This document shows, piece after piece, positions 1 through 64,000 of a stretch of DNA of 64,000 nt. The notes beneath the pieces are model-generated. The model saw only the letters and a list, made by a program, of their open reading frames with translations, did not search any database and was not told where the DNA came from. The first letter of the stretch is position 1; each line of letters begins with the position of its first letter. The translations under genes and the position numbers were made by a program. This DNA comes from a virus: positions 1-64,000 of the IMG/VR virus record IMGVR_UViG_3300042922_000313. One strand, 5' to 3'.

Positions 1-507
1 GTCAATAACCTTTACAATTTTATCAATATCCTTCTTCTGATACTGACTATTCATTTTAACCATATCATTAATTGCTTTCTTTTGAAGTCTGGCATTTTCA
101 AGCTGTTCTTTAAGTAAATCTGTCACAAGTTTTGACACTTCATTATCCTTCTGCAACATCTTCTGTTTACGGAATTCAATTTGCTCATCAATAGCCAATT
201 TAATTGCATCCCACTGTACTTTATTAACTCCACTATCTAATACAGCATAATCGATATTAACGCTCATATATAAAGAAAAGTTTTTGTTAAAATTATCCTC
301 AATTACGTTACCTTCCTCATCACTCGTAGGAAGAAATTCAATATCTGTGTAGTATTCGCAAAATGTTGCATTTAAAGTAGGTATCTTGCAAGTAGGAGAG
401 TAGTCAATATCATTACCATTTTCATCAACAGTAAAACAAGTATCAACAACACTATTTACAAATGTTAGCATTTCATTAAAGGTTAATTCCTTTTTGATTA
501 TATTCAT
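1..507 (-). CDS. Virion-operon protein of unknown function (3' end outside window)
   Basis: Open reading frame entering from the left edge; 169 residues are visible and there is no stop inside the window. It starts at an ATG preceded by CGGAGGAATTTAATAT. The first 100 residues are acidic and beta-rich; the end visible here is charged and helical, with Gln/Lys-rich heptads. It lies downstream of the tail-tube gene in the late operon, where many siphophages encode tail assembly chaperones, but I see no family motif, so this position is the only hint of function. Confidence 0.75.
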   Translation of the reverse strand, partial: MNIIKKELTFNEMLTFVNSVVDTCFTVDENGNDIDYSPTCKIPTLNATFCEYYTDIEFLPTSDEEGNVIEDNFNKNFSLYMSVNIDYAVLDSGVNKVQWDAIKLAIDEQIEFRKQKMLQKDNEVSKLVTDLLKEQLENARLQKKAINDMVKMNSQYQKKDIDKIVKVID

Positions 508-553
508 ATATTAAATTCCTCCGATTATTTAATTTTAAACATAAAAATAAGCC

Positions 554-1027
554 CTACTTATTTGTGGACTTTAAATTATGTATTGCCCAATATCCAATTC
601 CGATAGCGTCAGCTTCATCTTCAGAAACTTCAGCTTTATATTTTTCTTTTACAAATATCTTAGTATTTTCTTTTTGTTCAACTCGTTTCCTGCCTTTAAT
701 TTTGCAACACGACTTCCATGCAGTCGGCTCTATTATTGTAAATCCAATATTGATGTTAAATAAATAAGCCATGATAATTCCTTGTAACTGACTCAATTGT
801 TGAAAAGTCCCATGATTATTTTGAAATTGAACTTGCTCGAATACTATGTAATCTGGATTGACATCTTTTATTAGTGCGATTATCTTATCATTCATTTCTT
901 TCATTCGCTCTATTGGATTAGTTTCATCTTTATTAGATTTGAGTAACCCATATGTATCCAGATTATTATCTGTAAATATAGAATAACCTGTTATTTTTGT
1001 TGATTGATCTAAATTTAATATTTTCGT
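554..1027 (-). CDS. RuvC-like Holliday junction resolvase, apparent ACG start
   Basis: 157-residue RNase H-fold nuclease expected to cut branched DNA before packaging or during recombination. The first catalytic Asp sits in LNLDQSTKITGYS near residue 6, the Glu in YIVFEQVQF, and the last acidic pair in EDEADAIGIGYWA near the C-terminus, which is the normal RuvC order. The catalytic N-terminus lies upstream of the first ATG (904), and a TAA stop directly precedes codon 1027. The only start that keeps the active site and fits the AAAGAGGTG ribosome site is ACG at 1027 (ATA two codons later is the alternative). Starting at ATG 904 would remove strand 1 and the catalytic Asp. It sits in the late operon after tail genes. 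Confidence 0.88.
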   Translation of the reverse strand, partial: TKILNLDQSTKITGYSIFTDNNLDTYGLLKSNKDETNPIERMKEMNDKIIALIKDVNPDYIVFEQVQFQNNHGTFQQLSQLQGIIMAYLFNINIGFTIIEPTAWKSCCKIKGRKRVEQKENTKIFVKEKYKAEVSEDEADAIGIGYWAIHNLKSTNK

Positions 1028-1040
1028 TTAATTCACCTCT

Positions 1041-1229
1041 TTAATTAGATTTCTTCCCATAAAAACCTGTAGTATTTACTATATAGTTTTGAGGTAGAAT
1101 ATCATCTACTTTTCTAACCATCGATTTACCACAAACCAAACATGGTTCATCTGGTTTATATTCACTCATTTTCTTTGTTATCGTTTCATCTACATTGCAA
1201 TAATTACAATGAAATTTATAATCTGGTAT
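1041..1229 (-). CDS. Small FmdB-like zinc-ribbon protein, probable ATA start
   Basis: About 62 residues beginning MPDYKFHCNYC and followed by CLVCGK, giving two CxxC knuckles typical of FmdB-type zinc ribbons, whose members characteristically begin MPxYxYxC. The start that gives this beginning is ATA at 1229, eight bases after AGGAAGGG. An in-frame GTG at 1238 exists but overlaps the ribosome site itself. Proteins of this kind are often found in phage genomes next to resolvases; a direct role is unknown. The gene lies only 13 bp upstream of the resolvase gene, so the two are probably co-translated. Confidence 0.7.
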   Translation of the reverse strand: MPDYKFHCNYCNVDETITKKMSEYKPDEPCLVCGKSMVRKVDDILPQNYIVNTTGFYGKKSN

Positions 1230-1265
1230 TGTAATCACCCTTCCTAATTTAATAAAATGATGGAT

Positions 1266-1478
1266 TTATGCCAACTGATGTTTATCCCATAACTCATATA
1301 ACTCAGACGTTTCTTTCCGATTAAATACAAAACATAAACACTTTCTTTTCTCGTGCCAAAAACAATCAATAAGCCTTGCACCATTTTTCATATATAATCC
1401 GGCTTGATTTGTTAACATAAGAAAAACCATATCGTCACCTTCATATGGTTCTCCAGTAATTCTAGACTGAATTTTGAT
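1266..1478 (-). CDS. Small unknown protein, probable ATC start
   Basis: 70 residues (start KIQSRITGEPYEGDDMVFL after the initiator). A full AAGGAGG lies eight bases before an ATC codon at 1478, with ATT one codon earlier as the alternative; no ATG, GTG or TTG precedes the conserved-looking beginning. The protein has a hydrophobic core and a Trp/Cys-rich middle (DCFWHEKRKCLCF), and reads as a genuine folded domain. It lies between a terminator hairpin and the zinc-ribbon gene in the late operon. No family recognised. Confidence 0.55.
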   Translation of the reverse strand: MKIQSRITGEPYEGDDMVFLMLTNQAGLYMKNGARLIDCFWHEKRKCLCFVFNRKETSELYELWDKHQLA

Positions 1479-1505
1479 AATGATTACCTCCTTAATCGTA
1501 AAAAA

Positions 1506-1549
1506 ATAGGTATACTACACCAATATAAAAAATAGTGTAGTATACCTAT
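1506..1549 (-). terminator. Strong terminator hairpin
   Basis: Perfect 15-bp stem (ATAGGTATACTACAC with its complement) with a 14-nt loop. On the minus strand it is followed by a run of seven T, so it should end transcripts coming from the zinc-finger gene at 1570-1905. Genes at 554-1478 lie beyond it and so depend on read-through or another promoter. Confidence 0.85.
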
Positions 1550-1569
1550 TAATAATTGTATGCTATCCA

Positions 1570-1905
1570 CTATTTTTTATTTTTATATGAAACTTTATTT
1601 TCCATATTAACCACAGGTTCTTCTGCTGGTTGTGTATTTTTTTGTTTTAATATATTTTCAATATCTTTTTTGATATCGTCATTGAAAGTATCAAGTTCAC
1701 TCAAATCACATTTCTCTAATAATGAGTTTGCTTCATCTATTGAAATGTGTTGGTAAAAACTCCTGTTGACAATATCAAAAATAGTCTTGCAATTTTCTTT
1801 ATCAAACATAATATGCCATGTTTCTAGTTCTCTGTCTTCATAACAACTAGGGCAGTAACTATGCTTTTTGCCGCATGTAAAACAAGTTCTATTTAGTTTT
1901 GCCAT
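1570..1905 (-). CDS. Small zinc-finger phage protein, tail chaperone position
   Basis: 111 residues starting at ATG after AAGGAGGGATT. The N-terminus holds CFTCGKKHSYCPSC, a compact four-Cys zinc knuckle, followed by an acidic helical region and a Lys-rich tail. It follows the tail-tube gene directly, where a tail assembly chaperone is commonly found, but no frameshift overlap with a longer product is visible. It is the last gene before the 1506-1549 terminator. Function unknown. Confidence 0.7.
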   Translation of the reverse strand: MAKLNRTCFTCGKKHSYCPSCYEDRELETWHIMFDKENCKTIFDIVNRSFYQHISIDEANSLLEKCDLSELDTFNDDIKKDIENILKQKNTQPAEEPVVNMENKVSYKNKK

Positions 1906-1927
1906 AATCCCTCCTTAGATTATAATA

Positions 1928-1952
1928 ATGGGTGAGTATTAAACCCACCCAT
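1928..1952 (-). terminator. Hairpin after tail-tube gene
   Basis: Seven-base-pair stem ATGGGTG/CACCCAT directly after the tail-tube stop codon. The downstream run is AT-rich but not a pure T tract, so it may be a partial terminator or a mRNA 3'-end stabiliser. Confidence 0.5.
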
Positions 1953-1960
1953 ATGTAATA

Positions 1961-2749
1961 TTAATCCATCTGTGGAATAACAATCTTAAATAGAGTCTTT
2001 TTCTTATCGCAATATGCCTGTTGTGCCTTCATACTAAAAGGATGTTTAGATTCTGTTGAGAAGGATATTTCGGTATTAGGATCAAGTTTTGCGTTAGGAA
2101 AAATGATATATGCATAGATTAAAGTTGTAGGATCACATACGTCGTTACCGAGAACTTCCATAATAAATTTACCTGCTTTAGGAAATTCTGTTGCAGAAGC
2201 AACTACCTCTACTGCATTTTCGGTTTCATACTCGTACATAACGAAAATCTGAGATCCAACTGTAACGCTTGTTGGTAAAGTAATGGTCTTGCTTGCAACA
2301 TCGTAAGCAAACTTATCAGTAGTAGCAGTAGCATTAACAACATATTTCTTACCCATTGTACTATCACCTTTTAATTCATAAATAGCTGTAATTGGTACAG
2401 TAGGTGTTTTCTTTAATACAACTGTAGTTCCGGTTACATCAATGTTTTCAAATATAGGAGATACAACCTTACTAGATGCACTAGCAACCTTCTTTGTTGC
2501 TCCCTGTTGTGTAGCAAATAAATTTAAGTCAAACATTGAGTTCTCTGCTGATAATGTTGCATTTTTTGCCAAGTGGTAAGTCTGGATAGTAGTTCCTAAG
2601 GCATCAACAGCCGTCTTCTCGTCAGCAGAACACTGTAAGCTAGGGTTCTCAATCTGATTGATTGAATACATAACTGAACCATCTGCTGTAGATGTCATAA
2701 TACCACGTAAAATTCTATCGATAATAAAATTCGATACGTCAAAAGCCAT
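1961..2749 (-). CDS. Putative major tail tube protein
   Basis: 262 residues starting MAFDVSNFIIDRILRG at an ATG eight bases after AAGGAGG (an upstream in-frame TTG at 2803 lacks a ribosome site). Beta-rich with low Cys, and repeated Thr/Val/Ala-rich strands after residue 100, fitting a structural protein made in large amounts. It lies after the connector and tail-terminator-like genes and before small chaperone-like genes, the usual siphophage place for the tail tube. The assignment rests on order, size and composition; I cannot point to a diagnostic motif. Confidence 0.65.
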   Translation of the reverse strand: MAFDVSNFIIDRILRGIMTSTADGSVMYSINQIENPSLQCSADEKTAVDALGTTIQTYHLAKNATLSAENSMFDLNLFATQQGATKKVASASSKVVSPIFENIDVTGTTVVLKKTPTVPITAIYELKGDSTMGKKYVVNATATTDKFAYDVASKTITLPTSVTVGSQIFVMYEYETENAVEVVASATEFPKAGKFIMEVLGNDVCDPTTLIYAYIIFPNAKLDPNTEISFSTESKHPFSMKAQQAYCDKKKTLFKIVIPQMD

Positions 2750-2795
2750 GTTTATTTCCTCCTTTAAATAATTTTTGGTATAAAAAAGAACCTGT

Positions 2796-3524
2796 TCAAT
2801 CAAGCTCTTTCATCCAATTTAATTCTGATTTAGTTATTTTGGTTTGGTCTACATTTCCACAATAAATGCCTAATTTTAATACTTCTACGTGTTTAATCTC
2901 TTGAATTCGTTTAACGCTGTCCATAAATTCACATAAACCAACCTCTTTTAATTCTCTTAGTTTATACTTAAAACCAGCACTATTCACCATTGACGAAATA
3001 AGCGGTTTTAATATAGATATAAATTCTTTATTTTTACTTAAAGCTCTTTTATCTCTATCTTCATCGATGAGTATTTTTTTTGTATACTGATTTGCAGCAC
3101 GTTCTATTTTCTTTCTAAATCCGTGCATTTTTCTTATATATTCTGCCATTAACGTATATATATGTCTATCAATGATAATATCGTTAGTTTCATCATACAT
3201 TACGGTTTCGTCATTATCTTTTCTACGATATACATCAAACATAGACAAATCGATATTCCCAAGTAATAAATAGGTGCATTCTTTAGTTAAAGTCTTTGAC
3301 AACATAATAAATAACTCAAAATCACTTATTTCTTCATAATCTATGTCCATATCCCAAAGTACAGATTTCATATCAGACGGAATAGCAACCAAAGTTTGAG
3401 CCATTGAAAAATAACGTTCTTCTCCAAATTCAACAATATCGCCAATAGTAGGTTGTTTTATAACTATTTTATTATTTATTATGTAGTCATTCCCGAAATA
3501 CAATTGCAAATCATCGATTGCCAT
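2796..3524 (-). CDS. Unknown virion-operon protein
   Basis: 242 residues, ATG after GGGGTGAAGGTGA, overlapping the upstream gene by 14 bp, which indicates translational coupling. The N-terminal 100 residues are acidic and mixed alpha/beta (IVEFGEERYFSM); residues 125-200 are basic and helical (RKKIERAANQYTKK). It sits between a probable tail-terminator gene and the tail-tube gene, so a tail assembly or connector role is likely, but nothing specific can be assigned. Confidence 0.65.
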   Translation of the reverse strand: MAIDDLQLYFGNDYIINNKIVIKQPTIGDIVEFGEERYFSMAQTLVAIPSDMKSVLWDMDIDYEEISDFELFIMLSKTLTKECTYLLLGNIDLSMFDVYRRKDNDETVMYDETNDIIIDRHIYTLMAEYIRKMHGFRKKIERAANQYTKKILIDEDRDKRALSKNKEFISILKPLISSMVNSAGFKYKLRELKEVGLCEFMDSVKRIQEIKHVEVLKLGIYCGNVDQTKITKSELNWMKELD

Positions 3525-3996
3525 TCACCTTCACCCCATTCTTTAAACTATTGAGTGTAAGATTTTTAAATTGTAATGTCCTCATATGATATTCTTTTTC
3601 TAAAATACTTTCAGTGTCAGAATACAATTCTAATTCAAGACCTAAAAAATTACTCCAATTAAAACTTTCTAATATAACACCACCTAGCACATCATATCTA
3701 TTTCCCCATGCTGTTTTAATATCTGATTCATGACAAATAGCTGATATAGTAATATTGACGTTTTTATATAAATCATTATAATTAGAGCTTCGCGCGTCAA
3801 AAGCAAAACATATATAATTCTTAACAGATAATGTTATATTTGGTATTTTCATGTAAGGAAATATATTTACATTTTTCATTTGATCTGGGTTGTTTTGTGT
3901 AATTTCTGGATTATTTATTAAAGTAACTATATCTGGAATGGAGCATAATTTATTCATAATTTTATTTTTATATTTAACAACATCAGATACAACCAA
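3511..3996 (-). CDS. Putative tail terminator / neck protein
   Basis: 161 residues. AGGAGG is followed eight bases later by TTG at 3996, which I take as the start; an in-frame GTG at 4005 abuts the ribosome site. The alternation of strands (NITLSVKNYICFAFDARS) with a helical end fits small neck proteins that close the tail tube. The assignment comes from position between connector genes and the tail tube. It overlaps the next gene. Confidence 0.5.
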   Translation of the reverse strand: MVVSDVVKYKNKIMNKLCSIPDIVTLINNPEITQNNPDQMKNVNIFPYMKIPNITLSVKNYICFAFDARSSNYNDLYKNVNITISAICHESDIKTAWGNRYDVLGGVILESFNWSNFLGLELELYSDTESILEKEYHMRTLQFKNLTLNSLKNGVKVNGNR

Positions 3997-4008
3997 ATAC
4001 TCCACCTC

Positions 4009-4998
4009 CTATATAATTAATAATAGTTGTATACTACCTTTGTATAAATTGTTACCGTTACTTACATTTGCTTTAATTAACACGCCCAGTAAATCATAAT
4101 TTTCAGCAACTTTAATTTTAGCTAAATTACCATCGTAGACTATTGTAAAGGCATTAGTATATCCTGTTGGTAATTCCAAGTTCCAAACAGCAGTCACTCC
4201 TGTAGCAACACTACCGTCAGCATTATAAAATGATGGTGTTAAAGACCGATAAACACTACTACCAATCGTTATCTCGTTATTTGGGTTGCTACATGTTATA
4301 GTTGCATATGAAGTTCCTTCAGGTGGAGTAGGAGTAGTACTAGGATCTCTGTAATCACATATTCCCAAATCAGGTCTATCGTCATTTTCTCCAGATGCAC
4401 ACTGTTCTAGCGTTAATTCAATTAACCCTTTATCACCATAAGCATATTCAACATTATTTACCTTAGTTATTTTATAGCTTCTAGGGTTAACCATGTCTCT
4501 GTCAATGTATAACCGTCTGTCTTCTCGAAGAGTATTTGTATTCTCATCAAAAGGCAATTTTATGTGTATCGTTCCATTTGGTGTCGTCAAAGTATTATTC
4601 TCATCAACACCAAGTGTATTATTAGTCGATGTAATACATGGATAGGAGAGTATAGTACCGTCTGGTGATTGGAATTTTAGGATGTGGTTGGTTAACTCCA
4701 TTTGTCCATCTACATAAACTTCGCTATCAATATCAGCTTTTGTAACTAACCAAGTAGAGTTATTCCACACAATATAATCTCCAACAGTAAAAGTTTCATT
4801 TGGTAATGATTTAATTTCTTTGATGTTAGGATTAGTAGCAGAATCTATCATTAAATGAGTATCAACATCATTAACATTAACTGTTTTATACGATAGAGAA
4901 GATTGTGAATCTTTTAAGATAGATTGCTTTAATCTGTTTAGTTCACGTTCTCTCTGTGTTGCACCCATTAGATTAATTCTTGCGGAATATCTATCCAA
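4009..4998 (-). CDS. Neck/connector structural protein with C-terminal Ig-like domain
   Basis: 329 residues, TTG start after GAAGGGAAGTGA. Residues 1-45 are charged and helical, 45-225 are beta-rich (TVGDYIVWNNSTWLVTKAD), then a Thr/Pro linker (DPSTTPTPPEGTS, about 227-240) leads to a C-terminal domain of about 90 residues whose pattern (ATITCSNPNNEITIG, FTIVYDGNLAKIKV) resembles bacterial Ig-like folds displayed on virions. The linker and appended domain suggest a surface-exposed decoration on a head-tail joining protein. Confidence 0.55.
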   Translation of the reverse strand: MDRYSARINLMGATQRERELNRLKQSILKDSQSSLSYKTVNVNDVDTHLMIDSATNPNIKEIKSLPNETFTVGDYIVWNNSTWLVTKADIDSEVYVDGQMELTNHILKFQSPDGTILSYPCITSTNNTLGVDENNTLTTPNGTIHIKLPFDENTNTLREDRRLYIDRDMVNPRSYKITKVNNVEYAYGDKGLIELTLEQCASGENDDRPDLGICDYRDPSTTPTPPEGTSYATITCSNPNNEITIGSSVYRSLTPSFYNADGSVATGVTAVWNLELPTGYTNAFTIVYDGNLAKIKVAENYDLLGVLIKANVSNGNNLYKGSIQLLLII

Positions 4999-5002
4999 AA
5001 AA

Positions 5003-5332
5003 TCACTTCCCTTCTTTGAAGTATTTGAAGTTAATGTCTTTTAATATTTTTATACATTTAAAAACTTCTTTCTTGCATACATCATCCGTATAGTTTTCAG
5101 ATATTAAAAACTGAATAGTATTTAATACTGTTATAAACTGAGGCTCATCAACTAACACAAACAGTAATTCTTTGTTTCCAATTAGCTCTCTTTGATAGCT
5201 TTCAAGATATGAAATTAATGTAGATGATTTTTCTTCTTTGAGTGGTAAAATCTTATATGTTTTATTTATAAGAAACTCAAAGTATTTATAAAAATTTTCA
5301 TTTGGCAGTAAACCATATTTCACTTCAATCAT
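5003..5332 (-). CDS. Small unknown head-tail joining protein
   Basis: 109 residues, helical with many Leu/Lys/Glu, overlapping the end of the upstream connector gene by 4 bp (ATGA-type coupling). No motif recognised. Position among connector genes suggests a neck component. Confidence 0.6.
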   Translation of the reverse strand: MIEVKYGLLPNENFYKYFEFLINKTYKILPLKEEKSSTLISYLESYQRELIGNKELLFVLVDEPQFITVLNTIQFLISENYTDDVCKKEVFKCIKILKDINFKYFKEGK

Positions 5333-5760
5333 GTTTTCATCACATCCATATCACCATGAATAAAAGAGTATTCATTCATTCTTGATTTAGCTGCTTTATG
5401 AGCATCTTTATATCTACTTTGGATTGCATTTAATAAATTAGCTGGAGATATTTTTTCAAAGTCTTTTGTGTTTAGCCTATTTCTTAGATTTTCAGCATTA
5501 TTTACATACGGCTGTAACCATATCTCAATCATTGTCTCGCTAAGAATATCAATAACATCATCATCAAGTGTTTGATTGAATTGTAATAAAACATCATCTC
5601 TGTCAGCTAAATTAATTTTGCATATTCTTTTAAATCTTGTACACGCCTTATTCATAGTACTTAGTAAAATCTCATCTTGTACTGATTGGAGGTATAATAG
5701 TAGGTCTGGATCAGTAATTTTATCTTTAAAATCATCGTATACAACTTTATAGTTTGTCAT
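5329..5760 (-). CDS. Putative head-tail connector protein
   Basis: 143 residues, almost all helical, starting at ATG after GGGGGTTGTAA. Size, helix content and place straight after the capsid-associated gene match the small helical adaptor proteins that dock to the portal ring. No diagnostic residues are visible, so this is a positional call. Confidence 0.5.
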   Translation of the reverse strand: MTNYKVVYDDFKDKITDPDLLLYLQSVQDEILLSTMNKACTRFKRICKINLADRDDVLLQFNQTLDDDVIDILSETMIEIWLQPYVNNAENLRNRLNTKDFEKISPANLLNAIQSRYKDAHKAAKSRMNEYSFIHGDMDVMKT

Positions 5761-5770
5761 TTACAACCCC

Positions 5771-6409
5771 CTAGTATGAAGGCTTTAATTCAACATCAAG
5801 AGCCTTTTCTAATGCTTCAATTCTATTTGAAGAGTCCAACTCTTTACTATCAATTAATTTTTTAGCTTTAGCTGCAATAGTGTCTTTTACGCCCTTTGAT
5901 AATTTTGAAACCAATGCTTTTATTTCGTCTGGAGTTTTTGTAAATACTTCATCTAAATCTTCACCAATTATAGCATTCTCATAATATTTAGATACTTCGA
6001 GGAAGTTGTATACATCTGTTGCAGAATATTCGTCTGTATCTTCAAAGAAAATCCAATTGTTAATATAGAAACTCTTGTTTGTATTTCTCATAGACAATAA
6101 TTCAGATAATTCAATATACTCAACTGAACCGTACTCATCCCATTCAACCTGATATCCATTTATCTTTCTTGATGCATAAACTAAAATACCTTGAACACCA
6201 CTTCTACAAGGTATTAGTGTATCCAGTGGGATTTTCTTCTTGGTTTTGTTTGATGTATTTACATTTGATTTTTTGATTTCATTATCAGAATCTTTGGTTG
6301 TGTATTTTTGCTCAAATTCTTTACGAATCTTTTCTTCTAATTCAGCTTTTAACTGAGCTTCAAGTTCAGCTTGTTTTGCTTCACGTTGTTCCTTTGTTAA
6401 TCCAGCCAT
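5771..6409 (-). CDS. Capsid-adjacent structural protein with N-terminal coiled coil
   Basis: 212 residues. Residues 1-40 form a strongly charged coiled coil (KEQREAKQAELEAQLKAELEEK), followed by a low-complexity Lys/Ser/Asn linker to about 65, a compact middle domain (SGVQGILVYASRKINGYQVEWDEYG region) and a helical C-terminus. It lies directly downstream of the capsid gene, separated by a hairpin. A head or connector role is likely; no family recognised. Confidence 0.6.
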   Translation of the reverse strand: MAGLTKEQREAKQAELEAQLKAELEEKIRKEFEQKYTTKDSDNEIKKSNVNTSNKTKKKIPLDTLIPCRSGVQGILVYASRKINGYQVEWDEYGSVEYIELSELLSMRNTNKSFYINNWIFFEDTDEYSATDVYNFLEVSKYYENAIIGEDLDEVFTKTPDEIKALVSKLSKGVKDTIAAKAKKLIDSKELDSSNRIEALEKALDVELKPSY

Positions 6410-6434
6410 TTTGTATCCTCCTTTTATTCAGCAA

Positions 6435-6463
6435 TAGGTGGACAGTGTTTAACCATCCACCTA
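6435..6463 (-). terminator. Hairpin after capsid gene
   Basis: Perfect 8-bp stem TAGGTGGA/TCCACCTA right after the major capsid stop codon. The T run is weak, so partial termination or 3'-end protection that raises the capsid message above downstream genes is plausible. Confidence 0.55.
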
Positions 6464-6482
6464 AAGTTTAATATATTATATA

Positions 6483-7475
6483 TTAACCAATTCTATAAGT
6501 ACCAAATACTTCGCTCATAACAATACCAGTATTGTATCTCTGAGCCATTAAGAATTCCTGAGATAAATCTGCATTATCCATAGGATTGCCAGGAATAATT
6601 AAGGTGTCACCTTCAGTAACCATCTTAATAAACTTATCATTACCAGCAACTACATGAAGATCGGTGTCATTTAAAATAAAGTTAGTAGTACCAGCTTTAT
6701 GTCCATTTTGCATAGCAATAACAGAGTTTGTTCCAACCTTACCAAAATAACCAACATTATATAAATCTTCTAATGCAGAATCAGCAGAAGCACCAGTAAT
6801 ACCAGTGATTTTCTTAACTGCTTGCTTGGAACCTAAAATATAAGCTTGCATACCAGTTGCTGCTTCAACATGATCAATAAGTTCAGTAAGTTTAGATTCG
6901 GTAAATGTACCACTTACTTGATAAGGAGCTACTAACTTACTATATGTACCTGCAAATGCTGTATAGATATCCTGATTAGTTTTAAGCAAGAATGATCTTG
7001 CAACTCTATCAATTAAATCGTTGATATTAATTCTACCAGCTAATACTCTGTTAAGCTCTTCGTAAATCTTGATAGTTTTTAACTGAGGTGTTACATATAC
7101 AGTTTCACCACCAACGATACGCTGTCTTCTAACTCCCTGAGTACCTTCAGCAGTATCAGCAACTGTAAATAAGGAACTGTCGCCAACAACGAAAGAATCC
7201 TGATCTCCAAGTGCCTTATTTCTAAAATCAACAAAATTGAAGATAGGAGAAGAAGTAGGAAGACCTTCGATTACTGTTTTTGTTACGATTTCCTCCATAA
7301 TTGCGAATAACTTTTTGCACTCGCCATCTCTAATTGCTCTATAATCCAAAGAAGCTTTACCATTGTTAGCTTCAATCAAAGCCTGTCTTAAAACTTCCAT
7401 AGAATCTGTAGTAGAATAATTTCCACTAACTTTACCTTTATAGCTATCAATAGCTAATTTTACAACATCATTCAT
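6483..7475 (-). CDS. Major capsid protein
   Basis: 330 residues, ATG start after AGCGAGGTATATTTA. Features of HK97-type capsids are present: a charged N-terminal helix region, an extended arm rich in polar residues (residues 60-110), an acidic and Gly-rich E-loop-like stretch and a long alpha/beta body ending in MSEVFGTYRIG. It lies between the decoration-like gene and the connector genes, the standard order. There is no separate scaffold gene, which is consistent with the long C-terminal part of the protease gene upstream serving as scaffold. Confidence 0.8.
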   Translation of the reverse strand: MNDVVKLAIDSYKGKVSGNYSTTDSMEVLRQALIEANNGKASLDYRAIRDGECKKLFAIMEEIVTKTVIEGLPTSSPIFNFVDFRNKALGDQDSFVVGDSSLFTVADTAEGTQGVRRQRIVGGETVYVTPQLKTIKIYEELNRVLAGRININDLIDRVARSFLLKTNQDIYTAFAGTYSKLVAPYQVSGTFTESKLTELIDHVEAATGMQAYILGSKQAVKKITGITGASADSALEDLYNVGYFGKVGTNSVIAMQNGHKAGTTNFILNDTDLHVVAGNDKFIKMVTEGDTLIIPGNPMDNADLSQEFLMAQRYNTGIVMSEVFGTYRIG

Positions 7476-7508
7476 TAAATATACCTCGCTTTCATTATAG
7501 TTTTATAC

Positions 7509-7994
7509 TTACTGTACTTCAACTACATACAGTGTCTTTGTGCCAACGGTATCAATAGCAATAACTTTACCAACCTGAGTTGATCCAACAGTTAAAGTAG
7601 TAACAACCTTCATAGTTGTAGCTGCCGCTAATTCTACAATCTTACCAACGGTAGGAGTAGTGTCAAATGCTTCTGCGGTAGCTGAGAAGATATCGCCCTT
7701 TTGCAGCACACCAACTCTAACTACAGCGTCTGCTGCATTTTCGAATTCGTCTAATTGCTTCTTTTCATCATACATAACTTCTGGAGTACAAACTAATCCG
7801 TAATATGTAGTAGTAGCTGCCGGAGCTGCTAATTTATGAATTTCTCTTTCACCAGTTACTAAATCACCAACAGCTACCATCTGACCATTCTGGATTGCAG
7901 TTGCGGTTGTACTAACATAATACTTACCACTCTTAATAAGAGCAGGATTTTTTGTAAAGGCTACATTGTCGAGCCTAACGATACATTTTGCCAT
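7509..7994 (-). CDS. Head decoration / head-fibre-like protein
   Basis: 161 residues, ATG after AAGGAGGAATTA. Very rich in Ala/Thr/Val with short beta strands and few charged residues, like small trimeric capsid decoration proteins placed before the capsid gene. The pattern ...GDLVTGEREIHKLAAP... and DIFSATAEAFDTTPTVGK fits proteins that bind capsid surfaces. Position between protease and capsid genes supports the call. Confidence 0.65.
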   Translation of the reverse strand: MAKCIVRLDNVAFTKNPALIKSGKYYVSTTATAIQNGQMVAVGDLVTGEREIHKLAAPAATTTYYGLVCTPEVMYDEKKQLDEFENAADAVVRVGVLQKGDIFSATAEAFDTTPTVGKIVELAAATTMKVVTTLTVGSTQVGKVIAIDTVGTKTLYVVEVQ

Positions 7995-8022
7995 AATTTA
8001 ATTCCTCCTTGATTTAAATAGA

Positions 8023-9549
8023 TTATTTGTTTAAAAACTTCTTGAATAAACCACCATAAACATCTGCTTCATCATCTGTAGTTTTATCTACAGAAAATTT
8101 AACTTTTTCTTTAGCTTTTGTGTCTTTTGTAATTTCAGAATATAATCCAACTATGCACAGGCACTCTTTTTCCAATTCTTTAATTGAAAAATTCTTAGCA
8201 TTAGCTTTTAATTCTGTAAATTCTTCGGTGTCACCAATTTTTTCTTCGAATTTAGAGAATATGTTCAACTCATCGTTCTCTCTTTCCTCAGATAGTTTGC
8301 TTGATTTGAACTGAACAAGAATTTCTACTTCTGAATTTGGTGTTGAATAATTAGTTTTATATTCCTCATATTCAGTTTTGATTAATTCGAATTTTGTTCT
8401 TTCCTCTTGTAACTTTGCATTTTCTTCTAAAGTTAGCCAAACTTTAACCATTTCTTCAAACTCGCCAGTAATCGTAGCAGTAAGAGTGGATTCTTCATAT
8501 GAATATCCATATCTACCATACTTTGATTCATAATTATCTTTAGTCCAATGAGATTTTTCTACATAGACATACTCGTCGCTAAAATCCTCGACATAATAGT
8601 ATGTTTCTTCTAAGAGATTACCGTCATTATCTCTAACAATTTCTGAACCAAAAGCATTTCTCAATGCCTCTCTTTTCTGGTTATATGTAGCCGAAAAAGT
8701 TGACTGAACTTCATCACTTTTTTTATTGTTCTCTGCAAATTCAGATTCTAATTTAGTTTCAAGTTCTTCTACGGACATTCCTTCAATAGAAAAATTCAAA
8801 GACTCAACAGAAACATTATATTTGTCAAGAACTTTCTGTAATTCTTCGTTCAACTTGTTACCTCCTTCATTGTTGCTATTTATATCAACTTCTTTAATAG
8901 AAGATTGATTGATATAATTTTGATATTGCTCAAGTTTTGATTTAATTTCATCAACTGAAAAATTAACTTCAATCGTTGAATTTTTCATAGCTGGAGTGAC
9001 AGAATCGCCTAACGCACATGCCCCGAAAAATCTAAATTTTGTAAATACAAAATATCCGTTTTCGTTGAAATGTCCTTCATAATAGTTCTCGTCCAACTCC
9101 ATGCTTTGACCTTTGATCAAATCTCTCTCAAATATTTCTTGAGGATCATCCCATTTCGTCCAAACAAGCCCTTGACATGTAAGAAAAGTTCTTGTTATAC
9201 CATCATCACATAGTCTATCTTCAAATTTTGCATCATTACTTTCTGGAATAACACCAATAGCAGAACCTTTGTATGATAGTTTTATATCATCTTTAGTAAC
9301 TTCAAGTTCAATCCTATGGTCAGAGAAATCTTTTTCGTCATTTTTATTTTTTTCTATGTAAGCTAAAATAGGAGTATTGCTTAGTGATGGTAGAGCTTCT
9401 TCAACCGATTCTTTGGTAAAATATGATCCATTTAAATTTTCTTCTAAATGTAAAATCCATATTTTAACTGGTATAAACCTTGTATCTCCGATTTGATATG
9501 TGTTTAATTTTTCAAAACTAATTGGTACGTTTAAATCCAACTTATCCAT
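8023..9549 (-). CDS. Prohead protease fused to scaffold-like domain
   Basis: 508 residues. Residues 1-200 are a compact alpha/beta domain containing FSDHRIELE (candidate catalytic His) and GQSMELDENYYEG (candidate nucleophile Ser), in the order seen in herpes/HK97-type head maturation proteases. Residues from about 230 onward are extremely charged (Glu/Lys), helical and coiled-coil-like, as in scaffolds. The fusion would let the scaffold be removed by its own protease. Gene order portal, protease/scaffold, decoration, capsid is standard. Confidence 0.65.
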   Translation of the reverse strand: MDKLDLNVPISFEKLNTYQIGDTRFIPVKIWILHLEENLNGSYFTKESVEEALPSLSNTPILAYIEKNKNDEKDFSDHRIELEVTKDDIKLSYKGSAIGVIPESNDAKFEDRLCDDGITRTFLTCQGLVWTKWDDPQEIFERDLIKGQSMELDENYYEGHFNENGYFVFTKFRFFGACALGDSVTPAMKNSTIEVNFSVDEIKSKLEQYQNYINQSSIKEVDINSNNEGGNKLNEELQKVLDKYNVSVESLNFSIEGMSVEELETKLESEFAENNKKSDEVQSTFSATYNQKREALRNAFGSEIVRDNDGNLLEETYYYVEDFSDEYVYVEKSHWTKDNYESKYGRYGYSYEESTLTATITGEFEEMVKVWLTLEENAKLQEERTKFELIKTEYEEYKTNYSTPNSEVEILVQFKSSKLSEERENDELNIFSKFEEKIGDTEEFTELKANAKNFSIKELEKECLCIVGLYSEITKDTKAKEKVKFSVDKTTDDEADVYGGLFKKFLNK

Positions 9550-9560
9550 GTTTCACCTCC

Positions 9561-11087
9561 TTACTTATTAGCATTTTCATCATCATCCAATGTTTGCTCT
9601 CCAGATTCAGACAACCCTTTACCTTGTGATGCATTGGTAGGTCTACCACCTTCAGTATCAACACTAACAGTATTACTACTTATTAATGGCATATTGAAAT
9701 TATCTACGGTAAGTTTAAGGATCTTGTTTTCAAGATATCCAAGATTTTGAACTGTACTAGGAGACATACCTAGAGATGCAGCATATAATAACTTTGCACC
9801 ATCAACACCATAACTTGCTCCTTTATGATACCTATTGCAAACCTCGTCTGTATTAAAAATGCTCTGGTCTAAAAAGTTTAATTCAAACATATAATGCAGA
9901 TTCATCAGTTTAATTTGCTTATTGAAATACCTTTCAATCTGTTTTAATAAACCAAATGATATCTGTTCATCTGTTTTTGATGACAATCCTAAACTTGATG
10001 AACTAGTTGCTTTGGCACTACCAAATAGCAAACCACTTGTTCCACTAGAAGACCATAATTCTTCTTCTGCTTGATTAACTTCGTTTGATTCGGCAACCGA
10101 TGATTTTTGAAATGAAAAATCTGTAATAGTAAAAGGAGAGAGAATCAATCCTATACCTTCTGGTATGTTATTGGCAGCTTGATTATAGTATTTAATTGCC
10201 ATGTCATAATCCATCTTTGGAATACCGTCATCATCACAATCCATTTTCATAGCAAGTACTTTATAATTATCTATTTCTGTTTTTGCTTTCTTTAAAAGCT
10301 TATAATCTTCAAGTCTTAAAATATCCAAGAAGAGTCCACAGAACATAGGAACACTAAAGAGTAAATTGTTCTCATCTGATTTTATACAGATTCCATTTTT
10401 AGGTTCATACCATCTTAAATTCGAATTACCTTTGAATTTTAGTTCTTTATTGCCTTTATACTTCCAATAAGCTAAAGTGATTTCATCACCATACTCTGGT
10501 AATAAATATTCCTTACTTGAAAAATAGTTTAAATCCATAGAAAATACACATACACCATCTTCAATAGATGATATTTCAGCATATCTACCATCAAACTGTT
10601 TAATATAAAAAGAGTCTGACGTTTCATAAGTCAGACCATAAAAAACACCTTCAATTATAGATGCAAGCATCATTTTAGGAATTTCATGTTTTAAATTATA
10701 TTTTTCAAGTTGATATATAACTTTGTTATATGTATCCTTATATGTTTTAACATTTATCTTTTTTGGAAGATTAGCCGGAACAACAATATGATTAAAAGTA
10801 GGAAGCTTTGCATAGTAATTGCACAATCGTCTATAATGACTGCTTGTAATATACAAAAAAGTACTCATAGTACGAAGTTCTTTTTCATTTGTTTGAGGAT
10901 TCTCAAGCATTTGAACAACTTTTTCTATTGGGTACTTTGTAAATATTACACTTTCTTTGCGATTTTTAACCAAATCTTGAACCATTGTTTTCTTTAGATT
11001 GGCAAATGCTAGTTGGGCATACTTTTCTAATGCTTGTTGTTCTAGCGTTTTTTTATCTGGTTGGATTTCTTTGCTGTCTTGTTCCAT
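9561..11087 (-). CDS. Portal protein
   Basis: 508 residues, ATG after GAAAGGAGGTTATC. It follows the terminase gene and precedes the protease gene. Helical N-terminus, a central beta-rich region (YWKYKGNKELKFKGNSNLRW) and a long helical stretch followed by a Gly/Ser-rich segment (SGTSGLLFGSAKATSSSS) and a C-terminal stem-like part fit the dodecameric ring through which DNA enters the head. The acidic, disordered last 40 residues are common in portals. Confidence 0.8.
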   Translation of the reverse strand: MEQDSKEIQPDKKTLEQQALEKYAQLAFANLKKTMVQDLVKNRKESVIFTKYPIEKVVQMLENPQTNEKELRTMSTFLYITSSHYRRLCNYYAKLPTFNHIVVPANLPKKINVKTYKDTYNKVIYQLEKYNLKHEIPKMMLASIIEGVFYGLTYETSDSFYIKQFDGRYAEISSIEDGVCVFSMDLNYFSSKEYLLPEYGDEITLAYWKYKGNKELKFKGNSNLRWYEPKNGICIKSDENNLLFSVPMFCGLFLDILRLEDYKLLKKAKTEIDNYKVLAMKMDCDDDGIPKMDYDMAIKYYNQAANNIPEGIGLILSPFTITDFSFQKSSVAESNEVNQAEEELWSSSGTSGLLFGSAKATSSSSLGLSSKTDEQISFGLLKQIERYFNKQIKLMNLHYMFELNFLDQSIFNTDEVCNRYHKGASYGVDGAKLLYAASLGMSPSTVQNLGYLENKILKLTVDNFNMPLISSNTVSVDTEGGRPTNASQGKGLSESGEQTLDDDENANK

Positions 11088-11150
11088 GATAACCTCCTTT
11101 CTTGTTTTGTAGTTGTTGTGTTATGTAATAATGTTTAATATGTTTTTTGG

Positions 11151-12980
11151 TTAATATTTACGAATATTTGGCTGACGGAACTGTAGAAGAGTAGTTGGGT
11201 CAAAATTGTTCTGCTTTGGTTTTTGTAATAAATCTTCTCGTCTCATAACAGCTAATGCATATGCCGCTTCAGCAATTGTATATGCGGCATCATCGTGCAT
11301 ATCTTTTTTATCTTTTGCCAGTTCATATTGAACACCACCGTTAGGAGTATCATATCTGCACATATATGACAATTGTAATTTGGCTATATTCATATAGGTC
11401 AGTGCAAGTTTTTCTTCCATAGTTAATTCAACTGTATCAAATCCACCATCTTTATTTTCAATCATAATATAATCTTTGTTATCATAATCGGTAAATTCAA
11501 TTAGGTTCAATTTAACCATCTTAGATACTGCGTCATACATAATTTTCTTATATCCTTGTGGGTCTACAAGATGTACAATCGGCATAGCATTAGTGTATTT
11601 TTTTCTAGCCGTTTCATATTGTTTATGTTCAGAATCAATAATTCCACGATGTTTCTTTCCAAATTTGTCAACCCAATCTTCCATTAACTGATCTGCAACA
11701 GCGGAAATACCACCACCGCCTGAACCAGCATCAATATAAAACTCAATATTTTCCCATTCGGCAGCACGTTCACCATTATATTTAATCATTAACTCTTTAA
11801 TTATTTCTAATTGTGCTGGCATTGGCAGAGGAGTTTTATTCTTTGTATTTGTATCAACCATTGAAACTACATTTTCTAATCTTAGTCGATAACCAATTTC
11901 CTTATCATTTATTATCTGAAATATACTTAGAATACTACCATCGAAATTTCTAGCTGGGTCGTAGCAAAATAAAAACTTCTTTTTACCAGTATCATTATAA
12001 AGCAAAGGTTTACGAATAGTTGAATTCCTTATTAATTCATCCATTGTTACAACGGAGTTTTTACCTCCACCTTTTCTGAACTTATTAAATAATTCAACAT
12101 CTGCATTATCTGGATCTTCTTCGATATCTTTCATAATTTTTTCTTCAGTCAAGTGAGGCTTAATAGGTTCTCCATTAATAGTAGAGTGGTTTAAAATATC
12201 GTAAGCATCTATATCAAAACAAAAATAATTACTATTTCCAACTAACATTTTTTTATAAAATGTTTTATACTTTTCAAAGAATGGATATGTAACATCACCT
12301 ACGGACGAAGTATATAGTATTTGCAAAGGCATTTGTTGTGGTTCATAATACTGTATTTTTTCAGTAGAAGTAGAGAAACTTGAATCTACGTTTGCAAAAT
12401 TTTCAACTACTGCTAATTCTTCTGCAGTTTTCCAAGCGGTTTCGTTAAGCCAAACCGCACCTCGTTTACCTCTAATAGCCTCAAGATTTGAGGATAAAGC
12501 TTCTAATTTTGAATTATTATACAACCTAAATTTACATGTAGGAGCTTGTAAAAAACCAGTCTCGCTATTACTACCTGTTTTATCAACTTCTCTTGCAAAG
12601 ATATCAGTAGCACTCTTAAATGATGGTATCCTTTTTAATGCTATATCTTTTAACTTATTAAACGATTCTACTGATTGCGCATATGTATTTGAACTTATAT
12701 ATAAGCTATAATCAGGTATAAGCATCAACCTAGTCATATTATAAGCAGCAGCTAAAGTATCTTTTCCTGCGCCTCGGCATTCTGCCCATAGGGCGTATTG
12801 AGCAATCCAAGTTTTCATAAAACAATAACTCTGATAATCTATAAGCTGTAAGCCGAATACTTGATTACAATATCTTACGGGATTTTGTCTCCCCCACTGA
12901 ACAATCTTTGATACTTTTGCATATTCTTCAAGCTTTTTTTGACTAAATTCTTTATCAGTCATGGGTATATAAATTTCCAT
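11151..12980 (-). CDS. terL: Terminase large subunit
   Basis: 609 residues; the ATP-driven DNA packaging motor and headful/cos nuclease. Walker A is ECRGAGKDT (about 67-75), the Walker B-like strand is GAVWLNETAW (about 174-183) with Asn before the catalytic Glu, and coupling motif YTSSVGDVTYP follows. The C-terminal RNase H-like nuclease carries FCYDPARNFDG (about 340), FYIDAGSGGGG (about 415) and HDDAAYTIAEA (about 575), giving the three acidic positions. ATG start after GGGGTGATATAA. The gene is intact. Confidence 0.93.
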   Translation of the reverse strand: MEIYIPMTDKEFSQKKLEEYAKVSKIVQWGRQNPVRYCNQVFGLQLIDYQSYCFMKTWIAQYALWAECRGAGKDTLAAAYNMTRLMLIPDYSLYISSNTYAQSVESFNKLKDIALKRIPSFKSATDIFAREVDKTGSNSETGFLQAPTCKFRLYNNSKLEALSSNLEAIRGKRGAVWLNETAWKTAEELAVVENFANVDSSFSTSTEKIQYYEPQQMPLQILYTSSVGDVTYPFFEKYKTFYKKMLVGNSNYFCFDIDAYDILNHSTINGEPIKPHLTEEKIMKDIEEDPDNADVELFNKFRKGGGKNSVVTMDELIRNSTIRKPLLYNDTGKKKFLFCYDPARNFDGSILSIFQIINDKEIGYRLRLENVVSMVDTNTKNKTPLPMPAQLEIIKELMIKYNGERAAEWENIEFYIDAGSGGGGISAVADQLMEDWVDKFGKKHRGIIDSEHKQYETARKKYTNAMPIVHLVDPQGYKKIMYDAVSKMVKLNLIEFTDYDNKDYIMIENKDGGFDTVELTMEEKLALTYMNIAKLQLSYMCRYDTPNGGVQYELAKDKKDMHDDAAYTIAEAAYALAVMRREDLLQKPKQNNFDPTTLLQFRQPNIRKY

Positions 12981-12985
12981 TTATA

Positions 12986-14164
12986 TCACCCCTTCCAATT
13001 TTCTAAATCTATTATTTTATTTTTTAAGTTACGATTTTCTTCTTTTAATACATCTAATTCCAACTCAAATTTCTGTATTATTTCCCTTTGTTCTTTAATA
13101 ATTTCAACATAATCATTATTATCAAGAGTAAGTTGATCCATAATACTTTGGTTACTTAAATCAGCAATCTGCTTAAAAGCTTCACTTGTTTTTATGTCAA
13201 ATAAATTTACTTTAATTGCTTCAAAATTGTTTTCCGACATCTCTTTCATTTTTGATGTAAGAGAACTCTGTCCTTGTTTTGAATTTTTGTTATAATTAGA
13301 AGCAATGTTATTGTCTTTTGCAATAGTTGAAATAGAAGATAGAAGTGATGATTTTGCTGTTGTTAATTTGCCTATTTTTGCATCATCCGGGTCTTTCTTT
13401 GATAATTCAATATTCATTGTTTCAGTTATTTTTTTACATTGACAATACATTATTGTTATCTCAATAACACCCTGCATTTTATTACCATCATCTGTAATAC
13501 CTTCTGTATCACAATATCCAGATAGAATATTAAAACAATATTTTTTATCACTTTCAGACAACCCAACATCTTCAAAAGGATTATGTCCAATCATTGATAT
13601 AACATAATTCATATTTTGGATATCTTTTTCTGACCATACTACATTCTTCTCGTCACTAGCTTTATTCTCTTGTGATACACTAGAAACATCTAAATATTTA
13701 TTAGATATTTCTTTTTTCTCTTGTTGTTTTCTATTATTATTTTGATGAATGAAATTATCTTTTTCGGAGTCATCATATGATTTATCTATATCTTGTCTCA
13801 TAGCAATTAACTTGAAATAAAGTTGCAATAATTCTTTACCATAATATTTAACTTCTTCTTCATTTACATAAGAATGCTCTTTTTTGAATTGATTTATTGC
13901 GCTTTCAATCAAATCTTTATAATATGGTTTATCTATTTTTCTGAGAGTTTTATTTAATTCAACTTCGTTAATAGTGTTATCTTCGTTTAATGAACAACTT
14001 ATGATACAGTTTTTGCAAACGGGCACACGTTCATCAATCGAAAACAGTGGACTCTTACTGATATAAAAGTCTGTCAATTTCTTTTCTTCATGACAACAAG
14101 TACATTGCTTTTTACCTTTTTGTTTATTAGCTGGCACTTTGTCTATTTTCTTTACGTTTGGCAA
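12986..14164 (-). CDS. Zinc-finger protein in the terminase small-subunit position
   Basis: 392 residues; AAAGGAGG is followed eight bases later by TTG at 14164, preferred over the GTG at 14173 that touches the ribosome site. Residues about 17-55 form a four-Cys finger (CTCCHEEKKLTDFY ... CKNC), the central part is helical and the last 50 residues are a coiled coil (EIIKEQREIIQKFELELDVLKE). Adjacent to the large terminase, so DNA recognition for packaging is likely. The finger resembles those in the neighbouring HNH protein. The length is well above a usual small terminase. Confidence 0.55.
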   Translation of the reverse strand: MPNVKKIDKVPANKQKGKKQCTCCHEEKKLTDFYISKSPLFSIDERVPVCKNCIISCSLNEDNTINEVELNKTLRKIDKPYYKDLIESAINQFKKEHSYVNEEEVKYYGKELLQLYFKLIAMRQDIDKSYDDSEKDNFIHQNNNRKQQEKKEISNKYLDVSSVSQENKASDEKNVVWSEKDIQNMNYVISMIGHNPFEDVGLSESDKKYCFNILSGYCDTEGITDDGNKMQGVIEITIMYCQCKKITETMNIELSKKDPDDAKIGKLTTAKSSLLSSISTIAKDNNIASNYNKNSKQGQSSLTSKMKEMSENNFEAIKVNLFDIKTSEAFKQIADLSNQSIMDQLTLDNNDYVEIIKEQREIIQKFELELDVLKEENRNLKNKIIDLENWKG

Positions 14165-14191
14165 ATATGCCACCTCCTTTAATTCATAAAA

Positions 14192-15691
14192 TTAAGCAGT
14201 TTGCTGTAATAACAAACTGCTTTCTAATTCTTCAATAAATTTATAATTAATATTTAAACTTAAATTATTTTCTATTAACCAATCATCAAACTCACCTATA
14301 TCTAATCTGTAAACAAAATCAAGAAATTGATAAGATGTATTATTTGTGTATCCGTAATTATCATGAAATAATTTATGAATTGGTTTACACAGTGCTACAC
14401 CATATCCATACTTATTATGTAATTCTTTTAGTTTTTCACTGATTGACAACCATTCTTCTCGTGAATAATCTAAAACCTTTCGTCTTACATCGATATCTAA
14501 TATTTGAAAAGTTTCATTAACAATATCTCTAAACGGTATTAAATGATGAACGTTGTCAAGCCAACCATTAGTTATAACACATCTATAATTACAAAATTCC
14601 ATTGATTTTTCTTGCCATTCTTTACTATCACTTCTTAATTCTTGATATAGATTTGTAATACCACCTTTCCAGTTACCGTTCAACTCACCAGAAAGCGGAT
14701 TTTGGTATCTTGGATTGTTTTCGCCTTTCCATTTGCCTAATTTTGTATTTCTTTCACTTATCTTTTTACAATGTTGAGGAGATAATTTCTTTCCATACAT
14801 CCAACCTTCATGTGTTTTGTAGTATTCTTTTTTAATTTCTGAGATTCTTTTCTTTTGAGAATCAGACATTTTCTTGCCTTTTAATTTAATAGAACATTTA
14901 ATCGACCTTTGCTTATTTGCACGATTTTTTGTTTCTTCGGTTTTCAATGCGAAACCATATATACTTGCTCGAGATTCTAAAGAATGTTTTGTTCTATTAG
15001 GAAAGAATTGATTAACCAATTCTTCATTTGTATAGTCTTTATATGTTGATTTTAATAAATCTATTTCATAATCAGACCATTTTTCAATTGGTGTATAACT
15101 ATCAGATAAATAATTACCATAACTTTTATCACAACACCTACAAATATTTCTAATTCCATCTTTACATGTTTTATCATTGGGAAAATATAGATTAGTTGCT
15201 GGTAATTCTTTATCACATTTAATGCAAAATTTGTATCCTTCTTTTGGAATTTTAGTAAGATATTCTGTGAATTTCTTCCCTTTGCATTCTTTACATTTTT
15301 GTAGAAATCCATCCTTTGTATCAAATTTTAAAAAGAAATGATCCGTATCTGCTGGCAATATTCTTTTACACTCATTACATTTTTTGTAACCATCATGTGC
15401 CAAATATTCATTTAATATGTTAGCTCTTTTATCAAAATTGACTTTATTTGCACATTTTACACATAATGTTTTTTCGTTTATATTATGATATTTAGTAAAT
15501 GTTGCATACCTAGTATCTTTAATTTCTTTACAACAATCACATTCATATATAACTTTTATCGCTGATTTATTAGTTAAATCCTCAACTTTTACTGTGATTT
15601 TGTCACCAGATTTACAATCATAACCTTTAGATTTATACCAATTTACGACCTTACCGTCAATTTTTAATTCTACTTCCTTAGTTATTAACAT
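14192..15691 (-). CDS. HNH homing endonuclease with multiple zinc fingers and NUMOD3
   Basis: 499 residues. N-terminus: several CxxC pairs (CDCCKE, CVKCAN, CNECKR ... CKECKG, CIKCDK ... CRCCDK) making at least three zinc fingers up to residue 190. Then a Myb/SANT-like segment (WSDYEIDLLKSTYKDYTNEEL, residues about 203-250), NUMOD3-type repeats (GENNPRYQNPLSGELNGNWKGG, about 320-345) and an HNH core CVITNGWLDNVHHLIPF near 375-392 with downstream HKLFHDNYGY. These are site-specific DNA cutters that spread their own gene; this one sits free-standing beside the packaging genes. It has a structured leader upstream (15731-15796). Confidence 0.88.
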   Translation of the reverse strand: MLITKEVELKIDGKVVNWYKSKGYDCKSGDKITVKVEDLTNKSAIKVIYECDCCKEIKDTRYATFTKYHNINEKTLCVKCANKVNFDKRANILNEYLAHDGYKKCNECKRILPADTDHFFLKFDTKDGFLQKCKECKGKKFTEYLTKIPKEGYKFCIKCDKELPATNLYFPNDKTCKDGIRNICRCCDKSYGNYLSDSYTPIEKWSDYEIDLLKSTYKDYTNEELVNQFFPNRTKHSLESRASIYGFALKTEETKNRANKQRSIKCSIKLKGKKMSDSQKKRISEIKKEYYKTHEGWMYGKKLSPQHCKKISERNTKLGKWKGENNPRYQNPLSGELNGNWKGGITNLYQELRSDSKEWQEKSMEFCNYRCVITNGWLDNVHHLIPFRDIVNETFQILDIDVRRKVLDYSREEWLSISEKLKELHNKYGYGVALCKPIHKLFHDNYGYTNNTSYQFLDFVYRLDIGEFDDWLIENNLSLNINYKFIEELESSLLLQQTA

Positions 15692-15730
15692 TTTATTTCA
15701 CTCGCTTTCTCACTCGCCAAACATTAAAAA

Positions 15731-15796
15731 TAGTAGGAGAGTGCTGCGAGTGTTAGCACATCAGACGGGTAGCTACTCCACATCTGTCCCCTACTA
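15731..15796 (-). ncRNA. Branched leader RNA before the HNH gene (putative)
   Basis: On the minus strand a 7-bp outer stem TAGTAGG/CCTACTA closes two inner hairpins, CAGAT/GTCTG and GTGCT/AGCAC, making a three-way junction in 66 nt. The outer stem is followed by TTTTT. It lies between the preceding terminator (15804-15829) and the endonuclease start. This could be a branched terminator, an attenuator or a small ligand-sensing leader. No known consensus matched by eye. Confidence 0.5.
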
Positions 15797-15798
15797 GT

Positions 15799-15829
15799 AA
15801 AAAGACCATATCCGATGAAAGATATAGTC
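15799..15829 (-). terminator. Terminator of the 61-residue gene
   Basis: Minus-strand stem GACTATATC/GATATGGTC (9 bp with one G-U), loop of 8 nt, then TTTTT. It directly follows the stop codon region of the gene at 15843-16028. Confidence 0.8.
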
Positions 15830-15842
15830 CTTGGTATTACAG

Positions 15843-16028
15843 TTAATTTATCTTTGTTCTTCTAACGTCGTTGTTTGTGACCTCGTCTTCAGTAATAATA
15901 CACTCAAATGTAAGAGTATTATCTGCTCCAACAATAGAATCTTTGAATATTACATTACAATTCTTATATTCATCGCCTAACTTGTTCTTGATGAATTCTT
16001 CGTCTATATACAGCTTTAGAATCTTAAT
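15843..16028 (-). CDS. Small acidic protein, apparent ATT start
   Basis: 61 residues reading KILKLYIDEEFIKNKLGDEY after the initiator and ending DVRRTKIN. GAAAGAAGG lies seven bases before ATT at 16028; an in-frame TAG lies four codons upstream of that codon and no ATG/GTG/TTG occurs before the conserved-looking beginning. A single-base change would give the textbook ATG AAG ATT. It has its own upstream AT-rich element (16076-16095) and downstream terminator, so it looks like a real single-gene unit. Function unknown. Confidence 0.6.
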   Translation of the reverse strand: MKILKLYIDEEFIKNKLGDEYKNCNVIFKDSIVGADNTLTFECIITEDEVTNNDVRRTKIN

Positions 16029-16075
16029 AAGTATACCTTCTTTCTATTTTCACACCAAATCCTCAATTTGTAATA

Positions 16076-16098
16076 GTTTTATATATACTACATTAAAA
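16076..16098 (-). promoter_or_regulatory. Copy of the TATATAAAAC element (minus)
   Basis: Minus-strand reading TTTTAATGTAGTATATATAAAAC, a close match to the element found before several promoters in this window. It lies about 50 nt upstream of the ATT-start gene at 15843-16028 and just after the stop of the gene at 16100. Confidence 0.5.
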
Positions 16099-16099
16099 A

Positions 16100-16546
16100 T
16101 TATTCTTCTTCAAATCCAAACAGAAGAATAGGCACTTCATTTTCCTCTAATTGTTCAATTATTTCCTGATTGAAATCTTCATCGAATAAGTAAGCAAGAG
16201 TAGCTTCAGAGTTAAATGTTTCCCATTCACCAGTTTCATCATTTAATCTAAAAGCTGGTTCACACCATAAATGATATATATCATCGATAGTAAGGCAATA
16301 AACATCACCATAATCTAAACCTTCACCATCGAAATCAATCATTCCAAGTTTAACTTCATTACCATCAATAACTAATCCGTGGAAAATTCCAATTAACTCT
16401 TCAATAAGTTCAGCTTTAGCATAAACTTCAACTGATTCAAACTTTCTTAGCTGTGTAATTGCCTCAGTAATGTCGTAAGATAGGCAATCGGAACAACAAA
16501 AATCTGTGATTTGTAAAAGCTCTGTTTCCTTAAAATTATATCTCAT
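16100..16546 (-). CDS. Unknown acidic late-operon protein
   Basis: 148 residues, starting MRYNFKETELLQ at ATG 16546, ten bases after GAAAGAAGG; an upstream in-frame start at 16567 would place translation over that site. Contains FCCSDCLSYD near the N-terminus and a highly acidic C-terminus ending LLFGFEEE. Net charge is strongly negative, as for DNA-mimic or chaperone-like proteins, but there is no recognised family. Confidence 0.65.
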   Translation of the reverse strand: MRYNFKETELLQITDFCCSDCLSYDITEAITQLRKFESVEVYAKAELIEELIGIFHGLVIDGNEVKLGMIDFDGEGLDYGDVYCLTIDDIYHLWCEPAFRLNDETGEWETFNSEATLAYLFDEDFNQEIIEQLEENEVPILLFGFEEE

Positions 16547-16578
16547 AAAGAAAATACCTTCTTTCAATTGTTTTATAT

Positions 16579-17820
16579 TTAGTTTAATTGTACATCTTTA
16601 ATTAATTCAATCTGGTTTGGTTTAGTGATAATAATAGTCTGACTTGCAATGGTAGCACATCCAAAAGCAGTACTGTAGTCGTTATATCCGCTTAAACAGC
16701 CACCAGATACAATATATCTACCTCTATTCTCAGAAATGACTCTATGATTATGCTCATGACCTTTTAGCATTAGATTATAAAATTCTTCATCCATTGAAAT
16801 GTCATTCTTTAAGTCTTGTTTATCATCTTTTGCACCTTTATCTCCATGTTTAGCTTTAACCAATAACCCGTTAATTTCTTTTACGATTTCCTTATCAGTG
16901 TGTGGTCTATCAACCACTCTAAGTCTAACCATTTGAGCCAATTCAGTGTACCTTTTAATTTGCTCTCTTACGATGGTATCTGCATTATCTCCATCCTGAT
17001 TAGCAGAGTAGTCACCATTAGTCCTATCGTGATTTCCGTAAATACTATCATATTCAACGTTACAGTATTTACATAAAGCAACTAAAAGTCTAAAGATAAT
17101 TTCAATAGCATGGTTTATCTGTTGAGATTGATTAAACTCACAAAACTGAGATTGATTCTTTCTCATTGATATATGCTCAATCATATCACCTGTATTGATG
17201 ACATAAACTTTTTTAATATCGTACATTTTTATGTATTTGTAGCAAGCATCAATTAACTGATCTACTCGTTCATTAGCAATTTTCCAATTAAAATAATTAC
17301 CTTTGCAGTTCTGTATAATGTAACCAATGTGCCAATCAGTGATGTGAACAATCATTTCATATTCACCATCTTCACATTCTTTTAATTTAACACTACAATA
17401 TTCAGGAACATTAACAACGAATCCATTTTCTTCTTGAATTGCCGCTAATTCTTCTGCGATTGAAATTGACTTTACAAACTCGTTTTTAAACTTATTAATC
17501 TGTTTGTTTTCATTTTGTAGTTGTTTCTTTAAAAGATAATGTTCACCGATTAACTCTTTAGCTTTTGCAATCTTTGTAGTAGAAGAGGAGTCTAATATTC
17601 CTTTCCACTTTAAATATTCAGCTACAAATGCACCACCAAATATTGTTTGTGAAGCCTTACGTATAGTATCATAATGAGCATTTACTTTATATAAGTCTTT
17701 AATTTCACTGAAATCATAATCGTTAAGACCTAATTGCCTTTTAGAAATTGTATCTAGGCACTCATCATATTGTTCAATAGTAAGTCCGTATTTGGCAATT
17801 TCTTCTTCAAATTTATATAT
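16579..17820 (-). CDS. SbcD/Mre11-like metallophosphoesterase with N-terminal extension, probable ATA start
   Basis: 413 residues. The phosphoesterase domain (residues 156-413) shows all metal motifs: ITDWHIG, NTGDMIEH, YGNHDRT, and LKGHEHNH, with a final GGCLSGYNDYS; it should cut DNA ends or hairpins. Reading frame continues 155 residues upstream of the first ATG (17355) without a stop, encoding a helical DNA-binding-like region (YGLTIEQYDECLDTISKRQ). The upstream part has no ATG/GTG/TTG; AGAGAGGA is followed nine bases later by ATA at 17820 (ATT at 17826 is closer). I take the long form as real. No partner ATPase (SbcC) is visible nearby. Confidence 0.8.
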   Translation of the reverse strand: MYKFEEEIAKYGLTIEQYDECLDTISKRQLGLNDYDFSEIKDLYKVNAHYDTIRKASQTIFGGAFVAEYLKWKGILDSSSTTKIAKAKELIGEHYLLKKQLQNENKQINKFKNEFVKSISIAEELAAIQEENGFVVNVPEYCSVKLKECEDGEYEMIVHITDWHIGYIIQNCKGNYFNWKIANERVDQLIDACYKYIKMYDIKKVYVINTGDMIEHISMRKNQSQFCEFNQSQQINHAIEIIFRLLVALCKYCNVEYDSIYGNHDRTNGDYSANQDGDNADTIVREQIKRYTELAQMVRLRVVDRPHTDKEIVKEINGLLVKAKHGDKGAKDDKQDLKNDISMDEEFYNLMLKGHEHNHRVISENRGRYIVSGGCLSGYNDYSTAFGCATIASQTIIITKPNQIELIKDVQLN

Positions 17821-17875
17821 ATTAATTCATCCTCTCTTCAATCTGCAAAATAGCAGAGTAGTTGTATAATTTTTA

Positions 17876-17903
17876 TTGACATAACACCAAATAGGTGTAT
17901 AAT
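17876..17903 (+). promoter_or_regulatory. Plus-strand sigma-A promoter with internal operator, antisense to the late operon
   Basis: TTGACA at 17876-17881, 16-bp spacer, TATAAT at 17898-17903. The spacer contains the inverted repeat ACACC-AAATA-GGTGT (17884-17898). On the opposite strand TTGGTG and TATACA form a weaker promoter-like pair pointing at the phosphoesterase gene, so one operator could control both directions. The plus transcript would run antisense into 17963-18238. Confidence 0.6.
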
Positions 17904-17962
17904 GATATTTGTGGAAATATTGCTTAAAATGCCATTAAAATAAAAATTAATCAAAGATACAT

Positions 17963-18238
17963 TTAATGTCGTTTTCTTTTATTGCGCTTTTTATCTTCAA
18001 AATCATCTTCATCATAATCTTCAGAAGTTGTAATATCAAAACCCATTACATGTGTATCTATTGGTTCTATTTCAGCTTGTAATTCTTGAATCTGTTTATT
18101 AAGTTTTAAAACAGGCTTTGATACGTAACCTTTTAACAATTCAAGAGCAGTAACAGCAGACTCAGCCAACGACTCTATAATCGGTATTGCAGCTACATAA
18201 AATACTATTCCTAGTATAAAGTATTTTAATTGTTTCAT
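17963..18238 (-). CDS. Small membrane-anchored protein
   Basis: 91 residues; ATG after GGAGGTGTCTCC. Hydrophobic segment at about residues 5-25 (YFILGIVFYVAAIPIIESLAE-like), then a helical stretch and an acidic patch (SEDYDEDDFED) ending in a very basic tail KKRNKRKRH. One transmembrane helix with a charged tail; it could be a lysis or membrane-scaffold protein, but there is no recognised motif. Confidence 0.65.
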   Translation of the reverse strand: MKQLKYFILGIVFYVAAIPIIESLAESAVTALELLKGYVSKPVLKLNKQIQELQAEIEPIDTHVMGFDITTSEDYDEDDFEDKKRNKRKRH

Positions 18239-18249
18239 GGAGACACCTC

Positions 18250-19689
18250 CTATAAATGCACAACCATATCTTTAGTTGAACAAATAACTCTAGTTGTTTT
18301 GTCCTTCTTTGATATAGATTCTTGCATATCTTTTTGTAAGTCTAGTTTCGCTTGATTATTTCCATGCACCAAAATGATTTTTTCTGTGTTTAATTCTGAT
18401 CCTATTTCAACCAGTTCTTCGTGACTCGCATGAGAACTAAAAGTTGAAAGCGTAATACAGTCTGCGCGATTAGGAATTGGTTTTTTATTAATAGTCAATG
18501 TCTTATTGTCTTTAAAATTTTTAATCCTATAAGACAAATAAGAACTATCACCACCAACATACCCAGAAAATATAATCATATTTCTATCGTCTTTTAAGTA
18601 CTCTTGTAGATATGTAACTACCCTGCCGTTGGTACAGAAACCAGAACTGCTTATTACGATTTTTGGTTTTTCATCTTTTACACATGCTGTTGAATCTGAT
18701 TTTTCACTAATAAATTTAACGTTTTCCCAATTATAAACCTTATTCCAAAGCTTTAAATCATCGCCTGTGAGTACTTCACTATATAAATCACAAATATCGC
18801 AACTTAATTTAGAGTCAACTACAACATCATAAGTAAATGATTTATCTTCGTGATATAATTCATATATTGTAGTTAATAATTCTTGTGTTCTTGAAAATGA
18901 AAATGCCGGAAGTAAAACTTTACCCTTGCGTTCCATTACTGTATTAATTGCAACACGTAAATGCTCTATATCAAAATTTCTTGTCTTTTTATTTATTCTT
19001 GATTTTTCACCGTATGTAGATTCCATAATTGTAATCTTGTTAAAGTCTTTGCATATTTCGGTATTCTCTACATAATGATTTTTGCTATTAGTAGAACCGA
19101 CATCGCTGGTATATAATATAGATGTTTTGCCATCGTTACCATTTAATATAAGTTGTAACTGTTTGGCTCCCACGCAATGAGAATTTCTATACCATTTAAA
19201 ACTAACAACATCGTCTAATTTATATATCTTGTCGTAGTTATCAAATTCATAAACATAATCCAATGCACGATATACATCATCCTCAATGTAAATAGGAGAG
19301 TAATCACGTTTGAATTTTTTTGTAAGCATTCTTGCTTCGGAATCCATAATAAAACTACTATTTAACAACATTGGTTCAAGGAAAGCAGCTACACTATGAC
19401 AGGTAATTACTTTACCTTTAAACCCTTCTTTAATTAAACGTGGAAGAAGCCCCTGATGATCCAAATGTTGGTGATTTATAAAACAATAATCAATTTCTTT
19501 TGGGTTAAATTTAAATTTATCTGTATTAACTTTATAAGATTCTAAAATTCCATTTGATTGAAACAATCCAATCTCTAATAAAATTTGCTTTCCGTTATAT
19601 TTAATTACGATACAGCTTCCAGTAACATCCTGAGAATTTTGTCCGACGAAGAATATACCGTCTCCAGTTAACTTTTTCTTGGCAATAAT
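18250..19689 (-). CDS. Beta-CASP metallo-beta-lactamase-fold nuclease, ATT start
   Basis: 479 residues of the RNase J/CPSF-73-type superfamily, which cuts RNA (or DNA). Motif II is NHQHLDH at residues 72-78; the YTSDVGS strand carries the later metal Asp; beta-CASP motifs are present as PAFSFSRTQEL, IVISSSGFCTNGR and FSSHASHEEL with IILVHGNNQAK. The first 41 residues (GIFFVGQNSQDVTGSCIVIKY ... LLEIGLFQS), needed for strand 1 of the fold, lie upstream of the first conventional start. AGAAGGG precedes ATT at 19689 by eight bases. A phage RNA-processing or mRNA-decay role is possible. Confidence 0.87.
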   Translation of the reverse strand: MIAKKKLTGDGIFFVGQNSQDVTGSCIVIKYNGKQILLEIGLFQSNGILESYKVNTDKFKFNPKEIDYCFINHQHLDHQGLLPRLIKEGFKGKVITCHSVAAFLEPMLLNSSFIMDSEARMLTKKFKRDYSPIYIEDDVYRALDYVYEFDNYDKIYKLDDVVSFKWYRNSHCVGAKQLQLILNGNDGKTSILYTSDVGSTNSKNHYVENTEICKDFNKITIMESTYGEKSRINKKTRNFDIEHLRVAINTVMERKGKVLLPAFSFSRTQELLTTIYELYHEDKSFTYDVVVDSKLSCDICDLYSEVLTGDDLKLWNKVYNWENVKFISEKSDSTACVKDEKPKIVISSSGFCTNGRVVTYLQEYLKDDRNMIIFSGYVGGDSSYLSYRIKNFKDNKTLTINKKPIPNRADCITLSTFSSHASHEELVEIGSELNTEKIILVHGNNQAKLDLQKDMQESISKKDKTTRVICSTKDMVVHL

Positions 19690-19719
19690 AAAAACCGCCC
19701 TTCTATAATGTATTTTGTA

Positions 19720-19881
19720 TTACTTAACTTTAATTAGACTCCTATAAACATTTAAAAATTCTACAGCATGTTGATCCTCTGTAAGATAGTAACATTTGTA
19801 AGTTCCATGTCCATGATGAACGTGTTCTCCAAACCCACCTTTTCTTAAAGCTGTTGCTTCGTGTTTTTCAATCTTTAAAAT
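19720..19881 (-). CDS. Small unknown protein, ATT start
   Basis: 53 residues, LKIEKHEATALRKGGFGEH after the initiator, then HHGHGTYKCYYLTEDQHAVEF. GAAGGAG lies six bases before ATT at 19881; no conventional start codon precedes the body. His-rich and compact, looking like a small beta-hairpin domain. It lies upstream of the nuclease gene and downstream of the tRNA pair. Function unknown. Confidence 0.55.
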   Translation of the reverse strand: MLKIEKHEATALRKGGFGEHVHHGHGTYKCYYLTEDQHAVEFLNVYRSLIKVK

Positions 19882-19912
19882 AAGTAGCTCCTTCTTTCAT
19901 TATAAATTTTGA

Positions 19913-19931
19913 TTTCACTGAAGTAGTGAAA
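19913..19931 (-). other. Hairpin between tRNA genes and late operon
   Basis: TTTCACT-GAAGT-AGTGAAA, a perfect 7-bp stem, with a second half-copy (TTCACATAATAGTGAA, 19933-19948) beside it. There is no T run, so it may be an RNA processing site that frees the tRNA 3' end, or an operator. Confidence 0.45.
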
Positions 19932-19949
19932 GTTCACATAATAGTGAAA

Positions 19950-20031
19950 CGCTAACGGTAGGATTCGAACCCACAAGCCTTTCGACAAACGATTTTCAAG
20001 ACCGCATCCTTTACCACTCGGACACGTTAGC
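19950..20031 (-). tRNA. tRNA-Ser(UGA)
   Basis: Acceptor stem GCTAACG/CGTTAGC with discriminator G as expected for serine, anticodon loop CTTGAAA (anticodon TGA), long variable arm (class II), T arm GTGGG-TTCGAAT-CCTAC. CCA is not encoded. Confidence 0.92.
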
Positions 20032-20034
20032 AAA

Positions 20035-20123
20035 CGCAGAATAGTGGATTTGAACCACTACAGCCATATAGCTTACTCACAGTTTAGCAAACTGCTCCCT
20101 TACCAGATTAGGGTTAATTCTGC
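20035..20123 (-). tRNA. tRNA-Ser(GCU)
   Basis: Acceptor GCAGAAT/ATTCTGC, discriminator G, anticodon loop TTGCTAA (anticodon GCT), long variable arm, T arm TAGTG-GTTCAAATC-CACTA. It precedes the other serine tRNA by only 3 nt, so both come from one transcript. CCA is not encoded. Confidence 0.9.
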
Positions 20124-20125
20124 AT

Positions 20126-20155
20126 AAAAAAAGACCCTCCGAAGAAGTCTTTTAG
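20126..20155 (-). terminator. Terminator upstream of the tRNA genes
   Basis: Minus-strand AAAAGACTTC-TTCG-GAGGGTCTTTTTTT: stem with UUCG tetraloop followed by T7. It would isolate or attenuate the tRNA/late transcript from upstream transcription. Confidence 0.75.
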
Positions 20156-20161
20156 TTTTAT

Positions 20162-20194
20162 AAAAAGAGGCTGCCATTCATGACTGACAACCTC
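20162..20194 (-). terminator. Second tandem terminator
   Basis: GAGGTTGTCA/TGGCAGCCTC stem (10 bp with G-U pairs) followed by TTTTT on the minus strand. Together with the next hairpin (CTCACT/AGTGAG, 20205-20240) it makes a terminator array between the RNA polymerase gene and the tRNAs. Confidence 0.75.
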
Positions 20195-20240
20195 AAACAA
20201 ATGGCTCACTATGGGACACTTCAATGAGAGGTGTAGTGAG

Positions 20241-20702
20241 AACTGTTAATGATTTACGCAACATAGCATGTTTGCGGATAAATAATGTTGTACATATTCT
20301 AAATTGTCCATTTAAGGATTTTTTGTAAATTTAGTTTTTTATGATTAACCATACCACATGAGTAAATATGGTTTGATCCATTATTAATTTCTTTCTCAAG
20401 CAGACAGCATGACCTATATTCACAAGCCACGCCATCCACTATCTGAAAGGAGAAGAGAATGAAAATAATATAAGAATCCGAATAGGAGAGTAGTGTGTCA
20501 TCAAAAGAGTATTTTATTGTTTTATATATGTTATAATAATAAAAAAATATGGGAGACACAAATTGCGTTCTTCATTCATATATTACACTTTTTGTCAGTC
20601 CCCTTTATGTCATTATCTCTAAAAATTAATTTTAAATAAAAATCGTTACAACCATTGAAAATAGGGGCATTGTAGATATTGTAATAATAACTTGTGTTTG
20701 AT
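20241..20702. other. Gene-free stretch downstream of the polymerase gene
   Basis: No convincing gene on either strand; an 86-codon minus frame (20299-20559) has low-complexity composition and no ribosome site. It holds a TATATAAAAC-type element read on the minus strand (AACATATATAAAAC near 20520-20535), a copy of the decamer TACTCTCCTA (20483-20492 complement), and a hairpin with TTACAA/TTGTAA arms (about 20645-20685) followed by T5 that may end the polymerase transcript. Confidence 0.5.
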
Positions 20703-23675
20703 TTATAAATTTTTTATTCTATTTTTTCGCATGTTTTCTCTAGTTTTCTCTTTATTCACCTCTTTAGCACATATCTTACAATACTTCGGTTTATTATTTC
20801 TTTTTGTATTATATTCAAATCTTTCACCACATTTTTCACAAATCTTAGTTCCTTCAAGATTGCGTTTAATATTTTCATATATCATATCTCCAAATAACCT
20901 CCATAACGTATCTTTATTAATATCTCCTTGTAATGATTTCACTAATACATCGGCGATGTACTCCGCAGGCTCATCAATTATCTCTACAAATCTGTCTTTT
21001 TGTTTAATTGAATCAAACTCTAATTGCAATTTCACTTTCTTTTTTTCATCTATTTCAAGACTATTTAAGTCAATATAAGATAACTTCCTTATGTTTGAAT
21101 CGTTAATTGATTGGTATAACTCTATAATTTGTTTCGTTTTTTCAGTATTCTTATCTACATCTGGATTACTCATCAAAGTTTTATATGTATATTTGCCTAG
21201 TAAATCTTTAAATACTATACGGTTACTTTTAACAACATTGTAAATCCGATCTATGTTGCATTTCCCAAGAGACTCTACTTGGTTTACAGTCTTTCCTTTA
21301 GCATAGATAAAAAAATGTGGAACCTTTTTACCACTATAATTCTTATACCGTTTTAATATATGTTTAGGTATTGTCGGTTTATATAATGTCTTAGCAAAAT
21401 CAATAGTAAAATTAACATCGACACATCTTAATGCAACTATTTCTATTGCTTCTTCGACTTCTTCTTTTTTACTGTCTGGGCTAAGAGTCATAAATATTTT
21501 AGTGATCTCATTGCTAGGTGTGCCTATGTTACCGTGATGATATGCCAACACAATTCCTTCATAAAGAGTTGTATTATTTAACTCTGTTGGATTGGCTTTT
21601 GGCATTTCATAATAATTTGGTATCATCCCGTATTTCTTTTGAAACCTCTTTGAACAATCAATAATGGTGCGGTTCCTATGAACTAGAAGTTTATCTCCAT
21701 CATTATCATACATGAGAAGTTTACTCATGGTATCTTTAACTCCAATATATACACCTTTTGATTTTACCCATTGTTTACTGTCTTCGTTATATTTGTTTTT
21801 TCTTATACAATGAGCATGATCAAGATGAGGCGATCTCAAACAATCAACTTCTTCATCATCTTCAAATAGTGAGCAGCATACTTCATTTTCTTTTACAAAT
21901 CCTAAATTATCTAAATTTCTCTCATCAGTAAACCACCACTGTAAACATGCTAAAACATCTGGAACTGCAAAAGTATACGCGCCTTCAATGCTGAATTTCC
22001 CACTTCTAAACTTGTTAATCATGCTATTTTTCGTATTTTTCAATAGAGATTTTACATAGTAATCTTTAAGCATCTCAGGATAGAGTAGTAGTGACTTTTG
22101 TAAATAGGTTAATTTATCATTTTTATCTTCATTTGCACCAAGTACATTTAACATACATTCAACATTATTACCAATTCCATTAAGATTGTCGATATCATAT
22201 GATGATAACTCTTTAATTTCTCCATCTGTCATTTCTGTTGTCAAAGTTTGTAATATCTGGTAATTGGTTTTTGCGTTTAATTTAACCTTTTTTTCAACAT
22301 TGCATCTACAAGCGTCACATTGGTATTGTTTGAAATTATCCTTATATACCTCCCAACCCGTCTTAATTACAACATTATTATCATCTAAAATATTTTGAAA
22401 ATATTTATGCATTTTAAACTGTGACTCGGTGAATATGTAATCTACATCATCGATATAGTGCATTTTCCCATATATATCAATGATTTTTTTGATTTTGATT
22501 CCATGTTTTTCACAATAATCCTTAAAAGCTTTTCTTGAAACATAGGCAATTAACCCCTTAATAAACGGAAGTCTTATCATCGCTGATGGCATTTTTTTTA
22601 GTGAGATTCCAAAACCATCTGTAAAAGGAATTTTGATAGGCATATTACAAATACATGGTTTGTGATATTTGTTTCTTATTTTATCTATTTCATCTAAAGT
22701 TTCTTTTTTTAGCCACCTAACATCTTTTTCATGATCAATTTCATGTTTTCCACGTCTTACACCTTTGTTTTTACTGAGCTTTATGATTCTTAACTCTTTA
22801 GAAATACCATCTAATTTTTCTTGTAATTCAATTAATTTATCTTTGTCTTCAGGTGTTTCAGTGTAAATATATCTTACAGTCTGATTAAGAATTTCATACT
22901 CTATATCTGGAACGACTATAGCTTTATCAATATCAAAACCCTTCCAAATTTCGCTGTTTGTCTGACACAAACTTGTATATGCAAGAAACTTATTTGTATT
23001 CATACCGCCAAGATTATTAATAATTTCTCTTGAAAGCCCACAAAACAATCTGTTAAAGTTTTCATTCAGTTTTTCCTCTGATACAAACGTACTCTTTTTA
23101 CACCGTGTTTGACCTGCCCCCGCAGTAAAGAATACAAAATGTTTATCATTATAATCAAAACCTTTATGTATAATACTATCAAATATTTCAGTATAATATG
23201 TAACTACACTAATAATATCATCACTATGTTGTAGATCTTTACAGCCAAAACATCTTGTTAAATCGCTTTCAAAAATAGCAATGTTACGAAATTGGTCTTC
23301 GTTTTTAAATTCTCTATTATCGTATATTTGACGTTTTATTCTCGTATTATTTGATAGCATGTTTCGGAATATGGATTCTGCGTAATCTTCAATTTTCTTA
23401 CACTTTTGTAATTTATAATGACACATTTCTAAATGTTGATATAACCATTTATAACGAGTTTCATCTTCGTCAATATACATTAAAATACTTTCAATGATAC
23501 TGATTGCTTTGTTATAGTGGTATTTTTTCTTTTTCATTATACCAATTTTCTTATATATCTTATATTCCTTTTCTGTTAAAAGTGGTTCAAACCCAATGTT
23601 TAATATCTCTATTATTGACTTACCATCTCCGTACTCAGGCTTTCTTAAATTGACACCTTCAATTATGTTGTCCAT
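20703..23675 (-). CDS. Single-chain DPBB RNA polymerase (YonO/QDE-1-like), phage-encoded
   Basis: 990 residues. The catalytic signature is YDNDGDKLL at residues 656-664 (DxDGD, three Asp that hold Mg2+ in the second double-psi beta-barrel). About 40 residues earlier, CLRSPHLDHAH (612-622) occupies the place of the RNPxL..G/H element seen in eukaryotic RdRP-like and YonO proteins. The C-terminus carries a four-Cys zinc finger (C946, C949, C966, C969: CEKCGERF ... CKICAK) and a basic tail. YonO of phage SPbeta is a DNA-dependent polymerase for late genes; the analogous job here would be the minus-strand virion operon directly downstream. Start ATG after GAAAGGAAGATTATTAA. Sole candidate of its kind in the window and intact. 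Confidence 0.87.
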   Translation of the reverse strand: MDNIIEGVNLRKPEYGDGKSIIEILNIGFEPLLTEKEYKIYKKIGIMKKKKYHYNKAISIIESILMYIDEDETRYKWLYQHLEMCHYKLQKCKKIEDYAESIFRNMLSNNTRIKRQIYDNREFKNEDQFRNIAIFESDLTRCFGCKDLQHSDDIISVVTYYTEIFDSIIHKGFDYNDKHFVFFTAGAGQTRCKKSTFVSEEKLNENFNRLFCGLSREIINNLGGMNTNKFLAYTSLCQTNSEIWKGFDIDKAIVVPDIEYEILNQTVRYIYTETPEDKDKLIELQEKLDGISKELRIIKLSKNKGVRRGKHEIDHEKDVRWLKKETLDEIDKIRNKYHKPCICNMPIKIPFTDGFGISLKKMPSAMIRLPFIKGLIAYVSRKAFKDYCEKHGIKIKKIIDIYGKMHYIDDVDYIFTESQFKMHKYFQNILDDNNVVIKTGWEVYKDNFKQYQCDACRCNVEKKVKLNAKTNYQILQTLTTEMTDGEIKELSSYDIDNLNGIGNNVECMLNVLGANEDKNDKLTYLQKSLLLYPEMLKDYYVKSLLKNTKNSMINKFRSGKFSIEGAYTFAVPDVLACLQWWFTDERNLDNLGFVKENEVCCSLFEDDEEVDCLRSPHLDHAHCIRKNKYNEDSKQWVKSKGVYIGVKDTMSKLLMYDNDGDKLLVHRNRTIIDCSKRFQKKYGMIPNYYEMPKANPTELNNTTLYEGIVLAYHHGNIGTPSNEITKIFMTLSPDSKKEEVEEAIEIVALRCVDVNFTIDFAKTLYKPTIPKHILKRYKNYSGKKVPHFFIYAKGKTVNQVESLGKCNIDRIYNVVKSNRIVFKDLLGKYTYKTLMSNPDVDKNTEKTKQIIELYQSINDSNIRKLSYIDLNSLEIDEKKKVKLQLEFDSIKQKDRFVEIIDEPAEYIADVLVKSLQGDINKDTLWRLFGDMIYENIKRNLEGTKICEKCGERFEYNTKRNNKPKYCKICAKEVNKEKTRENMRKNRIKNL

Positions 23676-23702
23676 TTAATAATCTTCCTTTCTATGATTT
23701 AA

Positions 23703-23945
23703 TTAAATTCCGTTACATTCCCAAAAAGCATCTACTGAACCATAGGCATCTGACACAATGTCACAAAATGATTCATATCCATCTTTATTATCTTGAGCAT
23801 TTTCAAGACATTCATCATAGCATTCGCAATCCTCACATTTTTTATATCTGTCGTCATATTCATCAAACTCACATGATCCCCACAAATTTAATAAATAATC
23901 ATCTGTATCCTCATAATCAAATTCTTCATACTCATATTTCTTCAT
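23703..23945 (-). CDS. Small very acidic Cys-containing protein
   Basis: 80 residues, about a third Asp/Glu, with CEDCECYDEC in the middle. ATG after GGAGAATGAAGAG. It directly precedes the polymerase gene and is probably co-transcribed with it; a polymerase accessory or DNA-mimic role is conceivable but unproven. Confidence 0.65.
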   Translation of the reverse strand: MKKYEYEEFDYEDTDDYLLNLWGSCEFDEYDDRYKKCEDCECYDECLENAQDNKDGYESFCDIVSDAYGSVDAFWECNGI

Positions 23946-24014
23946 CTCTTCATTCTCCTTTAAATTTATATTATTTTAATTACTACCTTTCACATAAAAC
24001 CTACATTTCATAAG

Positions 24015-24036
24015 TTGATGTTTTATATATGCTATG
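24015..24036 (-). promoter_or_regulatory. Copy of the TATATAAAAC element upstream of the polymerase operon
   Basis: Minus-strand GCATAGCATATATAAAACATC, about 70-90 nt upstream of the gene at 23703-23945, which leads into the polymerase gene. It marks the probable promoter region of that pair, though no good -35/-10 pair follows. Confidence 0.45.
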
Positions 24037-24042
24037 CAAAAC

Positions 24043-24273
24043 CTACTTCCAACAGCAATAACACTCATTTTTATCATTCCACTCAACATAAATATACGGT
24101 AACTTATTTAGTATCAATCGCAACATTTTTCGTGTATATACGCAGCACTGTTCACCACTTTGAATGTCATATATGTATTCGTTTGCAATTTCTTGTAGAT
24201 ACTCGTATTTATCTATTGTATTGGGTGGAGCAGTAGTAGTATCATATGTATCATTCCATTCATTTTGTTTCAT
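24043..24273 (-). CDS. Small unknown protein
   Basis: 76 residues, ATG after GAGAAAGAGGAAAATAAA. Polar N-terminus, Tyr-rich middle and a CYCCWK C-terminus. An element of the TATAAAAC type lies at 24303-24325 upstream. No family recognised. Confidence 0.6.
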   Translation of the reverse strand: MKQNEWNDTYDTTTAPPNTIDKYEYLQEIANEYIYDIQSGEQCCVYTRKMLRLILNKLPYIYVEWNDKNECYCCWK

Positions 24274-24323
24274 TTTATTTTCCTCTTTCTCGCATTTTAG
24301 CGTATATTATAGTTTTATATTTG

Positions 24324-24596
24324 TTATGGTCTGTTTATTTGATCTTCTAGTACCTTGAATATATAGTTAACTTTACCTATTGGATGGTCAATAGTTGGAA
24401 TCTTTCGTTGTAACAATGGCATATTTTCTTCTAACATTATGTATAAGATACCATAGTCAATAGTAATACCTTTAAGCTTCTTTCCTAAGTAACCACCAAT
24501 TGCAACATTATTATCCAGTAGTTGCTCAGTGATTGTTTTAAATACTTTGTTTCTGTTTTCCGCATTTGGATCAATCGGTTTGTTATTAATTCTCAT
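24324..24596 (-). CDS. Small unknown protein in replication block
   Basis: 90 residues, starting MRINNKPIDPNAENRNK at ATG 24596, eight bases after AAGGAGA; an upstream in-frame ATG at 24620 lies before that site. Helical with a hydrophobic centre (AIGGYLGKKLKGITIDYGILYIML). It follows the winged-helix gene by 13 bp and probably shares its transcript. Confidence 0.6.
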   Translation of the reverse strand: MRINNKPIDPNAENRNKVFKTITEQLLDNNVAIGGYLGKKLKGITIDYGILYIMLEENMPLLQRKIPTIDHPIGKVNYIFKVLEDQINRP

Positions 24597-24609
24597 ATTT
24601 ACATTCTCC

Positions 24610-25518
24610 TTATTCTTCATAAAAGTCGTAGTACTTAAATATACTTAAATCCTTTATTCTATCGTTTCTTGAATTGATTTCATATTTTTCATTTAGTTCT
24701 TTAACTCCTAAATAGATTTCTTTTATTTCATTATCTTCATATGGAACCTTATTTCCATTAAGAGCGCAATTGTAGATTACATTGTATTTCTGAGCCAAAC
24801 TACGAAGATTATTTTTATTGCTGCGGCTAATTTTCTTCTGATACTTACTTTCGTAAATTACTCCGGCTTCAGTTACCTTTTTCTTATCTTTGAATCTACC
24901 ATAGGTGGAAGGTATCTCACTTATTCCCCCTTCATTTTTAATAACAGAACATGTTGGTTTATGTAAATACAATAATTCATAAGATTCTAACTTATTTAAA
25001 TACGAGTATATGGTTTTTTCATTTAGTCCAATTTTTTCACTCATTGCTTCAATAGATGTAAAACCTACCCCCATTAACTCATCGTCTTTCTTTTTATGTA
25101 AAGTGCTTAATATGTATATGTAAAATCGAATGATAGATATAGCACTAGCAAATTGATCTACCTTGGATAGTATCCATCTTATATCTGCAATATCAACATT
25201 GGTGAAAAATCCTTCTTTCTCATAAATATAAGATACGTCTGCTACACATTCACACCTCCTTTTAGTTTTGTCTATCTCTGGAACAACATTAATAATTTTA
25301 TTGTCTACTAGGTTGATAATTCCATCATTCAAGCTGTCGTACATAGGTCTTAACACAGGGAAATTTCCATCTAACGTATAAGAGAGAAGATTTGCGTTTA
25401 TGTAATACTGTTTAATATTTTTCTTCATTAGGCATAAAAGTGCGAGATAGGCAACATAGCCATTGTTATTTATACTGGTGTTAATGGTTATTTTGTCCTT
25501 AATATAAAGCGTTTTCAT
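24610..25518 (-). CDS. Winged-helix replication-initiator-like protein
   Basis: 302 residues. The start is ATG 25518 close to AAGGAGGTG; an in-frame TTG at 25533 is upstream of it. Residues about 140-200 hold a helix-turn-helix (MSEKIGLNEKTIYSYLNKLESYELLYLH), and the preceding CxC pair (RRCECVADV) interrupts two helical blocks. This resembles plasmid or phage replication proteins with DnaD/RepA-like winged helices in Bacillota; a purely regulatory role cannot be excluded. A sigma-A promoter with the AT-rich element lies upstream at 25847-25896. Confidence 0.5.
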   Translation of the reverse strand: MKTLYIKDKITINTSINNNGYVAYLALLCLMKKNIKQYYINANLLSYTLDGNFPVLRPMYDSLNDGIINLVDNKIINVVPEIDKTKRRCECVADVSYIYEKEGFFTNVDIADIRWILSKVDQFASAISIIRFYIYILSTLHKKKDDELMGVGFTSIEAMSEKIGLNEKTIYSYLNKLESYELLYLHKPTCSVIKNEGGISEIPSTYGRFKDKKKVTEAGVIYESKYQKKISRSNKNNLRSLAQKYNVIYNCALNGNKVPYEDNEIKEIYLGVKELNEKYEINSRNDRIKDLSIFKYYDFYEE

Positions 25519-25618
25519 CACCTCCTTAATCAAATGTAAATAAATGCAAATTCCAAGATAATTACGAAATTTTTCTCGCTAGGTTAAGATAGACAGGAAA
25601 AACTTCGTAAAAAACTGC

Positions 25619-25732
25619 CTAGTTTTGGAGTGCCTTATTATATATAAGATAAATACTATTATTAATAATAAGATTATTAAATATATAAATATATTTAATA
25701 TCGCTATCTTCTTGTATAGTTTGTGTTTTCAT
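25619..25732 (-). CDS. Possible 37-residue leader peptide
   Basis: MKTQTIQEDSDIKYIYIFNN... at an ATG following GAAAGGAG by about 11 bases, between the promoter at 25847 and the winged-helix gene. Ile/Tyr/Asn-rich, AT-driven composition. It may be translated as a leader; equally it may be chance. Confidence 0.3.
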   Translation of the reverse strand: MKTQTIQEDSDIKYIYIFNNLIINNSIYLIYNKALQN

Positions 25733-25846
25733 ATTTCATTTTCTCCTTTCTGATAATCATTTGTTTAATAGTTTCTGTTATATATATGCTACGTTAAAAC
25801 TTTTCTATGTAATTCATTTGCTATAGTAAAATATATCACATTTCCA

Positions 25847-25896
25847 ATTATATCATATCAAATCTCATGAGTCAATAGTTTTATATCTATTATGTT
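25847..25896 (-). promoter_or_regulatory. Sigma-A promoter with AT-rich upstream element (minus)
   Basis: On the minus strand AACATAATAGATATAAAAC (25896-25878), two bases, TTGACT (25875-25870), 17-bp spacer, TATAAT (25852-25847). It is the only strong minus-strand promoter of this design that I see, and it points at the replication genes. Confidence 0.8.
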
Positions 25897-25905
25897 AAAA
25901 ATAAT

Positions 25906-25933
25906 TTTAGGTGTAAGTTTCCCTACACCTAAA
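25906..25933 (-). terminator. Terminator of the par/FtsK operon
   Basis: Perfect 10-bp stem TTTAGGTGTA/TACACCTAAA, 8-nt loop, then ATTATTTTT on the minus strand, right after the stop of the Replic_Relax gene. It separates the partition operon from the next promoter. Confidence 0.85.
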
Positions 25934-25939
25934 TGAGTA

Positions 25940-26497
25940 TTACAATTTGAAATCACTGAAGTCTGTCTTGATAAACTCATATTTTACTTTGCTTCCATCA
26001 GGTATCTTTGCCTTATTGCTGACTACGAATACAGTTGGCATTACTGGTAGGTTAAACGACTTGTAATTATCGTTACTGTTGAATCGTTCATACTTTGCAT
26101 AATTGAATCCTTTATTGCTGATTTCCACCTCTAAGAATCCCATATACCTACTTCCTCTATATTCATATCCGAATATAGCATCAGGTCTAATATCTCCATA
26201 TTGAGGTTCTATCTTAAATGTAATCACCTCATTAGCTTGCTTGTGTAACTCACGATAGAAGTCTGTTACAAGTAAACTATGTTTCAATTGTTGTGGTGGA
26301 TCTTTCTTAGCATGATAGATATACTCCTGTGATACAAAATCTCTTGTGCGTCTAATATACTTATTCTGGTGTATTACTTCTAGCCGTTTATAACATGCTG
26401 CTTTACTTGGAAAGAATATCTCAGCAATAGTAGAAGTAGTAGCTACCTTATAATCTTGGATAAACTCTATTATTTGATGATCTCTTGTGGTGAGCAT
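25940..26497 (-). CDS. Replication-relaxation (Replic_Relax) family protein
   Basis: 185 residues, ATG after GAGAGGTGAAATT. An N-terminal winged helix (TTRDHQIIEFIQDYKVATTSTIAEIFF ... YKRLEVIHQNKYIRR) is followed by a compact nuclease-like domain with IRPDAIFGYEY and FLEVEISNKGF, where D/E/K positions recall restriction-fold nucleases. Members of this family accompany FtsK-like ATPases in Gram-positive plasmids and integrative elements. It likely acts with the adjacent ATPase in replication or transfer. Confidence 0.75.
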   Translation of the reverse strand: MLTTRDHQIIEFIQDYKVATTSTIAEIFFPSKAACYKRLEVIHQNKYIRRTRDFVSQEYIYHAKKDPPQQLKHSLLVTDFYRELHKQANEVITFKIEPQYGDIRPDAIFGYEYRGSRYMGFLEVEISNKGFNYAKYERFNSNDNYKSFNLPVMPTVFVVSNKAKIPDGSKVKYEFIKTDFSDFKL

Positions 26498-26563
26498 AAT
26501 TTCACCTCTCTAATACGGTTTCTAATAGCATTCTATTATGGTTCTAGTATAAATGTGAGTGTT

Positions 26564-27808
26564 TTACCATCCAACAGCATTAAAGATGTCTTCATCTGTC
26601 AATTGACCATTCTTGGTTTGTTTTGGTTTCTGTTTATTTACATAAGTGTGCTTAATCAATTCTTTACAAGGATCAGTGTCTAGGAATGGGCATTGTACTT
26701 CTATTAACTTACCACCACGTTTAAACTTGGCATGACCATTACCACGTAATTTCTCCAATCCAACTTCATCAATGATTATGCTGCTATTAGTACTATTAAT
26801 AGTTTTTAAGCCTAAAATTGATGTTATATTAGCTTTTATATCACCATCAAGTATCTTAGACGACGGACGTTGGGTGCTAAGCAAAATGTGAATGCCACAG
26901 GCTCTGGACTTCCTCGCCAATAATTTCAATAGATTCATGTCATCAGATTTTGCGTCTAAATCAGCAAATTCGTCTACAATTAATATTTGATAATCCATCT
27001 TCTTTAGTTTAAACTTTTTATTGTATTCTTTGATGTCTTTAACATCTTTCTCGTAGAACAAATCATATCGTCTGTCCACCTCTATACTCAGAGACATTAA
27101 TAAATCATGTGTCTCTTTTGTATTTCTACAAAAGCTTGCTACCTTACTAGAATTACGAAACAAGTTAAATTCAGCTCCATTCTTCAAGTCTACTAGGTGT
27201 AATGTTACATCTGACATAAGTATTAAATTAGTAATTATCGTTCTGATAATGGTACTTTTCCCACTACCAGATTCTCCATAAATACCCATATGTGGTTCTC
27301 CAGATGATAAATCACATGAGATTAGTTCTTCTCTAATGTCATAACCAATAATAATAGGAACTTCACCTTTAACCTTTGTTGGCACATATTCATAGAAGGT
27401 CTTCTTATTACTATTATATACTTCAATCATTATCTCCTTATAGGTGTACTTCATATCAACTTCAGCACCAATATAGTTCTCTATAGCTTCTTTCTTGTCA
27501 TCAAAGTCCTTAATGCTTAATCCTGCTGGTAATGTAAATCTGTAAATGGTGCTAATATCTGTTTTTGTCTTACCTTTTAGAATCGGATATGCTAATCCTT
27601 TACCTAATCCTAAGTTATGAAACAACCTATCAAATTTGCTATAAGTCCATGCATAGTAGGTTATTCCTGCTACTCCAAGCACTTTGAATAACTTACACAT
27701 AGGAGATAGTGATGGATCAATCAATTCAAATCCAAAGCCACACATGATTGAATATGCACTGTTTTGGACGATTAACATACGTAAGTCTTTCACATCATTG
27801 TTTTTCAA
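26564..27808 (-). CDS. FtsK/SpoIIIE-like DNA translocase
   Basis: 414 residues, TTG start after GGAGTGATATA. A hydrophobic N-terminal region (MLIVQNSAYSIMCGFGFELI and LGVAGITYYAW, about residues 12-55) may anchor it in the membrane. Walker A GESGSGKST is at 178-186 and Walker B QILIVDEFADL at 274-284, followed by LLSTQRPS, the FtsK/HerA sensor pattern. It lacks the C-terminal gamma domain of chromosomal FtsK. In plasmids such ATPases (TcpA-type) pump DNA or act as coupling proteins. Co-transcribed with par and Replic_Relax genes. Confidence 0.85.
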   Translation of the reverse strand: MKNNDVKDLRMLIVQNSAYSIMCGFGFELIDPSLSPMCKLFKVLGVAGITYYAWTYSKFDRLFHNLGLGKGLAYPILKGKTKTDISTIYRFTLPAGLSIKDFDDKKEAIENYIGAEVDMKYTYKEIMIEVYNSNKKTFYEYVPTKVKGEVPIIIGYDIREELISCDLSSGEPHMGIYGESGSGKSTIIRTIITNLILMSDVTLHLVDLKNGAEFNLFRNSSKVASFCRNTKETHDLLMSLSIEVDRRYDLFYEKDVKDIKEYNKKFKLKKMDYQILIVDEFADLDAKSDDMNLLKLLARKSRACGIHILLSTQRPSSKILDGDIKANITSILGLKTINSTNSSIIIDEVGLEKLRGNGHAKFKRGGKLIEVQCPFLDTDPCKELIKHTYVNKQKPKQTKNGQLTDEDIFNAVGW

Positions 27809-27819
27809 TATATCACTCC

Positions 27820-28092
27820 TTACATATTATCAAATGAGTCTAATAGGTTGGCTAATCCTTCTTGACGAAACGGTAAATCATTATCCGAATGTGTATATAA
27901 TGGTTGCTGTACTACTTGTGCCTGATATACATTTGGGTTTTCTTCTCGTTCTAATTTCTCATATGCAGCTTCTTTCATAAATCCAGCTATATTAATATAC
28001 ATACATCTTCTTTTGATTCTGTAGTATAATTCTAATTCCTTCTGACCAAATGATACTTCTATTGATGGTGGTCTATCTTTCTTATCAGGCAT
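27820..28092 (-). CDS. ParR-like DNA-binding protein
   Basis: 90 residues, ATG after GGAGGTAGTT. The N-terminus (PSIEVSFGQKELELYYRIKRRCMYINIAGFMKEAAYEKL) fits a ribbon-helix-helix fold: one strand and two helices. The remainder is a disordered Gln/Asp-rich tail ending in a short hydrophobic helix, as in ParR proteins that contact ParM. It starts two bases after the ParM stop, so coupled translation is expected. Confidence 0.7.
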   Translation of the reverse strand: MPDKKDRPPSIEVSFGQKELELYYRIKRRCMYINIAGFMKEAAYEKLEREENPNVYQAQVVQQPLYTHSDNDLPFRQEGLANLLDSFDNM

Positions 28093-28094
28093 AA

Positions 28095-29018
28095 CTACCT
28101 CCTGTTGTCACATGCTCTTAATTGTGGTTCTATTTGTGATCCAAATCTTTGATAACCAACTTTATAATAACCGATTGCATTTGCAAATTGACTATTCACC
28201 ATGAGTCTAGCTGAAGGGAAGTATAGTTTAAACAAGTCATAGAATACGATAGCTGAACCACCACATAAGTATATTTGTGTATTAGCTGAAGGATAATTTA
28301 ATTGGAATTCCTTTAATATTGGCTCTAGGTATTGTTTGTAAGTAGATAGTAAGAAATCAGTAGATACTTTTTCTCCGTGAAGATATAAGCCATTAGATAG
28401 AATTGTTTCTGCATATTGAATATCTAGAGTGAGATTGTACTTTTCATTTACCATATTGATTATCTTAGAATATAACTTTTGTACTCCTTGTGTCCATGTA
28501 TCATACTTCTGTAATACTGGATTTCCATAGATGATTTCTAAGTAGGCTATGTCGATTGTCATTCCACCAAAATCAAATATGATTACATGACTATTTAACT
28601 CTTGCTGGCTTAATGCCGCACCAATACATTGAGGCATTACGAATACATCTTGGATACTGAAGTTGAATGGTTTGCCTCTGTATATAACTTCTGATCCATT
28701 GTATCCTAATATCATTTTCTTAAATTTATCTTTCTGTGATTTGTATTGTGCAATTGGTAATCCAACAACTAGATAGTAATCATCACTACCTGTCATTGCC
28801 AGATTGGTTAGTGTTGTAACTTTGTTTATCTCGCTGTCGCTCTTATCAAACTGTACATTTCTTTCTCCGGCTCCAACTGAGTAGTCTACACCATCAATAG
28901 TAATTAATGCTGAAGCTCCTAATGATACTGTTTCTCTAGTGTAAGCTGAACGGAATATTCTCATCTCATTGTCTTTTGTGTATAAGTACCCGTGATCTAA
29001 TCCTTTAATTCTGCCCAT
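28095..29018 (-). CDS. parM: ParM/actin-like plasmid segregation ATPase
   Basis: 307 residues, ATG after AAGGGGGCATTATTTAC. Actin-fold motifs are visible: phosphate 1-like GLDHGYLYTK (6-15), phosphate 2 IIFDFGGMTIDIAYL (146-160), and the adenosine loop YLCGGSAIVFY (250-260). It polymerises to push sister copies of a low-copy replicon apart. First gene of the operon parM-parR-ftsK-Replic_Relax; the upstream region carries direct repeats that may be the centromere and autoregulatory site. Confidence 0.88.
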   Translation of the reverse strand: MGRIKGLDHGYLYTKDNEMRIFRSAYTRETVSLGASALITIDGVDYSVGAGERNVQFDKSDSEINKVTTLTNLAMTGSDDYYLVVGLPIAQYKSQKDKFKKMILGYNGSEVIYRGKPFNFSIQDVFVMPQCIGAALSQQELNSHVIIFDFGGMTIDIAYLEIIYGNPVLQKYDTWTQGVQKLYSKIINMVNEKYNLTLDIQYAETILSNGLYLHGEKVSTDFLLSTYKQYLEPILKEFQLNYPSANTQIYLCGGSAIVFYDLFKLYFPSARLMVNSQFANAIGYYKVGYQRFGSQIEPQLRACDNRR

Positions 29019-29033
29019 GTAAATAATGCCCCC

Positions 29034-29144
29034 TTACCTGATATTTCACGAAAGTTACTGATGAAATACTGTGGTAGTTATGATTTATAGTCTAATCTAT
29101 GATAGGTTTTCCTGTAAGTTACCTGTTTTTCACGAAAAGTACTG
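29034..29144. repeat. Direct repeats, putative parC centromere
   Basis: Two copies of about 26 bp (29034-29060 TTACCTG..TTTCACGAAAG.TACTG and 29119-29144), separated by about 58 bp, immediately upstream of parM. Shared core on the plus strand: TTACCTGnTnTTTCACGAAAnGTACTG (approximate). Such repeats are the usual ParR binding array and also the operon's operator; two full copies is fewer than in classical parC sites. Confidence 0.55.
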
Positions 29145-29219
29145 AAACTGTCAAAATGCTTGTATCATATTGTGAATAATTAATATTTCTTGAGACATAC
29201 TAGCAATGAGGTGATATGT

Positions 29220-29780
29220 GTGGGATTTGAGCTAGGAATAGGATTATTACTGATTGTTATAATTGTATTCATTGATGATATGCATAAGAAGAAGGATTAT
29301 AGGAGAAGAAAGTCTACTGGAGATAAAGGTGAGAGTGTAGTAGCTAAGAGATTAAATGAATTAGATGGTGATTTTGTTGTTGAACACAATGTTTACTTTG
29401 GCAGAACACAGATAGACCATCTGGTAATTGATCATGAAGAGATGATATGTTATGTGATTGAAACAAAATATTGGGCTGGTAAGATAAGTGGGAGATGGGA
29501 TGATGAATATTGGACTCAGGATAAAGGTGGTAAGGTTAGATACTATAAGAATCCGATAAAGCAGAATAGATATCATTGTACTGTGGTTAAAAGATATTAT
29601 AGCGGATATAAAACTGTAAATATAGTTGTGTTTGTGGGTAATAGTAATGTGCCAAAGAGTAAATGTATTGTCCAAGTGGATAAGCTGGTTGATTATATTT
29701 ATAGGACTTCCAATAAGGTATCTAATAATATATCTAATAGGGTTATAATTGATAGTAATTCAGATTGGTTGTCTATGTAG
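29220..29780 (+). CDS. Membrane-anchored NERD-domain nuclease
   Basis: 186 residues, GTG start at 29220 seven bases after GAGGTGAT (an in-frame TTG at 29190 has no ribosome site). One N-terminal membrane helix (GLLLIVIIVFI). NERD motifs follow: GDKGESVVAKRLNEL, NVYFGRTQIDHLVID and CYVIETKYWAGKISG, the D...ExK arrangement of a restriction-type nuclease, then W and YKNPIKQN. Family members are linked to DNA handling in mobile elements. It is the first plus-strand gene, reading away from par toward the skewed gene-free region. Confidence 0.82.
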   Translation: MGFELGIGLLLIVIIVFIDDMHKKKDYRRRKSTGDKGESVVAKRLNELDGDFVVEHNVYFGRTQIDHLVIDHEEMICYVIETKYWAGKISGRWDDEYWTQDKGGKVRYYKNPIKQNRYHCTVVKRYYSGYKTVNIVVFVGNSNVPKSKCIVQVDKLVDYIYRTSNKVSNNISNRVIIDSNSDWLSM

Positions 29781-29841
29781 GTTGAAACCTAGTATATTCA
29801 TATATTGATATATAATATTTAATCCTTTACGTACTAATTAT

Positions 29842-29890
29842 ACTCTTCATCTCCCTTTCTCTCCTTTTTCCCTTTTGTTTTTTATTTTTA
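29842..29890 (+). other. Polypyrimidine tract
   Basis: About 50 nt almost wholly C and T (CTCTTCATCTCCCTTTCTCTCC onward), ending in TTTTATTTTT. It follows the NERD gene and opens the gene-free region; it could act as a primer-assembly or unwinding site, or as an intrinsic stop for the NERD transcript. Confidence 0.45.
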
Positions 29891-30954
29891 CTGAAATAGA
29901 ATGAAGATTGAAGCGAAAAACAAAGAAGAATCAATAAGATGGATATTGAGTTATATTATGGAAAATTTATGTGAAATAATAATTGATATTTAGATGTATA
30001 AAATTTAAGATATAGTTGTAAGCTTGTATAATGCGATTTAAGACAGTAATTTTAAAAGTGATATTAGATTACCTTAAAAGAGATTTAGCTTCTGTATGGT
30101 CGTTTTAGAGCGTGGAGATAAGTAGCATAAGTGGAATAATTTTCAAATTTTTAATGGTGTCTACTAGAAATAGGGGATGCCATTTTTATTTATTAAAAAA
30201 GTATTCTCTGGAGAATGTTTTAAGGCATTAAATTTTTATAGGTATATTAGTTATCCTAAAATGTATTTGAGTGGCTCTGAGAGGCTAATAGACGTATTAA
30301 AATGAATAATAGTTGAGTGAGATAGGTGTGGATTTGATAATTGAATAGAAAATGATTTATTTGGCTTGTAAAATAAACAATCCAAATGTAATAAATAGTG
30401 ATTTGGTTAGTGAGAGCTGATGTGATTAAGTTATGATAGTATATATAAAACTATAATGCATAGAATCGATTTTAAGACGTTATTTTTCTTTAGGTATGTT
30501 ATTTATCGTCTGAATAGTTTTAGAGGCTCCTAGAGCATTATAGACGGCTTAGAATTGATTGTAGATGTGGTGGGAAGTGAGAGTTTGGATGAGATTATAA
30601 ATTTGAGTAGTTTTATTGATAGATTTGATTGAGTTAGAATATTAACATAATATATATTAAATTATTATTCATAGAAGACGTTTTAAGACGATTTTATTTG
30701 TTAGGTGAATATTTTATCAAGTGAGTTGATTTAGTGTCTTAAATTTGATTCTGGAAAGCGTAGATGGTATTGTAGTAGATGGGATGTGGTTGAGATTTAA
30801 ATAAATTGATCAGGTGATACCAGATTGATGATTGATTATACATATACTTCGGTGAGTGGGTAAATATGAGGTTTGAATGGTGAGTGAAAAGTGGGAGAAA
30901 AGGTAGGAAATATAATGGTTTGATGAGTGTGAGAATGGTTGGATTTGATTGGGA
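29891..30954. other. G-rich/C-poor flank of the gene-free region
   Basis: No convincing gene. The plus strand is strongly enriched in G over C (for example 30541-30600 has about 20 G against 2 C). It contains GTGAG/AGTGAGA words all in one orientation (near 30312, 30410, 30573, 30852, 30882) and a family of imperfect repeats (see 30033-30770). Possible replication origin or segregation zone. Confidence 0.7.
30033..30770 (+). repeat. Four imperfect about 80-bp repeats at 185-253 bp spacing
   Basis: Copies begin near 30033, 30218, 30471 and 30690. Shared core: TTTTAAGACG-TTATTTT..TTTAGGTAT.TTA, with the second and third copies also sharing GAGGCTC/GGCTCTGAGAGGCT and AATAGACG about 50 bp on. 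Two copies are preceded by the TATATAAAAC/TATATTAAA element and AT.CATAGAA. They may be iterons or decayed repeated binding sites. Confidence 0.5.
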
Positions 30955-31449
30955 TTAGTGGGAGAGAATATTGGATTTATGTTAAAAATATACCCTCATT
31001 CGACGAAGCCTTTATTTATGCTAGGTGTAGCGATTTTTGAGTCAAAAAGTGCATTTTTATACATTTTCAAAATGGCTGAAAGTGGCTTAAATAGGGCATT
31101 CTCTCGAACTCACTGTCGAACTAAATTGGTGTAAAAATAGGTAATCGATTCGAAAAATGTGAGTTACGTGTGAGTGGAACAGATAGGCACTATTCAATGC
31201 ATAGTAAACCGATATGAAATGTAAACTATGCCCCCTATGCCTGAGATAGGCTTATTTCAAGGCTTTTCAATAGTCACTTTCGTATTCTGTACTTTTCCTA
31301 AAGTGAGAATGACAGCAGAAGAGTAATGAAATGTCAAGTTAGCTCTACATATTATATAATTGTATCTGACCATACCAGAAATAACGATAATTAGCATATC
31401 TATATTGTCAGTTCGCAAATGCAATATATATCTTACATTAACTAAATTC
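30955..31449. other. Balanced core of the gene-free region (candidate origin or recombination site)
   Basis: Composition returns to normal for about 490 bp between the two skewed flanks. It contains five TCGA tetramers within 155 bp (30999, 31104, 31116, 31145, 31150), including the repeat TCGAAC..TCGAAC, the inverted repeat GCATAGT/ACTATGC (31199-31231) and two AGATAGGC copies (31181, 31244). A 61-codon frame (30949-31134) has no ribosome site and I do not accept it as a gene. Confidence 0.5.
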
Positions 31450-32165
31450 AACAACTAAATTAGTATGTGATTTAGTAACTATTTAGTATATAAATTTAGT
31501 GAATCAATATTCATAATCATGCATAAATAACCATCATTCTACTCAACTAAGTCCTAGTCAATCCATACCATCACATACATTATATACTACAATAGTATAC
31601 TATATTAATTACACACTATCTATAATATTCCAATAATTATATCATAATCAAACTGGAATATATCTAACCATACTCACCAACTAGGATATCTTCACATACC
31701 AATTCACTATACTATCATAACCTATCACCATACTATGTATTAAATTATACTAATTCACTATGTTATATATCATACAATCCAACTATGCATTAATCTGATC
31801 CAATCACCATGAGCAATAGTATTAGACTATCAATCCATCAATCACAATATTATCACACTCACTCAATCAATAGCCAATCACAATCCGGTTATCCATTCTT
31901 AACCTCGTATATGCCTCATATATCTATTTATTTAATCATCCATACTCTAATACCTAAATCAAAGTTATCTAACTTATCAGATATACTCGAATATAATCTA
32001 TATTATCAGACAATAATACTACAATATATAGTAGTAAATATATCATTATATCTTAATAATATACTATATATTGTGTAGTAAAGCTGCATAATCAAGTCAA
32101 CTATATCACATATAAAACTATCACATATAACCAATAAATCTCACCTAATCAATATCTTTTGTAAT
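31450..32165. other. C-rich/G-poor flank of the gene-free region
   Basis: No gene. The plus strand is almost free of G (about 5%) while C is near 20%, the mirror image of the left flank, with words such as CACTCACTC (31857) and CTCACC in the opposite orientation to the left-flank GTGAG words. A transcript of this strand would be nearly unstructured. Confidence 0.7.
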
Positions 32166-32169
32166 ATCT

Positions 32170-32217
32170 AACATAATATATATAAAACATTGTGCAAAAT
32201 GTCAATGGTATTATAAT
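32170..32217 (+). promoter_or_regulatory. Promoter with AACATAATATATATAAAAC element, start of the early arm
   Basis: The element at 32170-32188 is followed by TTGTGC (32190-32195), a 16-bp spacer and TATAAT (32212-32217). It is the first promoter to the right of the gene-free region and drives the 85-residue gene and the structured RNA behind it. Confidence 0.7.
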
Positions 32218-32270
32218 GATAGTGTGATATAATATAAATAAAAAACGATATTTTTAAAGGAGGTTACAAA

Positions 32271-32528
32271 ATGACATTAGGTGAAAAACATATAAAAGAA
32301 AATTATATAAAAGAAGTAAGCTATGAAAAAGCCATTGAAATATCAATTATAGAAGCTAAAAGACTTGGTATTAAAAGTAGAGAAGATATATACGACAATG
32401 ATTCTATTTTTGACAGTCCTATTTATCCATGCAATGCTGAATTATACGATGAATTTTGTGACGAATACGGTTTTGATACAACAGAATATTTTCTTTTTAT
32501 AGCAAAAAGAATGGAATATGAAAAATAA
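32271..32528 (+). CDS. First early-arm gene, unknown acidic protein
   Basis: 85 residues, ATG after AAAGGAGGTTACAAA. Helical start (GEKHIKENYIKEVSYEKAIEISIIEAKRLG) and a Tyr/Asp/Phe-rich second half. No known motif. First gene after a strong promoter and followed by a structured RNA region, so it should be expressed early. Confidence 0.7.
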   Translation: MTLGEKHIKENYIKEVSYEKAIEISIIEAKRLGIKSREDIYDNDSIFDSPIYPCNAELYDEFCDEYGFDTTEYFLFIAKRMEYEK

Positions 32529-32534
32529 TATAAA

Positions 32535-32898
32535 ACAATTAAGGGCTACACGTCAAGCGTGCATGGTATGAGTGCAAAGTCTCACAAGTCCATTAGTAAC
32601 AACAACTTAATACTTCCAATCCCATTTATAGTGGTGGCTAGATTCTACCGAGTGCAATCGACTACTAGTGGATACGAGTAATTAAACTCTCGTTTATCAA
32701 AGTTGATCATGCGTTATGCTGCATTGCCTATATGGTGAGACTCCAATTTAGGTTATATCTGATTCAAGATATATAAAACAGAATAGCATAAACCACTTTA
32801 ACAAATTGACTTGTCTTTGTTATCAATGGTTAGTAAAAAATTAAATAATTAGAATGTATTTCTTAAAGCTGTAATTGCTAACATAGGATTACAGCTTT
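32535..32898 (+). ncRNA. Large structured RNA candidate
   Basis: A 360-nt stretch without a gene, visibly less AT-rich than its surroundings and full of short stems: CACG-TCAAG-CGTG, TGAG/CTCA inside TGG/CCA, ACGAG-TAATTAAACT-CTCGT, ATATCT-GATTCA-AGATAT, and an 11-bp terminal hairpin AAAGCTGTAAT/ATTACAGCTTT (32865-32898). It lies on the transcript from the 32190 promoter. Large phage RNAs of the ROOL or GOLLD kind are a possibility; I cannot confirm either by eye. Confidence 0.5.
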
Positions 32899-32951
32899 AC
32901 ATATTTACATTGTAACTATTAACAATTAAAATATCAAGGAGGTAACAAATA

Positions 32952-33029
32952 ATGAAATATAATAGACACTACTTTTTGAAAACAAAGTGTATCACGGTAT
33001 ATAGGTATAGTCCAAAACTAGCAAAATAG
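32952..33029 (+). CDS. Possible 25-residue basic peptide
   Basis: ATG after AAGGAGGTAACAAATA encodes MKYNRHYFLKTKC... ending SPKLAK. The ribosome site is excellent, which is the main argument for translation. Basic peptide of unknown role, followed 12 bp later by another small frame. Confidence 0.45.
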   Translation: MKYNRHYFLKTKCITVYRYSPKLAK

Positions 33030-33041
33030 GAGGTATCCACC

Positions 33042-33140
33042 ATGAAATCATGGGATTATTCAAACGCAACTAAAACAAAAGTAGCAATCAAAGAAAACAA
33101 CGAGATCATACAAGAGCATTCAAACGTAAGAAAGATATAA
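33042..33140 (+). CDS. Possible 32-residue peptide
   Basis: ATG after TAGGAGGTATCCACC; sequence begins MKSWDYSNATKTKVAIKEN. Strong ribosome site, no family. With the preceding peptide it may form a leader operon for 33245. Confidence 0.45.
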   Translation: MKSWDYSNATKTKVAIKENNEIIQEHSNVRKI

Positions 33141-33244
33141 GAATCACAAGAGGTAATTATTTTACATCAAGGAGATAAACAAACAGTAATAAAGAAGTAA
33201 CTTATAAATCTAACATTTGGTTATATAATTTGGGGGTGTAGAAC

Positions 33245-33460
33245 ATGAAAAAAGTAACAAAAAAAGAATTAGTAAATGACATCTTGACTGTATTAAAATG
33301 GAATGATGAAAATAATAATGAATATGGAAAGAAAATAAATATAGCTTTAGGTAATGTTACTTGGTATATGTCTTATACATTAATGGAAAGAGTTTTAATG
33401 CGACAAACAATAGAGGACTTAAAAATTATAAGGAATCAAATAGTAGAAGCAATATATTAA
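33245..33460 (+). CDS. Small unknown helical protein
   Basis: 71 residues, ATG after TGGGGGTGTAGAAC. Basic helical N-terminus (KKVTKKELVNDILTVLKW) and C-terminal helix. It ends just before the covarying leader RNA at 33481. Confidence 0.65.
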   Translation: MKKVTKKELVNDILTVLKWNDENNNEYGKKINIALGNVTWYMSYTLMERVLMRQTIEDLKIIRNQIVEAIY

Positions 33461-33480
33461 ACAATAAAATTAAGATTTGA

Positions 33481-33541
33481 TAGGCAGTTTTAACAGGGAT
33501 ATGAAGTCCGAATCTTCACTGTCTACTACGGTAATAAAACC
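33481..33541 (+). ncRNA. Leader RNA element, copy A
   Basis: P1 TAGGCAG (33481-33487)/CTGTCTA (33519-33525); P2 TGAAG/CTTCA with loop TCCGAAT (33502-33518) stacked on P1 with no intervening base on the 3' side; P3 GGT-AATAAA-ACC (33530-33541). The ribosome site of the 33561 gene follows within 6 nt. A second copy with the same fold but different stem bases is at 38727-38793. Confidence 0.7.
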
Positions 33542-33560
33542 AATATGAGGAGGTCAAGCA

Positions 33561-34304
33561 ATGGCAAGTATAGATTTTATAACTAAACGCATCCAAGGCA
33601 AGCAAAAAGAAATTGACAAACTAAACAAGAAGCTTGAGAGAATCCAAAAAGCAAAACAATCCAATTGGACAGTTAACCCTTATTACTATGATGAATATGA
33701 ATTAAGTAAAACAGAAAGAGAGTTGACTTATGCTATAAAGCAGCTTAATGAATTACAATCTGATTTGCAAAAGGCAAACGAAAAGGCAAATAGCCGTAAT
33801 GTATTAGCAATAACTCAATTTTTAGATGCATGGTTGCAAAGGAATATTGAATTTTATACGGAAGAAAAGAAAAGATATAATATAGCATTACAAGATTATT
33901 ATCAGAACGATAGAGATTACTGCAATTGGTATAATTCACAACGACATAATACTACAATAGAAGAAAGAAAAGCAGTAGAAAAAACTCATAAAGAATATAG
34001 AGTCAGTTTTACTAAATCATGGAGACATGTTACACAATTTGACCACGGCTCAAAAGAATGGCACGAAACAATGCAGAACGATTTAAAAGAAGAATATAAC
34101 CGCAAATATGATTATATCATAGAAAAAACCAATGAAATAGTCGGAACTATTACCGATGCAAGTTATTTGTCAGTAGATGCAAACGGAAACTTGAACGGCT
34201 ATATTATAGGAGATAGAGGAAAAGCAAACGTTAATACAATTGGTGCAGGCGGTTATAACATACAATGTTATCATTTCAGAACTTTAATTCATGAAATGAA
34301 ATAA
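33561..34304 (+). CDS. Coiled-coil mobile-element protein with conserved C-terminal domain
   Basis: 247 residues, ATG after ATGAGGAGGTCAAGCA. Residues 1-90 are a charged coiled coil; the middle is Tyr/Asn-rich; the C-terminus (GNLNGYIIGDRGKANVNTIGAGGYNIQCYHFR) resembles a domain seen in many clostridial phage and conjugative-element proteins of unknown function. It carries the copy-A leader RNA and so is probably regulated at the translational level. Confidence 0.65.
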   Translation: MASIDFITKRIQGKQKEIDKLNKKLERIQKAKQSNWTVNPYYYDEYELSKTERELTYAIKQLNELQSDLQKANEKANSRNVLAITQFLDAWLQRNIEFYTEEKKRYNIALQDYYQNDRDYCNWYNSQRHNTTIEERKAVEKTHKEYRVSFTKSWRHVTQFDHGSKEWHETMQNDLKEEYNRKYDYIIEKTNEIVGTITDASYLSVDANGNLNGYIIGDRGKANVNTIGAGGYNIQCYHFRTLIHEMK

Positions 34305-34313
34305 TAGCAGAGG

Positions 34314-34368
34314 ATAGCGGATCAACTTCCGCTATAATGCGACTAGTCAAAGCGTTCCAAGTCCGCAT
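34314..34368 (+). other. Pair of strong hairpins downstream of the coiled-coil gene
   Basis: ATAGCGGA-TCAACT-TCCGCTAT (34314-34335, perfect 8-bp) followed by ATGCG.ACT/AGTCCGCAT (34337-34368, one bulge). The second shares AAGTCCG with the loop region of the leader RNAs at 33481 and 38727. No T tract, so a structured intergenic or regulatory RNA is more likely than a terminator. Confidence 0.5.
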
Positions 34369-34421
34369 AGACAAAGAAATAAAACTAATAGAAACAAGGT
34401 TAAATGGTGGAGGTATTGAGA

Positions 34422-34586
34422 ATGAGAAAGTGTAAATTTGGATATTGCACAGTCAATTGTAAATCACCTAAACGGTGTGCCGATTTTAAAGTAAGTATTG
34501 GTTGTAGTTTAGCTATAACAGAAGAAGAATATCAAAAAAGAATATCTGGAAGCAATATAGTTAGTGTAAATTTTAATAATAAATAA
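34422..34586 (+). CDS. Small Cys-rich protein
   Basis: 54 residues, MRKCKFGYCTVNCKSPKRC, at ATG 34422 after TGGAGGTATTGAGA (upstream in-frame ATG at 34404 precedes that site). Four to five Cys in the first 30 residues suggest metal binding. Unknown function. Confidence 0.6.
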   Translation: MRKCKFGYCTVNCKSPKRCADFKVSIGCSLAITEEEYQKRISGSNIVSVNFNNK

Positions 34587-34633
34587 TAGCAGATCAAATC
34601 CTTGATTGATGCAAGGTAGAAAGAATGTAAATA

Positions 34634-34840
34634 ATGAGTAACAAGAATAAAGTAAATGTTGATATGTGGTACGGAGACAATCAAAAAGAAGCTGATAGAA
34701 TAGACGTTCTTTTTTATCCAAACGGTTGCGAATACAGAGGGAATATATATAAAGATGGAAAAACAATTGGAGATTATTCTTGTAAAGATTCTGTATTATT
34801 AGAAAAGGCATTTCCACAATTAACCTTTAATTGGGGGTAA
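34634..34840 (+). CDS. Small unknown beta-rich protein
   Basis: 68 residues; weak ribosome site AAGGTAGAAAG. Contains GYGDNQKEADRID-like charged strand pattern and CEYRGNIYKDGKTIGDY, typical of small beta-barrel phage proteins. Unknown. Confidence 0.55.
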   Translation: MSNKNKVNVDMWYGDNQKEADRIDVLFYPNGCEYRGNIYKDGKTIGDYSCKDSVLLEKAFPQLTFNWG

Positions 34841-34875
34841 ATAACAAATTAATCAATTATTTGATAGGAGGATAT

Positions 34876-35271
34876 ATGACATTTTCAAATATCTACACTG
34901 ATTTATATGACAATAAATTAGAATTAACACAAAATGAATTGAACTACTTTTATAATACAGTAAATCATATAAAAGAAAAATTAAACATTGATATTGAAAT
35001 AGTAAATCGTAATCATGAGACTTTAAAGGGAAAAGAAAAAGAAGCTTATGGAATTTGCTATAAATCATTACATGATAATAACGATCTTTTTATTACAATA
35101 GATAATTTCTTTATCCACGAATGTTATGAAGAAAAATTCAATAATAAATACAATTTATCTTTTGAATCATTAGAACATTGTATATGTCATGAGATAGCGC
35201 ACATTCAGGAATGGCGACACGGTAAGAAACACACAGAACTAACAGAAATATTATATAATAAGGTAATATAA
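34876..35271 (+). CDS. SprT-like minimal metallopeptidase
   Basis: 131 residues starting MTFSNIYTDL at ATG 34876 after ATAGGAGGATAT. The zinc motif HEIAH is at residues 105-109, preceded by LEHCIC and followed by HGKKHTELTEIL, the third ligand probably being His116 or His119. Size and motif fit SprT/WSS1-like proteases that degrade DNA-protein crosslinks, but without their zinc ribbon. Substrate unknown. Confidence 0.7.
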   Translation: MTFSNIYTDLYDNKLELTQNELNYFYNTVNHIKEKLNIDIEIVNRNHETLKGKEKEAYGICYKSLHDNNDLFITIDNFFIHECYEEKFNNKYNLSFESLEHCICHEIAHIQEWRHGKKHTELTEILYNKVI

Positions 35272-35314
35272 AAAGTGCATTTTATGATAGTTTAATGTCG
35301 AAAATATTTTAATG

Positions 35315-35360
35315 TAATATATATAAAACCGTTGACATTAACACATACTAGTATTATAAT
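35315..35360 (+). promoter_or_regulatory. Strong sigma-A promoter with AT-rich element
   Basis: AATATATATAAAAC (35316-35329), TTGACA (35332-35337), 17-bp spacer, TATAAT (35355-35360). It drives the two acidic genes at 35429 and 35798. The element abuts the -35 box by two bases. Confidence 0.85.
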
Positions 35361-35428
35361 GATAGTAGATAGTAAACAGAACAGAAGAACATAGAACAAA
35401 TTAATATAAATTATAGGAGGGTTTTATT

Positions 35429-35683
35429 ATGAAGATAATCAGTGAGAAGAGTATAGCGGAGTTTGAAGCATGGAGCGGAGCAATAAACACGAAAGATCAG
35501 ATTATAGAAGCTGGTAAAGCAGACGAATTTGATGCATATATTGAAGACTTATATCCTAATGGAATAGACGAAACAACATTAAATGATATCTTATGGTTTG
35601 ATTGTGATTCAATTCTACAGGAGTTAGGCATTGAAGAAGACGAGGAAGATGGCGAAGAAATAGAAGAAGACGAAGAAGAATAA
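35429..35683 (+). CDS. Acidic protein A
   Basis: 84 residues, ATG after TATAGGAGGGTTTTATT. Very acidic, ending in an Asp/Glu run, suggesting a nucleic-acid mimic or chaperone. Paired with 35798, which shares its leader and terminator style. Confidence 0.7.
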   Translation: MKIISEKSIAEFEAWSGAINTKDQIIEAGKADEFDAYIEDLYPNGIDETTLNDILWFDCDSILQELGIEEDEEDGEEIEEDEEE

Positions 35684-35686
35684 CAG

Positions 35687-35745
35687 ATTTTAGTATTTAC
35701 TAAGTGCATTATACCAGATATAATTTACATAATGCACTTGAATAA
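35687..35745 (+). terminator. GTGCATT hairpin element, copy 1
   Basis: TTTTAGTATTTACTA then stem AAGTGCATTAT/ATAATGCACTT (35702-35739) and TGAATAAGTATTAAA. The same layout with changed stem bases follows the next gene, see 36227-36284. Acts as an intergenic hairpin and probable partial terminator. Confidence 0.65.
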
Positions 35746-35797
35746 GTATTAAAACAGTAGCCAATAAAAATAAATTATATTATAGGAGGATTTTATT

Positions 35798-36223
35798 ATG
35801 GAAAATAATAATATTATGGAAAGAGTGAATGAAATGAAAGAGACTAACAATTTATACGAGGCAGTTATTGAAGATGTACTTGATGATGTAAACAGCAATG
35901 AAAACGATGTAGATTTTCAAGAGGAATTAGAGACTAGATTATCAGACATCTTAGAACACGGTTGTGTTTCTGGTACTGTTGGCAGCTTAGTATATTATGC
36001 AGACACAACAAAGTTTTATGAAGAACACAAAGAAGATATTAACGGTTTACTATATGAAATGATGGAAGAGACAGGACTTTATTCTCCTGCTGAATTATTC
36101 GGTGATAAATTCGATAAAGAAGATCCATTGTGTGTAGAACAAACTAACCAAAATTTATTAGCTTGGTTTGCTTATGAGGAAGTAAGTCGTAAATTAATGT
36201 ATGAAATTAATCCTAATTTCTAA
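35798..36223 (+). CDS. Acidic protein B
   Basis: 141 residues, ATG after TATAGGAGGATTTTATT, a leader nearly identical to that of 35429. Strongly acidic, with GCVSGTVGSLVYYADTTKFY in the middle. Looks like an enzyme-free regulatory or anti-host protein; antirestriction-type proteins have similar charge. No diagnostic motif. Confidence 0.65.
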   Translation: MENNNIMERVNEMKETNNLYEAVIEDVLDDVNSNENDVDFQEELETRLSDILEHGCVSGTVGSLVYYADTTKFYEEHKEDINGLLYEMMEETGLYSPAELFGDKFDKEDPLCVEQTNQNLLAWFAYEEVSRKLMYEINPNF

Positions 36224-36226
36224 TAT

Positions 36227-36284
36227 TTTAGTGTTTACTATGCACTTTATACACGTTATAGAGTGCATGAATAAGCATTAAATA
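36227..36284 (+). terminator. GTGCATT hairpin element, copy 2
   Basis: TTTTAGTGTTTACT then stem ATGCACTTTATA/TATAGAGTGCAT (36240-36268) and GAATAAGCATTAAA. It matches copy 1 outside the stem while stem bases differ but still pair. Confidence 0.65.
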
Positions 36285-36329
36285 TATAATATATTAAACT
36301 AACATGATCAATTTTAAGGAGGTTTCACA

Positions 36330-36515
36330 ATGAAAACTGCTATTTCACCACCGATACATAAAACACTTCTAAATAAGCCAATAACACACGCAGAGCAGTA
36401 TTATAAAACAGACTTTGACCGCATGACTAAACAGATTTATTATGACGGAGAATACTGCCAGCTATATTTTAAGAATGGAATTATAACCAACGTTAAAAAC
36501 ATGAAAGAGAGGTAA
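36330..36515 (+). CDS. Small unknown protein
   Basis: 61 residues, ATG after AAGGAGGTTTCACA. MKTAISPPIHKTLL... with DGEYCQLYFKNGIITN strand pair. It overlaps no neighbour; the next gene starts 4 bp after its stop. Unknown. Confidence 0.6.
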   Translation: MKTAISPPIHKTLLNKPITHAEQYYKTDFDRMTKQIYYDGEYCQLYFKNGIITNVKNMKER

Positions 36516-36518
36516 TCA

Positions 36519-36704
36519 ATGAACAATCTTAGACGGACTTACCCTGAATATTGGGAGGCAGCAAAAGAAATTTGTAGAGCAAAGCACGAAAGAATGATTT
36601 TTAATTCAGTAACAGAATTAAAAGATTATGTAAAACAGAATAAACATTATATACCAGATGTGGTTTCAAGTGGTGTATGTATGGGATATGCAATAAAGTT
36701 GTAA
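36519..36704 (+). CDS. Small unknown helical protein
   Basis: 61 residues; ATG after AGAGAGGTAATCA. Contains RRTYPEYWEAAKEICRAKHERM, a helix with aromatic face, and ends GVCMGYAIKL. Coupled to 36330. Unknown. Confidence 0.6.
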   Translation: MNNLRRTYPEYWEAAKEICRAKHERMIFNSVTELKDYVKQNKHYIPDVVSSGVCMGYAIKL

Positions 36705-36760
36705 TTTGATGTTAGTTTCAATTAAAAAAATAATAAAACAATAACAGGAGGTAATAAATT

Positions 36761-37114
36761 ATGAACACAATTGAAAACATTACACTTACAGAGGAACAGA
36801 TTGAAAGCAAAGCAAACATATTAATGAAACAGTATATAATAGCAGCCAACAAGAAGAGAAATGAACAGAACGAAATTGGTATCAGAAAATGTTCATGTGC
36901 CGCTAATTCACTTTACAAAGTGTCATATGAAACAGAGTTAAACGGATCTTATTTACGAGAAAGCATTTTGTTTAGAATGGCTAATGCTGATACAGATTAT
37001 TATTTATTAGAAAACATTAAAAAATTATTAAAAAGATATTTTGATATGCATCCAACGAAATTAAAATGTATGGAAATTAAAAGAAAAGAATTTATTGCAA
37101 ACTTTCTATTATAG
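36761..37114 (+). CDS. Unknown helical protein
   Basis: 117 residues, ATG after CAGGAGGTAATAAATT. Predicted all helical with basic surface (AANKKRNEQNEIGIRKCSCA). No recognised motif. Confidence 0.65.
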   Translation: MNTIENITLTEEQIESKANILMKQYIIAANKKRNEQNEIGIRKCSCAANSLYKVSYETELNGSYLRESILFRMANADTDYYLLENIKKLLKRYFDMHPTKLKCMEIKRKEFIANFLL

Positions 37115-37156
37115 GAGATATTAAATATAAAACGCTATTATTTAAATGGAGGAATT

Positions 37157-37312
37157 GTGATTAAAAATAAAGATGTTATCATATTATCAGAAATAATAAG
37201 AACTAATATACATGAAATAAATAAGATATGTAATAGTAGTAATTCAGATGATTTGTTAATAGGTTTTTTATCGAGAAAATATATAGAACGTATTAAACAA
37301 ATAGAAAGGTAA
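37157..37312 (+). CDS. Small helical protein, GTG start
   Basis: 51 residues; GTG at 37157 five bases after GGAGG. IKNKDVIILSEIIRTNIHEINKIC and a C-terminal helix. Leads into the Cys-rich gene at 37325. Unknown. Confidence 0.5.
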   Translation: MIKNKDVIILSEIIRTNIHEINKICNSSNSDDLLIGFLSRKYIERIKQIER

Positions 37313-37324
37313 AGGTAAAACTAT

Positions 37325-37582
37325 ATGAAACATAATTGTAAAACTTGCAAAGAAAGATGTGATTATAGGGGTAAGATAATTGATGGTTTTTCAATAATAT
37401 GCGAAGAGGAATGCGTAAAGTTAATATCAGAAGAAGCAAAAGAAATATGTAATGATAGTGATTTTATTCAATTACTTGATACATTAAGGAAAAGTAACTT
37501 TACTTCAAGACCAGCAAGAATATTATTAAATAGATTAGAAGAGATGATTGTTATAGGTAATTCAACACCATTGTTCAAATAG
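37325..37582 (+). CDS. Cys-rich small protein
   Basis: 85 residues: KHNCKTCKERCDYRGK ... FSIICEEECVKL gives four to six Cys likely binding zinc, then a helical C-terminal half. ATG after AAAGGTAAAACTAT, a modest ribosome site. Unknown function. Confidence 0.6.
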   Translation: MKHNCKTCKERCDYRGKIIDGFSIICEEECVKLISEEAKEICNDSDFIQLLDTLRKSNFTSRPARILLNRLEEMIVIGNSTPLFK

Positions 37583-37592
37583 GAGGAATTAA

Positions 37593-37814
37593 ATGTCATT
37601 AGAAAAAGCTTTAAGAAAAAGATATGCAACTTCATTACTAAAGAATACGTATACCAATACAATCAAGCGTAATCCATTCTATGACGATACATATTCAATT
37701 CTATATGAGTTTGAAGATGGAAGAAAAGAAGAACGCAAGCTAGTAGAATTTTCAGAAATAGAATTGTTAGAAATAAGATATATGATTGATAAACTATTAA
37801 ACAAGGAGAATTAA
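37593..37814 (+). CDS. Small unknown protein
   Basis: 73 residues, ATG after ATAGGAGGAATTAA. Basic N-terminal helix, then a two-strand core (YSILYEFEDGRKEERKLVEF) and a C-terminal helix (ELLEIRYMIDKLLN). Unknown. Confidence 0.6.
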   Translation: MSLEKALRKRYATSLLKNTYTNTIKRNPFYDDTYSILYEFEDGRKEERKLVEFSEIELLEIRYMIDKLLNKEN

Positions 37815-37818
37815 CAAT

Positions 37819-37992
37819 ATGAAAATAGACAGTAAACATTTAATTCTTTATACAGTACATCATCCAGAAACATTTGATATTTCATTTCGTCATAGTAGAT
37901 TTGTAGAAAATGAGTTTAGAAGAACACGAGCGTGGATAACTATTAGCTTTATGTATTATAGTTTTTCAATTGGATATAAAAAATATTTCTAG
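37819..37992 (+). CDS. Small unknown protein
   Basis: 57 residues; ATG after AAGGAGAATTAACAAT, starting four bases after the preceding stop. KIDSKHLILYTVHHPETFDIS, Arg/Phe-rich middle, aromatic C-terminus. Unknown. Confidence 0.55.
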   Translation: MKIDSKHLILYTVHHPETFDISFRHSRFVENEFRRTRAWITISFMYYSFSIGYKKYF

Positions 37993-38004
37993 GAGGTAAT
38001 AAAA

Positions 38005-38262
38005 ATGGAATATATTAAGAAAAAAGTACTCGGAACAAAAACAACACATTGTTTAAAATCAGAAGCATCTCAACATTGTATTGAAGGGAAGTTTTGGAAG
38101 AACGTAACATTAAATATATATGTAAGAAAACCAAACAGTTACACATTAAGTGTAAGATATGATAATTCTATTGATGATTATAGTATATGCCAAATATATA
38201 TGAACAATGATGATATAAAACAATTGAGAGATGTATTAAACAATATACTTGAAAGTATATAA
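38005..38262 (+). CDS. Small unknown protein
   Basis: 85 residues, ATG after TAGGAGGTAATAAAA. A beta-rich centre (NVTLNIYVRKPNSYTLSVRYDN) with a C-terminal helix (DDIKQLRDVLNNIL). Such alpha/beta proteins are frequent in phage early regions. Unknown. Confidence 0.6.
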   Translation: MEYIKKKVLGTKTTHCLKSEASQHCIEGKFWKNVTLNIYVRKPNSYTLSVRYDNSIDDYSICQIYMNNDDIKQLRDVLNNILESI

Positions 38263-38413
38263 TCACATAAAAGAATGTTTCGATGAAATAAATCAGGAGG
38301 TACACCAGATGCAATAAATAATCATTCAATTAGACTATGAAACAATCAAAAAGTGTAACAACTAACAATATCAATCGTAACATATAATAAACAATAAAAA
38401 GGAGAATAACACA

Positions 38414-38551
38414 ATGACACAGAACAATAGCAATAGATCAAACGAGATTCAATTTGCACAGGTACTAAAAGCCACAGACAAAGAAGTAAGAATGATGTAC
38501 CTCACAGGTTCAAACAAATTTGCATCAAGATTAATGAAATTAGTTAAATGA
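38414..38551 (+). CDS. 45-residue peptide
   Basis: ATG after AAAGGAGAATAACACA; MTQNNSNRSNEIQFAQVL followed by a helical half (KEVRMMYLTGSNKFASRLMKLVK). The C-terminal half is an amphipathic helix. Unknown. Confidence 0.5.
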   Translation: MTQNNSNRSNEIQFAQVLKATDKEVRMMYLTGSNKFASRLMKLVK

Positions 38552-38580
38552 TAATAATTAAATCAGAAAGGAGCATACAT

Positions 38581-38685
38581 ATGCTTGAAATAGTATATCA
38601 TGTAGACGGTCATTACTTCAAAGAATCAAACGGAACAAGAGAAGAGATTACGGTAGATCAATGGTTATCATATTTCAACGAATGA
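38581..38685 (+). CDS. 34-residue protein
   Basis: ATG after GAAAGGAGCATACAT; LEIVYHVDGHYFKESNGTREE then DQWLSYFNE. A small beta-hairpin with a helical end. Unknown. Confidence 0.5.
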   Translation: MLEIVYHVDGHYFKESNGTREEITVDQWLSYFNE

Positions 38686-38702
38686 TATATTAAACTAAAA
38701 TG

Positions 38703-38795
38703 CTTCAAGTGAAACATATATAAAACTGACTACTATTATAGTGGATATTAAAGCAAGTCCGAATCTTGCTAGTAGTCATTCCGGCAATAAGCCAA
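38703..38795 (+). ncRNA. Leader RNA element, copy B
   Basis: P1 TGACTACTA (38727-38735)/TAGTAGTCA (38770-38778); P2 GCAAG/CTTGC with loop TCCGAAT (38753-38769) adjacent to P1; P3 GGC-AATAA-GCC (38783-38793). Same arrangement as 33481-33541 with compensating changes in all three stems. It lies upstream of AAGGAGG for the gene at 38827. A TATATAAAAC element precedes it at 38715-38726. Confidence 0.7.
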
Positions 38796-38826
38796 TTTAA
38801 AACTAAATAAGGAGGATTTTACACTA

Positions 38827-38952
38827 ATGAACATACTAACAGAAGAACAGAAAGAACAGAACAAGAAAGAGGCTAGATCACATTTAATTGATATTATCTT
38901 AGAGAAAATAATGGAGGATAAACAAAATGCAAGGTACAGTACACAAGTTTGA
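38827..38952 (+). CDS. 41-residue helical protein under leader B
   Basis: ATG after AAGGAGGATTTTACACTA; MNILTEEQKEQNKKEARSH then LIDIILEKIMED. All-helical and charged. It overlaps the next gene by 26 bp, so translation is coupled. Unknown. Confidence 0.55.
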   Translation: MNILTEEQKEQNKKEARSHLIDIILEKIMEDKQNARYSTQV

Positions 38953-39202
38953 AACTAGAAATAATACATACTACTTAGGATATGGTAGAACAGCAAAAAC
39001 AACATATGAACAACAGCAAGAACAGAGAGAAGAAAAAAGATACATGATAATTCAGAAGTCAATAGGAATTCTAGTTATGTTATTTAGTGTTATATTATCA
39101 ATCACATTCAACGATCCAGAGGTAAGAGGCGCATTACTATTAATATTGTTCCCTATTGGATTATTGCTAACAGCCACTAAACAACACACTTTATGCTTAT
39201 AA
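38927..39202 (+). CDS. Two-helix membrane protein
   Basis: 91 residues, ATG after ATGGAGGATAAACAAA. Polar N-terminus with Gln/Glu run (YEQQQEQREEKR), then hydrophobic segments IGILVMLFSVILSITF (about 47-62) and GALLLILFPIGLLLTA (about 68-83). Possibly superinfection exclusion or an envelope-associated factor; unproven. Confidence 0.65.
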   Translation: MQGTVHKFETRNNTYYLGYGRTAKTTYEQQQEQREEKRYMIIQKSIGILVMLFSVILSITFNDPEVRGALLLILFPIGLLLTATKQHTLCL

Positions 39203-39214
39203 GGAGGTTTAAAT

Positions 39215-39331
39215 ATGATAGAATATATTACACATAGAGACTATATTGAACTAAAAATAAACGGTAAAACAGAAGGAAACTATGATACAAAGGAAGAAGC
39301 ACACAGGGAAGCAATGAATCTAGGTTATTAA
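39215..39331 (+). CDS. 38-residue protein
   Basis: ATG after AAGGAGGTTTAAAT. IEYITHRDYIELKINGK then EGNYDTKEEAHREAMNLGY; a two-strand and helix fold of the sort found in prophage small proteins. Unknown. Confidence 0.55.
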   Translation: MIEYITHRDYIELKINGKTEGNYDTKEEAHREAMNLGY

Positions 39332-39350
39332 CAAAAATTACATTTATTAT

Positions 39351-39399
39351 AATATATATAAAACTGAGTATTGACATACAATATTAGTAGTATTATAAT
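39351..39399 (+). promoter_or_regulatory. Strong sigma-A promoter with AT-rich element
   Basis: AATATATATAAAAC (39351-39364), TTGACA (39371-39376), 17-bp spacer, TATAAT (39394-39399). Drives the operon beginning at 39473. Confidence 0.85.
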
Positions 39400-39472
39400 G
39401 ATAGCAACAGAACATATTGAACAAAATATGGAAATGTGGTAGAATTAAATAATGATTGATTGGAGGGCTGAG

Positions 39473-39679
39473 ATGGAATACAAAGAATTTATATCACAAG
39501 GTAATGATTGTTTAATTTACAGAACAGTAAGCATTTTACCAATAGGAAATAAGTTTGCGGTCATAACTTTAACTCGATTGTCAGGAGCATGGATTAACAA
39601 CAATAATCTTGGCACTGATACAGTAAATTTTGATACAGAGAAAGAAGCAACAGAGTATTATGATAGCATCGAATATTGA
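39473..39679 (+). CDS. Small unknown protein
   Basis: 68 residues, MEYKEFISQGNDCLIYRT at ATG 39473 after TGGAGGGCTGAG (in-frame ATG at 39452 lies upstream of that site). Beta-rich, with TEKEATEYYDSIEY helix at the end. First gene behind the 39371 promoter. Unknown. Confidence 0.6.
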   Translation: MEYKEFISQGNDCLIYRTVSILPIGNKFAVITLTRLSGAWINNNNLGTDTVNFDTEKEATEYYDSIEY

Positions 39680-39707
39680 TTTTATAAGAAGAAGGTGAGG
39701 ATAAGTT

Positions 39708-39953
39708 ATGTTTGGTCAATTGAGTAATTTTAAATGTCCGTGTTGTAACCATACTGAGGTTATTAGATTAGGTAGAACACAGTTTGTAAATATTAAAGAT
39801 AAAGGTGAGCATTTAGCATTAACAAACTGTCCTAAGTGCAATAAATTGATTGCTTTTGAAATGGTTGATAGAAAATCAGAACCATCATTTAGCTTTGATG
39901 TAAGAAGTATTAACGAAGATGAAATTGAAAACGCAGGAGTTATATGTTACTGA
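39708..39953 (+). CDS. Zinc-ribbon protein
   Basis: 81 residues, ATG after AAGGTGAGGATAAGTT. FKCPCCNHTEVIRLGR ... LTNCPKCNKLIAFEM gives two CPxC knuckles, a classic four-Cys zinc ribbon, then an acidic tail. Transcription or RNA binding is possible. Confidence 0.7.
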   Translation: MFGQLSNFKCPCCNHTEVIRLGRTQFVNIKDKGEHLALTNCPKCNKLIAFEMVDRKSEPSFSFDVRSINEDEIENAGVICY

Positions 39954-39995
39954 TAAAATGATTATTTTATGTATAGAAAGGATAGGCATTTAAGT

Positions 39996-40151
39996 ATGGA
40001 TATTGAGAAATATAAAAACGATTTAGAATATCACAGAAACAAATTGAATGAAGCATTTCAGAATTCAGATTTTGAACAAATAGCAGCTCAAGCTAACCAA
40101 ATTAAAGAGTTGGCTTATATGATAAGTTACTGTAATAAAAAAGATAAGTAA
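39996..40151 (+). CDS. Small coiled-coil protein
   Basis: 51 residues, MDIEKYKNDLEYHRNKLNE, ATG 39996 (an in-frame ATG at 39969 is possible). Entirely helical with heptad pattern. Unknown. Confidence 0.55.
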   Translation: MDIEKYKNDLEYHRNKLNEAFQNSDFEQIAAQANQIKELAYMISYCNKKDK

Positions 40152-40164
40152 CCATCGATATGAA

Positions 40165-40239
40165 ATGGATTGTAACATTGAAAAGTTAAAAACAATTGAA
40201 ATGATATGTGATATTTTAAAAGGAAGAATATTAAGCTGA
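40165..40239 (+). CDS. Possible 24-residue peptide
   Basis: MDCNIEKLKTIEMICDILKG at ATG 40165 with only a poor ribosome site. Amphipathic helix. Listed as a weak candidate; it could be chance. Confidence 0.25.
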   Translation: MDCNIEKLKTIEMICDILKGRILS

Positions 40240-40376
40240 ATAAAGTTTTCCACACCATCGCCAGAGTAATAACATAACATTGTTATAGGTTCTAGGATGC
40301 AAAATCAGACGATGGATTGAAGTAAGTAATCAATTAACAATTAATAGCCTAGAAAGGCAAATAAGGAGGTGTGAGA
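40240..40376 (+). other. Leader with palindromes upstream of 40377
   Basis: 137 nt with CCATCG (40255)/CGATGG (40310), the palindrome ATAACA-T-TGTTAT (40274-40286) and a small hairpin GCC-TAGAAA-GGC near 40348. The palindrome could be a protein-binding site; no promoter is clear. Confidence 0.4.
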
Positions 40377-40532
40377 GTGAACGAAGAGTTATTAAAGATA
40401 TATCGGTTAGTAGTTGAAAGAATTAATATGATAACTAAAACTGATACATATACAGAAATTGATGAATATAGAAAACAGGGTGCTTTATCCGAATTAGAGG
40501 AGTTAAAAGAATTACTAGATACAATGATATAA
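40377..40532 (+). CDS. Small helical protein, GTG start
   Basis: 51 residues; GTG seven bases after AAGGAGGT. NEELLKIYRLVVERINMITKTD then ELEELKELLDTMI. All helical. Unknown. Confidence 0.55.
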   Translation: MNEELLKIYRLVVERINMITKTDTYTEIDEYRKQGALSELEELKELLDTMI

Positions 40533-40582
40533 GTATTCAAAGCAAAGAGTAGATTGATGCTAAAATGAAAGGAGTTTTTATT

Positions 40583-40807
40583 ATGACAAAGGAAATAAAA
40601 GTAGCTCAATATGATCAAATAGGGTATGTAGAGAATGATTACAAATATATCTTAAAGTGTAACAAATATGATAACGATTTGGTTATTGGTCAAAGGACAG
40701 TTAGCGGAACAGAAATACTGCTTTCCATAAGACACGATAGGGTATCAGATGAAACAATTGATACTATTTGTGCAAGATTTGGATTTAAAATAAGTAAAGT
40801 ATATTAA
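40583..40807 (+). CDS. Small unknown beta-rich protein
   Basis: 74 residues starting MTKEIKVAQYDQIGYVENDYK at ATG 40583 after AAAGGAGTTTTTATT (an in-frame ATG at 40565 precedes that site). Predominantly beta with a helix near DETIDTICARFGF. Unknown. Confidence 0.6.
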   Translation: MTKEIKVAQYDQIGYVENDYKYILKCNKYDNDLVIGQRTVSGTEILLSIRHDRVSDETIDTICARFGFKISKVY

Positions 40808-40876
40808 ACTATAACATCAATCAATTCATTTATGTTATATAAACAAAATATAAAACAAATAGAAAGGAATTAAACT

Positions 40877-41128
40877 ATGAAAACAATAACATATATAGAC
40901 GACAGAACACCAAGGGAAAGGATATTAGAGTTCATTAAACAATACATAGAAGAACACTGTTATCCGCCAACTACAAGAGAAATAGCTGCCGGAGTTGGAT
41001 TAAAATCTGCATCGACAGTATGTGAACATATTAAAACACTAATGCAATTTGGATTAATTGAAACAGATGCAGAGATAGGATCAAACAGAGCATTAAGAGT
41101 AGTAGGAATGAAAATGGTAAGAGCGTAA
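40877..41128 (+). CDS. LexA-type winged-helix DNA-binding protein without protease domain
   Basis: 83 residues, ATG after AGAAAGGAATTAAACT. RERILEFIKQYIEEHCYPPTTREIAAGVGL (about 13-42) and SASTVCEHIKTLMQFGLIE match the LexA N-terminal DNA-binding domain including the conserved Tyr-Pro-Pro-(T/S) turn. The Ser/Lys self-cleavage domain is absent, so it cannot be released by RecA cleavage; it could compete with host LexA at SOS sites or bind its own operator. A candidate SOS box lies at 52206. Confidence 0.82.
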   Translation: MKTITYIDDRTPRERILEFIKQYIEEHCYPPTTREIAAGVGLKSASTVCEHIKTLMQFGLIETDAEIGSNRALRVVGMKMVRA

Positions 41129-41166
41129 AAAATAATCAAATAATATTTGATTTAGAAAGGAGAAAA

Positions 41167-41424
41167 ATGACTGTAATAGAAAATTATAAAGGTGTGAATA
41201 TTGCTTCAGCAATTGTTTGTTATAATATAAGGTATTTTGTTATGAATAAACTTTTTACACATTTTGATACAATCGAAGAAGCTAGAGAAGACATAGATAA
41301 TACAATACATATGGGTATTGCTTATGATTGGATAGCGAAGAATAAAGAGTATATAAAACATATTGATTTTAGTAGAGATGATTTAATTCAAATAGGAATA
41401 AACATTAGTAGCATGAACAAATAA
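41167..41424 (+). CDS. Small unknown protein
   Basis: 85 residues, ATG after AAAGGAGAAAA. An N-terminal beta sheet (VIENYKGVNIASAIVCYNIRYFV) then a helix (TIEEAREDIDN) and helical C-terminus. Such YfjI-like small folds are common in prophages; no function. Confidence 0.6.
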   Translation: MTVIENYKGVNIASAIVCYNIRYFVMNKLFTHFDTIEEAREDIDNTIHMGIAYDWIAKNKEYIKHIDFSRDDLIQIGINISSMNK

Positions 41425-41482
41425 CTTAAAATACTTAATTGATGCATTGAAAATAAAACAATAAAGAAAGTAGGTATAATAA

Positions 41483-41644
41483 ATGTTAAAGATTAAAAAT
41501 AAGAAAGTAGATATAAAGAATGATAATGGTGATGTTGTTGTAACAGATGGCAAAACAGAATATTACAGGGCTAATAAGTCAACACAGACTATAAGTATTG
41601 CAAATAGTATTTATTGGTCAGTCAAATATGAAGAGGTGATATGA
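41483..41644 (+). CDS. Small unknown protein
   Basis: 53 residues; KIKNKKVDIKNDNGDVVVTDGK then NSIYWSVKYEEVI. ATG with ribosome site AAAGAAAGTAGG. All-beta. Its stop overlaps the region of the next start. Confidence 0.55.
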   Translation: MLKIKNKKVDIKNDNGDVVVTDGKTEYYRANKSTQTISIANSIYWSVKYEEVI

Positions 41645-41645
41645 A

Positions 41646-41792
41646 TTGACTGAAGAAATTTGTATGGAATGTAAGCACTGTGAGATATTAGAATATGGAT
41701 ATAACGGAAGATTAGGAGCAACGATTTTAATATGTAACATACTCGAAGAGGACAATGAAAATAAAGAAGAGTGTTTTGAACAAAGTACATAA
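41646..41792 (+). CDS. Small Cys-rich protein, TTG start
   Basis: 48 residues; TTG at 41646 after GAGGTGATATGAA. TEEICMECKHCEILEYG ... ILICNILEED ... EECFEQ: at least five Cys suggest a metal site. The ATG at 41641 is out of frame and reads only two codons. Unknown. Confidence 0.5.
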   Translation: MTEEICMECKHCEILEYGYNGRLGATILICNILEEDNENKEECFEQST

Positions 41793-41828
41793 AATCGGAA
41801 TTTGAAGCAATAGAAAGGATGAGAAATT

Positions 41829-41954
41829 ATGAAACTAATTAAAGGTATTTTAGTATGGTTTGGAATGATATTTATGGCAGTAACAGCTCCAATATGGTGG
41901 TTGTTAAAATATGATATGATAGTTGAAATCGATAGAAAAGGAAGACACTTTTAA
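41829..41954 (+). CDS. Single-pass membrane peptide
   Basis: 41 residues; ATG after AAAGGATGAGAAATT. LIKGILVWFGMIFMAVTAPIWWLL is a clear membrane helix, followed by a basic end (DRKGRHF). Unknown. Confidence 0.55.
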   Translation: MKLIKGILVWFGMIFMAVTAPIWWLLKYDMIVEIDRKGRHF

Positions 41955-41993
41955 CATCAAACAGTCATTCGATTACATGAAAGAAGGTATAAA

Positions 41994-42122
41994 ATAATAG
42001 GTATTTTATTAATTCCACTATTCTTTTTAGTCTTATGGATTGTAGACATATGTCAGGCTAAACAGAGGGAAAAGGATTATGAAGCATATCAAGAAGAAAA
42101 ACGAAGAAAGGGATTGATTTAG
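41994..42122 (+). CDS. Small membrane protein, probable ATA start
   Basis: 42 residues; IGILLIPLFFLVLWIVDIC is a membrane helix, followed by a charged helix (QAKQREKDYEAYQEEKRRKGLI). GAAAGAAGG lies six bases before ATA at 41994; no ATG/GTG/TTG precedes the helix in frame. The upstream ATG at 41977 is in another frame and yields five codons. Its stop abuts the next ATG, as expected for a real gene in this compact operon. Confidence 0.5.
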   Translation: MIGILLIPLFFLVLWIVDICQAKQREKDYEAYQEEKRRKGLI

Positions 42123-42335
42123 ATGAGTTATATAAAACTATCAGAGATTAAAAAGTATGAGAAATTTCAGTTAGCTAACATTGCCGGATATAATGTAACA
42201 GAAGATAAAGAAACAGGAAGATGCTACATCGTAGGAGCAGATAATTGTATCAATAATGATTTTAGTAACATTGACGAAGTATTAAAACTGATAGCTAGTG
42301 ACTTGAAGCGTAAAGGCTTTGTCGTAGCTGCGTAG
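42123..42335 (+). CDS. Small unknown protein
   Basis: 70 residues, ATG directly after the preceding stop, with AGAAAGGGATTGATTT as ribosome site. Beta strands then helix (DEVLKLIASDLKRKG). Unknown. Confidence 0.6.
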   Translation: MSYIKLSEIKKYEKFQLANIAGYNVTEDKETGRCYIVGADNCINNDFSNIDEVLKLIASDLKRKGFVVAA

Positions 42336-42344
42336 GAGGCTCAT

Positions 42345-42500
42345 ATGCAAGCAATTTTGTTAGTTATAGTAATAGTTGCACTAGTAGTTACTTTAATGGA
42401 TTATAAGCCATTAAGCAAGCGTATAGAAGAGGCAGATAACAATCCAAACAATAGTATTAAGAGCGATAAGTGGAAGCGAGAGCATGGAATTATAAAGTGA
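42345..42500 (+). CDS. Small membrane protein
   Basis: 51 residues; ATG after TAGGAGGCTCAT. N-terminal membrane helix (AILLVIVIVALVVTLMDY) and a basic cytosolic tail. It precedes the recombinase gene by 16 bp. Unknown. Confidence 0.6.
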   Translation: MQAILLVIVIVALVVTLMDYKPLSKRIEEADNNPNNSIKSDKWKREHGIIK

Positions 42501-42516
42501 AAGGAGTGTAGACAAT

Positions 42517-43482
42517 ATGGGATATGCATTAGCATCTAATAATCAAAGTTATAGTAAATCAAATAAGAGAAACGTAAAAGTTAAAAGAGAAGGTAACGTG
42601 TATACTATTTCAGATAAAAAACAAAGTGGCAAACAAAAAGGTGATAAGGCATACCCATTAAAAACACTAGAAGAAATAGCTGCCGTAATAGAGTATTATG
42701 AAAACAAAGCTAATAACGCAAGATACAAACAATCAGCGGATAGAAATAAACTTTTACTAATAGTAGGATTCAATATAGGTATAAGAGCGTCTGATATAAC
42801 AGAACTCAGATGGAGTAACGTGTACAATTCAAAAGGAGAATTTCTTTTACCTGATGAAGAAGAAGCGAGTACTGGCAGAACTTCAATAATAACAGAAAAG
42901 AAAACTGGAGATATAAAGAATTTAATATTCAATGATACCGTTAAGGCTGCTTTTACAGAATATGTTTCTAAATATAATATTGATATTTATACCGACGATT
43001 ATATATTTAAAAGTAGACAAGTGAAAAAAGACGGAACATATAACATAACAGTCGATACATGTTCAGATATTATTAAAGAAGCTGGCGAAGCCTGTGGAAT
43101 CAATAGAAATTTTGCAAGTCACACATTAAGAAAAACATTTTGTTGGTTTCAAATGGAAGCACATCAAGACGATGCTAGATTCACAAGTGAGCTAATGGAC
43201 ATTTTAAATCACGATAATGAAGAGACTACATTGAAATATGTTGGTTTGGATTTAGAAAGAAAAATTAAATATCATAATGATGTACAGCTTGGTAAAACTT
43301 CTACTCTTAGAAAACATGAAAAAGTTGAACTAGGAAATAGTAATTTAGTTATTGATAAAACAGATCTAGAATACTTATTGAAACAATTGGCAGAGAAATG
43401 TTATACTTGTAATAATGAATGTGGAACGTGTTATAATTCTATGATAGCAAAGAAATATGGATATGATCTAAATACAATTTAA
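42517..43482 (+). CDS. int: Tyrosine recombinase / integrase
   Basis: 321 residues, ATG after AAAGGAGTGTAGACAAT. Catalytic set is complete: Arg90 (NIGIRASDI), Lys129 (EKKTG region), His202-x-x-Arg205 (SHTLRKTF), His232 (LNHDN) and Tyr241 (TLKYVGLD). The N-terminal arm-binding part is short and basic. A C-terminal extension carries CYTCNNECGTCYN, four Cys likely binding zinc. It may resolve dimers of a plasmid-form genome or integrate it; no attachment site was recognised beside it. The XRE gene follows 11 bp later. Confidence 0.9.
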   Translation: MGYALASNNQSYSKSNKRNVKVKREGNVYTISDKKQSGKQKGDKAYPLKTLEEIAAVIEYYENKANNARYKQSADRNKLLLIVGFNIGIRASDITELRWSNVYNSKGEFLLPDEEEASTGRTSIITEKKTGDIKNLIFNDTVKAAFTEYVSKYNIDIYTDDYIFKSRQVKKDGTYNITVDTCSDIIKEAGEACGINRNFASHTLRKTFCWFQMEAHQDDARFTSELMDILNHDNEETTLKYVGLDLERKIKYHNDVQLGKTSTLRKHEKVELGNSNLVIDKTDLEYLLKQLAEKCYTCNNECGTCYNSMIAKKYGYDLNTI

Positions 43483-43493
43483 GAGGTGATGAA

Positions 43494-43712
43494 GTGAAGA
43501 AGTATCCAAATAGATTGCAAGAACTAAGAAAAGAGTACGGACTCAAACAAGATGAATATGCAGAACAAAGTGGAGTAGCAAAGCAAACAGTTGAGAAGCT
43601 AGAGCAAGGTGTAAATAACATCAACAATGCCAGCGTAGATACTATTATAAAGCTCTCAGAGGCTCTAAGATTGACTGTAGAAGAGTTTATGAGTAAAGTT
43701 AAGTTAGAATGA
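43494..43712 (+). CDS. XRE-family helix-turn-helix regulator
   Basis: 72 residues; GTG/ATG region after AAGAGGTGATGAAGTG. LQELRKEYGLKQDEYAEQSGVAKQTVEKLEQG ... ASVDTIIKLSEALRLTVEEFM is a full Cro/C1-type HTH. Coupled to the recombinase gene, so it may regulate recombination or the operon. Probable operator half-sites lie at 43745-43782 downstream. Confidence 0.88.
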   Translation: MKKYPNRLQELRKEYGLKQDEYAEQSGVAKQTVEKLEQGVNNINNASVDTIIKLSEALRLTVEEFMSKVKLE

Positions 43713-43744
43713 TTTAAGGTACTATAGAAGAGAGATTTTATATA

Positions 43745-43782
43745 GTAACATATCAAATGTTATTATGAAAAAATTATGTTAC
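43745..43782 (+). promoter_or_regulatory. Repeated GTAACAT half-sites
   Basis: GTAACAT (43745), ATGTTAT (43757) and ATGTTAC (43776): three related half-sites in 38 bp between the XRE gene and 43825, with TTACAAT (-10-like) at the right end. Candidate binding site for the XRE protein. Confidence 0.45.
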
Positions 43783-43824
43783 AATAAAAAACTATATTTA
43801 TTAGATTATAAGGAGGATTAGGTT

Positions 43825-44088
43825 ATGAAGAAGTCTTGCATTTTAACTGAAGAAAATAAAAATGGAGCACAAATATTTTGGTTTGAACATCCAGATACAG
43901 AAGATCGTGATTTTAATAGAAATTATGTAAAAGTATTTTTTAATGAAAGTGATGAGCAACCATTTTTAAGATGTCATGTGTCAAATGTTATTGAAGTTCC
44001 TGAAACAGAGATCAAAAATAGATGGGGAAGTTTATATGCCTCTGATGAGTATTTTAAATCAGTAAGTGATAAATGGAAAACCGTTTAA
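43825..44088 (+). CDS. Unknown protein
   Basis: 87 residues, ATG after AAGGAGGATTAGGTT. Beta-rich, with HPDTEDRDFNRNYVKVFF and acidic loops, ending WGSLYASDEYFKSVSDKW. Unknown. Confidence 0.6.
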   Translation: MKKSCILTEENKNGAQIFWFEHPDTEDRDFNRNYVKVFFNESDEQPFLRCHVSNVIEVPETEIKNRWGSLYASDEYFKSVSDKWKTV

Positions 44089-44122
44089 AAAAGCAATTTT
44101 ACGTGATTGGAGGATAATTAAT

Positions 44123-44293
44123 ATGAGTTTTTGTAATATCGAGAAAGCACAAATAATCATGAAAGAAGTTAATAAGCTAGACCTAGATCTTACAGAGGAA
44201 GAAGTATTCAAGCTAAAAATCGCTATTAATGATGGATTTGATCAGGTTGATAAGAAACAGAGAGAATATGACAGAATGTGGAATGAAGAATAA
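44123..44293 (+). CDS. Small helical protein
   Basis: 56 residues starting MSFCNIEKAQIIMKEVNK at ATG 44123 after TTGGAGGATAATTAAT; an in-frame ATG at 44066 is inside the upstream gene. Entirely helical. Unknown. Confidence 0.6.
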   Translation: MSFCNIEKAQIIMKEVNKLDLDLTEEEVFKLKIAINDGFDQVDKKQREYDRMWNEE

Positions 44294-44380
44294 CAACAAA
44301 CTTAAATTTGATACGATGGAGATGATTTATTTTAATAGTAAAAGTAAATATTGTTTTATATGATGAAAGGAATTAATTTA

Positions 44381-44509
44381 ATGATAAATTTTATAAATAA
44401 ATTAATAAAAAGAAAATTAATCAAAAAGGATAAAATTCCATATGATGCAATGTCAAAAGGAATAACTAATACAGGTAAATGTCGTGAATATTCAGTAAAG
44501 AAAAAATAA
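44381..44509 (+). CDS. 42-residue basic peptide
   Basis: ATG after GAAAGGAATTAATTTA; INFINKLIKRKLIKKDKIPYD then CREYSVKKK. Very basic; may bind nucleic acid. Unknown. Confidence 0.45.
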   Translation: MINFINKLIKRKLIKKDKIPYDAMSKGITNTGKCREYSVKKK

Positions 44510-44570
44510 TTGGTTGTTATACGTGATGTAATTTAAAAATTAAATTAATATAGCAGAAAGGAGGAGCTTT

Positions 44571-44747
44571 ATGAATAGTAGATATATTATAAATGCAGAT
44601 ACAAAGAAAGTTGAAAAGTGGCTGTTTGAAAAAGAAGAAGGCAATAGAACTTTATTATCTAAAGGCAAAAGTCTGTTATGGGTTGAAAGCAATTGTGTCT
44701 TTAATGAAAAAGATAAAGCCGACAATGTTGCTAAATCACTAAATTGA
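44571..44747 (+). CDS. Small unknown protein
   Basis: 58 residues, ATG after GAAAGGAGGAGCTTT. NSRYIINADTKKVEKWLFEKEEG then a Trp-containing strand. Unknown. Confidence 0.55.
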   Translation: MNSRYIINADTKKVEKWLFEKEEGNRTLLSKGKSLLWVESNCVFNEKDKADNVAKSLN

Positions 44748-44780
44748 TAATAAAATGAGAATTTGAAAGGGATATGGAAT

Positions 44781-45047
44781 ATGGATAATAAATTTATTTG
44801 TCCGAAATGTGGTGGGAATATTAGATACTGGCAAGAGTATTCATTTACAAAAACCAAAAATATTAATCCGAAAACAGGTAAACCAGTTAAAACTGTAAGG
44901 ACTAGTAAGCCAGAAATATCAGATGGTTTAAGAGGTTTTGAGTGTTGTAAGTGTGATTGGTCTGAACATGAGTGTTTGGGTGATATACCAAATGAACTGG
45001 ATGGTTGGAGATCTGAACACTATGAAAATATAAAAGAGTTAACATGA
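44781..45047 (+). CDS. Zinc-ribbon protein
   Basis: 88 residues, ATG 44781 after GAAAGGGATATGGAAT. FICPKCGGNIRYWQEY near the start and FECCKCDWSEHECLGD in the second half make two zinc knuckles joined by a basic linker. Common in phage early regions. Function unknown. Confidence 0.65.
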   Translation: MDNKFICPKCGGNIRYWQEYSFTKTKNINPKTGKPVKTVRTSKPEISDGLRGFECCKCDWSEHECLGDIPNELDGWRSEHYENIKELT

Positions 45048-45082
45048 AACATGAATTCGATGCTATATAGAAAGGAATGGTA

Positions 45083-45280
45083 ATGAAAGAAGTAGATAAT
45101 TGGGAAGTCCTTAGAAAAGGAAATAGAGTAAGACTATATACTGATAATGCAAAAGTAATCTATAAAGATGGAACAGTATTACAGGGTGCTTATGCTTCTG
45201 GTGTAACATGGGTGATATTTGATGGTGAAAGCAGAGGAACATCAGTAGATGCGTGTGATTTAATAAAGCTTATAAAATAA
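45083..45280 (+). CDS. Small SH3-like beta-barrel protein
   Basis: 65 residues, ATG 45083 after AGAAAGGAATGGTA. VLRKGNRVRLYTDNAKVIYKDGT and GVTWVIFDGESRG follow a beta-barrel-like turn pattern. Unknown. Confidence 0.55.
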   Translation: MKEVDNWEVLRKGNRVRLYTDNAKVIYKDGTVLQGAYASGVTWVIFDGESRGTSVDACDLIKLIK

Positions 45281-45313
45281 ACGTTTTAAGAGATAATGAA
45301 AGGAGTTGGTTAT

Positions 45314-45532
45314 TTGAATATTAAATGTATTAAAAATTCTAATGGTAATGGAAATTTCACGATGGGAAACGAATATAAAATTGAGAAAAACAAGGATAAA
45401 TATTTTGGCGATTATATTGTTACCTGTGATTTTATTCATGTTTTTGCAGATAGAGATACGTTAGATAATGTATTAGACAAACAAAAAGGTGATCTATTTG
45501 ATTTTGCTTGTTGTAAGTTTGAAGTGATATAA
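45314..45532 (+). CDS. Small beta-rich protein, TTG start
   Basis: 72 residues starting NIKCIKNSNGNGNFTMGNEY after TTG 45314, seven bases after AAAGGAG (in-frame ATG at 45296 precedes that site). Similar small beta proteins with a FTxGNxY turn are common in phages. Unknown. Confidence 0.55.
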   Translation: MNIKCIKNSNGNGNFTMGNEYKIEKNKDKYFGDYIVTCDFIHVFADRDTLDNVLDKQKGDLFDFACCKFEVI

Positions 45533-45572
45533 CATGAATGAATCAATTGATGTTAAAAGAAAGGAGAAAGAT

Positions 45573-45914
45573 ATGGGAGAACTTAATGTAAAAGAAGGAG
45601 ATAAGGTTTATTATGAATATGGATATTCATATAATAGAAGAGAAGAAATAACCACTGTTACAAAAGTAACACCGACTGGTAGAATAAAGGTAGAATGTAG
45701 TGATTCCCAATTTGATAAGTATGGAAGAGAAATGGGTAAACATGATAGGTGGTCGAGTAGTGCTTCAATATCAGAAGCAACCGATGAAATTATTCAAAAG
45801 GTAACGGAAAGCAATACAATCAAAGAATGTCTATCAGCTATAGGCAAACTAAACGATAAGACACTTGATTATAGCAAGGCAAAAAGTATATTAGATATTT
45901 TAAATAGCAAATAA
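45573..45914 (+). CDS. Unknown protein with KOW-like start
   Basis: 113 residues starting MGELNVKEGDKVYYEYGY at ATG 45573 after AAAGGAGAAAGAT. Residues 6-40 look like a small beta barrel binding loop; the C-terminal half is helical (EIIQKVTESNTIKECLSAIGKL). Unknown. Confidence 0.6.
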   Translation: MGELNVKEGDKVYYEYGYSYNRREEITTVTKVTPTGRIKVECSDSQFDKYGREMGKHDRWSSSASISEATDEIIQKVTESNTIKECLSAIGKLNDKTLDYSKAKSILDILNSK

Positions 45915-45923
45915 AATGTATAT

Positions 45924-45952
45924 TTGATTATCTTAGTAATTTCTGATATATT
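45924..45952 (+). promoter_or_regulatory. Promoter before the AP2 gene
   Basis: TTGATT (45924-45929), 17-bp spacer, TATATT (45947-45952). It sits within an upstream in-frame extension of the AP2 gene, which argues that the extension is not translated. Confidence 0.55.
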
Positions 45953-45986
45953 ATATAATAATATAAGCAAAGGCATGGTGTTTAAA

Positions 45987-46799
45987 ATGTTAAAGAATTG
46001 TATTTCATGCAATACAGTATATGAAGGAGATATTAATTCTGAATATTGCCCAAAATGTAGAAAAGAAAAATTATATACTTTGTATAAGAATAATCCAGAA
46101 ATGTCTAAGATAGTAAAAAACATAAACAATAATGATATTGTTAATGAAGAGTCAAGTAGAAACATTAACAAAGTGTTATCTAATAAAAAAAGTGATTACG
46201 AAAAAACATGTATATATTGTAATAAAATATTTTCAGGAAAGAAAACATCTAAGTACTGTTCTAATGAATGTAGAAAATCAAATCAAAATAATAAACAAAA
46301 AGTTAGAAAGCAAAAAGCACGAGACGATAAAAACAAAGAAGTGAATAAAACCAGAGAAATGAAAAAGTTTATTTCAAAGAACAATAAAAGTGGTTATCGT
46401 GGAGTTTATTTTGATCAAGCAAAACAAAAGTGGAGATCACAAATAAGATTTAATAATAAATGTTATAAACTCGGATTACATGTTGAAAAAACCGATGCAA
46501 TAAGAGCAAGACAAGAAGCTGAAATAAAATTTTATGGAAAGATATTAGACGATAGTGAAATCATAAAAAGTGAAAATACTATTGGAAAATATATTAGTGA
46601 ATTAACAGATGATCAGTTGATAAACATTTGTAATAGTCTATATGATTATTTGAATAATGATTTTGTTTTACTATATAAACAGCAAAAAGATAGTTTGATG
46701 AATATTGAAATTTTAGAGAAAATAGTGTTACAAGAGTCAGAGAAAAGGTTTTATAAATTAAATAATATTAACAAAATAATTACGAATTTAAAACGATAA
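45987..46799 (+). CDS. Zinc-finger protein with plant-type AP2 DNA-binding domain
   Basis: 270 residues from ATG 45987 (ATG 45975 is equally possible; a start at 45924 overlaps the promoter). Two four-Cys fingers: CISCNTVYEGDINSEYCPKC near the start and CIYCNKIFSGKKTSKYCSNEC around 73-94. Then an AP2 domain (SGYRGVYFDQAKQKWRSQIRF ... HVEKTDAIRARQEAEIKFYG, about 136-188) and a helical tail. AP2 domains occur in phage homing endonucleases; the HNH motif is missing here, so it may be a remnant or a stand-alone DNA binder. Confidence 0.72.
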   Translation: MLKNCISCNTVYEGDINSEYCPKCRKEKLYTLYKNNPEMSKIVKNINNNDIVNEESSRNINKVLSNKKSDYEKTCIYCNKIFSGKKTSKYCSNECRKSNQNNKQKVRKQKARDDKNKEVNKTREMKKFISKNNKSGYRGVYFDQAKQKWRSQIRFNNKCYKLGLHVEKTDAIRARQEAEIKFYGKILDDSEIIKSENTIGKYISELTDDQLINICNSLYDYLNNDFVLLYKQQKDSLMNIEILEKIVLQESEKRFYKLNNINKIITNLKR

Positions 46800-46886
46800 T
46801 TTAATCAAATAACTATTCGATGATAGTGAAAAGCACTCATGGATATACTAAAACAATATTAAACTATAAATTAAGGAGTATCACCT

Positions 46887-47093
46887 ATGGGTTGGAAAAA
46901 TCTAATTGCTTCACACTATCAGATTAATAACATAAGTACTTTTAGCATCAAAGTATACAGAGGTAGTGAATATGATGAAGTAGTAACTAAGATTTCACCA
47001 TTCGAGTATCAAATAGACACATATTTTAAAGGAACTGATATACTAACAGATAGCCATATAGAGTCTAATATTAAAGAATATATTAAACTATAG
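46887..47093 (+). CDS. Small unknown protein upstream of the coupling ATPase
   Basis: 68 residues, ATG after AAGGAGTATCACCT. All-beta (TFSIKVYRGSEYDEVVTKISPFEYQ). It precedes the VirD4-like gene by 12 bp and probably shares its operon. Confidence 0.6.
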   Translation: MGWKNLIASHYQINNISTFSIKVYRGSEYDEVVTKISPFEYQIDTYFKGTDILTDSHIESNIKEYIKL

Positions 47094-47105
47094 GAGGTAG
47101 TTAGT

Positions 47106-48467
47106 ATGTTAGCTGAAACAATTAGTAATTTAAACGCAGTGGTTCAGGTAGCCGGAATCGGATTAGTATCATACGGAGCATATGCACTTTGGAATGTATT
47201 TGATAACACAGATAATAAGTTATGTGATTGGAGAGAATTAAAATCTTTAATGGGTGATGGCGTATCGCTTTCTAAGAATGTTAGACTATCGGTTAAACAA
47301 AGTAACAATCACATTTGTATGATTGCTCCCTGTGAGAGTGGTAAAAGTAGAAGATTTATCATGCAAAACGTAAATAGGTTAAAAAATTGTAGTTTAATAG
47401 TTACTGATCCTTCAGGCGAAATTGAAAAAGCTTGTAATCCTATCAAGAAGAAGTATATATTAAACCCATTTAGTAACAATACAATAGGTTATGATCCGCT
47501 TAAAAATTGTCATAGCGAATTCGAAGTACGTAAAATTGCAAATGTTATTTTGACAAATGGAATGAATGCATATAATAAAAATAACAAGAACAGTAATCAA
47601 CAAGATTGGGTTTCAATGGCTACCCCTCTACTTACATCTTATATGCTAGTGAATTACCATACTAAAAAATATACGTTTTCAGATATGATACAAAATATCT
47701 GTACGATGAATATACTTCCAGTTGTTGTGGAAAAAGATAAAGATGGAAAACCCACAAAGATATTAAGATCACTTCAACAAGAAATATTAGATAGTGGAGT
47801 AGAGAGTGCTATAATAGAATTTCTTTCTTTTAAACAAGTTGTTGGAGCACAAGAAACACTGTCTAGTATTCGCATTGTAATGAACAGTTGTTTACAATTG
47901 TTTTTAGATAGAAGTGTTAGAAAGATATTTGAAAAAGAAAATATTGATATTGCTAAATTAAGAACAGAAGAAAGTGTTGTATATATCCAAATTCCTGAAC
48001 ACCATGCAGATTATTTTTCACCCCTAATAGCAACATTTTTAACTCAAATATTTGATTTCATGCTTGAAAATGATGGATTGGAAACTTATTTTCTTTTCGA
48101 CGAAATGGCGAATAATGGGATTATAAATTCAATTTGTAAGATACTTAGTACAGCAAGAAAACACAATATGTCAATCATAGCAGCAATACAGTCTTTGAAT
48201 CAATTTTTCACTGTATACGGAGAATTAGAAGGAAAAGAGTTAATCGATTTATTTAAAACTATTATTGTGTGCAATGGCTTAAAAGATAGTGCCGAATATA
48301 TTTCTACATTGCTTGGTACAAAGAAATATAAAGAAAACGATATAACAAAAACAGAGCCGCTTATGACACCAGATGAAGTAAGAAGATTGAGAGATAACGA
48401 AATACTTGTAATATGTAATAACAAACGTCCAGTAGTAGATAAAATGATGGATATAGTAGTGGGGTGA
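47106..48467 (+). CDS. VirD4/TraG-like coupling ATPase
   Basis: 453 residues, ATG after TAGGAGGTAGTT. A short N-terminal membrane helix (VVQVAGIGLVSYGAYALW, 12-29) precedes a RecA-like ATPase: Walker A-type loop APCESGKS at 74-81 (Ala replaces the usual first Gly), VTDPSGEIEK, Walker B TYFLFDEMAN at 327-335 and the sensor IIAAIQSLNQF at 357-367. VirD4 proteins deliver relaxase-bound DNA to a type IV secretion channel. No channel or relaxase of the standard type is visible here, so it may serve DNA transfer of the phage genome or have been re-used. Confidence 0.85.
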   Translation: MLAETISNLNAVVQVAGIGLVSYGAYALWNVFDNTDNKLCDWRELKSLMGDGVSLSKNVRLSVKQSNNHICMIAPCESGKSRRFIMQNVNRLKNCSLIVTDPSGEIEKACNPIKKKYILNPFSNNTIGYDPLKNCHSEFEVRKIANVILTNGMNAYNKNNKNSNQQDWVSMATPLLTSYMLVNYHTKKYTFSDMIQNICTMNILPVVVEKDKDGKPTKILRSLQQEILDSGVESAIIEFLSFKQVVGAQETLSSIRIVMNSCLQLFLDRSVRKIFEKENIDIAKLRTEESVVYIQIPEHHADYFSPLIATFLTQIFDFMLENDGLETYFLFDEMANNGIINSICKILSTARKHNMSIIAAIQSLNQFFTVYGELEGKELIDLFKTIIVCNGLKDSAEYISTLLGTKKYKENDITKTEPLMTPDEVRRLRDNEILVICNNKRPVVDKMMDIVVG

Positions 48468-48471
48468 ACAT

Positions 48472-49092
48472 ATGGCTTATAACAAATACAATAACAAGAA
48501 TAGCAAAAATCAAAAATATAAGAAACCACTTCTGAGTAACAATGCAAAGTTTATGTTAACTTTGTCAGCATTAAGTATAACAGCATTTAGTATATCTGGA
48601 ATTGATTATTTACAAGAGCAAAAGGAATTAAATAGAACAGAATATCAACAGATGGCAAACGAAGTTGTATATACCGATACAAAAACAATAGAACAGATAC
48701 AAGATGAAGTTATTAAAGATAATGCAAAACATTATTATGCTAGTGGAATAATGAATGAATATAGCAAAGCATTCACATATGAAGATTATGAGTCACTTAA
48801 CGATAAATACGTTGATAAGTATTTGGAGATAACTGGAGAAGTGAACAAAACACACGAAACAACAATAGACGGACATTTTTTGACTTTGATAAATGATAAC
48901 CCGATAAATAATGTTTCATCTTGGGGAAAGATATACTGCTATGTGGAAGATACTGAAGATAAAAAGATTTTTGAAAACATTAAATCTGGAGATAAAATAA
49001 CTGTTATTGGGTATTGTGATAATGATAACTTGACATTTGATGTACAAGATTGTGACATAGTCAAGATAAATGGAAAGAAAATAAATAGATAA
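48472..49092 (+). CDS. Membrane protein with tRNA_anti-like OB-fold
   Basis: 206 residues, ATG after GGGGTGAACAT, 4 bp after the VirD4 stop, so co-translated. Basic Asn/Lys-rich N-terminus, membrane helix around residues 26-46 (FMLTLSALSITAFSISG), then a beta barrel with YLEITGEVNKT, CYVEDTEDKK and CDIVKINGK, the pattern of the tRNA_anti-like OB-fold family seen on surface and secretion-associated proteins. Possibly a transfer-complex partner of the ATPase. Confidence 0.6.
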   Translation: MAYNKYNNKNSKNQKYKKPLLSNNAKFMLTLSALSITAFSISGIDYLQEQKELNRTEYQQMANEVVYTDTKTIEQIQDEVIKDNAKHYYASGIMNEYSKAFTYEDYESLNDKYVDKYLEITGEVNKTHETTIDGHFLTLINDNPINNVSSWGKIYCYVEDTEDKKIFENIKSGDKITVIGYCDNDNLTFDVQDCDIVKINGKKINR

Positions 49093-49150
49093 AGATTTGA
49101 TATACAAAATAAAAGTACCATATAATACCATTTTTAAAATTAACATAGAA

Positions 49151-49205
49151 TATATTAAACTTTACACGCAAAAGTGTTGACTCTTAAAATTTAATGTGCT
49201 ATATT
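49151..49205 (+). promoter_or_regulatory. Sigma-A promoter with TATATTAAAC element, upstream of mazF-like gene
   Basis: Element at 49150-49160, then TTGACT (49177-49182), 17-bp spacer, TATATT (49200-49205). The element is 16 bp from -35 here rather than 2-6. Confidence 0.65.
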
Positions 49206-49302
49206 ATATTTACAGAACAGATATAAAACATTAAATTAAAGGACGGTGATCAACATCTTGTTTAGGTACTGAAAAATTCAAAACAGAAGGAGATTATAAA
49301 AA

Positions 49303-49332
49303 ATGCACGTTAATAACGATGATTCGAGTTGA
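49303..49332 (+). CDS. Nine-residue leader peptide MHVNNDDSS
   Basis: ATG after GAAGGAGATTATAAAAA with an excellent ribosome site; nine codons end in TGA, and a second ribosome site for the toxin follows 7 bp later. The layout fits a translated leader that couples or attenuates toxin synthesis. Confidence 0.4.
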   Translation: MHVNNDDSS

Positions 49333-49352
49333 AAATGAAGGAGAGATTATTT

Positions 49353-49757
49353 ATGACAAATAATACAAACGAACTAGCTTTAAAAAGAGGTGATGTGTAC
49401 TGGGCTTCATTGCCGAGACTAGAGAATAGTAGAATTCAAGCAGGAGTTAGACCTGTAATTATAACATCAAACGAAATGGCATTAAAACATTCACCAGTAA
49501 TTCAATATATCCCAGTTACAACAGAGTTAAAGAAAATTAATTTACCAGTGCATGTTACGCTGGACTCAACATTCTTTTTACATCCATCTATGGCACTAGT
49601 AGAGCAAGAAGGATGTATTGATAAGAACAGATTAATGGAGAAAATAGGCACACTGACTGAAGACGATATGTTACATATCGATATGGCAATTATAACACAA
49701 CGAGGAATAAATATATATGATATGATACGTAATACAAAACAGTACAGCTATGCATAA
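49353..49757 (+). CDS. MazF/PemK-type endoribonuclease toxin
   Basis: 134 residues from ATG 49353 after AAGGAGAGATTATTT. ALKRGDVYWASLP ... AGVRPVIITSNEMALKHS ... YIPVTTELKKINLPVHVTLD ... SMALVEQEGCIDKNRL is the standard MazF order with the catalytic RPVxxxSN element intact. No antitoxin gene of the usual kind (small RHH or AbrB-like) is found directly upstream; the nine-residue leader or a distant protein such as the AbrB-like product at 58844 could take that role. Confidence 0.82.
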   Translation: MTNNTNELALKRGDVYWASLPRLENSRIQAGVRPVIITSNEMALKHSPVIQYIPVTTELKKINLPVHVTLDSTFFLHPSMALVEQEGCIDKNRLMEKIGTLTEDDMLHIDMAIITQRGINIYDMIRNTKQYSYA

Positions 49758-49784
49758 TATAAATTAGATTATATATTAAACAGT

Positions 49785-49827
49785 ACAACAATTGTTATTG
49801 ACAAAGTAACAGTTGTTGTATTATTAT
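49785..49827 (+). promoter_or_regulatory. Operator-promoter of the putative repressor operon
   Basis: Inverted repeat ACAACAATTGTTA (49785-49797) and TAACAGTTGTTGT (49807-49819), 12 of 13 pairs, with TTGACA (49798-49803) in the 9-bp centre and TATTAT near 49822-49827. A TATATTAAAC element lies just upstream (49773). The layout is typical of autoregulation by the protein encoded next. Confidence 0.8.
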
Positions 49828-49859
49828 GGTAATATATCATATTTTATAGGAGGATAAGT

Positions 49860-51119
49860 ATGAAAGTTGATGAATCAGATTTGCGTTCAGTGTTGCGTGA
49901 AGCACTTGCAGATGCAAATAAGAAAAAAACATCGGCAGATAAAGCAAAAAAGCTTATGTATAACATGTACAATATAACTGTAGGCGAAGCAGCATTTATA
50001 TTAAACGGGAAAACCCCTCTGGAGTTAATGCAGAGAGATATGTTGTTTAAAGTAACAAATTCATTATACGAATTAAATAAAAGAGTTGGTGCGACTTTTG
50101 ATTTTGAGAAATTAGACGTAAATAAATATTTTACAGAAGATGAAAAAATAATTTATCACCAAGCAATAGATAGAAAAAAACAGGATAAAGATATTGTTAT
50201 TAAAGCTGGTAATTGGATGAAAGTTGAAGATGATCAGTATGTTATAAAAATATATCCAGATGAATTATTGAGTGATTATATTAATAGAGATAAGATTAAT
50301 TACAATCCAGAAACTCAACGTTATTTAACGACATTAAGAACGAAAAGTGGAGAAGAAATTCAAGTTATTACTTTTGATGAAGATGCCTGTGAAGATATAT
50401 TTAACGAAATGTCTAATGGACTATATATTAGCAATGTATTAGCTTTAAATGTGAATCCAGATTATTATACTCCGCCTAGGATAGTAAATGGAAATATAGT
50501 TATTCCACATGATTCAGTTATAGATTGTATAGACGGATATCATAGACTAAGAGCTGCAATTAATACTAAGTTAAGAAATCCAGATTGGAACCAACCACTA
50601 GTCTTCTTTTTGTTTATATGTGACGTACAAAAGGCTTGCAGATATATATTAGAAGAAGATAAGAAAATTCATTTAAGCAATGAACAGACCGAAAAATCAG
50701 ATGAAACAAATGCAGTAAATTTTATAATAAAGAAATTGAATGATGATGTTCATTTTGCATTAAGGAATACGATTTCAGGTAACAAATATAATGTTGTAAA
50801 TAAAACAATTGCAAAATTATTTAATCCAAATAAGTTATATACACAAGAAGATAGACAAGAAGCTGTTAAACTATATCAATTAATTAAAAATAATATAAAC
50901 TCATATATTGAAAACAATGATCTATATAAGCAAGAAATAACTAAGGAAAAATGGTTTATATTATTATATATTCTTAATTATTGCAATGACAAAGAGATAG
51001 AATTTGTAGATTTTGTAGGTAAGTTTGATATTGATTTATTATCCAACCATATGAATTTTACCAATACGCCATCTGACAAACATTATAATATTTTGAAGGA
51101 GGCAATTGAAAATGTATAA
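49860..51119 (+). CDS. DGQHR-like protein, first gene of the putative repressor operon
   Basis: 419 residues, ATG after TAGGAGGATAAGT. A basic helical start (residues 1-40) leads to a domain with VNPDYYTPPRIVNGNIVIPHDSVIDCIDGYHRLRAAI at about 200-232; the DGYHR motif resembles the DGQHR/ParB-type signature. The rest is helical with many charged residues. It overlaps the degenerate recombinase by 8 bp. It may modulate repressor DNA binding, as a companion protein does in SPbeta (inference). Confidence 0.6.
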   Translation: MKVDESDLRSVLREALADANKKKTSADKAKKLMYNMYNITVGEAAFILNGKTPLELMQRDMLFKVTNSLYELNKRVGATFDFEKLDVNKYFTEDEKIIYHQAIDRKKQDKDIVIKAGNWMKVEDDQYVIKIYPDELLSDYINRDKINYNPETQRYLTTLRTKSGEEIQVITFDEDACEDIFNEMSNGLYISNVLALNVNPDYYTPPRIVNGNIVIPHDSVIDCIDGYHRLRAAINTKLRNPDWNQPLVFFLFICDVQKACRYILEEDKKIHLSNEQTEKSDETNAVNFIIKKLNDDVHFALRNTISGNKYNVVNKTIAKLFNPNKLYTQEDRQEAVKLYQLIKNNINSYIENNDLYKQEITKEKWFILLYILNYCNDKEIEFVDFVGKFDIDLLSNHMNFTNTPSDKHYNILKEAIENV

Positions 51120-52071
51120 CGAATCACAAAAAAGAAGGTATTTAAAATATTGCGCTGATATGTATGAACCAATGACTGTTGAATTAATCGAAAAAATATT
51201 TGCATCAACGGAAGAAGCGGAAACTCAATTTGAAAAGGATGTATGCGACTTTAACCCTGTAGATGCGGTCGAGTTTCTTAGGGGTTTGGGTTCAAAATCA
51301 CGAAGAAGATTACAATCAACATGTATTAGGTTAAGCAAATACTATGAGTGGTGTAAAAATGTTGAACATTTAACAACTAATATTATTAATCCGTTTGATA
51401 GTAGAGGGATTGATATAGTAATCGATGGAATTATTCCATTAGAGGACTTAAATCAAAAATTCTTTACTAAACAGCGGTATTTAGAAATGCTAAACGAAGT
51501 AGTTGATGTATCGAATAAATTTATTTCATATGCATTTTATTGCGGATTAACTAATGAAGAAATAGCAAATTTAAAGATAGAAGATTTGGATTTTGATAAC
51601 AATATGGTACATTTAGTTTCAGGAAGAGATTTAAAAGTTGACTCACTATTTAAAAATTTGATGATACAAACAAATGATCAAACTCAGTATTTTCCAGATG
51701 GTATTGAAAAAGAAAACAGAAACAAAATGAACAATTACGCAGACAGTGAATATGTCGTAAGATCATGTGACAAAAATGTACTAGAACCTGTTTCAAAAGG
51801 GTATATTGCGGTAAGAGTTAGAGTAATAAAGGAGCAAATGGAAAATAATTTTGTTTCTATACCAACATTATATATTAATGGATTAATTAATTATATAAAG
51901 GAACAATATGCAAAAAGGGATATAAATTTAAAATCAGTATTTCTGGATAAGGTTGATAGTAGAATATATAAACATGACGAAGAAACACAGAAATATATTA
52001 ATGAATTTGGATCACAAAAAACAGTTAGATTTTTACGAATGGAAATAAAAGATTATCTTGACTTGCTTTAA
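51112..52071 (+). CDS. Degenerate tyrosine-recombinase-fold protein, putative master repressor
   Basis: 319 residues from ATG 51112 after AAGGAGGCAATTGAAA (an in-frame TTG at 51106 precedes it). The fold is recognisable: N-terminal core-binding helices, then SYAFYCGLTNEEIANLKIEDLDF (about 139-161), where an active recombinase has Arg in place of Thr147. The later HxxR and catalytic Tyr motifs are missing; the C-terminus ends FLRMEIKDYLDLL. An inactive recombinase beside a palindromic operator is the design of the SPbeta repressor MrpR (YopR), and that is my working model. Confidence 0.65.
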   Translation: MYNESQKRRYLKYCADMYEPMTVELIEKIFASTEEAETQFEKDVCDFNPVDAVEFLRGLGSKSRRRLQSTCIRLSKYYEWCKNVEHLTTNIINPFDSRGIDIVIDGIIPLEDLNQKFFTKQRYLEMLNEVVDVSNKFISYAFYCGLTNEEIANLKIEDLDFDNNMVHLVSGRDLKVDSLFKNLMIQTNDQTQYFPDGIEKENRNKMNNYADSEYVVRSCDKNVLEPVSKGYIAVRVRVIKEQMENNFVSIPTLYINGLINYIKEQYAKRDINLKSVFLDKVDSRIYKHDEETQKYINEFGSQKTVRFLRMEIKDYLDLL

Positions 52072-52078
52072 TATTTTT

Positions 52079-52100
52079 AGGTGGTTTTGTGCCACCTTTA
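52079..52100 (+). terminator. Terminator of the repressor operon
   Basis: AGGTGG-TTTTGTG-CCACCT stem with TTT following; T run is moderate. Confidence 0.7.
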
Positions 52101-52169
52101 AATACATAGTATATAGAATATATTAAACACTACATTAAATATAAACCACAAAAATCACAGTATTTATAA

Positions 52170-52217
52170 TTGAATTTAAAGATTATACGTGGTAAAATAA
52201 ATATAGAACAAATGTTC
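52170..52217 (+). promoter_or_regulatory. Promoter with SOS box (LexA/DinR-type)
   Basis: TTGAAT (52170-52175), 17-bp spacer, TAAAAT (52193-52198). The predicted start near 52205 is covered by AGAACAAATGTTCT (52205-52218), which contains GAAC-AAAT-GTTC, an exact match to the GAAC-N4-GTTC core of Bacillota LexA boxes. It sits where repression of the 52308 gene would be efficient. Confidence 0.8.
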
Positions 52218-52307
52218 TTGTTTTTGCTAAACATTTAATAAGAAAGCGACATGATTTGTCTTAGTATCATGATAATATAATTATGGGAAAATTAAGGAGG
52301 ACATGGA

Positions 52308-52592
52308 ATGAGGAACGAGATGGCGCAGAGGGTGGTAGAGCAGCTTTTAATGAATTTAATTGTCAACAGCAACGTTAGGTACTTGATAACTGGGTGTTCA
52401 CAGTTATTACATGCGGATCACCAGTACATAGTTCATAGGCTTAGAGCTGATATAGAAGAAGATAGAATGTGGTTTGGTGATGATAATATACCAGACTTAC
52501 CAATTAGCCTAATTGAGGATGTTGATATAACAGATACTATTATTATGATTACTTTATCTGGCGGTGGATTCATTAAAATGGAAGTAATTTAA
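52308..52592 (+). CDS. SOS-controlled small protein, candidate antirepressor
   Basis: 94 residues, ATG after AAGGAGGACATGGA. Acidic with two hydrophobic patches (RVVEQLLMNLIVNSNVRYLITG and ITDTIIMITLSGGGFIKMEVI); no known family. It is the only gene with an SOS-box promoter and lies straight after the putative repressor, which fits a LexA-controlled inducer such as the Tum protein of phage 186 by analogy. A dedicated terminator follows. Function is inferred from context only. Confidence 0.6.
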   Translation: MRNEMAQRVVEQLLMNLIVNSNVRYLITGCSQLLHADHQYIVHRLRADIEEDRMWFGDDNIPDLPISLIEDVDITDTIIMITLSGGGFIKMEVI

Positions 52593-52601
52593 GTAGCTAA
52601 A

Positions 52602-52632
52602 ATGGCAGTCGCAATTGGCTGCCAATATTTTT
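52602..52632 (+). terminator. Terminator of the SOS gene
   Basis: TGGCAG/CTGCCA stem with 10-nt loop followed by ATATTTTT. Confidence 0.75.
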
Positions 52633-52643
52633 ATAAATTCTTA

Positions 52644-52694
52644 ACATAATATATATAAAACACAGTTGACAAATGAATTTATATATGGTATTAT
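52644..52694 (+). promoter_or_regulatory. Sigma-A promoter with AACATAATATATATAAAAC element
   Basis: Element at 52643-52661, TTGACA (52666-52671), 17-bp spacer, TATTAT (52689-52694). Drives the 52721 gene and probably the phosphoesterase operon. Confidence 0.8.
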
Positions 52695-52720
52695 CTGTAT
52701 ATCAGATAAAGAGAGGAGAG

Positions 52721-52915
52721 GTGAACGGTGGTGAATACAAGTTGAATACAGAGGAATTAGGAAACGGTGATGAAAGAATGCTCAGAGCATTTATCAGGCA
52801 TAACGAAAAACTTATTAAGAAGCTAAAAGAAGACGACGGAGATATAAAACTGATCAATAAATATAGAGAAAACATCAAAATACATGAAAAACAGCTCGAA
52901 GAACTGAAGAAATGA
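52721..52915 (+). CDS. Small charged helical protein
   Basis: 64 residues; GTG 52721 within AGAGAGGAGAGGTG, or TTG 52742. GEYKLNTEELGNGDERMLRAFIRHNEKLIKKLKEDDGD ... EKQLEELKK: entirely charged helices. The promoter's start site rules out the upstream in-frame ATG. Unknown. Confidence 0.5.
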   Translation: MNGGEYKLNTEELGNGDERMLRAFIRHNEKLIKKLKEDDGDIKLINKYRENIKIHEKQLEELKK

Positions 52916-53017
52916 TACATAGAACAGAAGTCGCAATTGATGTTATTATTAGGACTAGATATAGTGGTTTAACAATATTAAAATACTAGATACAGTACAT
53001 AGAAAGGAGAAATTTAG

Positions 53018-53695
53018 ATGATATTTGTAACAGGAGATACCCATTGTCCGATAGATATACATAAATTAAATAAGGAGAATTTTAATGATTCACAATTAGC
53101 CAAAGATGCCTATATGATTATATGTGGAGATGCTGGATTTGTTTGGAGTGGTAGAGATAAAGAAGATCTATGGTGGCAGAACTGGATTGCACAAAAGAAA
53201 TTTACTACATTATTTGTTGACGGAAATCACGAGAATCACAATAGACTAGATAGTATGCCAGTAGAAATATGGAATGGTGGTAAGATTCATAGATTAAATC
53301 ATTCATTAATTCATCTTATGCGTGGTCAAGTTTATACTATTAATGGGTTAAAATTCTTTACTATGGGTGGAGCAGAATCACATGATAAAGAACATAGAAA
53401 AGAAAATGTGTCATGGTGGAGTCGTGAAATGCCTTCAGAAGAAGAATATGAAGAAGCGTTAAGTAATTTAGATAAGAATAATTGGGAAGTTGATTACGTA
53501 ATAACTCATGCGGCTCCTGATAATATTCAACATAAATTATGTCCTTGGTATAATCACAATAAATTAAGTAATTTTCTATTTACAGTGGATAAGGATTTGA
53601 AATTTAAACAGTGGTATTTTGGTCACTATCATGAAGATATGAAACTTGGTGAGTATCATACGCTGGTATATAATGAAGTGTTACAAGTGATATAA
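53018..53695 (+). CDS. Calcineurin-like metallophosphoesterase
   Basis: 225 residues, ATG after GAAAGGAGAAATTTAG. Metal motifs in order: GDTHCP (6-11), ICGDAG, DGNHENHNRL, ITHAAP and FGHYHED, complete. Size matches small phage phosphodiesterases that act on nucleotides or nucleic acid 2',3'-phosphates. It is followed by a HAD phosphatase gene, a pairing suggestive of RNA end processing. Confidence 0.85.
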   Translation: MIFVTGDTHCPIDIHKLNKENFNDSQLAKDAYMIICGDAGFVWSGRDKEDLWWQNWIAQKKFTTLFVDGNHENHNRLDSMPVEIWNGGKIHRLNHSLIHLMRGQVYTINGLKFFTMGGAESHDKEHRKENVSWWSREMPSEEEYEEALSNLDKNNWEVDYVITHAAPDNIQHKLCPWYNHNKLSNFLFTVDKDLKFKQWYFGHYHEDMKLGEYHTLVYNEVLQVI

Positions 53696-53741
53696 AACCG
53701 AATAAGTTATGAGGTTGATGTTAAAATTAGAGAGGAGATAA

Positions 53742-54302
53742 ATGAAGGTTATATTTCTTGATATCGATGGAGTTTTAAATGGATATAACAAATGGACGTA
53801 TAGCGCAATAAACATTTCTAAAGCACTACATATTCCTGTAGGATTTATGAGAAATACGTTGAAAATATTTGAAGTAAAAGAACGATATGTTAAGCGGCTT
53901 AGTAAAATTGTTAAAAACACAGGGGCAAAAATAGTTATGTCGAGTTCTTGGAGGCATGGGTATTGGTATACTCCGTATGAAGAAAAGTATTATGATCAGA
54001 AGAGATTACATGATTTACTAGACAAATATCATTTAGATGTAATTGATATTACACCAAGTAGTGACAATGGTAAACGTGAAAATGAAATAAATCAGTGGCT
54101 TAATCAAACCAATTTAATAGTAGACAGATTTGTTGTGCTCGATGATGAATCATATGATTTACAGTCTTTCGTAGATAAAGAATTAGTTAAAACTAGCAAG
54201 GTAATTGAAGGTAATATGATTCAAGGTTTAGCCTACGAAGATACTGGATTAAAAAGAAAACATGTTAAACAAGCGATAAAAATATTAAACAATAGAAATT
54301 AG
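53742..54302 (+). CDS. HAD-superfamily phosphatase (HAD_SAK-like)
   Basis: 186 residues, ATG after AGAGAGGAGATAA. FLDIDGVLNG (motif I, 4-13), VMSSSWRHGYW (motif II, about 65-75) and FVVLDDESYDL (motif IV, about 127-137). HAD domains of the Swiss-army-knife RNA repair group carry the SSWR pattern. Likely a 3'- or 5'-nucleic-acid phosphatase working with the neighbouring phosphoesterase. Confidence 0.82.
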   Translation: MKVIFLDIDGVLNGYNKWTYSAINISKALHIPVGFMRNTLKIFEVKERYVKRLSKIVKNTGAKIVMSSSWRHGYWYTPYEEKYYDQKRLHDLLDKYHLDVIDITPSSDNGKRENEINQWLNQTNLIVDRFVVLDDESYDLQSFVDKELVKTSKVIEGNMIQGLAYEDTGLKRKHVKQAIKILNNRN

Positions 54303-54334
54303 ACTGATAGCGAGATTAAGAAAGGAGAATGAAT

Positions 54335-54643
54335 TTGAAATATATTATAACAGATGGTAGCAATTATATTACATATGTTAAAACTGGAATAACGGTGTGT
54401 GGTAATATAAAAACAGCATATAAGTTTGAAAAAGAAAAGGCTGATAATGTGATGAAGTCAATACCAAAAACGATGAAAAAATTTAATTGGAAGGTAATTG
54501 AATATACAGAAGATAAGAAACAAGAAATTGAAACTTCAGTTGATATGAAAAAATTTGATGGTTTAACAGATCATATTTTAGAGAGAATGATGGATTGGGA
54601 AGGTTATATAAAACAATTAAAAGAATATATGGCTGTATTTTAA
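54335..54643 (+). CDS. Unknown protein, TTG start
   Basis: 102 residues, TTG 54335 seven bases after AAAGGAGA (in-frame ATG 54329 touches the ribosome site). KYIITDGSNYITYVKTGITVCGNIKTAYKFEKEKADNVMK: mixed beta and helix, ends in a charged helix. Unknown. Confidence 0.55.
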   Translation: MKYIITDGSNYITYVKTGITVCGNIKTAYKFEKEKADNVMKSIPKTMKKFNWKVIEYTEDKKQEIETSVDMKKFDGLTDHILERMMDWEGYIKQLKEYMAVF

Positions 54644-54921
54644 TTGATTCTGAGTTGTTAAAAGTAAAATCAGAAATACAAGATATAGAACACGCTGCTG
54701 AATTTTTTGATTTAGATATGTTTAAAGCGTGGAAACTGTATAAGATGCTTCAGGCTTCTCGTAGAAAACGAAGAAAACTAAAAGAAGAAAAGGCTAAAAT
54801 ACAATACATATTAGATAGTAATTTTCAAGATTGCACAAAGAATGCTATTAGTAATTATATTAATAGTTACAATAACCAGACATATATACCAAGGGTTTAT
54901 CAAGAGTTATTTAATCAATAA
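54595..54921 (+). CDS. Helical basic protein overlapping 54335
   Basis: 108 residues if started at TTG 54595; translation may instead begin further right, since no good ribosome site precedes it. The body (EIQDIEHAAEFFDLDMFKAWKLYKMLQASRRKRRKLKEEKAKIQYILDS) is clearly protein-like. Overlap with the upstream gene suggests coupled translation. Unknown. Confidence 0.5.
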   Translation: MGRLYKTIKRIYGCILIDSELLKVKSEIQDIEHAAEFFDLDMFKAWKLYKMLQASRRKRRKLKEEKAKIQYILDSNFQDCTKNAISNYINSYNNQTYIPRVYQELFNQ

Positions 54922-54962
54922 TATTAACAAAATAAATATAAAACAAAGAAAGGAATATAATT

Positions 54963-55133
54963 ATGTGGCGTTGTGCAAAATGTGGAGCCACTTATGAGAA
55001 TGTAGTAGAAGTAAAGAACGAGAGAGATAACGAAGAGAAGCAAGAATCATGTGATATATATATTTTCAATGACCATACTGATAAAACATTTGAATTATTT
55101 GAGCAGATGTTTGAGGAAGGAGGAAATGTATGA
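54963..55133 (+). CDS. Small zinc-knuckle protein
   Basis: 56 residues, ATG after AGAAAGGAATATAATT. MWRCAKCGATYENV gives one CxxC; the remainder is acidic. Overlaps the next gene (ATGA). Unknown. Confidence 0.55.
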   Translation: MWRCAKCGATYENVVEVKNERDNEEKQESCDIYIFNDHTDKTFELFEQMFEEGGNV

Positions 55134-55252
55134 TTCAGACTGATTTTGGATTATGGTATCAATTAGCACAAGTGGTATGCTGGGGAGTTATTGGATCAGG
55201 TGCTATAGTAGCTATATCTGATGCAATTAAGAAAAGAAAGAATAGTAAGTAA
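55130..55252 (+). CDS. Small membrane protein
   Basis: 40 residues at ATG 55130, overlapping the preceding stop, ribosome site AAGGAGGAAATGT. One membrane helix (LAQVVCWGVIGSGAIVAISDA) and a basic tail KKRKNSK. Unknown. Confidence 0.55.
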   Translation: MIQTDFGLWYQLAQVVCWGVIGSGAIVAISDAIKKRKNSK

Positions 55253-55303
55253 TACATAATGTTAGACCAAATAGTGTTTCTATCTCAAAAATAAAGGAGA
55301 ACA

Positions 55304-55555
55304 ATGTTAAAGGAAAACAATAAAACGTTTAAACAAATTGACAATTACATTAGGAAACACACTCCTACAGTGTTTTCAAGAGGTTGTGGTAAATCTGGAA
55401 TGGTATTAAACATGATACAGATAAATTATGGTTTGGAGTTATATAAGGATGTTGTTAGAGATGCAACAGAGTATATGTCGTTTGAGCAAGTGCTAAAAAA
55501 TGTTGTTGATGCAATATATCAAGTATATAAGGAGAGTGAAGAAGATGAGGAATGA
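55304..55555 (+). CDS. Unknown helical protein
   Basis: 83 residues, ATG after AAAGGAGAACA. FKQIDNYIRKHTPTVFSRGCGKSGMVLNMIQINYGLELYKDVV then acidic end. The GCGKSGM loop resembles a P-loop only superficially. Unknown. Confidence 0.6.
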   Translation: MLKENNKTFKQIDNYIRKHTPTVFSRGCGKSGMVLNMIQINYGLELYKDVVRDATEYMSFEQVLKNVVDAIYQVYKESEEDEE

Positions 55556-55745
55556 TAAAAAGTATTTGGCAATTACATATGCGTGTGTATGGTTGTTTAT
55601 GCTTAATCTAGTATGGATGGGTCTAGAGTTGTTACCATACGGAGAAGTACAACATAGGATAGTAGATGATATTATTGCAATACCAATTCTATATTCATTT
55701 TATCTAAATGGATTGTATTACATAGAAAGAAAATACGGTGAATAA
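55545..55745 (+). CDS. Two-helix membrane protein
   Basis: 66 residues from ATG 55545 after AAGGAGAGTGAAG (an in-frame TTG upstream is unsupported). LAITYACVWLFMLNLVWMG (about 7-25) and AIPILYSFYLNGLYYI (about 45-60). Overlaps the preceding gene by 11 bp. Unknown. Confidence 0.6.
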   Translation: MRNDKKYLAITYACVWLFMLNLVWMGLELLPYGEVQHRIVDDIIAIPILYSFYLNGLYYIERKYGE

Positions 55746-55791
55746 TCACTTAGAATTTGGATTCCATTAGAAAGGAGAAAAGGAAATTAAA

Positions 55792-56076
55792 ATGGAGAAG
55801 CAATTATCAAATGAAATTAAAGTACTAATGTTGCTAAGCAATGGCTCAATTGGACTTAGAAAGATACATAAAGAAGCTACATTTCCGCAAATAGTTGAAC
55901 ACTTAAAAGATTATCGCTCTGTCAGGAACAATATAGTACCAAAAGAAGTAGAATTGGAAACGTGGAACGGACATAAAGGCTGGAGTTGCCCTAGCTGCGG
56001 TCAGTGGTGTTATGAGGAACACAACTATAATTATTGCGGTCGATGCGGTCAGAAGTTTCTACATGAAGAAAAATAA
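55792..56076 (+). CDS. Zinc-ribbon protein with C-terminal finger
   Basis: 94 residues, ATG after AGAAAGGAGAAAAGGAAATTAAA. Helical N-terminal half; the end WSCPSCGQWCYEEHNYNYCGRCGQKF is a complete zinc ribbon. Typical of phage early nucleic-acid-binding proteins. Confidence 0.65.
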   Translation: MEKQLSNEIKVLMLLSNGSIGLRKIHKEATFPQIVEHLKDYRSVRNNIVPKEVELETWNGHKGWSCPSCGQWCYEEHNYNYCGRCGQKFLHEEK

Positions 56077-56121
56077 TATAGAATGTCCGATTGTTGTGAT
56101 GTTCAGAAAGAGAGGTGTAGA

Positions 56122-56370
56122 GTGAGGCTAATTGATGCTGACGCTATGTTAAAAAGAAATGAACATAGTATATATGATACAACTGACTTGAAAGAAATGC
56201 TTGATTATGAGCCTACAGTCTATGATGTAGATAAGGTTGTTGAGCAGATAAAAGAAAATGTAAAAGAAAAATGTGCATGTGGTCTTAAATGTAAAGGATG
56301 TATTATAGAGTCAAATTGTGGGATTATAGAAACTATATCTATTGTAAAAGGAGCTATCAAGGATGAATAA
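56122..56370 (+). CDS. RLIDAD-type phage early protein
   Basis: 82 residues, GTG 56122 after AGAGAGGTGTAGA; the upstream in-frame start at 56083 is unlikely because this family begins with (M)RLIDADAML. The end has CACGLKCKGCIIESNCG, a Cys-rich zinc site. Widespread in Bacillota prophages; function unknown. Confidence 0.6.
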   Translation: MRLIDADAMLKRNEHSIYDTTDLKEMLDYEPTVYDVDKVVEQIKENVKEKCACGLKCKGCIIESNCGIIETISIVKGAIKDE

Positions 56371-56728
56371 ACAAGAGATTGAAAAAGACCTAGAAATATT
56401 AAAGTATTATGAATCAGAACCTTATTTCTTTTCAAAAGATATGACAGCACTACATGCATTCAGAAGAGCAATATCGGCATATGAGCAGCAATTACATAAC
56501 GGATGGATACCAGTATATGAACAATTACCCATTATACCACAAGAAAAGACTGACGAAGGATTTAATAGAGTAGCTGTATTAGTTACATCAAAACACGAAG
56601 ATATGACGGTTATTGAATGGTATGATCCAGAAGAGGGTGTCTTTTATGATGATTGGGATTTGTTGGCTAGTAAAGATGAATATGTAACAGCGTGGATGCC
56701 GTTACCGAAGCAATATACAACCAAATGA
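56363..56728 (+). CDS. DUF551-like protein
   Basis: 121 residues, overlapping the previous stop by 8 bp. Helical start, then NGWIPVYEQLPIIPQEKTDEGF...VAVLVTSKHEDMTVIEWYDPEEGVFYDDWDLL...VTAWMPLPK, the DUF551 pattern common in phage early regions. Biochemical role unknown. Confidence 0.7.
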   Translation: MNKQEIEKDLEILKYYESEPYFFSKDMTALHAFRRAISAYEQQLHNGWIPVYEQLPIIPQEKTDEGFNRVAVLVTSKHEDMTVIEWYDPEEGVFYDDWDLLASKDEYVTAWMPLPKQYTTK

Positions 56729-56755
56729 AAGATTTATTGGACGAAAGGAGATATT

Positions 56756-57076
56756 ATGAAAATTGCTTATATATTGTGTAACAACAGTTCATTATTTGAT
56801 GGGGCTGGACGTTATGATTTGGTACTAGAAGATAGAACTGTAATTGCACATCATGGATGTTCTAATCGGAGCTTTGCTAATCATGACTTAACGGTTTGGA
56901 AATTGAAAGAACTAAAAGAAAATGAAGTTAATATAGTAATGAGTGGCGATAAAGTTGTATGGTCAAAAGATGGTGACAATTTAGAAACAATGAGAGAATT
57001 TTATATAGCTAATAACAATTACGAATCTAAACATTGTTACGGATTTTCAGAGAATTGGAATTTAAGATTACGATAA
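56756..57076 (+). CDS. Unknown protein
   Basis: 106 residues, ATG after GAAAGGAGATATT. Beta-rich: AYILCNNSSLFDGAGRYDLVLEDRTVIAHHGCSNRS then WKLKELKENEVNIVMSGDKVVW. Unknown. Confidence 0.6.
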   Translation: MKIAYILCNNSSLFDGAGRYDLVLEDRTVIAHHGCSNRSFANHDLTVWKLKELKENEVNIVMSGDKVVWSKDGDNLETMREFYIANNNYESKHCYGFSENWNLRLR

Positions 57077-57088
57077 GGAGAATGTAAC

Positions 57089-57358
57089 ATGAAAACAACA
57101 CTAATAGAATGGGAAGAATTTAAATATAGTAATCCAATAATCAACTTTGGATGGTATCTAGTTGTGCTAAAGCCTAAGAATTGGAAAGAATGTGAAGACG
57201 GTGAATTGGACTATGCGGATTGGGTTTCTAGTTATGGATTTGAAAAGGCTTGGTATAACAATTCAAGGTTTTATGTAGCAAATCATCATGGATATGGAAC
57301 AGAAGAAGTGACTGAGAGAGTTGGATTGTTCGCAAAATTACCGAAAGTATCACTATAA
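57089..57358 (+). CDS. Unknown protein, DUF551-like pattern
   Basis: 89 residues, ATG after AAGGAGAATGTAAC. FGWYLVVLKPKNWKECEDGELDYADWVSSYGFEKAWYNNSRFYV then GLFAKLPKVSL resembles the WMPLPK-type end of DUF551 relatives. Unknown. Confidence 0.6.
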   Translation: MKTTLIEWEEFKYSNPIINFGWYLVVLKPKNWKECEDGELDYADWVSSYGFEKAWYNNSRFYVANHHGYGTEEVTERVGLFAKLPKVSL

Positions 57359-57426
57359 AGATAATTATGTATGAAGAACAATAACAACAAAGGTACATTC
57401 TATTGCAAAGTTAGGAGGTGGAATAT

Positions 57427-57708
57427 ATGAATCAGTATTTAGATGATATTTTTGACGCCATATACGATGAAAATAAAGATGAATATGGAGAAATGTATTC
57501 AAGTGTTTATAAATATGAATGCCGTAATATGTGTAATACACTTGACGATATGATAAGAATTTTAATGACTTATTTTACTATTAATGAATCTGATGTTGCT
57601 AAGTTAATTGTATTGTCAGAACAAAGGCACATTGGAAATGATTTAGAAATTGATTATAACAAACTTGAAAAAGTATCCGAAAATATACTTCTTAGTATTT
57701 TGTGTTAG
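57427..57708 (+). CDS. Unknown protein
   Basis: 93 residues from ATG 57427 after TAGGAGGTGGAATAT (GTG/ATG further up lies before that site). Acidic and helical, with NQYLDDIFDAIYDENKDEYGEM. Followed by a GTGCATT-type terminator. Unknown. Confidence 0.6.
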   Translation: MNQYLDDIFDAIYDENKDEYGEMYSSVYKYECRNMCNTLDDMIRILMTYFTINESDVAKLIVLSEQRHIGNDLEIDYNKLEKVSENILLSILC

Positions 57709-57732
57709 GCAAGAGTATTCTACAAAGAGATA

Positions 57733-57761
57733 AAAGTGCATTATGATATACAATGCACTTT
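57733..57761. terminator. Bidirectional GTGCATT hairpin
   Basis: AAAGTGCATT/AATGCACTTT (10 bp) with a 9-nt loop, between the convergent genes 57427 (plus) and 57768 (minus). Stem sequence is close to the elements at 35702 and 36240. Confidence 0.75.
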
Positions 57762-57767
57762 AATGAG

Positions 57768-58037
57768 CTAATCTATTTGATTTATAATTTGTTCTTTAAT
57801 CGTATCATATGTGCTAAAGATTTGAACTACTATGAATATATTAAACAATGGAAGTAATAGAGTACATATTGTGACCATCAAACCATTTTTATCATATAAT
57901 TTATCCCGTGCAGTATTAACTTTCTCTTTAGAATAAATCGCTTTTAATTCTTTGAACATTTTATGTTTGACATAAAATACTGCTAAAGTTGAAAATAATA
58001 CGCTAACTATATAAGCTTGAAAAAGAATAATTGACAT
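57768..58037 (-). CDS. Two-helix membrane protein, reversed orientation
   Basis: 89 residues, ATG after GGTGGTGATTGCAAT. Hydrophobic helices at about 3-22 (IILFQAYIVSVLFSTLAVFYV) and 50-75 (LMVTICTLLLPLFNIFIVVQIF). One of two minus genes in the right arm, so probably separately regulated (lysogenic conversion or exclusion are possible). Confidence 0.65.
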   Translation of the reverse strand: MSIILFQAYIVSVLFSTLAVFYVKHKMFKELKAIYSKEKVNTARDKLYDKNGLMVTICTLLLPLFNIFIVVQIFSTYDTIKEQIINQID

Positions 58038-58155
58038 ATTGCAATCACCACCCGTATTTTAATATTTAATTATATTATGAAATGGTTGAATATATGATTG
58101 CAAAAACTAATAAATCTGCAATTCGATTAGAAAGAAAAGAAAGGAGTATTAAATA

Positions 58156-58347
58156 ATGGATGATCAAGTATTAAAATATTTCAAGTTATGCAACCAAAGA
58201 TATAGATTAGATAATGCAATCAATTATTTATCGCATTCGAATAAGAAAGATGGTTTTGAGTATGAAGTACTGGATTATGCCAAAGATGAAATTGCTAAAG
58301 TAAATATGAGAATTAATGGAATGAAAAGAAAACTTGGCATTAGATAA
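58156..58347 (+). CDS. Small helical protein
   Basis: 63 residues, ATG after AAAGGAGTATTAAATA. DDQVLKYFKLCNQRYRLDNAINYL and a basic helical end. Unknown. Confidence 0.6.
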   Translation: MDDQVLKYFKLCNQRYRLDNAINYLSHSNKKDGFEYEVLDYAKDEIAKVNMRINGMKRKLGIR

Positions 58348-58354
58348 TATATAT

Positions 58355-58645
58355 TTACCTTAACACCCAGCGTGACTCTCGTACATAATAATCAAGAATG
58401 ACTTCGTGCTGCCTACCATAATTAGTACAGAAACAGCAGTATGATATTATATTACCTTTATTAGTGAATGATTTAATAGCATCAATTTTAATGGTATGTT
58501 GTAATCCTTCAGAATCAATAAAACCGAAATGAGTAGGTCGCATTTTACCTTCAGAAGAGAATATTGCTCTAACTGGAACGACTTTAAGTTTATCGAAATC
58601 GATTTGTTCTTTCTTAGGATTGGGATAGTTGCCAAATGCTCCCAT
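58355..58645 (-). CDS. Unknown protein, reversed orientation
   Basis: 96 residues, ATG after AAAGGAGTTGATACTACT. Beta-rich, with VVPVRAIFSSEGKMRPTHFGFIDSEG and YCCFCTNYGRQHEV. Converges with 58156; no terminator between them beyond a few bases. Unknown. Confidence 0.6.
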   Translation of the reverse strand: MGAFGNYPNPKKEQIDFDKLKVVPVRAIFSSEGKMRPTHFGFIDSEGLQHTIKIDAIKSFTNKGNIISYCCFCTNYGRQHEVILDYYVRESRWVLR

Positions 58646-58713
58646 AGTAGTATCAACTCCTTTGATTATAGTATATCAAAATAAGTGGGAATCAACAATA
58701 AAATATTTTTAAG

Positions 58714-58760
58714 ATAATATATATAAAACTATTGACAATGATTTGTAGAGGTGATATAAT
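58714..58760 (+). promoter_or_regulatory. Strong sigma-A promoter with AT-rich element
   Basis: AAGATAATATATATAAAAC (58711-58729), TTGACA (58732-58737), 17-bp spacer, TATAAT (58755-58760). Drives the AbrB-like regulator and the last operon of the window. Confidence 0.85.
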
Positions 58761-58843
58761 ACTTATTGTAACAGAGAAGAAATTACATAGAAACAGTGAA
58801 CGTAGTAAATATAAAACAGAAAACAAGAAAAAAGGAGAACGAA

Positions 58844-59134
58844 ATGAAAACAACTGGAATTATTAGGAGAATCGATGATTTAGGAAGGGTAGCTATACCA
58901 AAGGAAATTAGAAGAACTATGGGAATACATGAAGGTGATCCATTGGAAATATTCACGGAGAATGATGGAATTATATTTAAGAAGTACAATACTGGAGAAA
59001 ATATAGCAGAACTAGTTAGAGGAATTATAATTGATATCAATGACAATATGTTTGAAGTCGATATTACATACGATAATAAGCAGAAAGTGCTAATGCTATT
59101 AAAGGAAGCAACTAAAATATTAGATAATAAATAA
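58844..59134 (+). CDS. AbrB/SpoVT-type transition-state regulator
   Basis: 96 residues from ATG 58844 after AAAGGAGAACGAA (GTG/ATG further up is unsupported). KTTGIIRRIDDLGRVAIPKEIRRTMGIHEGDPLEIFTENDGIIFKKY is a complete AbrB N-terminal swapped-hairpin DNA-binding domain; a short C-terminal multimerisation part follows. It may be a global phage regulator or an antitoxin-like partner of the distant MazF protein. Confidence 0.88.
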   Translation: MKTTGIIRRIDDLGRVAIPKEIRRTMGIHEGDPLEIFTENDGIIFKKYNTGENIAELVRGIIIDINDNMFEVDITYDNKQKVLMLLKEATKILDNK

Positions 59135-59181
59135 TCACAAAGAAGACTGAATTGGTTTGATAATTTGAAAGGAGAAGTAGT

Positions 59182-59493
59182 ATGGATGATATAATAGAAA
59201 GACACAGAGAAGAGTATTTTGATTGGTTGCGGTTAAGTTATGAATTAAGTCATAGTTTTGATACTTTGAGTGGAACACATTACATCTATCACTCACAAAC
59301 TATTAATAATAAGTGTGTCAGTTTTGAGATTTTTGAAGACAAATATATATCTGGAACAAAATATAGTTTGTGTATAATCAACAATGGATCAGCAGGAAAC
59401 TTAATTGCCATACAAATAGCAGACGACTCAGAAGAAGGTGTAGATAATTTATTTAAACAGTTAGAGAGTTATGAAAACATAGTTAAGCAATAA
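59182..59493 (+). CDS. Unknown protein
   Basis: 103 residues, ATG after GAAAGGAGAAGTAGT. Helical start, then strand-rich KCVSFEIFEDKYISGTKYSLCIINNGSAGNL. Unknown. Confidence 0.6.
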   Translation: MDDIIERHREEYFDWLRLSYELSHSFDTLSGTHYIYHSQTINNKCVSFEIFEDKYISGTKYSLCIINNGSAGNLIAIQIADDSEEGVDNLFKQLESYENIVKQ

Positions 59494-59526
59494 AGATCGT
59501 GTATTTCACGTTAAAAAAGGAGAGTT

Positions 59527-59682
59527 ATGGACGAATATAAAATTGAGTTTTATAAGAATGATGAAGAAATAGACATTTCAGAATTACCTGATGAATACTT
59601 AAATGGAATTATTCTATTGTGTCAAAGCGAAATTGCAAACAGAGAAAGATTAGAAAGAGTTTTTAAAAGAATGTTTAACTAA
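59527..59682 (+). CDS. 51-residue acidic protein
   Basis: ATG after AAAGGAGAGTT. DEYKIEFYKNDEEIDISELPDEYL and a helical end ANRERLERVFKRMFN. Unknown. Confidence 0.55.
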   Translation: MDEYKIEFYKNDEEIDISELPDEYLNGIILLCQSEIANRERLERVFKRMFN

Positions 59683-59741
59683 ATAATAACATCAATCTGG
59701 AATTTGGTATGAAAAAATATAAAGAAAGGAATATAAAAACA

Positions 59742-60155
59742 ATGGGAATGTATACTCAGGTAAGAGGTTGGCTAAACATAGACAGCATAGGAGATTATGA
59801 AGGTAAGAATTTTGAAGAGATCGAAAGAAAGTTGTTATCTGCACAAGAAGGATTTCAAAGAGATACTACTATTAAATCGGATAGGAGATGGGTATGTTAT
59901 GATACATATGCACACAGAGGCGGTAACGGTAGCGTATATATTTTCTTTGGTACTGAATTAAAGAATTATGATAGCGACGCTGAACAGTGGATTAAATATT
60001 TATTAAACTTCTTTCCGAATGCAGAAGGTAGAATCGATTTTCAGTATGAAGAAGATGAATATCACTATTATTATTGGTTGATAGCAAAAGGTAAAATAGT
60101 AAAAGAAGACACAGAAGAGATTTATTGTGAAGGATATGGAAACATGTATAAATAA
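59742..60155 (+). CDS. Unknown protein, phage early family
   Basis: 137 residues from ATG 59742 after GAAAGGAATATAAAAACA (or ATG two codons later). GMYTQVRGWLNIDSIGDYEGKNFEEIERKLLSAQEG and SVYIFFGTELKNYDSDAEQWIKYLLNFFP: mixed alpha/beta with aromatic core; the type is frequent in phages but has no assigned function. Confidence 0.6.
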   Translation: MGMYTQVRGWLNIDSIGDYEGKNFEEIERKLLSAQEGFQRDTTIKSDRRWVCYDTYAHRGGNGSVYIFFGTELKNYDSDAEQWIKYLLNFFPNAEGRIDFQYEEDEYHYYYWLIAKGKIVKEDTEEIYCEGYGNMYK

Positions 60156-60200
60156 CCACATCAATTGTGATATTGGTGTGAAAAAAGAAAAGGAGATAGT

Positions 60201-60536
60201 ATGGAAAATTTTGATGAAAAGTTAGTTGATTTAATACAGAAGAAAATTATTACAGATATTTCAAAACAGGAATTAGTTTCTGTGGCATATGGTGACAGAA
60301 TTCCATTACCTAGCACTTTAATTAAAGAAGTGTATCAGTCATTAGATTTAGAAAAGATTAAATTAAGACTAAAAGAAAATCTTGAAAATGAAATGGCTGA
60401 TAAAATTGCAAATAAGTTGCTTACTGAATACTCGAATGATATTAAACAGATTATGAGTAACCGTGAGTTAAGAGAAGATTTACGCCATTATGCTAGAGAA
60501 AAAATAAGAGCAATCGCAGAATCGGTTAGTGGATAA
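60201..60536 (+). CDS. Unknown helical protein
   Basis: 111 residues, ATG after AAAGGAGATAGT. Almost wholly helical with charged heptads in the second half (KIKLRLKENLENEMADKIANKLL). Similar in style to the protein at 62378. Unknown. Confidence 0.6.
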   Translation: MENFDEKLVDLIQKKIITDISKQELVSVAYGDRIPLPSTLIKEVYQSLDLEKIKLRLKENLENEMADKIANKLLTEYSNDIKQIMSNRELREDLRHYAREKIRAIAESVSG

Positions 60537-60575
60537 ATACTTTAAATCAATTCATTAAAGTGTAAAGGAGGAATT

Positions 60576-60833
60576 ATGGATAATAACAAAATATTACAAA
60601 CAGAAAATATAAATAGTTTCTTTGTTATTGTAGCAGATAGAGATGGTGTTAGAAAGTATATTAGTAGAACTTTCCCAAGAGTGTTTCAATATACAATAAA
60701 ATTAAATCAAGTACAAAGATTTAATACTGAAGAACAAGCTAATAAATTCATCAAAGGATTTAATGATTATGGCAAATATGTAATTGAAAATCCAAAAATA
60801 AGGAAAGTTTATAAACAATTAAGATTATTATAG
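60576..60833 (+). CDS. Unknown small protein
   Basis: 85 residues, ATG after AAAGGAGGAATT. SFFVIVADRDGVRKYISRTFPRVFQYTIKLNQVQRFNTEEQANKFIKGF: strands with a helix that begins with a TEEQANKFI motif typical of phage early proteins. Unknown. Confidence 0.6.
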   Translation: MDNNKILQTENINSFFVIVADRDGVRKYISRTFPRVFQYTIKLNQVQRFNTEEQANKFIKGFNDYGKYVIENPKIRKVYKQLRLL

Positions 60834-60881
60834 AAACAATATAAAACTAAGTATTGATAGTAAAATTTGAAAGGAGAGAAT

Positions 60882-61181
60882 ATGAGAAATTTTAGTGAAG
60901 AGAATATTAATAATATGGTTATTAAACCACACAATATTGTATTCGCATGGACAAGTGAACCTGATTATGAAATGAATAGAATAATGGTATTAAACAATAT
61001 TGAAGGACTTGACAAGTGGGATGAATACTTAGTTTTAGAAGGTGGACACTGTAGTTGTTATGATTTTGATGAAACATCGTGGTGTGGTACTGTTTATACA
61101 AAACAAGAATTATTAGCAATAGCCAATGCTGAGTACAATAAGAATAACACATTTTGGGATATGGTGAGTAGTTATTTATAA
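60882..61181 (+). CDS. Unknown protein of a phage early family
   Basis: 99 residues from ATG 60882 after AAAGGAGAGAAT. EYLVLEGGHCSCYDFDETSWCGTVYTKQELLAIAN carries the GGHCSC...W signature recurring in phage proteins. Cys/His suggest a metal site. Unknown. Confidence 0.6.
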   Translation: MRNFSEENINNMVIKPHNIVFAWTSEPDYEMNRIMVLNNIEGLDKWDEYLVLEGGHCSCYDFDETSWCGTVYTKQELLAIANAEYNKNNTFWDMVSSYL

Positions 61182-61237
61182 AATCAAATACGAATTCTAA
61201 CGTATAAAGTATAAAGCAATAAAGGAGAATGAAAGAA

Positions 61238-61522
61238 ATGAAGAAGAAAGTAATTACAGCAATATTAACAGTAGTATTAATGATTTCATTAACAGGATGT
61301 ACAGAGAAAACAATGGCTAAGAATTTTGGTGGAGATATGACAATTGATTTACCAGCTAATCAGAAGTTAGAAATGATCACATGGAAAGACGATGATTCAC
61401 TTTGGTACTTAACTAAGCCAATGACAGAAGAAAATGTAGCTGAGACACATACGTTCCAACAAGACAGTTCATGGGGTATTTTTGAAGGTACTGTAACTAT
61501 TGTTGAGAGTAAGACAGAATAG
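61238..61522 (+). CDS. Phage lipoprotein
   Basis: 94 residues from ATG 61238 (a second in-frame ATG at 61229 touches the AAAGGAG). Signal peptide KKKVITAILTVVLMISLTGC with lipobox LTGC; mature part (TEKTMAKNFGGDMTIDLPANQKLEMITWKDDDSLWYLTKP) is beta-rich and predicted on the outer face of the membrane. Surface lipoproteins of phages often block superinfection; this is inference. Confidence 0.8.
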   Translation: MKKKVITAILTVVLMISLTGCTEKTMAKNFGGDMTIDLPANQKLEMITWKDDDSLWYLTKPMTEENVAETHTFQQDSSWGIFEGTVTIVESKTE

Positions 61523-61533
61523 GAGATTATACA

Positions 61534-61743
61534 ATGAATAAAAAGTTATTTGGATATTCAATTGGAAATGAATTAGCCGTAGGAATTTGTAAGGCAGAAA
61601 CAGTAAAAGAAGTAACTAACCATTTATATGATACATACCCATTAAAAAGAGATTTTATATTTGTCAAAGAGATTACAGATGAAGAATTGGATGAATATGA
61701 TTTAGTGGAAATTCATACAGAAGACGAAGATGAATTATTTTAA
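61534..61743 (+). CDS. Small acidic protein
   Basis: 69 residues, ATG after TAGGAGATTATACA. Ends in a Glu/Asp stretch. Between the lipoprotein and the protease genes. Unknown. Confidence 0.6.
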   Translation: MNKKLFGYSIGNELAVGICKAETVKEVTNHLYDTYPLKRDFIFVKEITDEELDEYDLVEIHTEDEDELF

Positions 61744-61794
61744 CAAATAAATGTAACATTTGATATTATTAAATCAAAATAATTGAGGTGAAGA

Positions 61795-62343
61795 ATGGAA
61801 GATAGGGTATATCGACAAGGAAGAATAGTATTTTTATCAGGTGTAATAACACAAGAATCTGCCGGAGAAGTTATCAATCACCTTCTCAATTTAATTCAAT
61901 ATGATGATCAAGAAGACGAAAAACAGAAAGAATACAAGAGAGAAGATATTAAACTATTTATTAAGTCTAATGGTGGAACCGTGACTGATATGTTTGGGAT
62001 GATTGATTTAATAGAAAGTAGTAAAACACCAATTAATACATATGCAATAGGTAACATAGCTAGTGCCGCTGTTCCATTATTTATTAGTGGAAAGAAAAGA
62101 TATATCTATAAAAACACAGAAGTCATGATACATACATGCTCCGGTGGAACTAGAGGAAAAATTCAAGATATGATTGAAACTATTAAGAATGTAGAAGATA
62201 CACAAGTAATGATTGATAATTATATTTTGTCAAAGACAAAGATTGCCAAAGAAAGATTAGTTGAAGTGAGAGAAAAGAAACTTGATTGGTATTTATATGC
62301 CGATGAAGCGGTTAAATTAGGAATTGCGGATGAGATTTTATAG
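61795..62343 (+). CDS. ClpP-like serine peptidase
   Basis: 182 residues, ATG after TTGAGGTGAAGA. The ClpP fold is visible: IKLFIKSNGGTVTDMFGMIDLIESSKTPINTYAIGNIASAAVPLFISGKKRY with nucleophile Ser90 in GNIASAA and His113 in VMIHTCSGG; the acid is probably in the WYLYADEAVKLGIAD region. The Ser follows Ala-Ser rather than the usual ASMA pattern. In phages such proteins mature heads or modulate host proteolysis; here it is outside the head operon, favouring the latter. Confidence 0.78.
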   Translation: MEDRVYRQGRIVFLSGVITQESAGEVINHLLNLIQYDDQEDEKQKEYKREDIKLFIKSNGGTVTDMFGMIDLIESSKTPINTYAIGNIASAAVPLFISGKKRYIYKNTEVMIHTCSGGTRGKIQDMIETIKNVEDTQVMIDNYILSKTKIAKERLVEVREKKLDWYLYADEAVKLGIADEIL

Positions 62344-62377
62344 AAGAGGTATTTTATTAGATGAAAGGAGAAAATAG

Positions 62378-62956
62378 ATGAAAGTAAATATTGAAATGAA
62401 TAATCTTGAATTATTAATTCAAGAAGCTATGAGCAAAAATATTGAAACGGTTATTAAAGACGAAGTTAATAAAACAATAAATAAAACTATTGAAAAGGAA
62501 ACAAAAGGTGTAGTAGATGAAATCGTGCAAATGAAAATGAATGAGTTTGTAAAGGAATACATAGAAAAAGCAGTTATTACAGTTGGTGGAGGATTTTACT
62601 CTAAAGAAGAAGCTCAGACATATACAGTTGAACAATACATAAGAAAAGAGTTAGCTGACGTTCTTTCATCAAAATCATTAAAAGTCAAGAAGAACGACAG
62701 ATACAATGATAGTTATGAAAGCATTTCATTTGAAGAATTTATTAAGAGATCATTTAATCCTGAAGAAATTGTAAGGAAGGAACTAACTAAATTCATAGAT
62801 GATACAAAGAAAGAAATTAATCAAAAAATTAATGATACATTTACAAGTGTAACTAAAAATATGCTTTCCGAGACAGTGTTTAATGTACTTATGAAAAACG
62901 ATACCTTTGTGCAGCTTAATAATAGTATTAAATGTATTACCGATAAGAAGGAATAA
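62378..62956 (+). CDS. Coiled-coil protein
   Basis: 192 residues, ATG after GAAAGGAGAAAATAG. Very charged helix at residues 20-60 (VIKDEVNKTINKTIEKETKGVVDEIVQMK), a short core (ITVGGGFYSKEEAQTYTVEQYI) and a helical end. Downstream of the ClpP-like gene and possibly a substrate or adaptor. Unknown. Confidence 0.6.
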   Translation: MKVNIEMNNLELLIQEAMSKNIETVIKDEVNKTINKTIEKETKGVVDEIVQMKMNEFVKEYIEKAVITVGGGFYSKEEAQTYTVEQYIRKELADVLSSKSLKVKKNDRYNDSYESISFEEFIKRSFNPEEIVRKELTKFIDDTKKEINQKINDTFTSVTKNMLSETVFNVLMKNDTFVQLNNSIKCITDKKE

Positions 62957-62959
62957 CCT

Positions 62960-63121
62960 ATGGAAGAAATCATTCAAGATTGGGAAAGTTGCGAATACAT
63001 ACATACCACATATTATGAATATGATACGGGATATTCTGAATATGGATGTTGCCTGACTGGGTTTGGATGCTTAGGAGATAAGTATTGTCCATTGTGTTTC
63101 AAGTATAAAAAAGATGAATAG
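62960..63121 (+). CDS. Small Cys-rich protein
   Basis: 53 residues, ATG 4 bp after the preceding stop. SCEYIHTTYYEYDTGYSEYGCCLTGFGCLGDKYCPLCFKYKKDE: six Cys in the second half make a zinc site likely. The ribosome site AAGAAGGAATAACCT is good. Unknown. Confidence 0.6.
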   Translation: MEEIIQDWESCEYIHTTYYEYDTGYSEYGCCLTGFGCLGDKYCPLCFKYKKDE

Positions 63122-63160
63122 AATAGAGGGTTTATGTTATTTTTTGAAAGGAGAAATTAG

Positions 63161-63625
63161 ATGAAAGTTTATGTAGTAACAACAGGAAGCTATTCTGACT
63201 ATGGAATTGATAAAGTTTTTACAAACAAAGAGAAAGCAGAAGAATACGCAGAATGGTTGGAAGATTCAAACGATGTAGAAGAATATGAAACTGATGATAA
63301 TGTTAGTTTTGAAAAGTTACACAACGTTCATGTTCAAATGAAGGTTTATGATAATGGAAAAGAGGATTTGAGTTATAGAGTTTATAAAACAAAAGATAAA
63401 TGCAATAGTTATACTTATTTATCAGATTATCATAAATACGGAGGAGATTATATTGACATTACTCTAAGTCGTTATGTAACTAATGAAAATTTTAATGAAG
63501 AATTCTACAGAAATAAATATACTAAAGCCATTTATGATGTACTAGCAATCATTAGAAGTAAACTAGCCGATGGATATAATGAGAAGGAAATTAATGAATT
63601 GCTAAATAATATAGAATCAATGTGA
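63161..63625 (+). CDS. Phage protein with DUF7336-like start
   Basis: 154 residues, ATG after GAAAGGAGAAATTAG. MKVYVVTTGSYSDYGIDKVFTNKEKAEEYAEWL is a widely seen opening in phage and prophage proteins; the rest is mixed beta and helix. Function unknown. Confidence 0.65.
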   Translation: MKVYVVTTGSYSDYGIDKVFTNKEKAEEYAEWLEDSNDVEEYETDDNVSFEKLHNVHVQMKVYDNGKEDLSYRVYKTKDKCNSYTYLSDYHKYGGDYIDITLSRYVTNENFNEEFYRNKYTKAIYDVLAIIRSKLADGYNEKEINELLNNIESM

Positions 63626-63673
63626 TATTTGGTGGTTAAAGTGAACAATATTAAACAATGAAAAGGAGAAAAA

Positions 63674-64000
63674 ATGGCATTATTATTAACTGTAGTATTT
63701 TTATTTTTTGTTATCGTGGGTTTTACAAGAGATTGGGATGAAGATGGTTGCGGTATTCTTGTAGTAGGATTTCTAATTGGATTAGTTATAACTTCAATTT
63801 TTGGAGGATTAGTTATTAACGGAAGAACAATTCAAGCTAAAATTGAAATGTATCAAGAAGAAAATACCAACATTGAAGAAAGTATGGATTTATTAGTACA
63901 AAAGTATATGAATTATGAATCTGATACATATGGTGATTTGAAGGGTGAAAGTAGTATTACACTAGTATCTCTTTATCCTGAGTTAAAAGCAGATACGTTA
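63674..64000 (+). CDS. Membrane protein (3' end outside window)
   Basis: 109 residues visible, ATG after AAAGGAGAAAAA; no stop before the window edge. Two membrane helices (LLLTVVFLFFVIVGFTR and GILVVGFLIGLVITSIFGGLVI), then a helical cytosolic part (IEMYQEENTNIEESMDLLVQKYMNYES) that looks like a short LemA-type coil. Unknown role. Confidence 0.7.
   Translation, partial: MALLLTVVFLFFVIVGFTRDWDEDGCGILVVGFLIGLVITSIFGGLVINGRTIQAKIEMYQEENTNIEESMDLLVQKYMNYESDTYGDLKGESSITLVSLYPELKADTL

What the first reader, a model, noticed from the sequence alone, without database searches (positions are those of the whole stretch)
554..42122. Recurrent near-cognate start codons (ATT, ATA, ATC, ACG) behind good ribosome sites
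At least eight genes have a clear Shine-Dalgarno followed at 6-9 nt by a near-cognate codon and no usable ATG, GTG or TTG before their conserved or motif-bearing beginning: ACG 1027 (resolvase), ATA 1229 (zinc ribbon), ATC 1478, ATT 16028, ATA 17820 (phosphoesterase), ATT 19689 (beta-CASP nuclease), ATT 19881, and ATA 41994. Three encode enzymes whose active-site strands lie in the affected N-terminus. AUU initiation is known for infC, so such codons can be used at low efficiency; seeing this many in 64 kb is unusual. It could mean deliberate low-level translation, sensitivity to IF3 levels, or a phage factor that relaxes start selection. It also means standard gene callers truncate or miss these genes.
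Basis: partly seen in the sequence, partly recalled or inferred. Interest (0 to 1): 0.82.

Follow-up and report, generated by a model that had tools for sequence, protein, structure and literature searches.

The report
Weak start codons in SPbeta-like phages
Several genes of this phage, and of its relatives including the classic Bacillus phage SPbeta, begin with codons that ribosomes normally use poorly (ATA, ATT, ATC, ACG, CTG), apparently to keep certain enzymes at low levels, so standard gene-finding software cuts these proteins short or misses them.

Summary
The window is part of an SPbeta-like phage. Four of the eight claimed near-cognate starts hold up: ATA 17820 (YonJ-like exonuclease), ATT 19686 (beta-CASP nuclease, one codon downstream of the claim), ATT 19881, and ACG 1027 (RuvC; no relative confirms the codon itself). 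Two are plausible (16028, 1229). Two are unproven (1478, 41994).

The effect extends beyond this window. In eight related contigs (1,074 genes), genes lacking any ATG/GTG/TTG with a ribosome site carry near-cognate codons at Shine-Dalgarno spacing 54 times against 11.5 expected (p=1e-19). About 4% of genes are affected, against 0.7% in control phages. At the same aligned start, orthologs have ATG in some relatives and ATA/ATT/ATC/CTG in others, and the near-cognate codons persist although synonymous sites are nearly randomised. SPbeta's GenBank record uses ATT or CTG for 9 of 96 CDS checked; phi3T keeps eight.

No IF3-like gene or shared initiator tRNA was found. Best reading: ordinary but inefficient initiation, helped by strong extended Shine-Dalgarno sequences, holding nucleases, replication and transcription enzymes at low dose. 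The mechanism is known from infC, pcnB and S. aureus ccpN; its recurrence across a phage lineage appears undescribed. Translation was not measured.

The parts
16579..17820 (-). YonJ-like exonuclease (phrog_284, calcineurin-type), ATA start at 17820-17818, 413 aa
   Evidence: G004 ortholog (80%) has ATA directly after in-frame TAA; homolog lengths 413-419 aa; phrog_284 E=3e-61
17830..17837 (-). SD AGAGAGGA of the exonuclease gene
   Evidence: GAGAGGA also present in G001, G002, G004
18250..19686 (-). beta-CASP nuclease, ATT start most likely at 19686-19684 (reader: 19689), 478 aa
   Evidence: ATG aligned with 19686 in about 20 homologs, ATT in G001/G002, ATC in a second clade; Pfam Beta-Casp
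19698..19704 (-). SD AGAAGGG of the beta-CASP gene
   Evidence: identical in G001
19720..19881 (-). small conserved ORF upstream of beta-CASP, ATT start at 19881, 53 aa
   Evidence: no standard start in the ORF; ATT in G001, ATA in G002 and MT835469 at the same gene
19888..19894 (-). SD GAAGGAG of the small ORF
554..1027 (-). RuvC-like resolvase, apparent ACG start at 1027-1025, 157 aa
   Evidence: in-frame TAA directly before ACG; Pfam RuvC from residue 3; SD GAGGTGA
1033..1039 (-). SD GAGGTGA of the resolvase
15843..16028 (-). 61-aa ORF with no ATG/GTG/TTG, apparent ATT start at 16028 (plausible, no homolog)
1041..1229 (-). zinc-ribbon ORF, ATA 1229 possible; in-frame GTG 1238 abuts the SD (ambiguous)
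1266..1478 (-). small ORF, ATC 1478 possible but ATG 1430 has SD AGGTGA (ambiguous)
   Evidence: phrog_31036
41994..42122 (+). 42-aa ORF with ATA 41994 (unproven, no homolog)

Best explanation
In this SPbeta-like phage lineage a few percent of genes start at near-cognate codons (mostly ATA and ATT, also ATC, ACG, CTG). The host ribosome is placed by a strong SD, often extended toward the start codon (GGTGA type), and initiates with ordinary fMet-tRNA at low yield. The weak codon acts as a fixed dose limiter for proteins needed in few copies: nucleases, RuvC, the YonO RNA polymerase, a replication initiator, small regulators. Shown: in several genes these codons are the only usable or the aligned starts, ATG and near-cognate codons alternate at the same aligned position in orthologs, and the near-cognate state is retained through near-saturated synonymous divergence. 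Inferred: low yield, fMet identity, and that low dose is what selection keeps.
For: Codon-specific enrichment at SD spacing, 54 vs 11.5, with ATA 25 vs 3.3, ATT 18 vs 5.3, ACG 5 vs 0.7, ATC 5 vs 1.5. YonO start ATG / ATA / ATT, YonJ ATG / TTG / ATA / CTG, beta-CASP ATG / ATT / ATC at aligned positions. At least two origins on the beta-CASP tree, each kept within its clade. Four-fold sites only 41-47% identical in four of five ortholog pairs, yet all five pairs share the same near-cognate start. SPbeta annotation and phi3T conservation. Start-proximal GGTGA-type SD in 62% vs 18% of ATG genes. In S. aureus, AUA/AUU starts with extended SDs give about 10% of AUG yield (PMC13009471). Products are mostly catalytic, low-copy proteins.
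Against: No expression data at all. SPbeta youA and yomF lie in the late/structural region, so not all targets are obviously low-copy enzymes. The exact extended-SD motif set of PMC13009471 is not enriched here (17% vs 26%). SDs of near-cognate genes are not stronger overall than those of ATG genes at the same threshold. The functional bias was not tested statistically.
Confidence: 0.62

Rival explanations
1. IF3-responsive regulon: the near-cognate starts act as a group, so that a fall in free IF3 or a phage factor during infection raises all of them together and times their expression.
For: AUN and ACG/CUG are the classes that IF3 is known to discriminate against (infC, and sigR GTC in PMC5472188); many replication and nuclease genes carry them in the same phages.
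Against: No IF3 homolog in the contig or in eleven related records, no clade-wide initiator tRNA; orthologs often use ATG or TTG instead, which argues against a strict regulon.
Confidence: 0.13
2. Nearly neutral drift: strong SDs make the start codon almost irrelevant, so ATG decays to single-substitution neighbours without cost and without function.
For: All observed codons are single-step neighbours of ATG; several genes in several relatives; hosts with strong SDs.
Against: AAG and AGG are not enriched in the clade although they are equally close. States are stable within clades at near-saturated synonymous sites and do not return to ATG. Measured yields elsewhere fall about tenfold, which is a real cost (PMC13009471).
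Confidence: 0.13
3. Host-lineage property: the host translation system uses near-cognate codons freely, and its chromosome would show the same.
For: The host of the window is unknown; a Clostridia MAG shows a few candidate cases, one convincing (OGG1-like ACG).
Against: MAG rate 7/337 with several false calls; other Bacillota phages show 6/909; SPbeta shows the trait in B. subtilis, where chromosomal near-cognate starts are rare (own knowledge).
Confidence: 0.06
4. Misreading: sequence errors, or true starts at other ATG/GTG/TTG codons missed by the reader.
For: True for some listed cases: ATG 1430 has its own SD, and G001/G002 beta-CASP have an in-frame GTG two to three codons upstream.
Against: Same codons in independent metagenome contigs and in the deposited genomes SPbeta and phi3T. 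The window has GTT where G001/G002 have GTG, but keeps ATT-ATT. ATG sits exactly at the aligned codon in relatives. The enrichment is specific to near-cognate codons.
Confidence: 0.06

Closest known systems
SPbeta (NC_001884.1) annotated non-standard starts: yomF, yoqK, yotH (CTG); youA, yoqL, yorM, yorY, yotK, bnrdI (ATT)
   Same: Same phage kind, same classes of start codon, strong SD, conserved in phi3T, ATG in a distant ortholog of yomF
   Different: SPbeta uses ATT and CTG; the window's clade uses mostly ATA and ATT plus ATC and ACG, and in other genes
infC and pcnB AUU starts (E. coli)
   Same: Near-cognate AUN start that limits or regulates expression (own knowledge; cited in PMC13009471)
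   Different: Isolated host genes; infC is autoregulated by its own product IF3
S. aureus ccpN, citZ, infC (AUA) and cvfC1 (AUU) starts, PMC13009471
   Same: AUA/AUU with extended SD in a Bacillota host, about 10-30% of AUG yield, conserved start codon
   Different: Four chromosomal genes measured in vivo; here about 4% of a phage's genes, by sequence only; their extended-SD motif set is not enriched here
Streptomyces sigR GTC start, PMC5472188
   Same: Non-standard start repressed through IF3
   Different: One regulator gene in a host genome; GTC codon

Membership tests
Near-cognate (AUN/ACG/CUG) translation initiation | Codon one base from ATG at SD spacing, no usable standard start | tested here: met
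   17820, 19686, 19881, 1027 in the window; 25 of 31 clean cases in the clade
Near-cognate (AUN/ACG/CUG) translation initiation | Homologous proteins start at the same position | tested here: met
   ATG at the aligned codon for beta-CASP and YonO; ATA shared for YonJ. Not met for ACG 1027, where G002 starts a few codons earlier
Near-cognate (AUN/ACG/CUG) translation initiation | Initiation with fMet at reduced yield | not testable with these tools
   needs proteomics, profiling or reporters
infC-type IF3-controlled initiation | Yield rises when IF3 is limiting | not testable with these tools
   no phage IF3 found; response itself untested
S. aureus-type extended-SD non-canonical starts | Start-proximal extended SD pairing | tested here: inconclusive
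   GGTGA-type extension 62% vs 18% (p=3e-10), but the paper's own motif set 17% vs 26%, not enriched
SPbeta-like phages | YonO-type RNA polymerase | tested here: met
   37-38% identity to SPbeta yonO over about 80% of the protein
SPbeta-like phages | Shared replication and structural genes | tested here: inconclusive
   yorL, yorJ, yomI homologs in G002 and other relatives; the window's 67 kb record is a fragment and matched only yonO among those tested

The most novel reading that the evidence does not exclude
A phage lineage keeps a distributed set of weak-start genes that act as one translational regulon, switched on together when infection changes initiation fidelity (IF3 to ribosome ratio, or an unknown phage factor).
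Probability: 0.13. Interest if true: 0.85.

Novelty: new variant of a known kind. Interest (0 to 1): 0.62.

Why it matters
It would be a rare case where near-cognate initiation is a recurrent, lineage-wide gene-control device and not a curiosity of one or two host genes. It can be tested at once in SPbeta or phi3T in B. subtilis. It also implies that gene callers limited to ATG/GTG/TTG truncate or miss about 4% of genes in such phages, including polymerases and nucleases.

Tried and rejected
Phage IF3: no match in the window's contig or eleven related records. Phage initiator tRNA: tRNA-Met only in some genomes, absent from most near-cognate ones. Translational coupling or re-initiation: near-cognate genes are not closer to an upstream stop than ATG genes (22% vs 28% within 15 nt). 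Assembly error: same codons in independent contigs and in SPbeta/phi3T. Host-wide property: a Clostridia MAG that carries an ATG-type relative shows few and partly false cases; the true host of the window is unknown, so this is weak. Host naming by plasmid search failed. Literature: no paper describing near-cognate starts as a phage trait was found in nine searches; the original SPbeta genome paper did not turn up in them.

Full report
What is there. The window is 64 kb of a 67 kb IMG/VR phage contig, 30% GC. Its 990-aa gene at 20703-23675 is a YonO-type RNA polymerase (37-38% to SPbeta yonO). SPbeta homologs of yorL, yorJ and yomI occur in its relatives, so this is an SPbeta-like phage. Its nearest relatives are G001 (16.6 kb), G002 (140 kb) and G004 (54 kb). 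G005-G008 form a further set with the same trait.

The eight claimed sites. All codons and SDs exist as described, with one offset. ATA 17820 (YonJ-like exonuclease): G004, 80% identical, also starts ATA with an in-frame TAA directly before it, and the 413 aa of the window protein match the 413-419 aa of the Sundance, PMBT69 and PJN02 homologs. Beta-CASP: ATG in about 20 homologs aligns with ATT 19686, one codon after the claimed 19689; G001 and G002 keep ATT-ATT, and the in-frame GTG upstream in those two is GTT in the window. ATT 19881: the G001 homolog has the same ATT-TTA-AAG-ATT, and the same small gene in G002 and MT835469 starts ATA. ACG 1027: a stop codon sits directly upstream, and RuvC homology begins at residue 3; G002 starts at an ATG a few codons further upstream, so the ACG itself is not confirmed by a relative. 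16028 and 1229 are plausible. 1478 has a competing ATG 1430 with an SD. 41994 is a 42-codon ORF without support.

Chance test. In each genome, predicted genes without any ATG/GTG/TTG bearing an SD were collected, and the codon at SD spacing was read whatever it was. In the eight-contig set (1,074 genes) it was ATA 25 times (3.3 expected from codon usage), ATT 18 (5.3), ACG 5 (0.7), ATC 5 (1.5), with other codons mostly near or below expectation; near-cognates total 54 against 11.5, Poisson p 1e-19. Genes affected: 47/1,074 against 6/909 in eight control phages (Fisher 7e-8; MT835469, itself a distant relative with seven, left out). A strict subset with no standard codon nearby keeps 25 of 31 in the clade against 4 of 15 in controls. 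The scan is imperfect: a MAG control gave 7/337, several being misplaced starts. The set of eight contigs was chosen partly because their beta-CASP or exonuclease gene had a near-cognate start, which biases the rate upward by about one or two genes per genome.

Same position, different codon. YonO: ATG-AGT-GAA in L116, ATA-AGT-GAA in L098, ATT-AGC-AAA in G004. YonJ: ATG, TTG, ATA or CTG. Replication initiator: ATC in G002, TTG, GTG or ATG elsewhere. In the beta-CASP tree the near-cognate state needs two changes, on well-supported clades, one ATT and one ATC; the distant MT835469 homolog also has ATC. Four-fold sites between such ortholog pairs are 41-47% identical in four of five pairs, yet all five pairs keep the same near-cognate start, including ACG between G005 and G006. 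This argues that the weak codon is kept by selection.

SPbeta itself. Of 96 CDS checked in NC_001884, six start with ATT and three with CTG. phi3T keeps eight of them; only yorM, whose N-terminal part does not align, could not be compared. The 33%-identical yomF ortholog of Sundance has ATG at the CTG position. bnrdI is doubtful because a GTG lies two codons upstream. Near-cognate starts are therefore already in the public SPbeta annotation, which limits novelty. No paper treating them as a pattern was found in the open library (nine searches).

Mechanism. No IF3 homolog was found, no clade-wide initiator tRNA, and no excess coupling to upstream genes. Near-cognate genes have SDs extended toward the start (GGTGA type) in 62% against 18% of ATG genes. 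This resembles S. aureus non-canonical starts, where AUA/AUU give about 10% of AUG yield, up to 30% for ccpN (PMC13009471); that paper's exact motif set is not enriched here. Products include an exonuclease, beta-CASP nuclease, RuvC, a DUF1064 resolvase, ERCC4 and GIY-YIG nucleases, a replication initiator, RNA polymerase and a head protease, mostly catalytic proteins needed in few copies. I infer a dose limiter built from ordinary fMet initiation. Neutral drift and an IF3-linked regulon remain possible; expression data are needed.

Noticed in passing
20703-23675 (-): YonO-type single-subunit RNA polymerase (37-38% to SPbeta yonO), ATG start in the window but ATT in G004 and ATA in L098.
   Followed up: partly
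locus L030 303-1160 (-), Staphylococcus phage K KF766114: The annotated start of this AAA_5 ATPase (AHB79961.1) lies downstream of the P-loop; an in-frame ATT with an SD lies 91 codons upstream, so this well-known phage may also have a near-cognate start.
   Followed up: partly
MT835469.1 (loci L078-L086): Human-gut phage with seven near-cognate candidates, among them a guanylate-kinase-like gene whose P-loop lies before the next standard start.
   Followed up: partly
26564-27808 (-), 28095-29018 (-), 47106-48467 (+), 42517-43482 (+): FtsK/HerA-like ATPase and VirD4/TraG-like and integrase-like proteins (by eye), and an actin-like ParM-type protein (Pfam ALP_N): the element may live as a phage-plasmid.
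   Followed up: no
19949-20124 (-): Two adjacent tRNA-Ser genes (UGA, GCU) directly upstream of the near-cognate gene cluster; relatives carry other, mostly different tRNAs.
   Followed up: no
MAG genome G013, contig C2 near 56312: An OGG1-like chromosomal ORF with SD GGGGGTG and ACG as the apparent start: possible cellular example.
   Followed up: no
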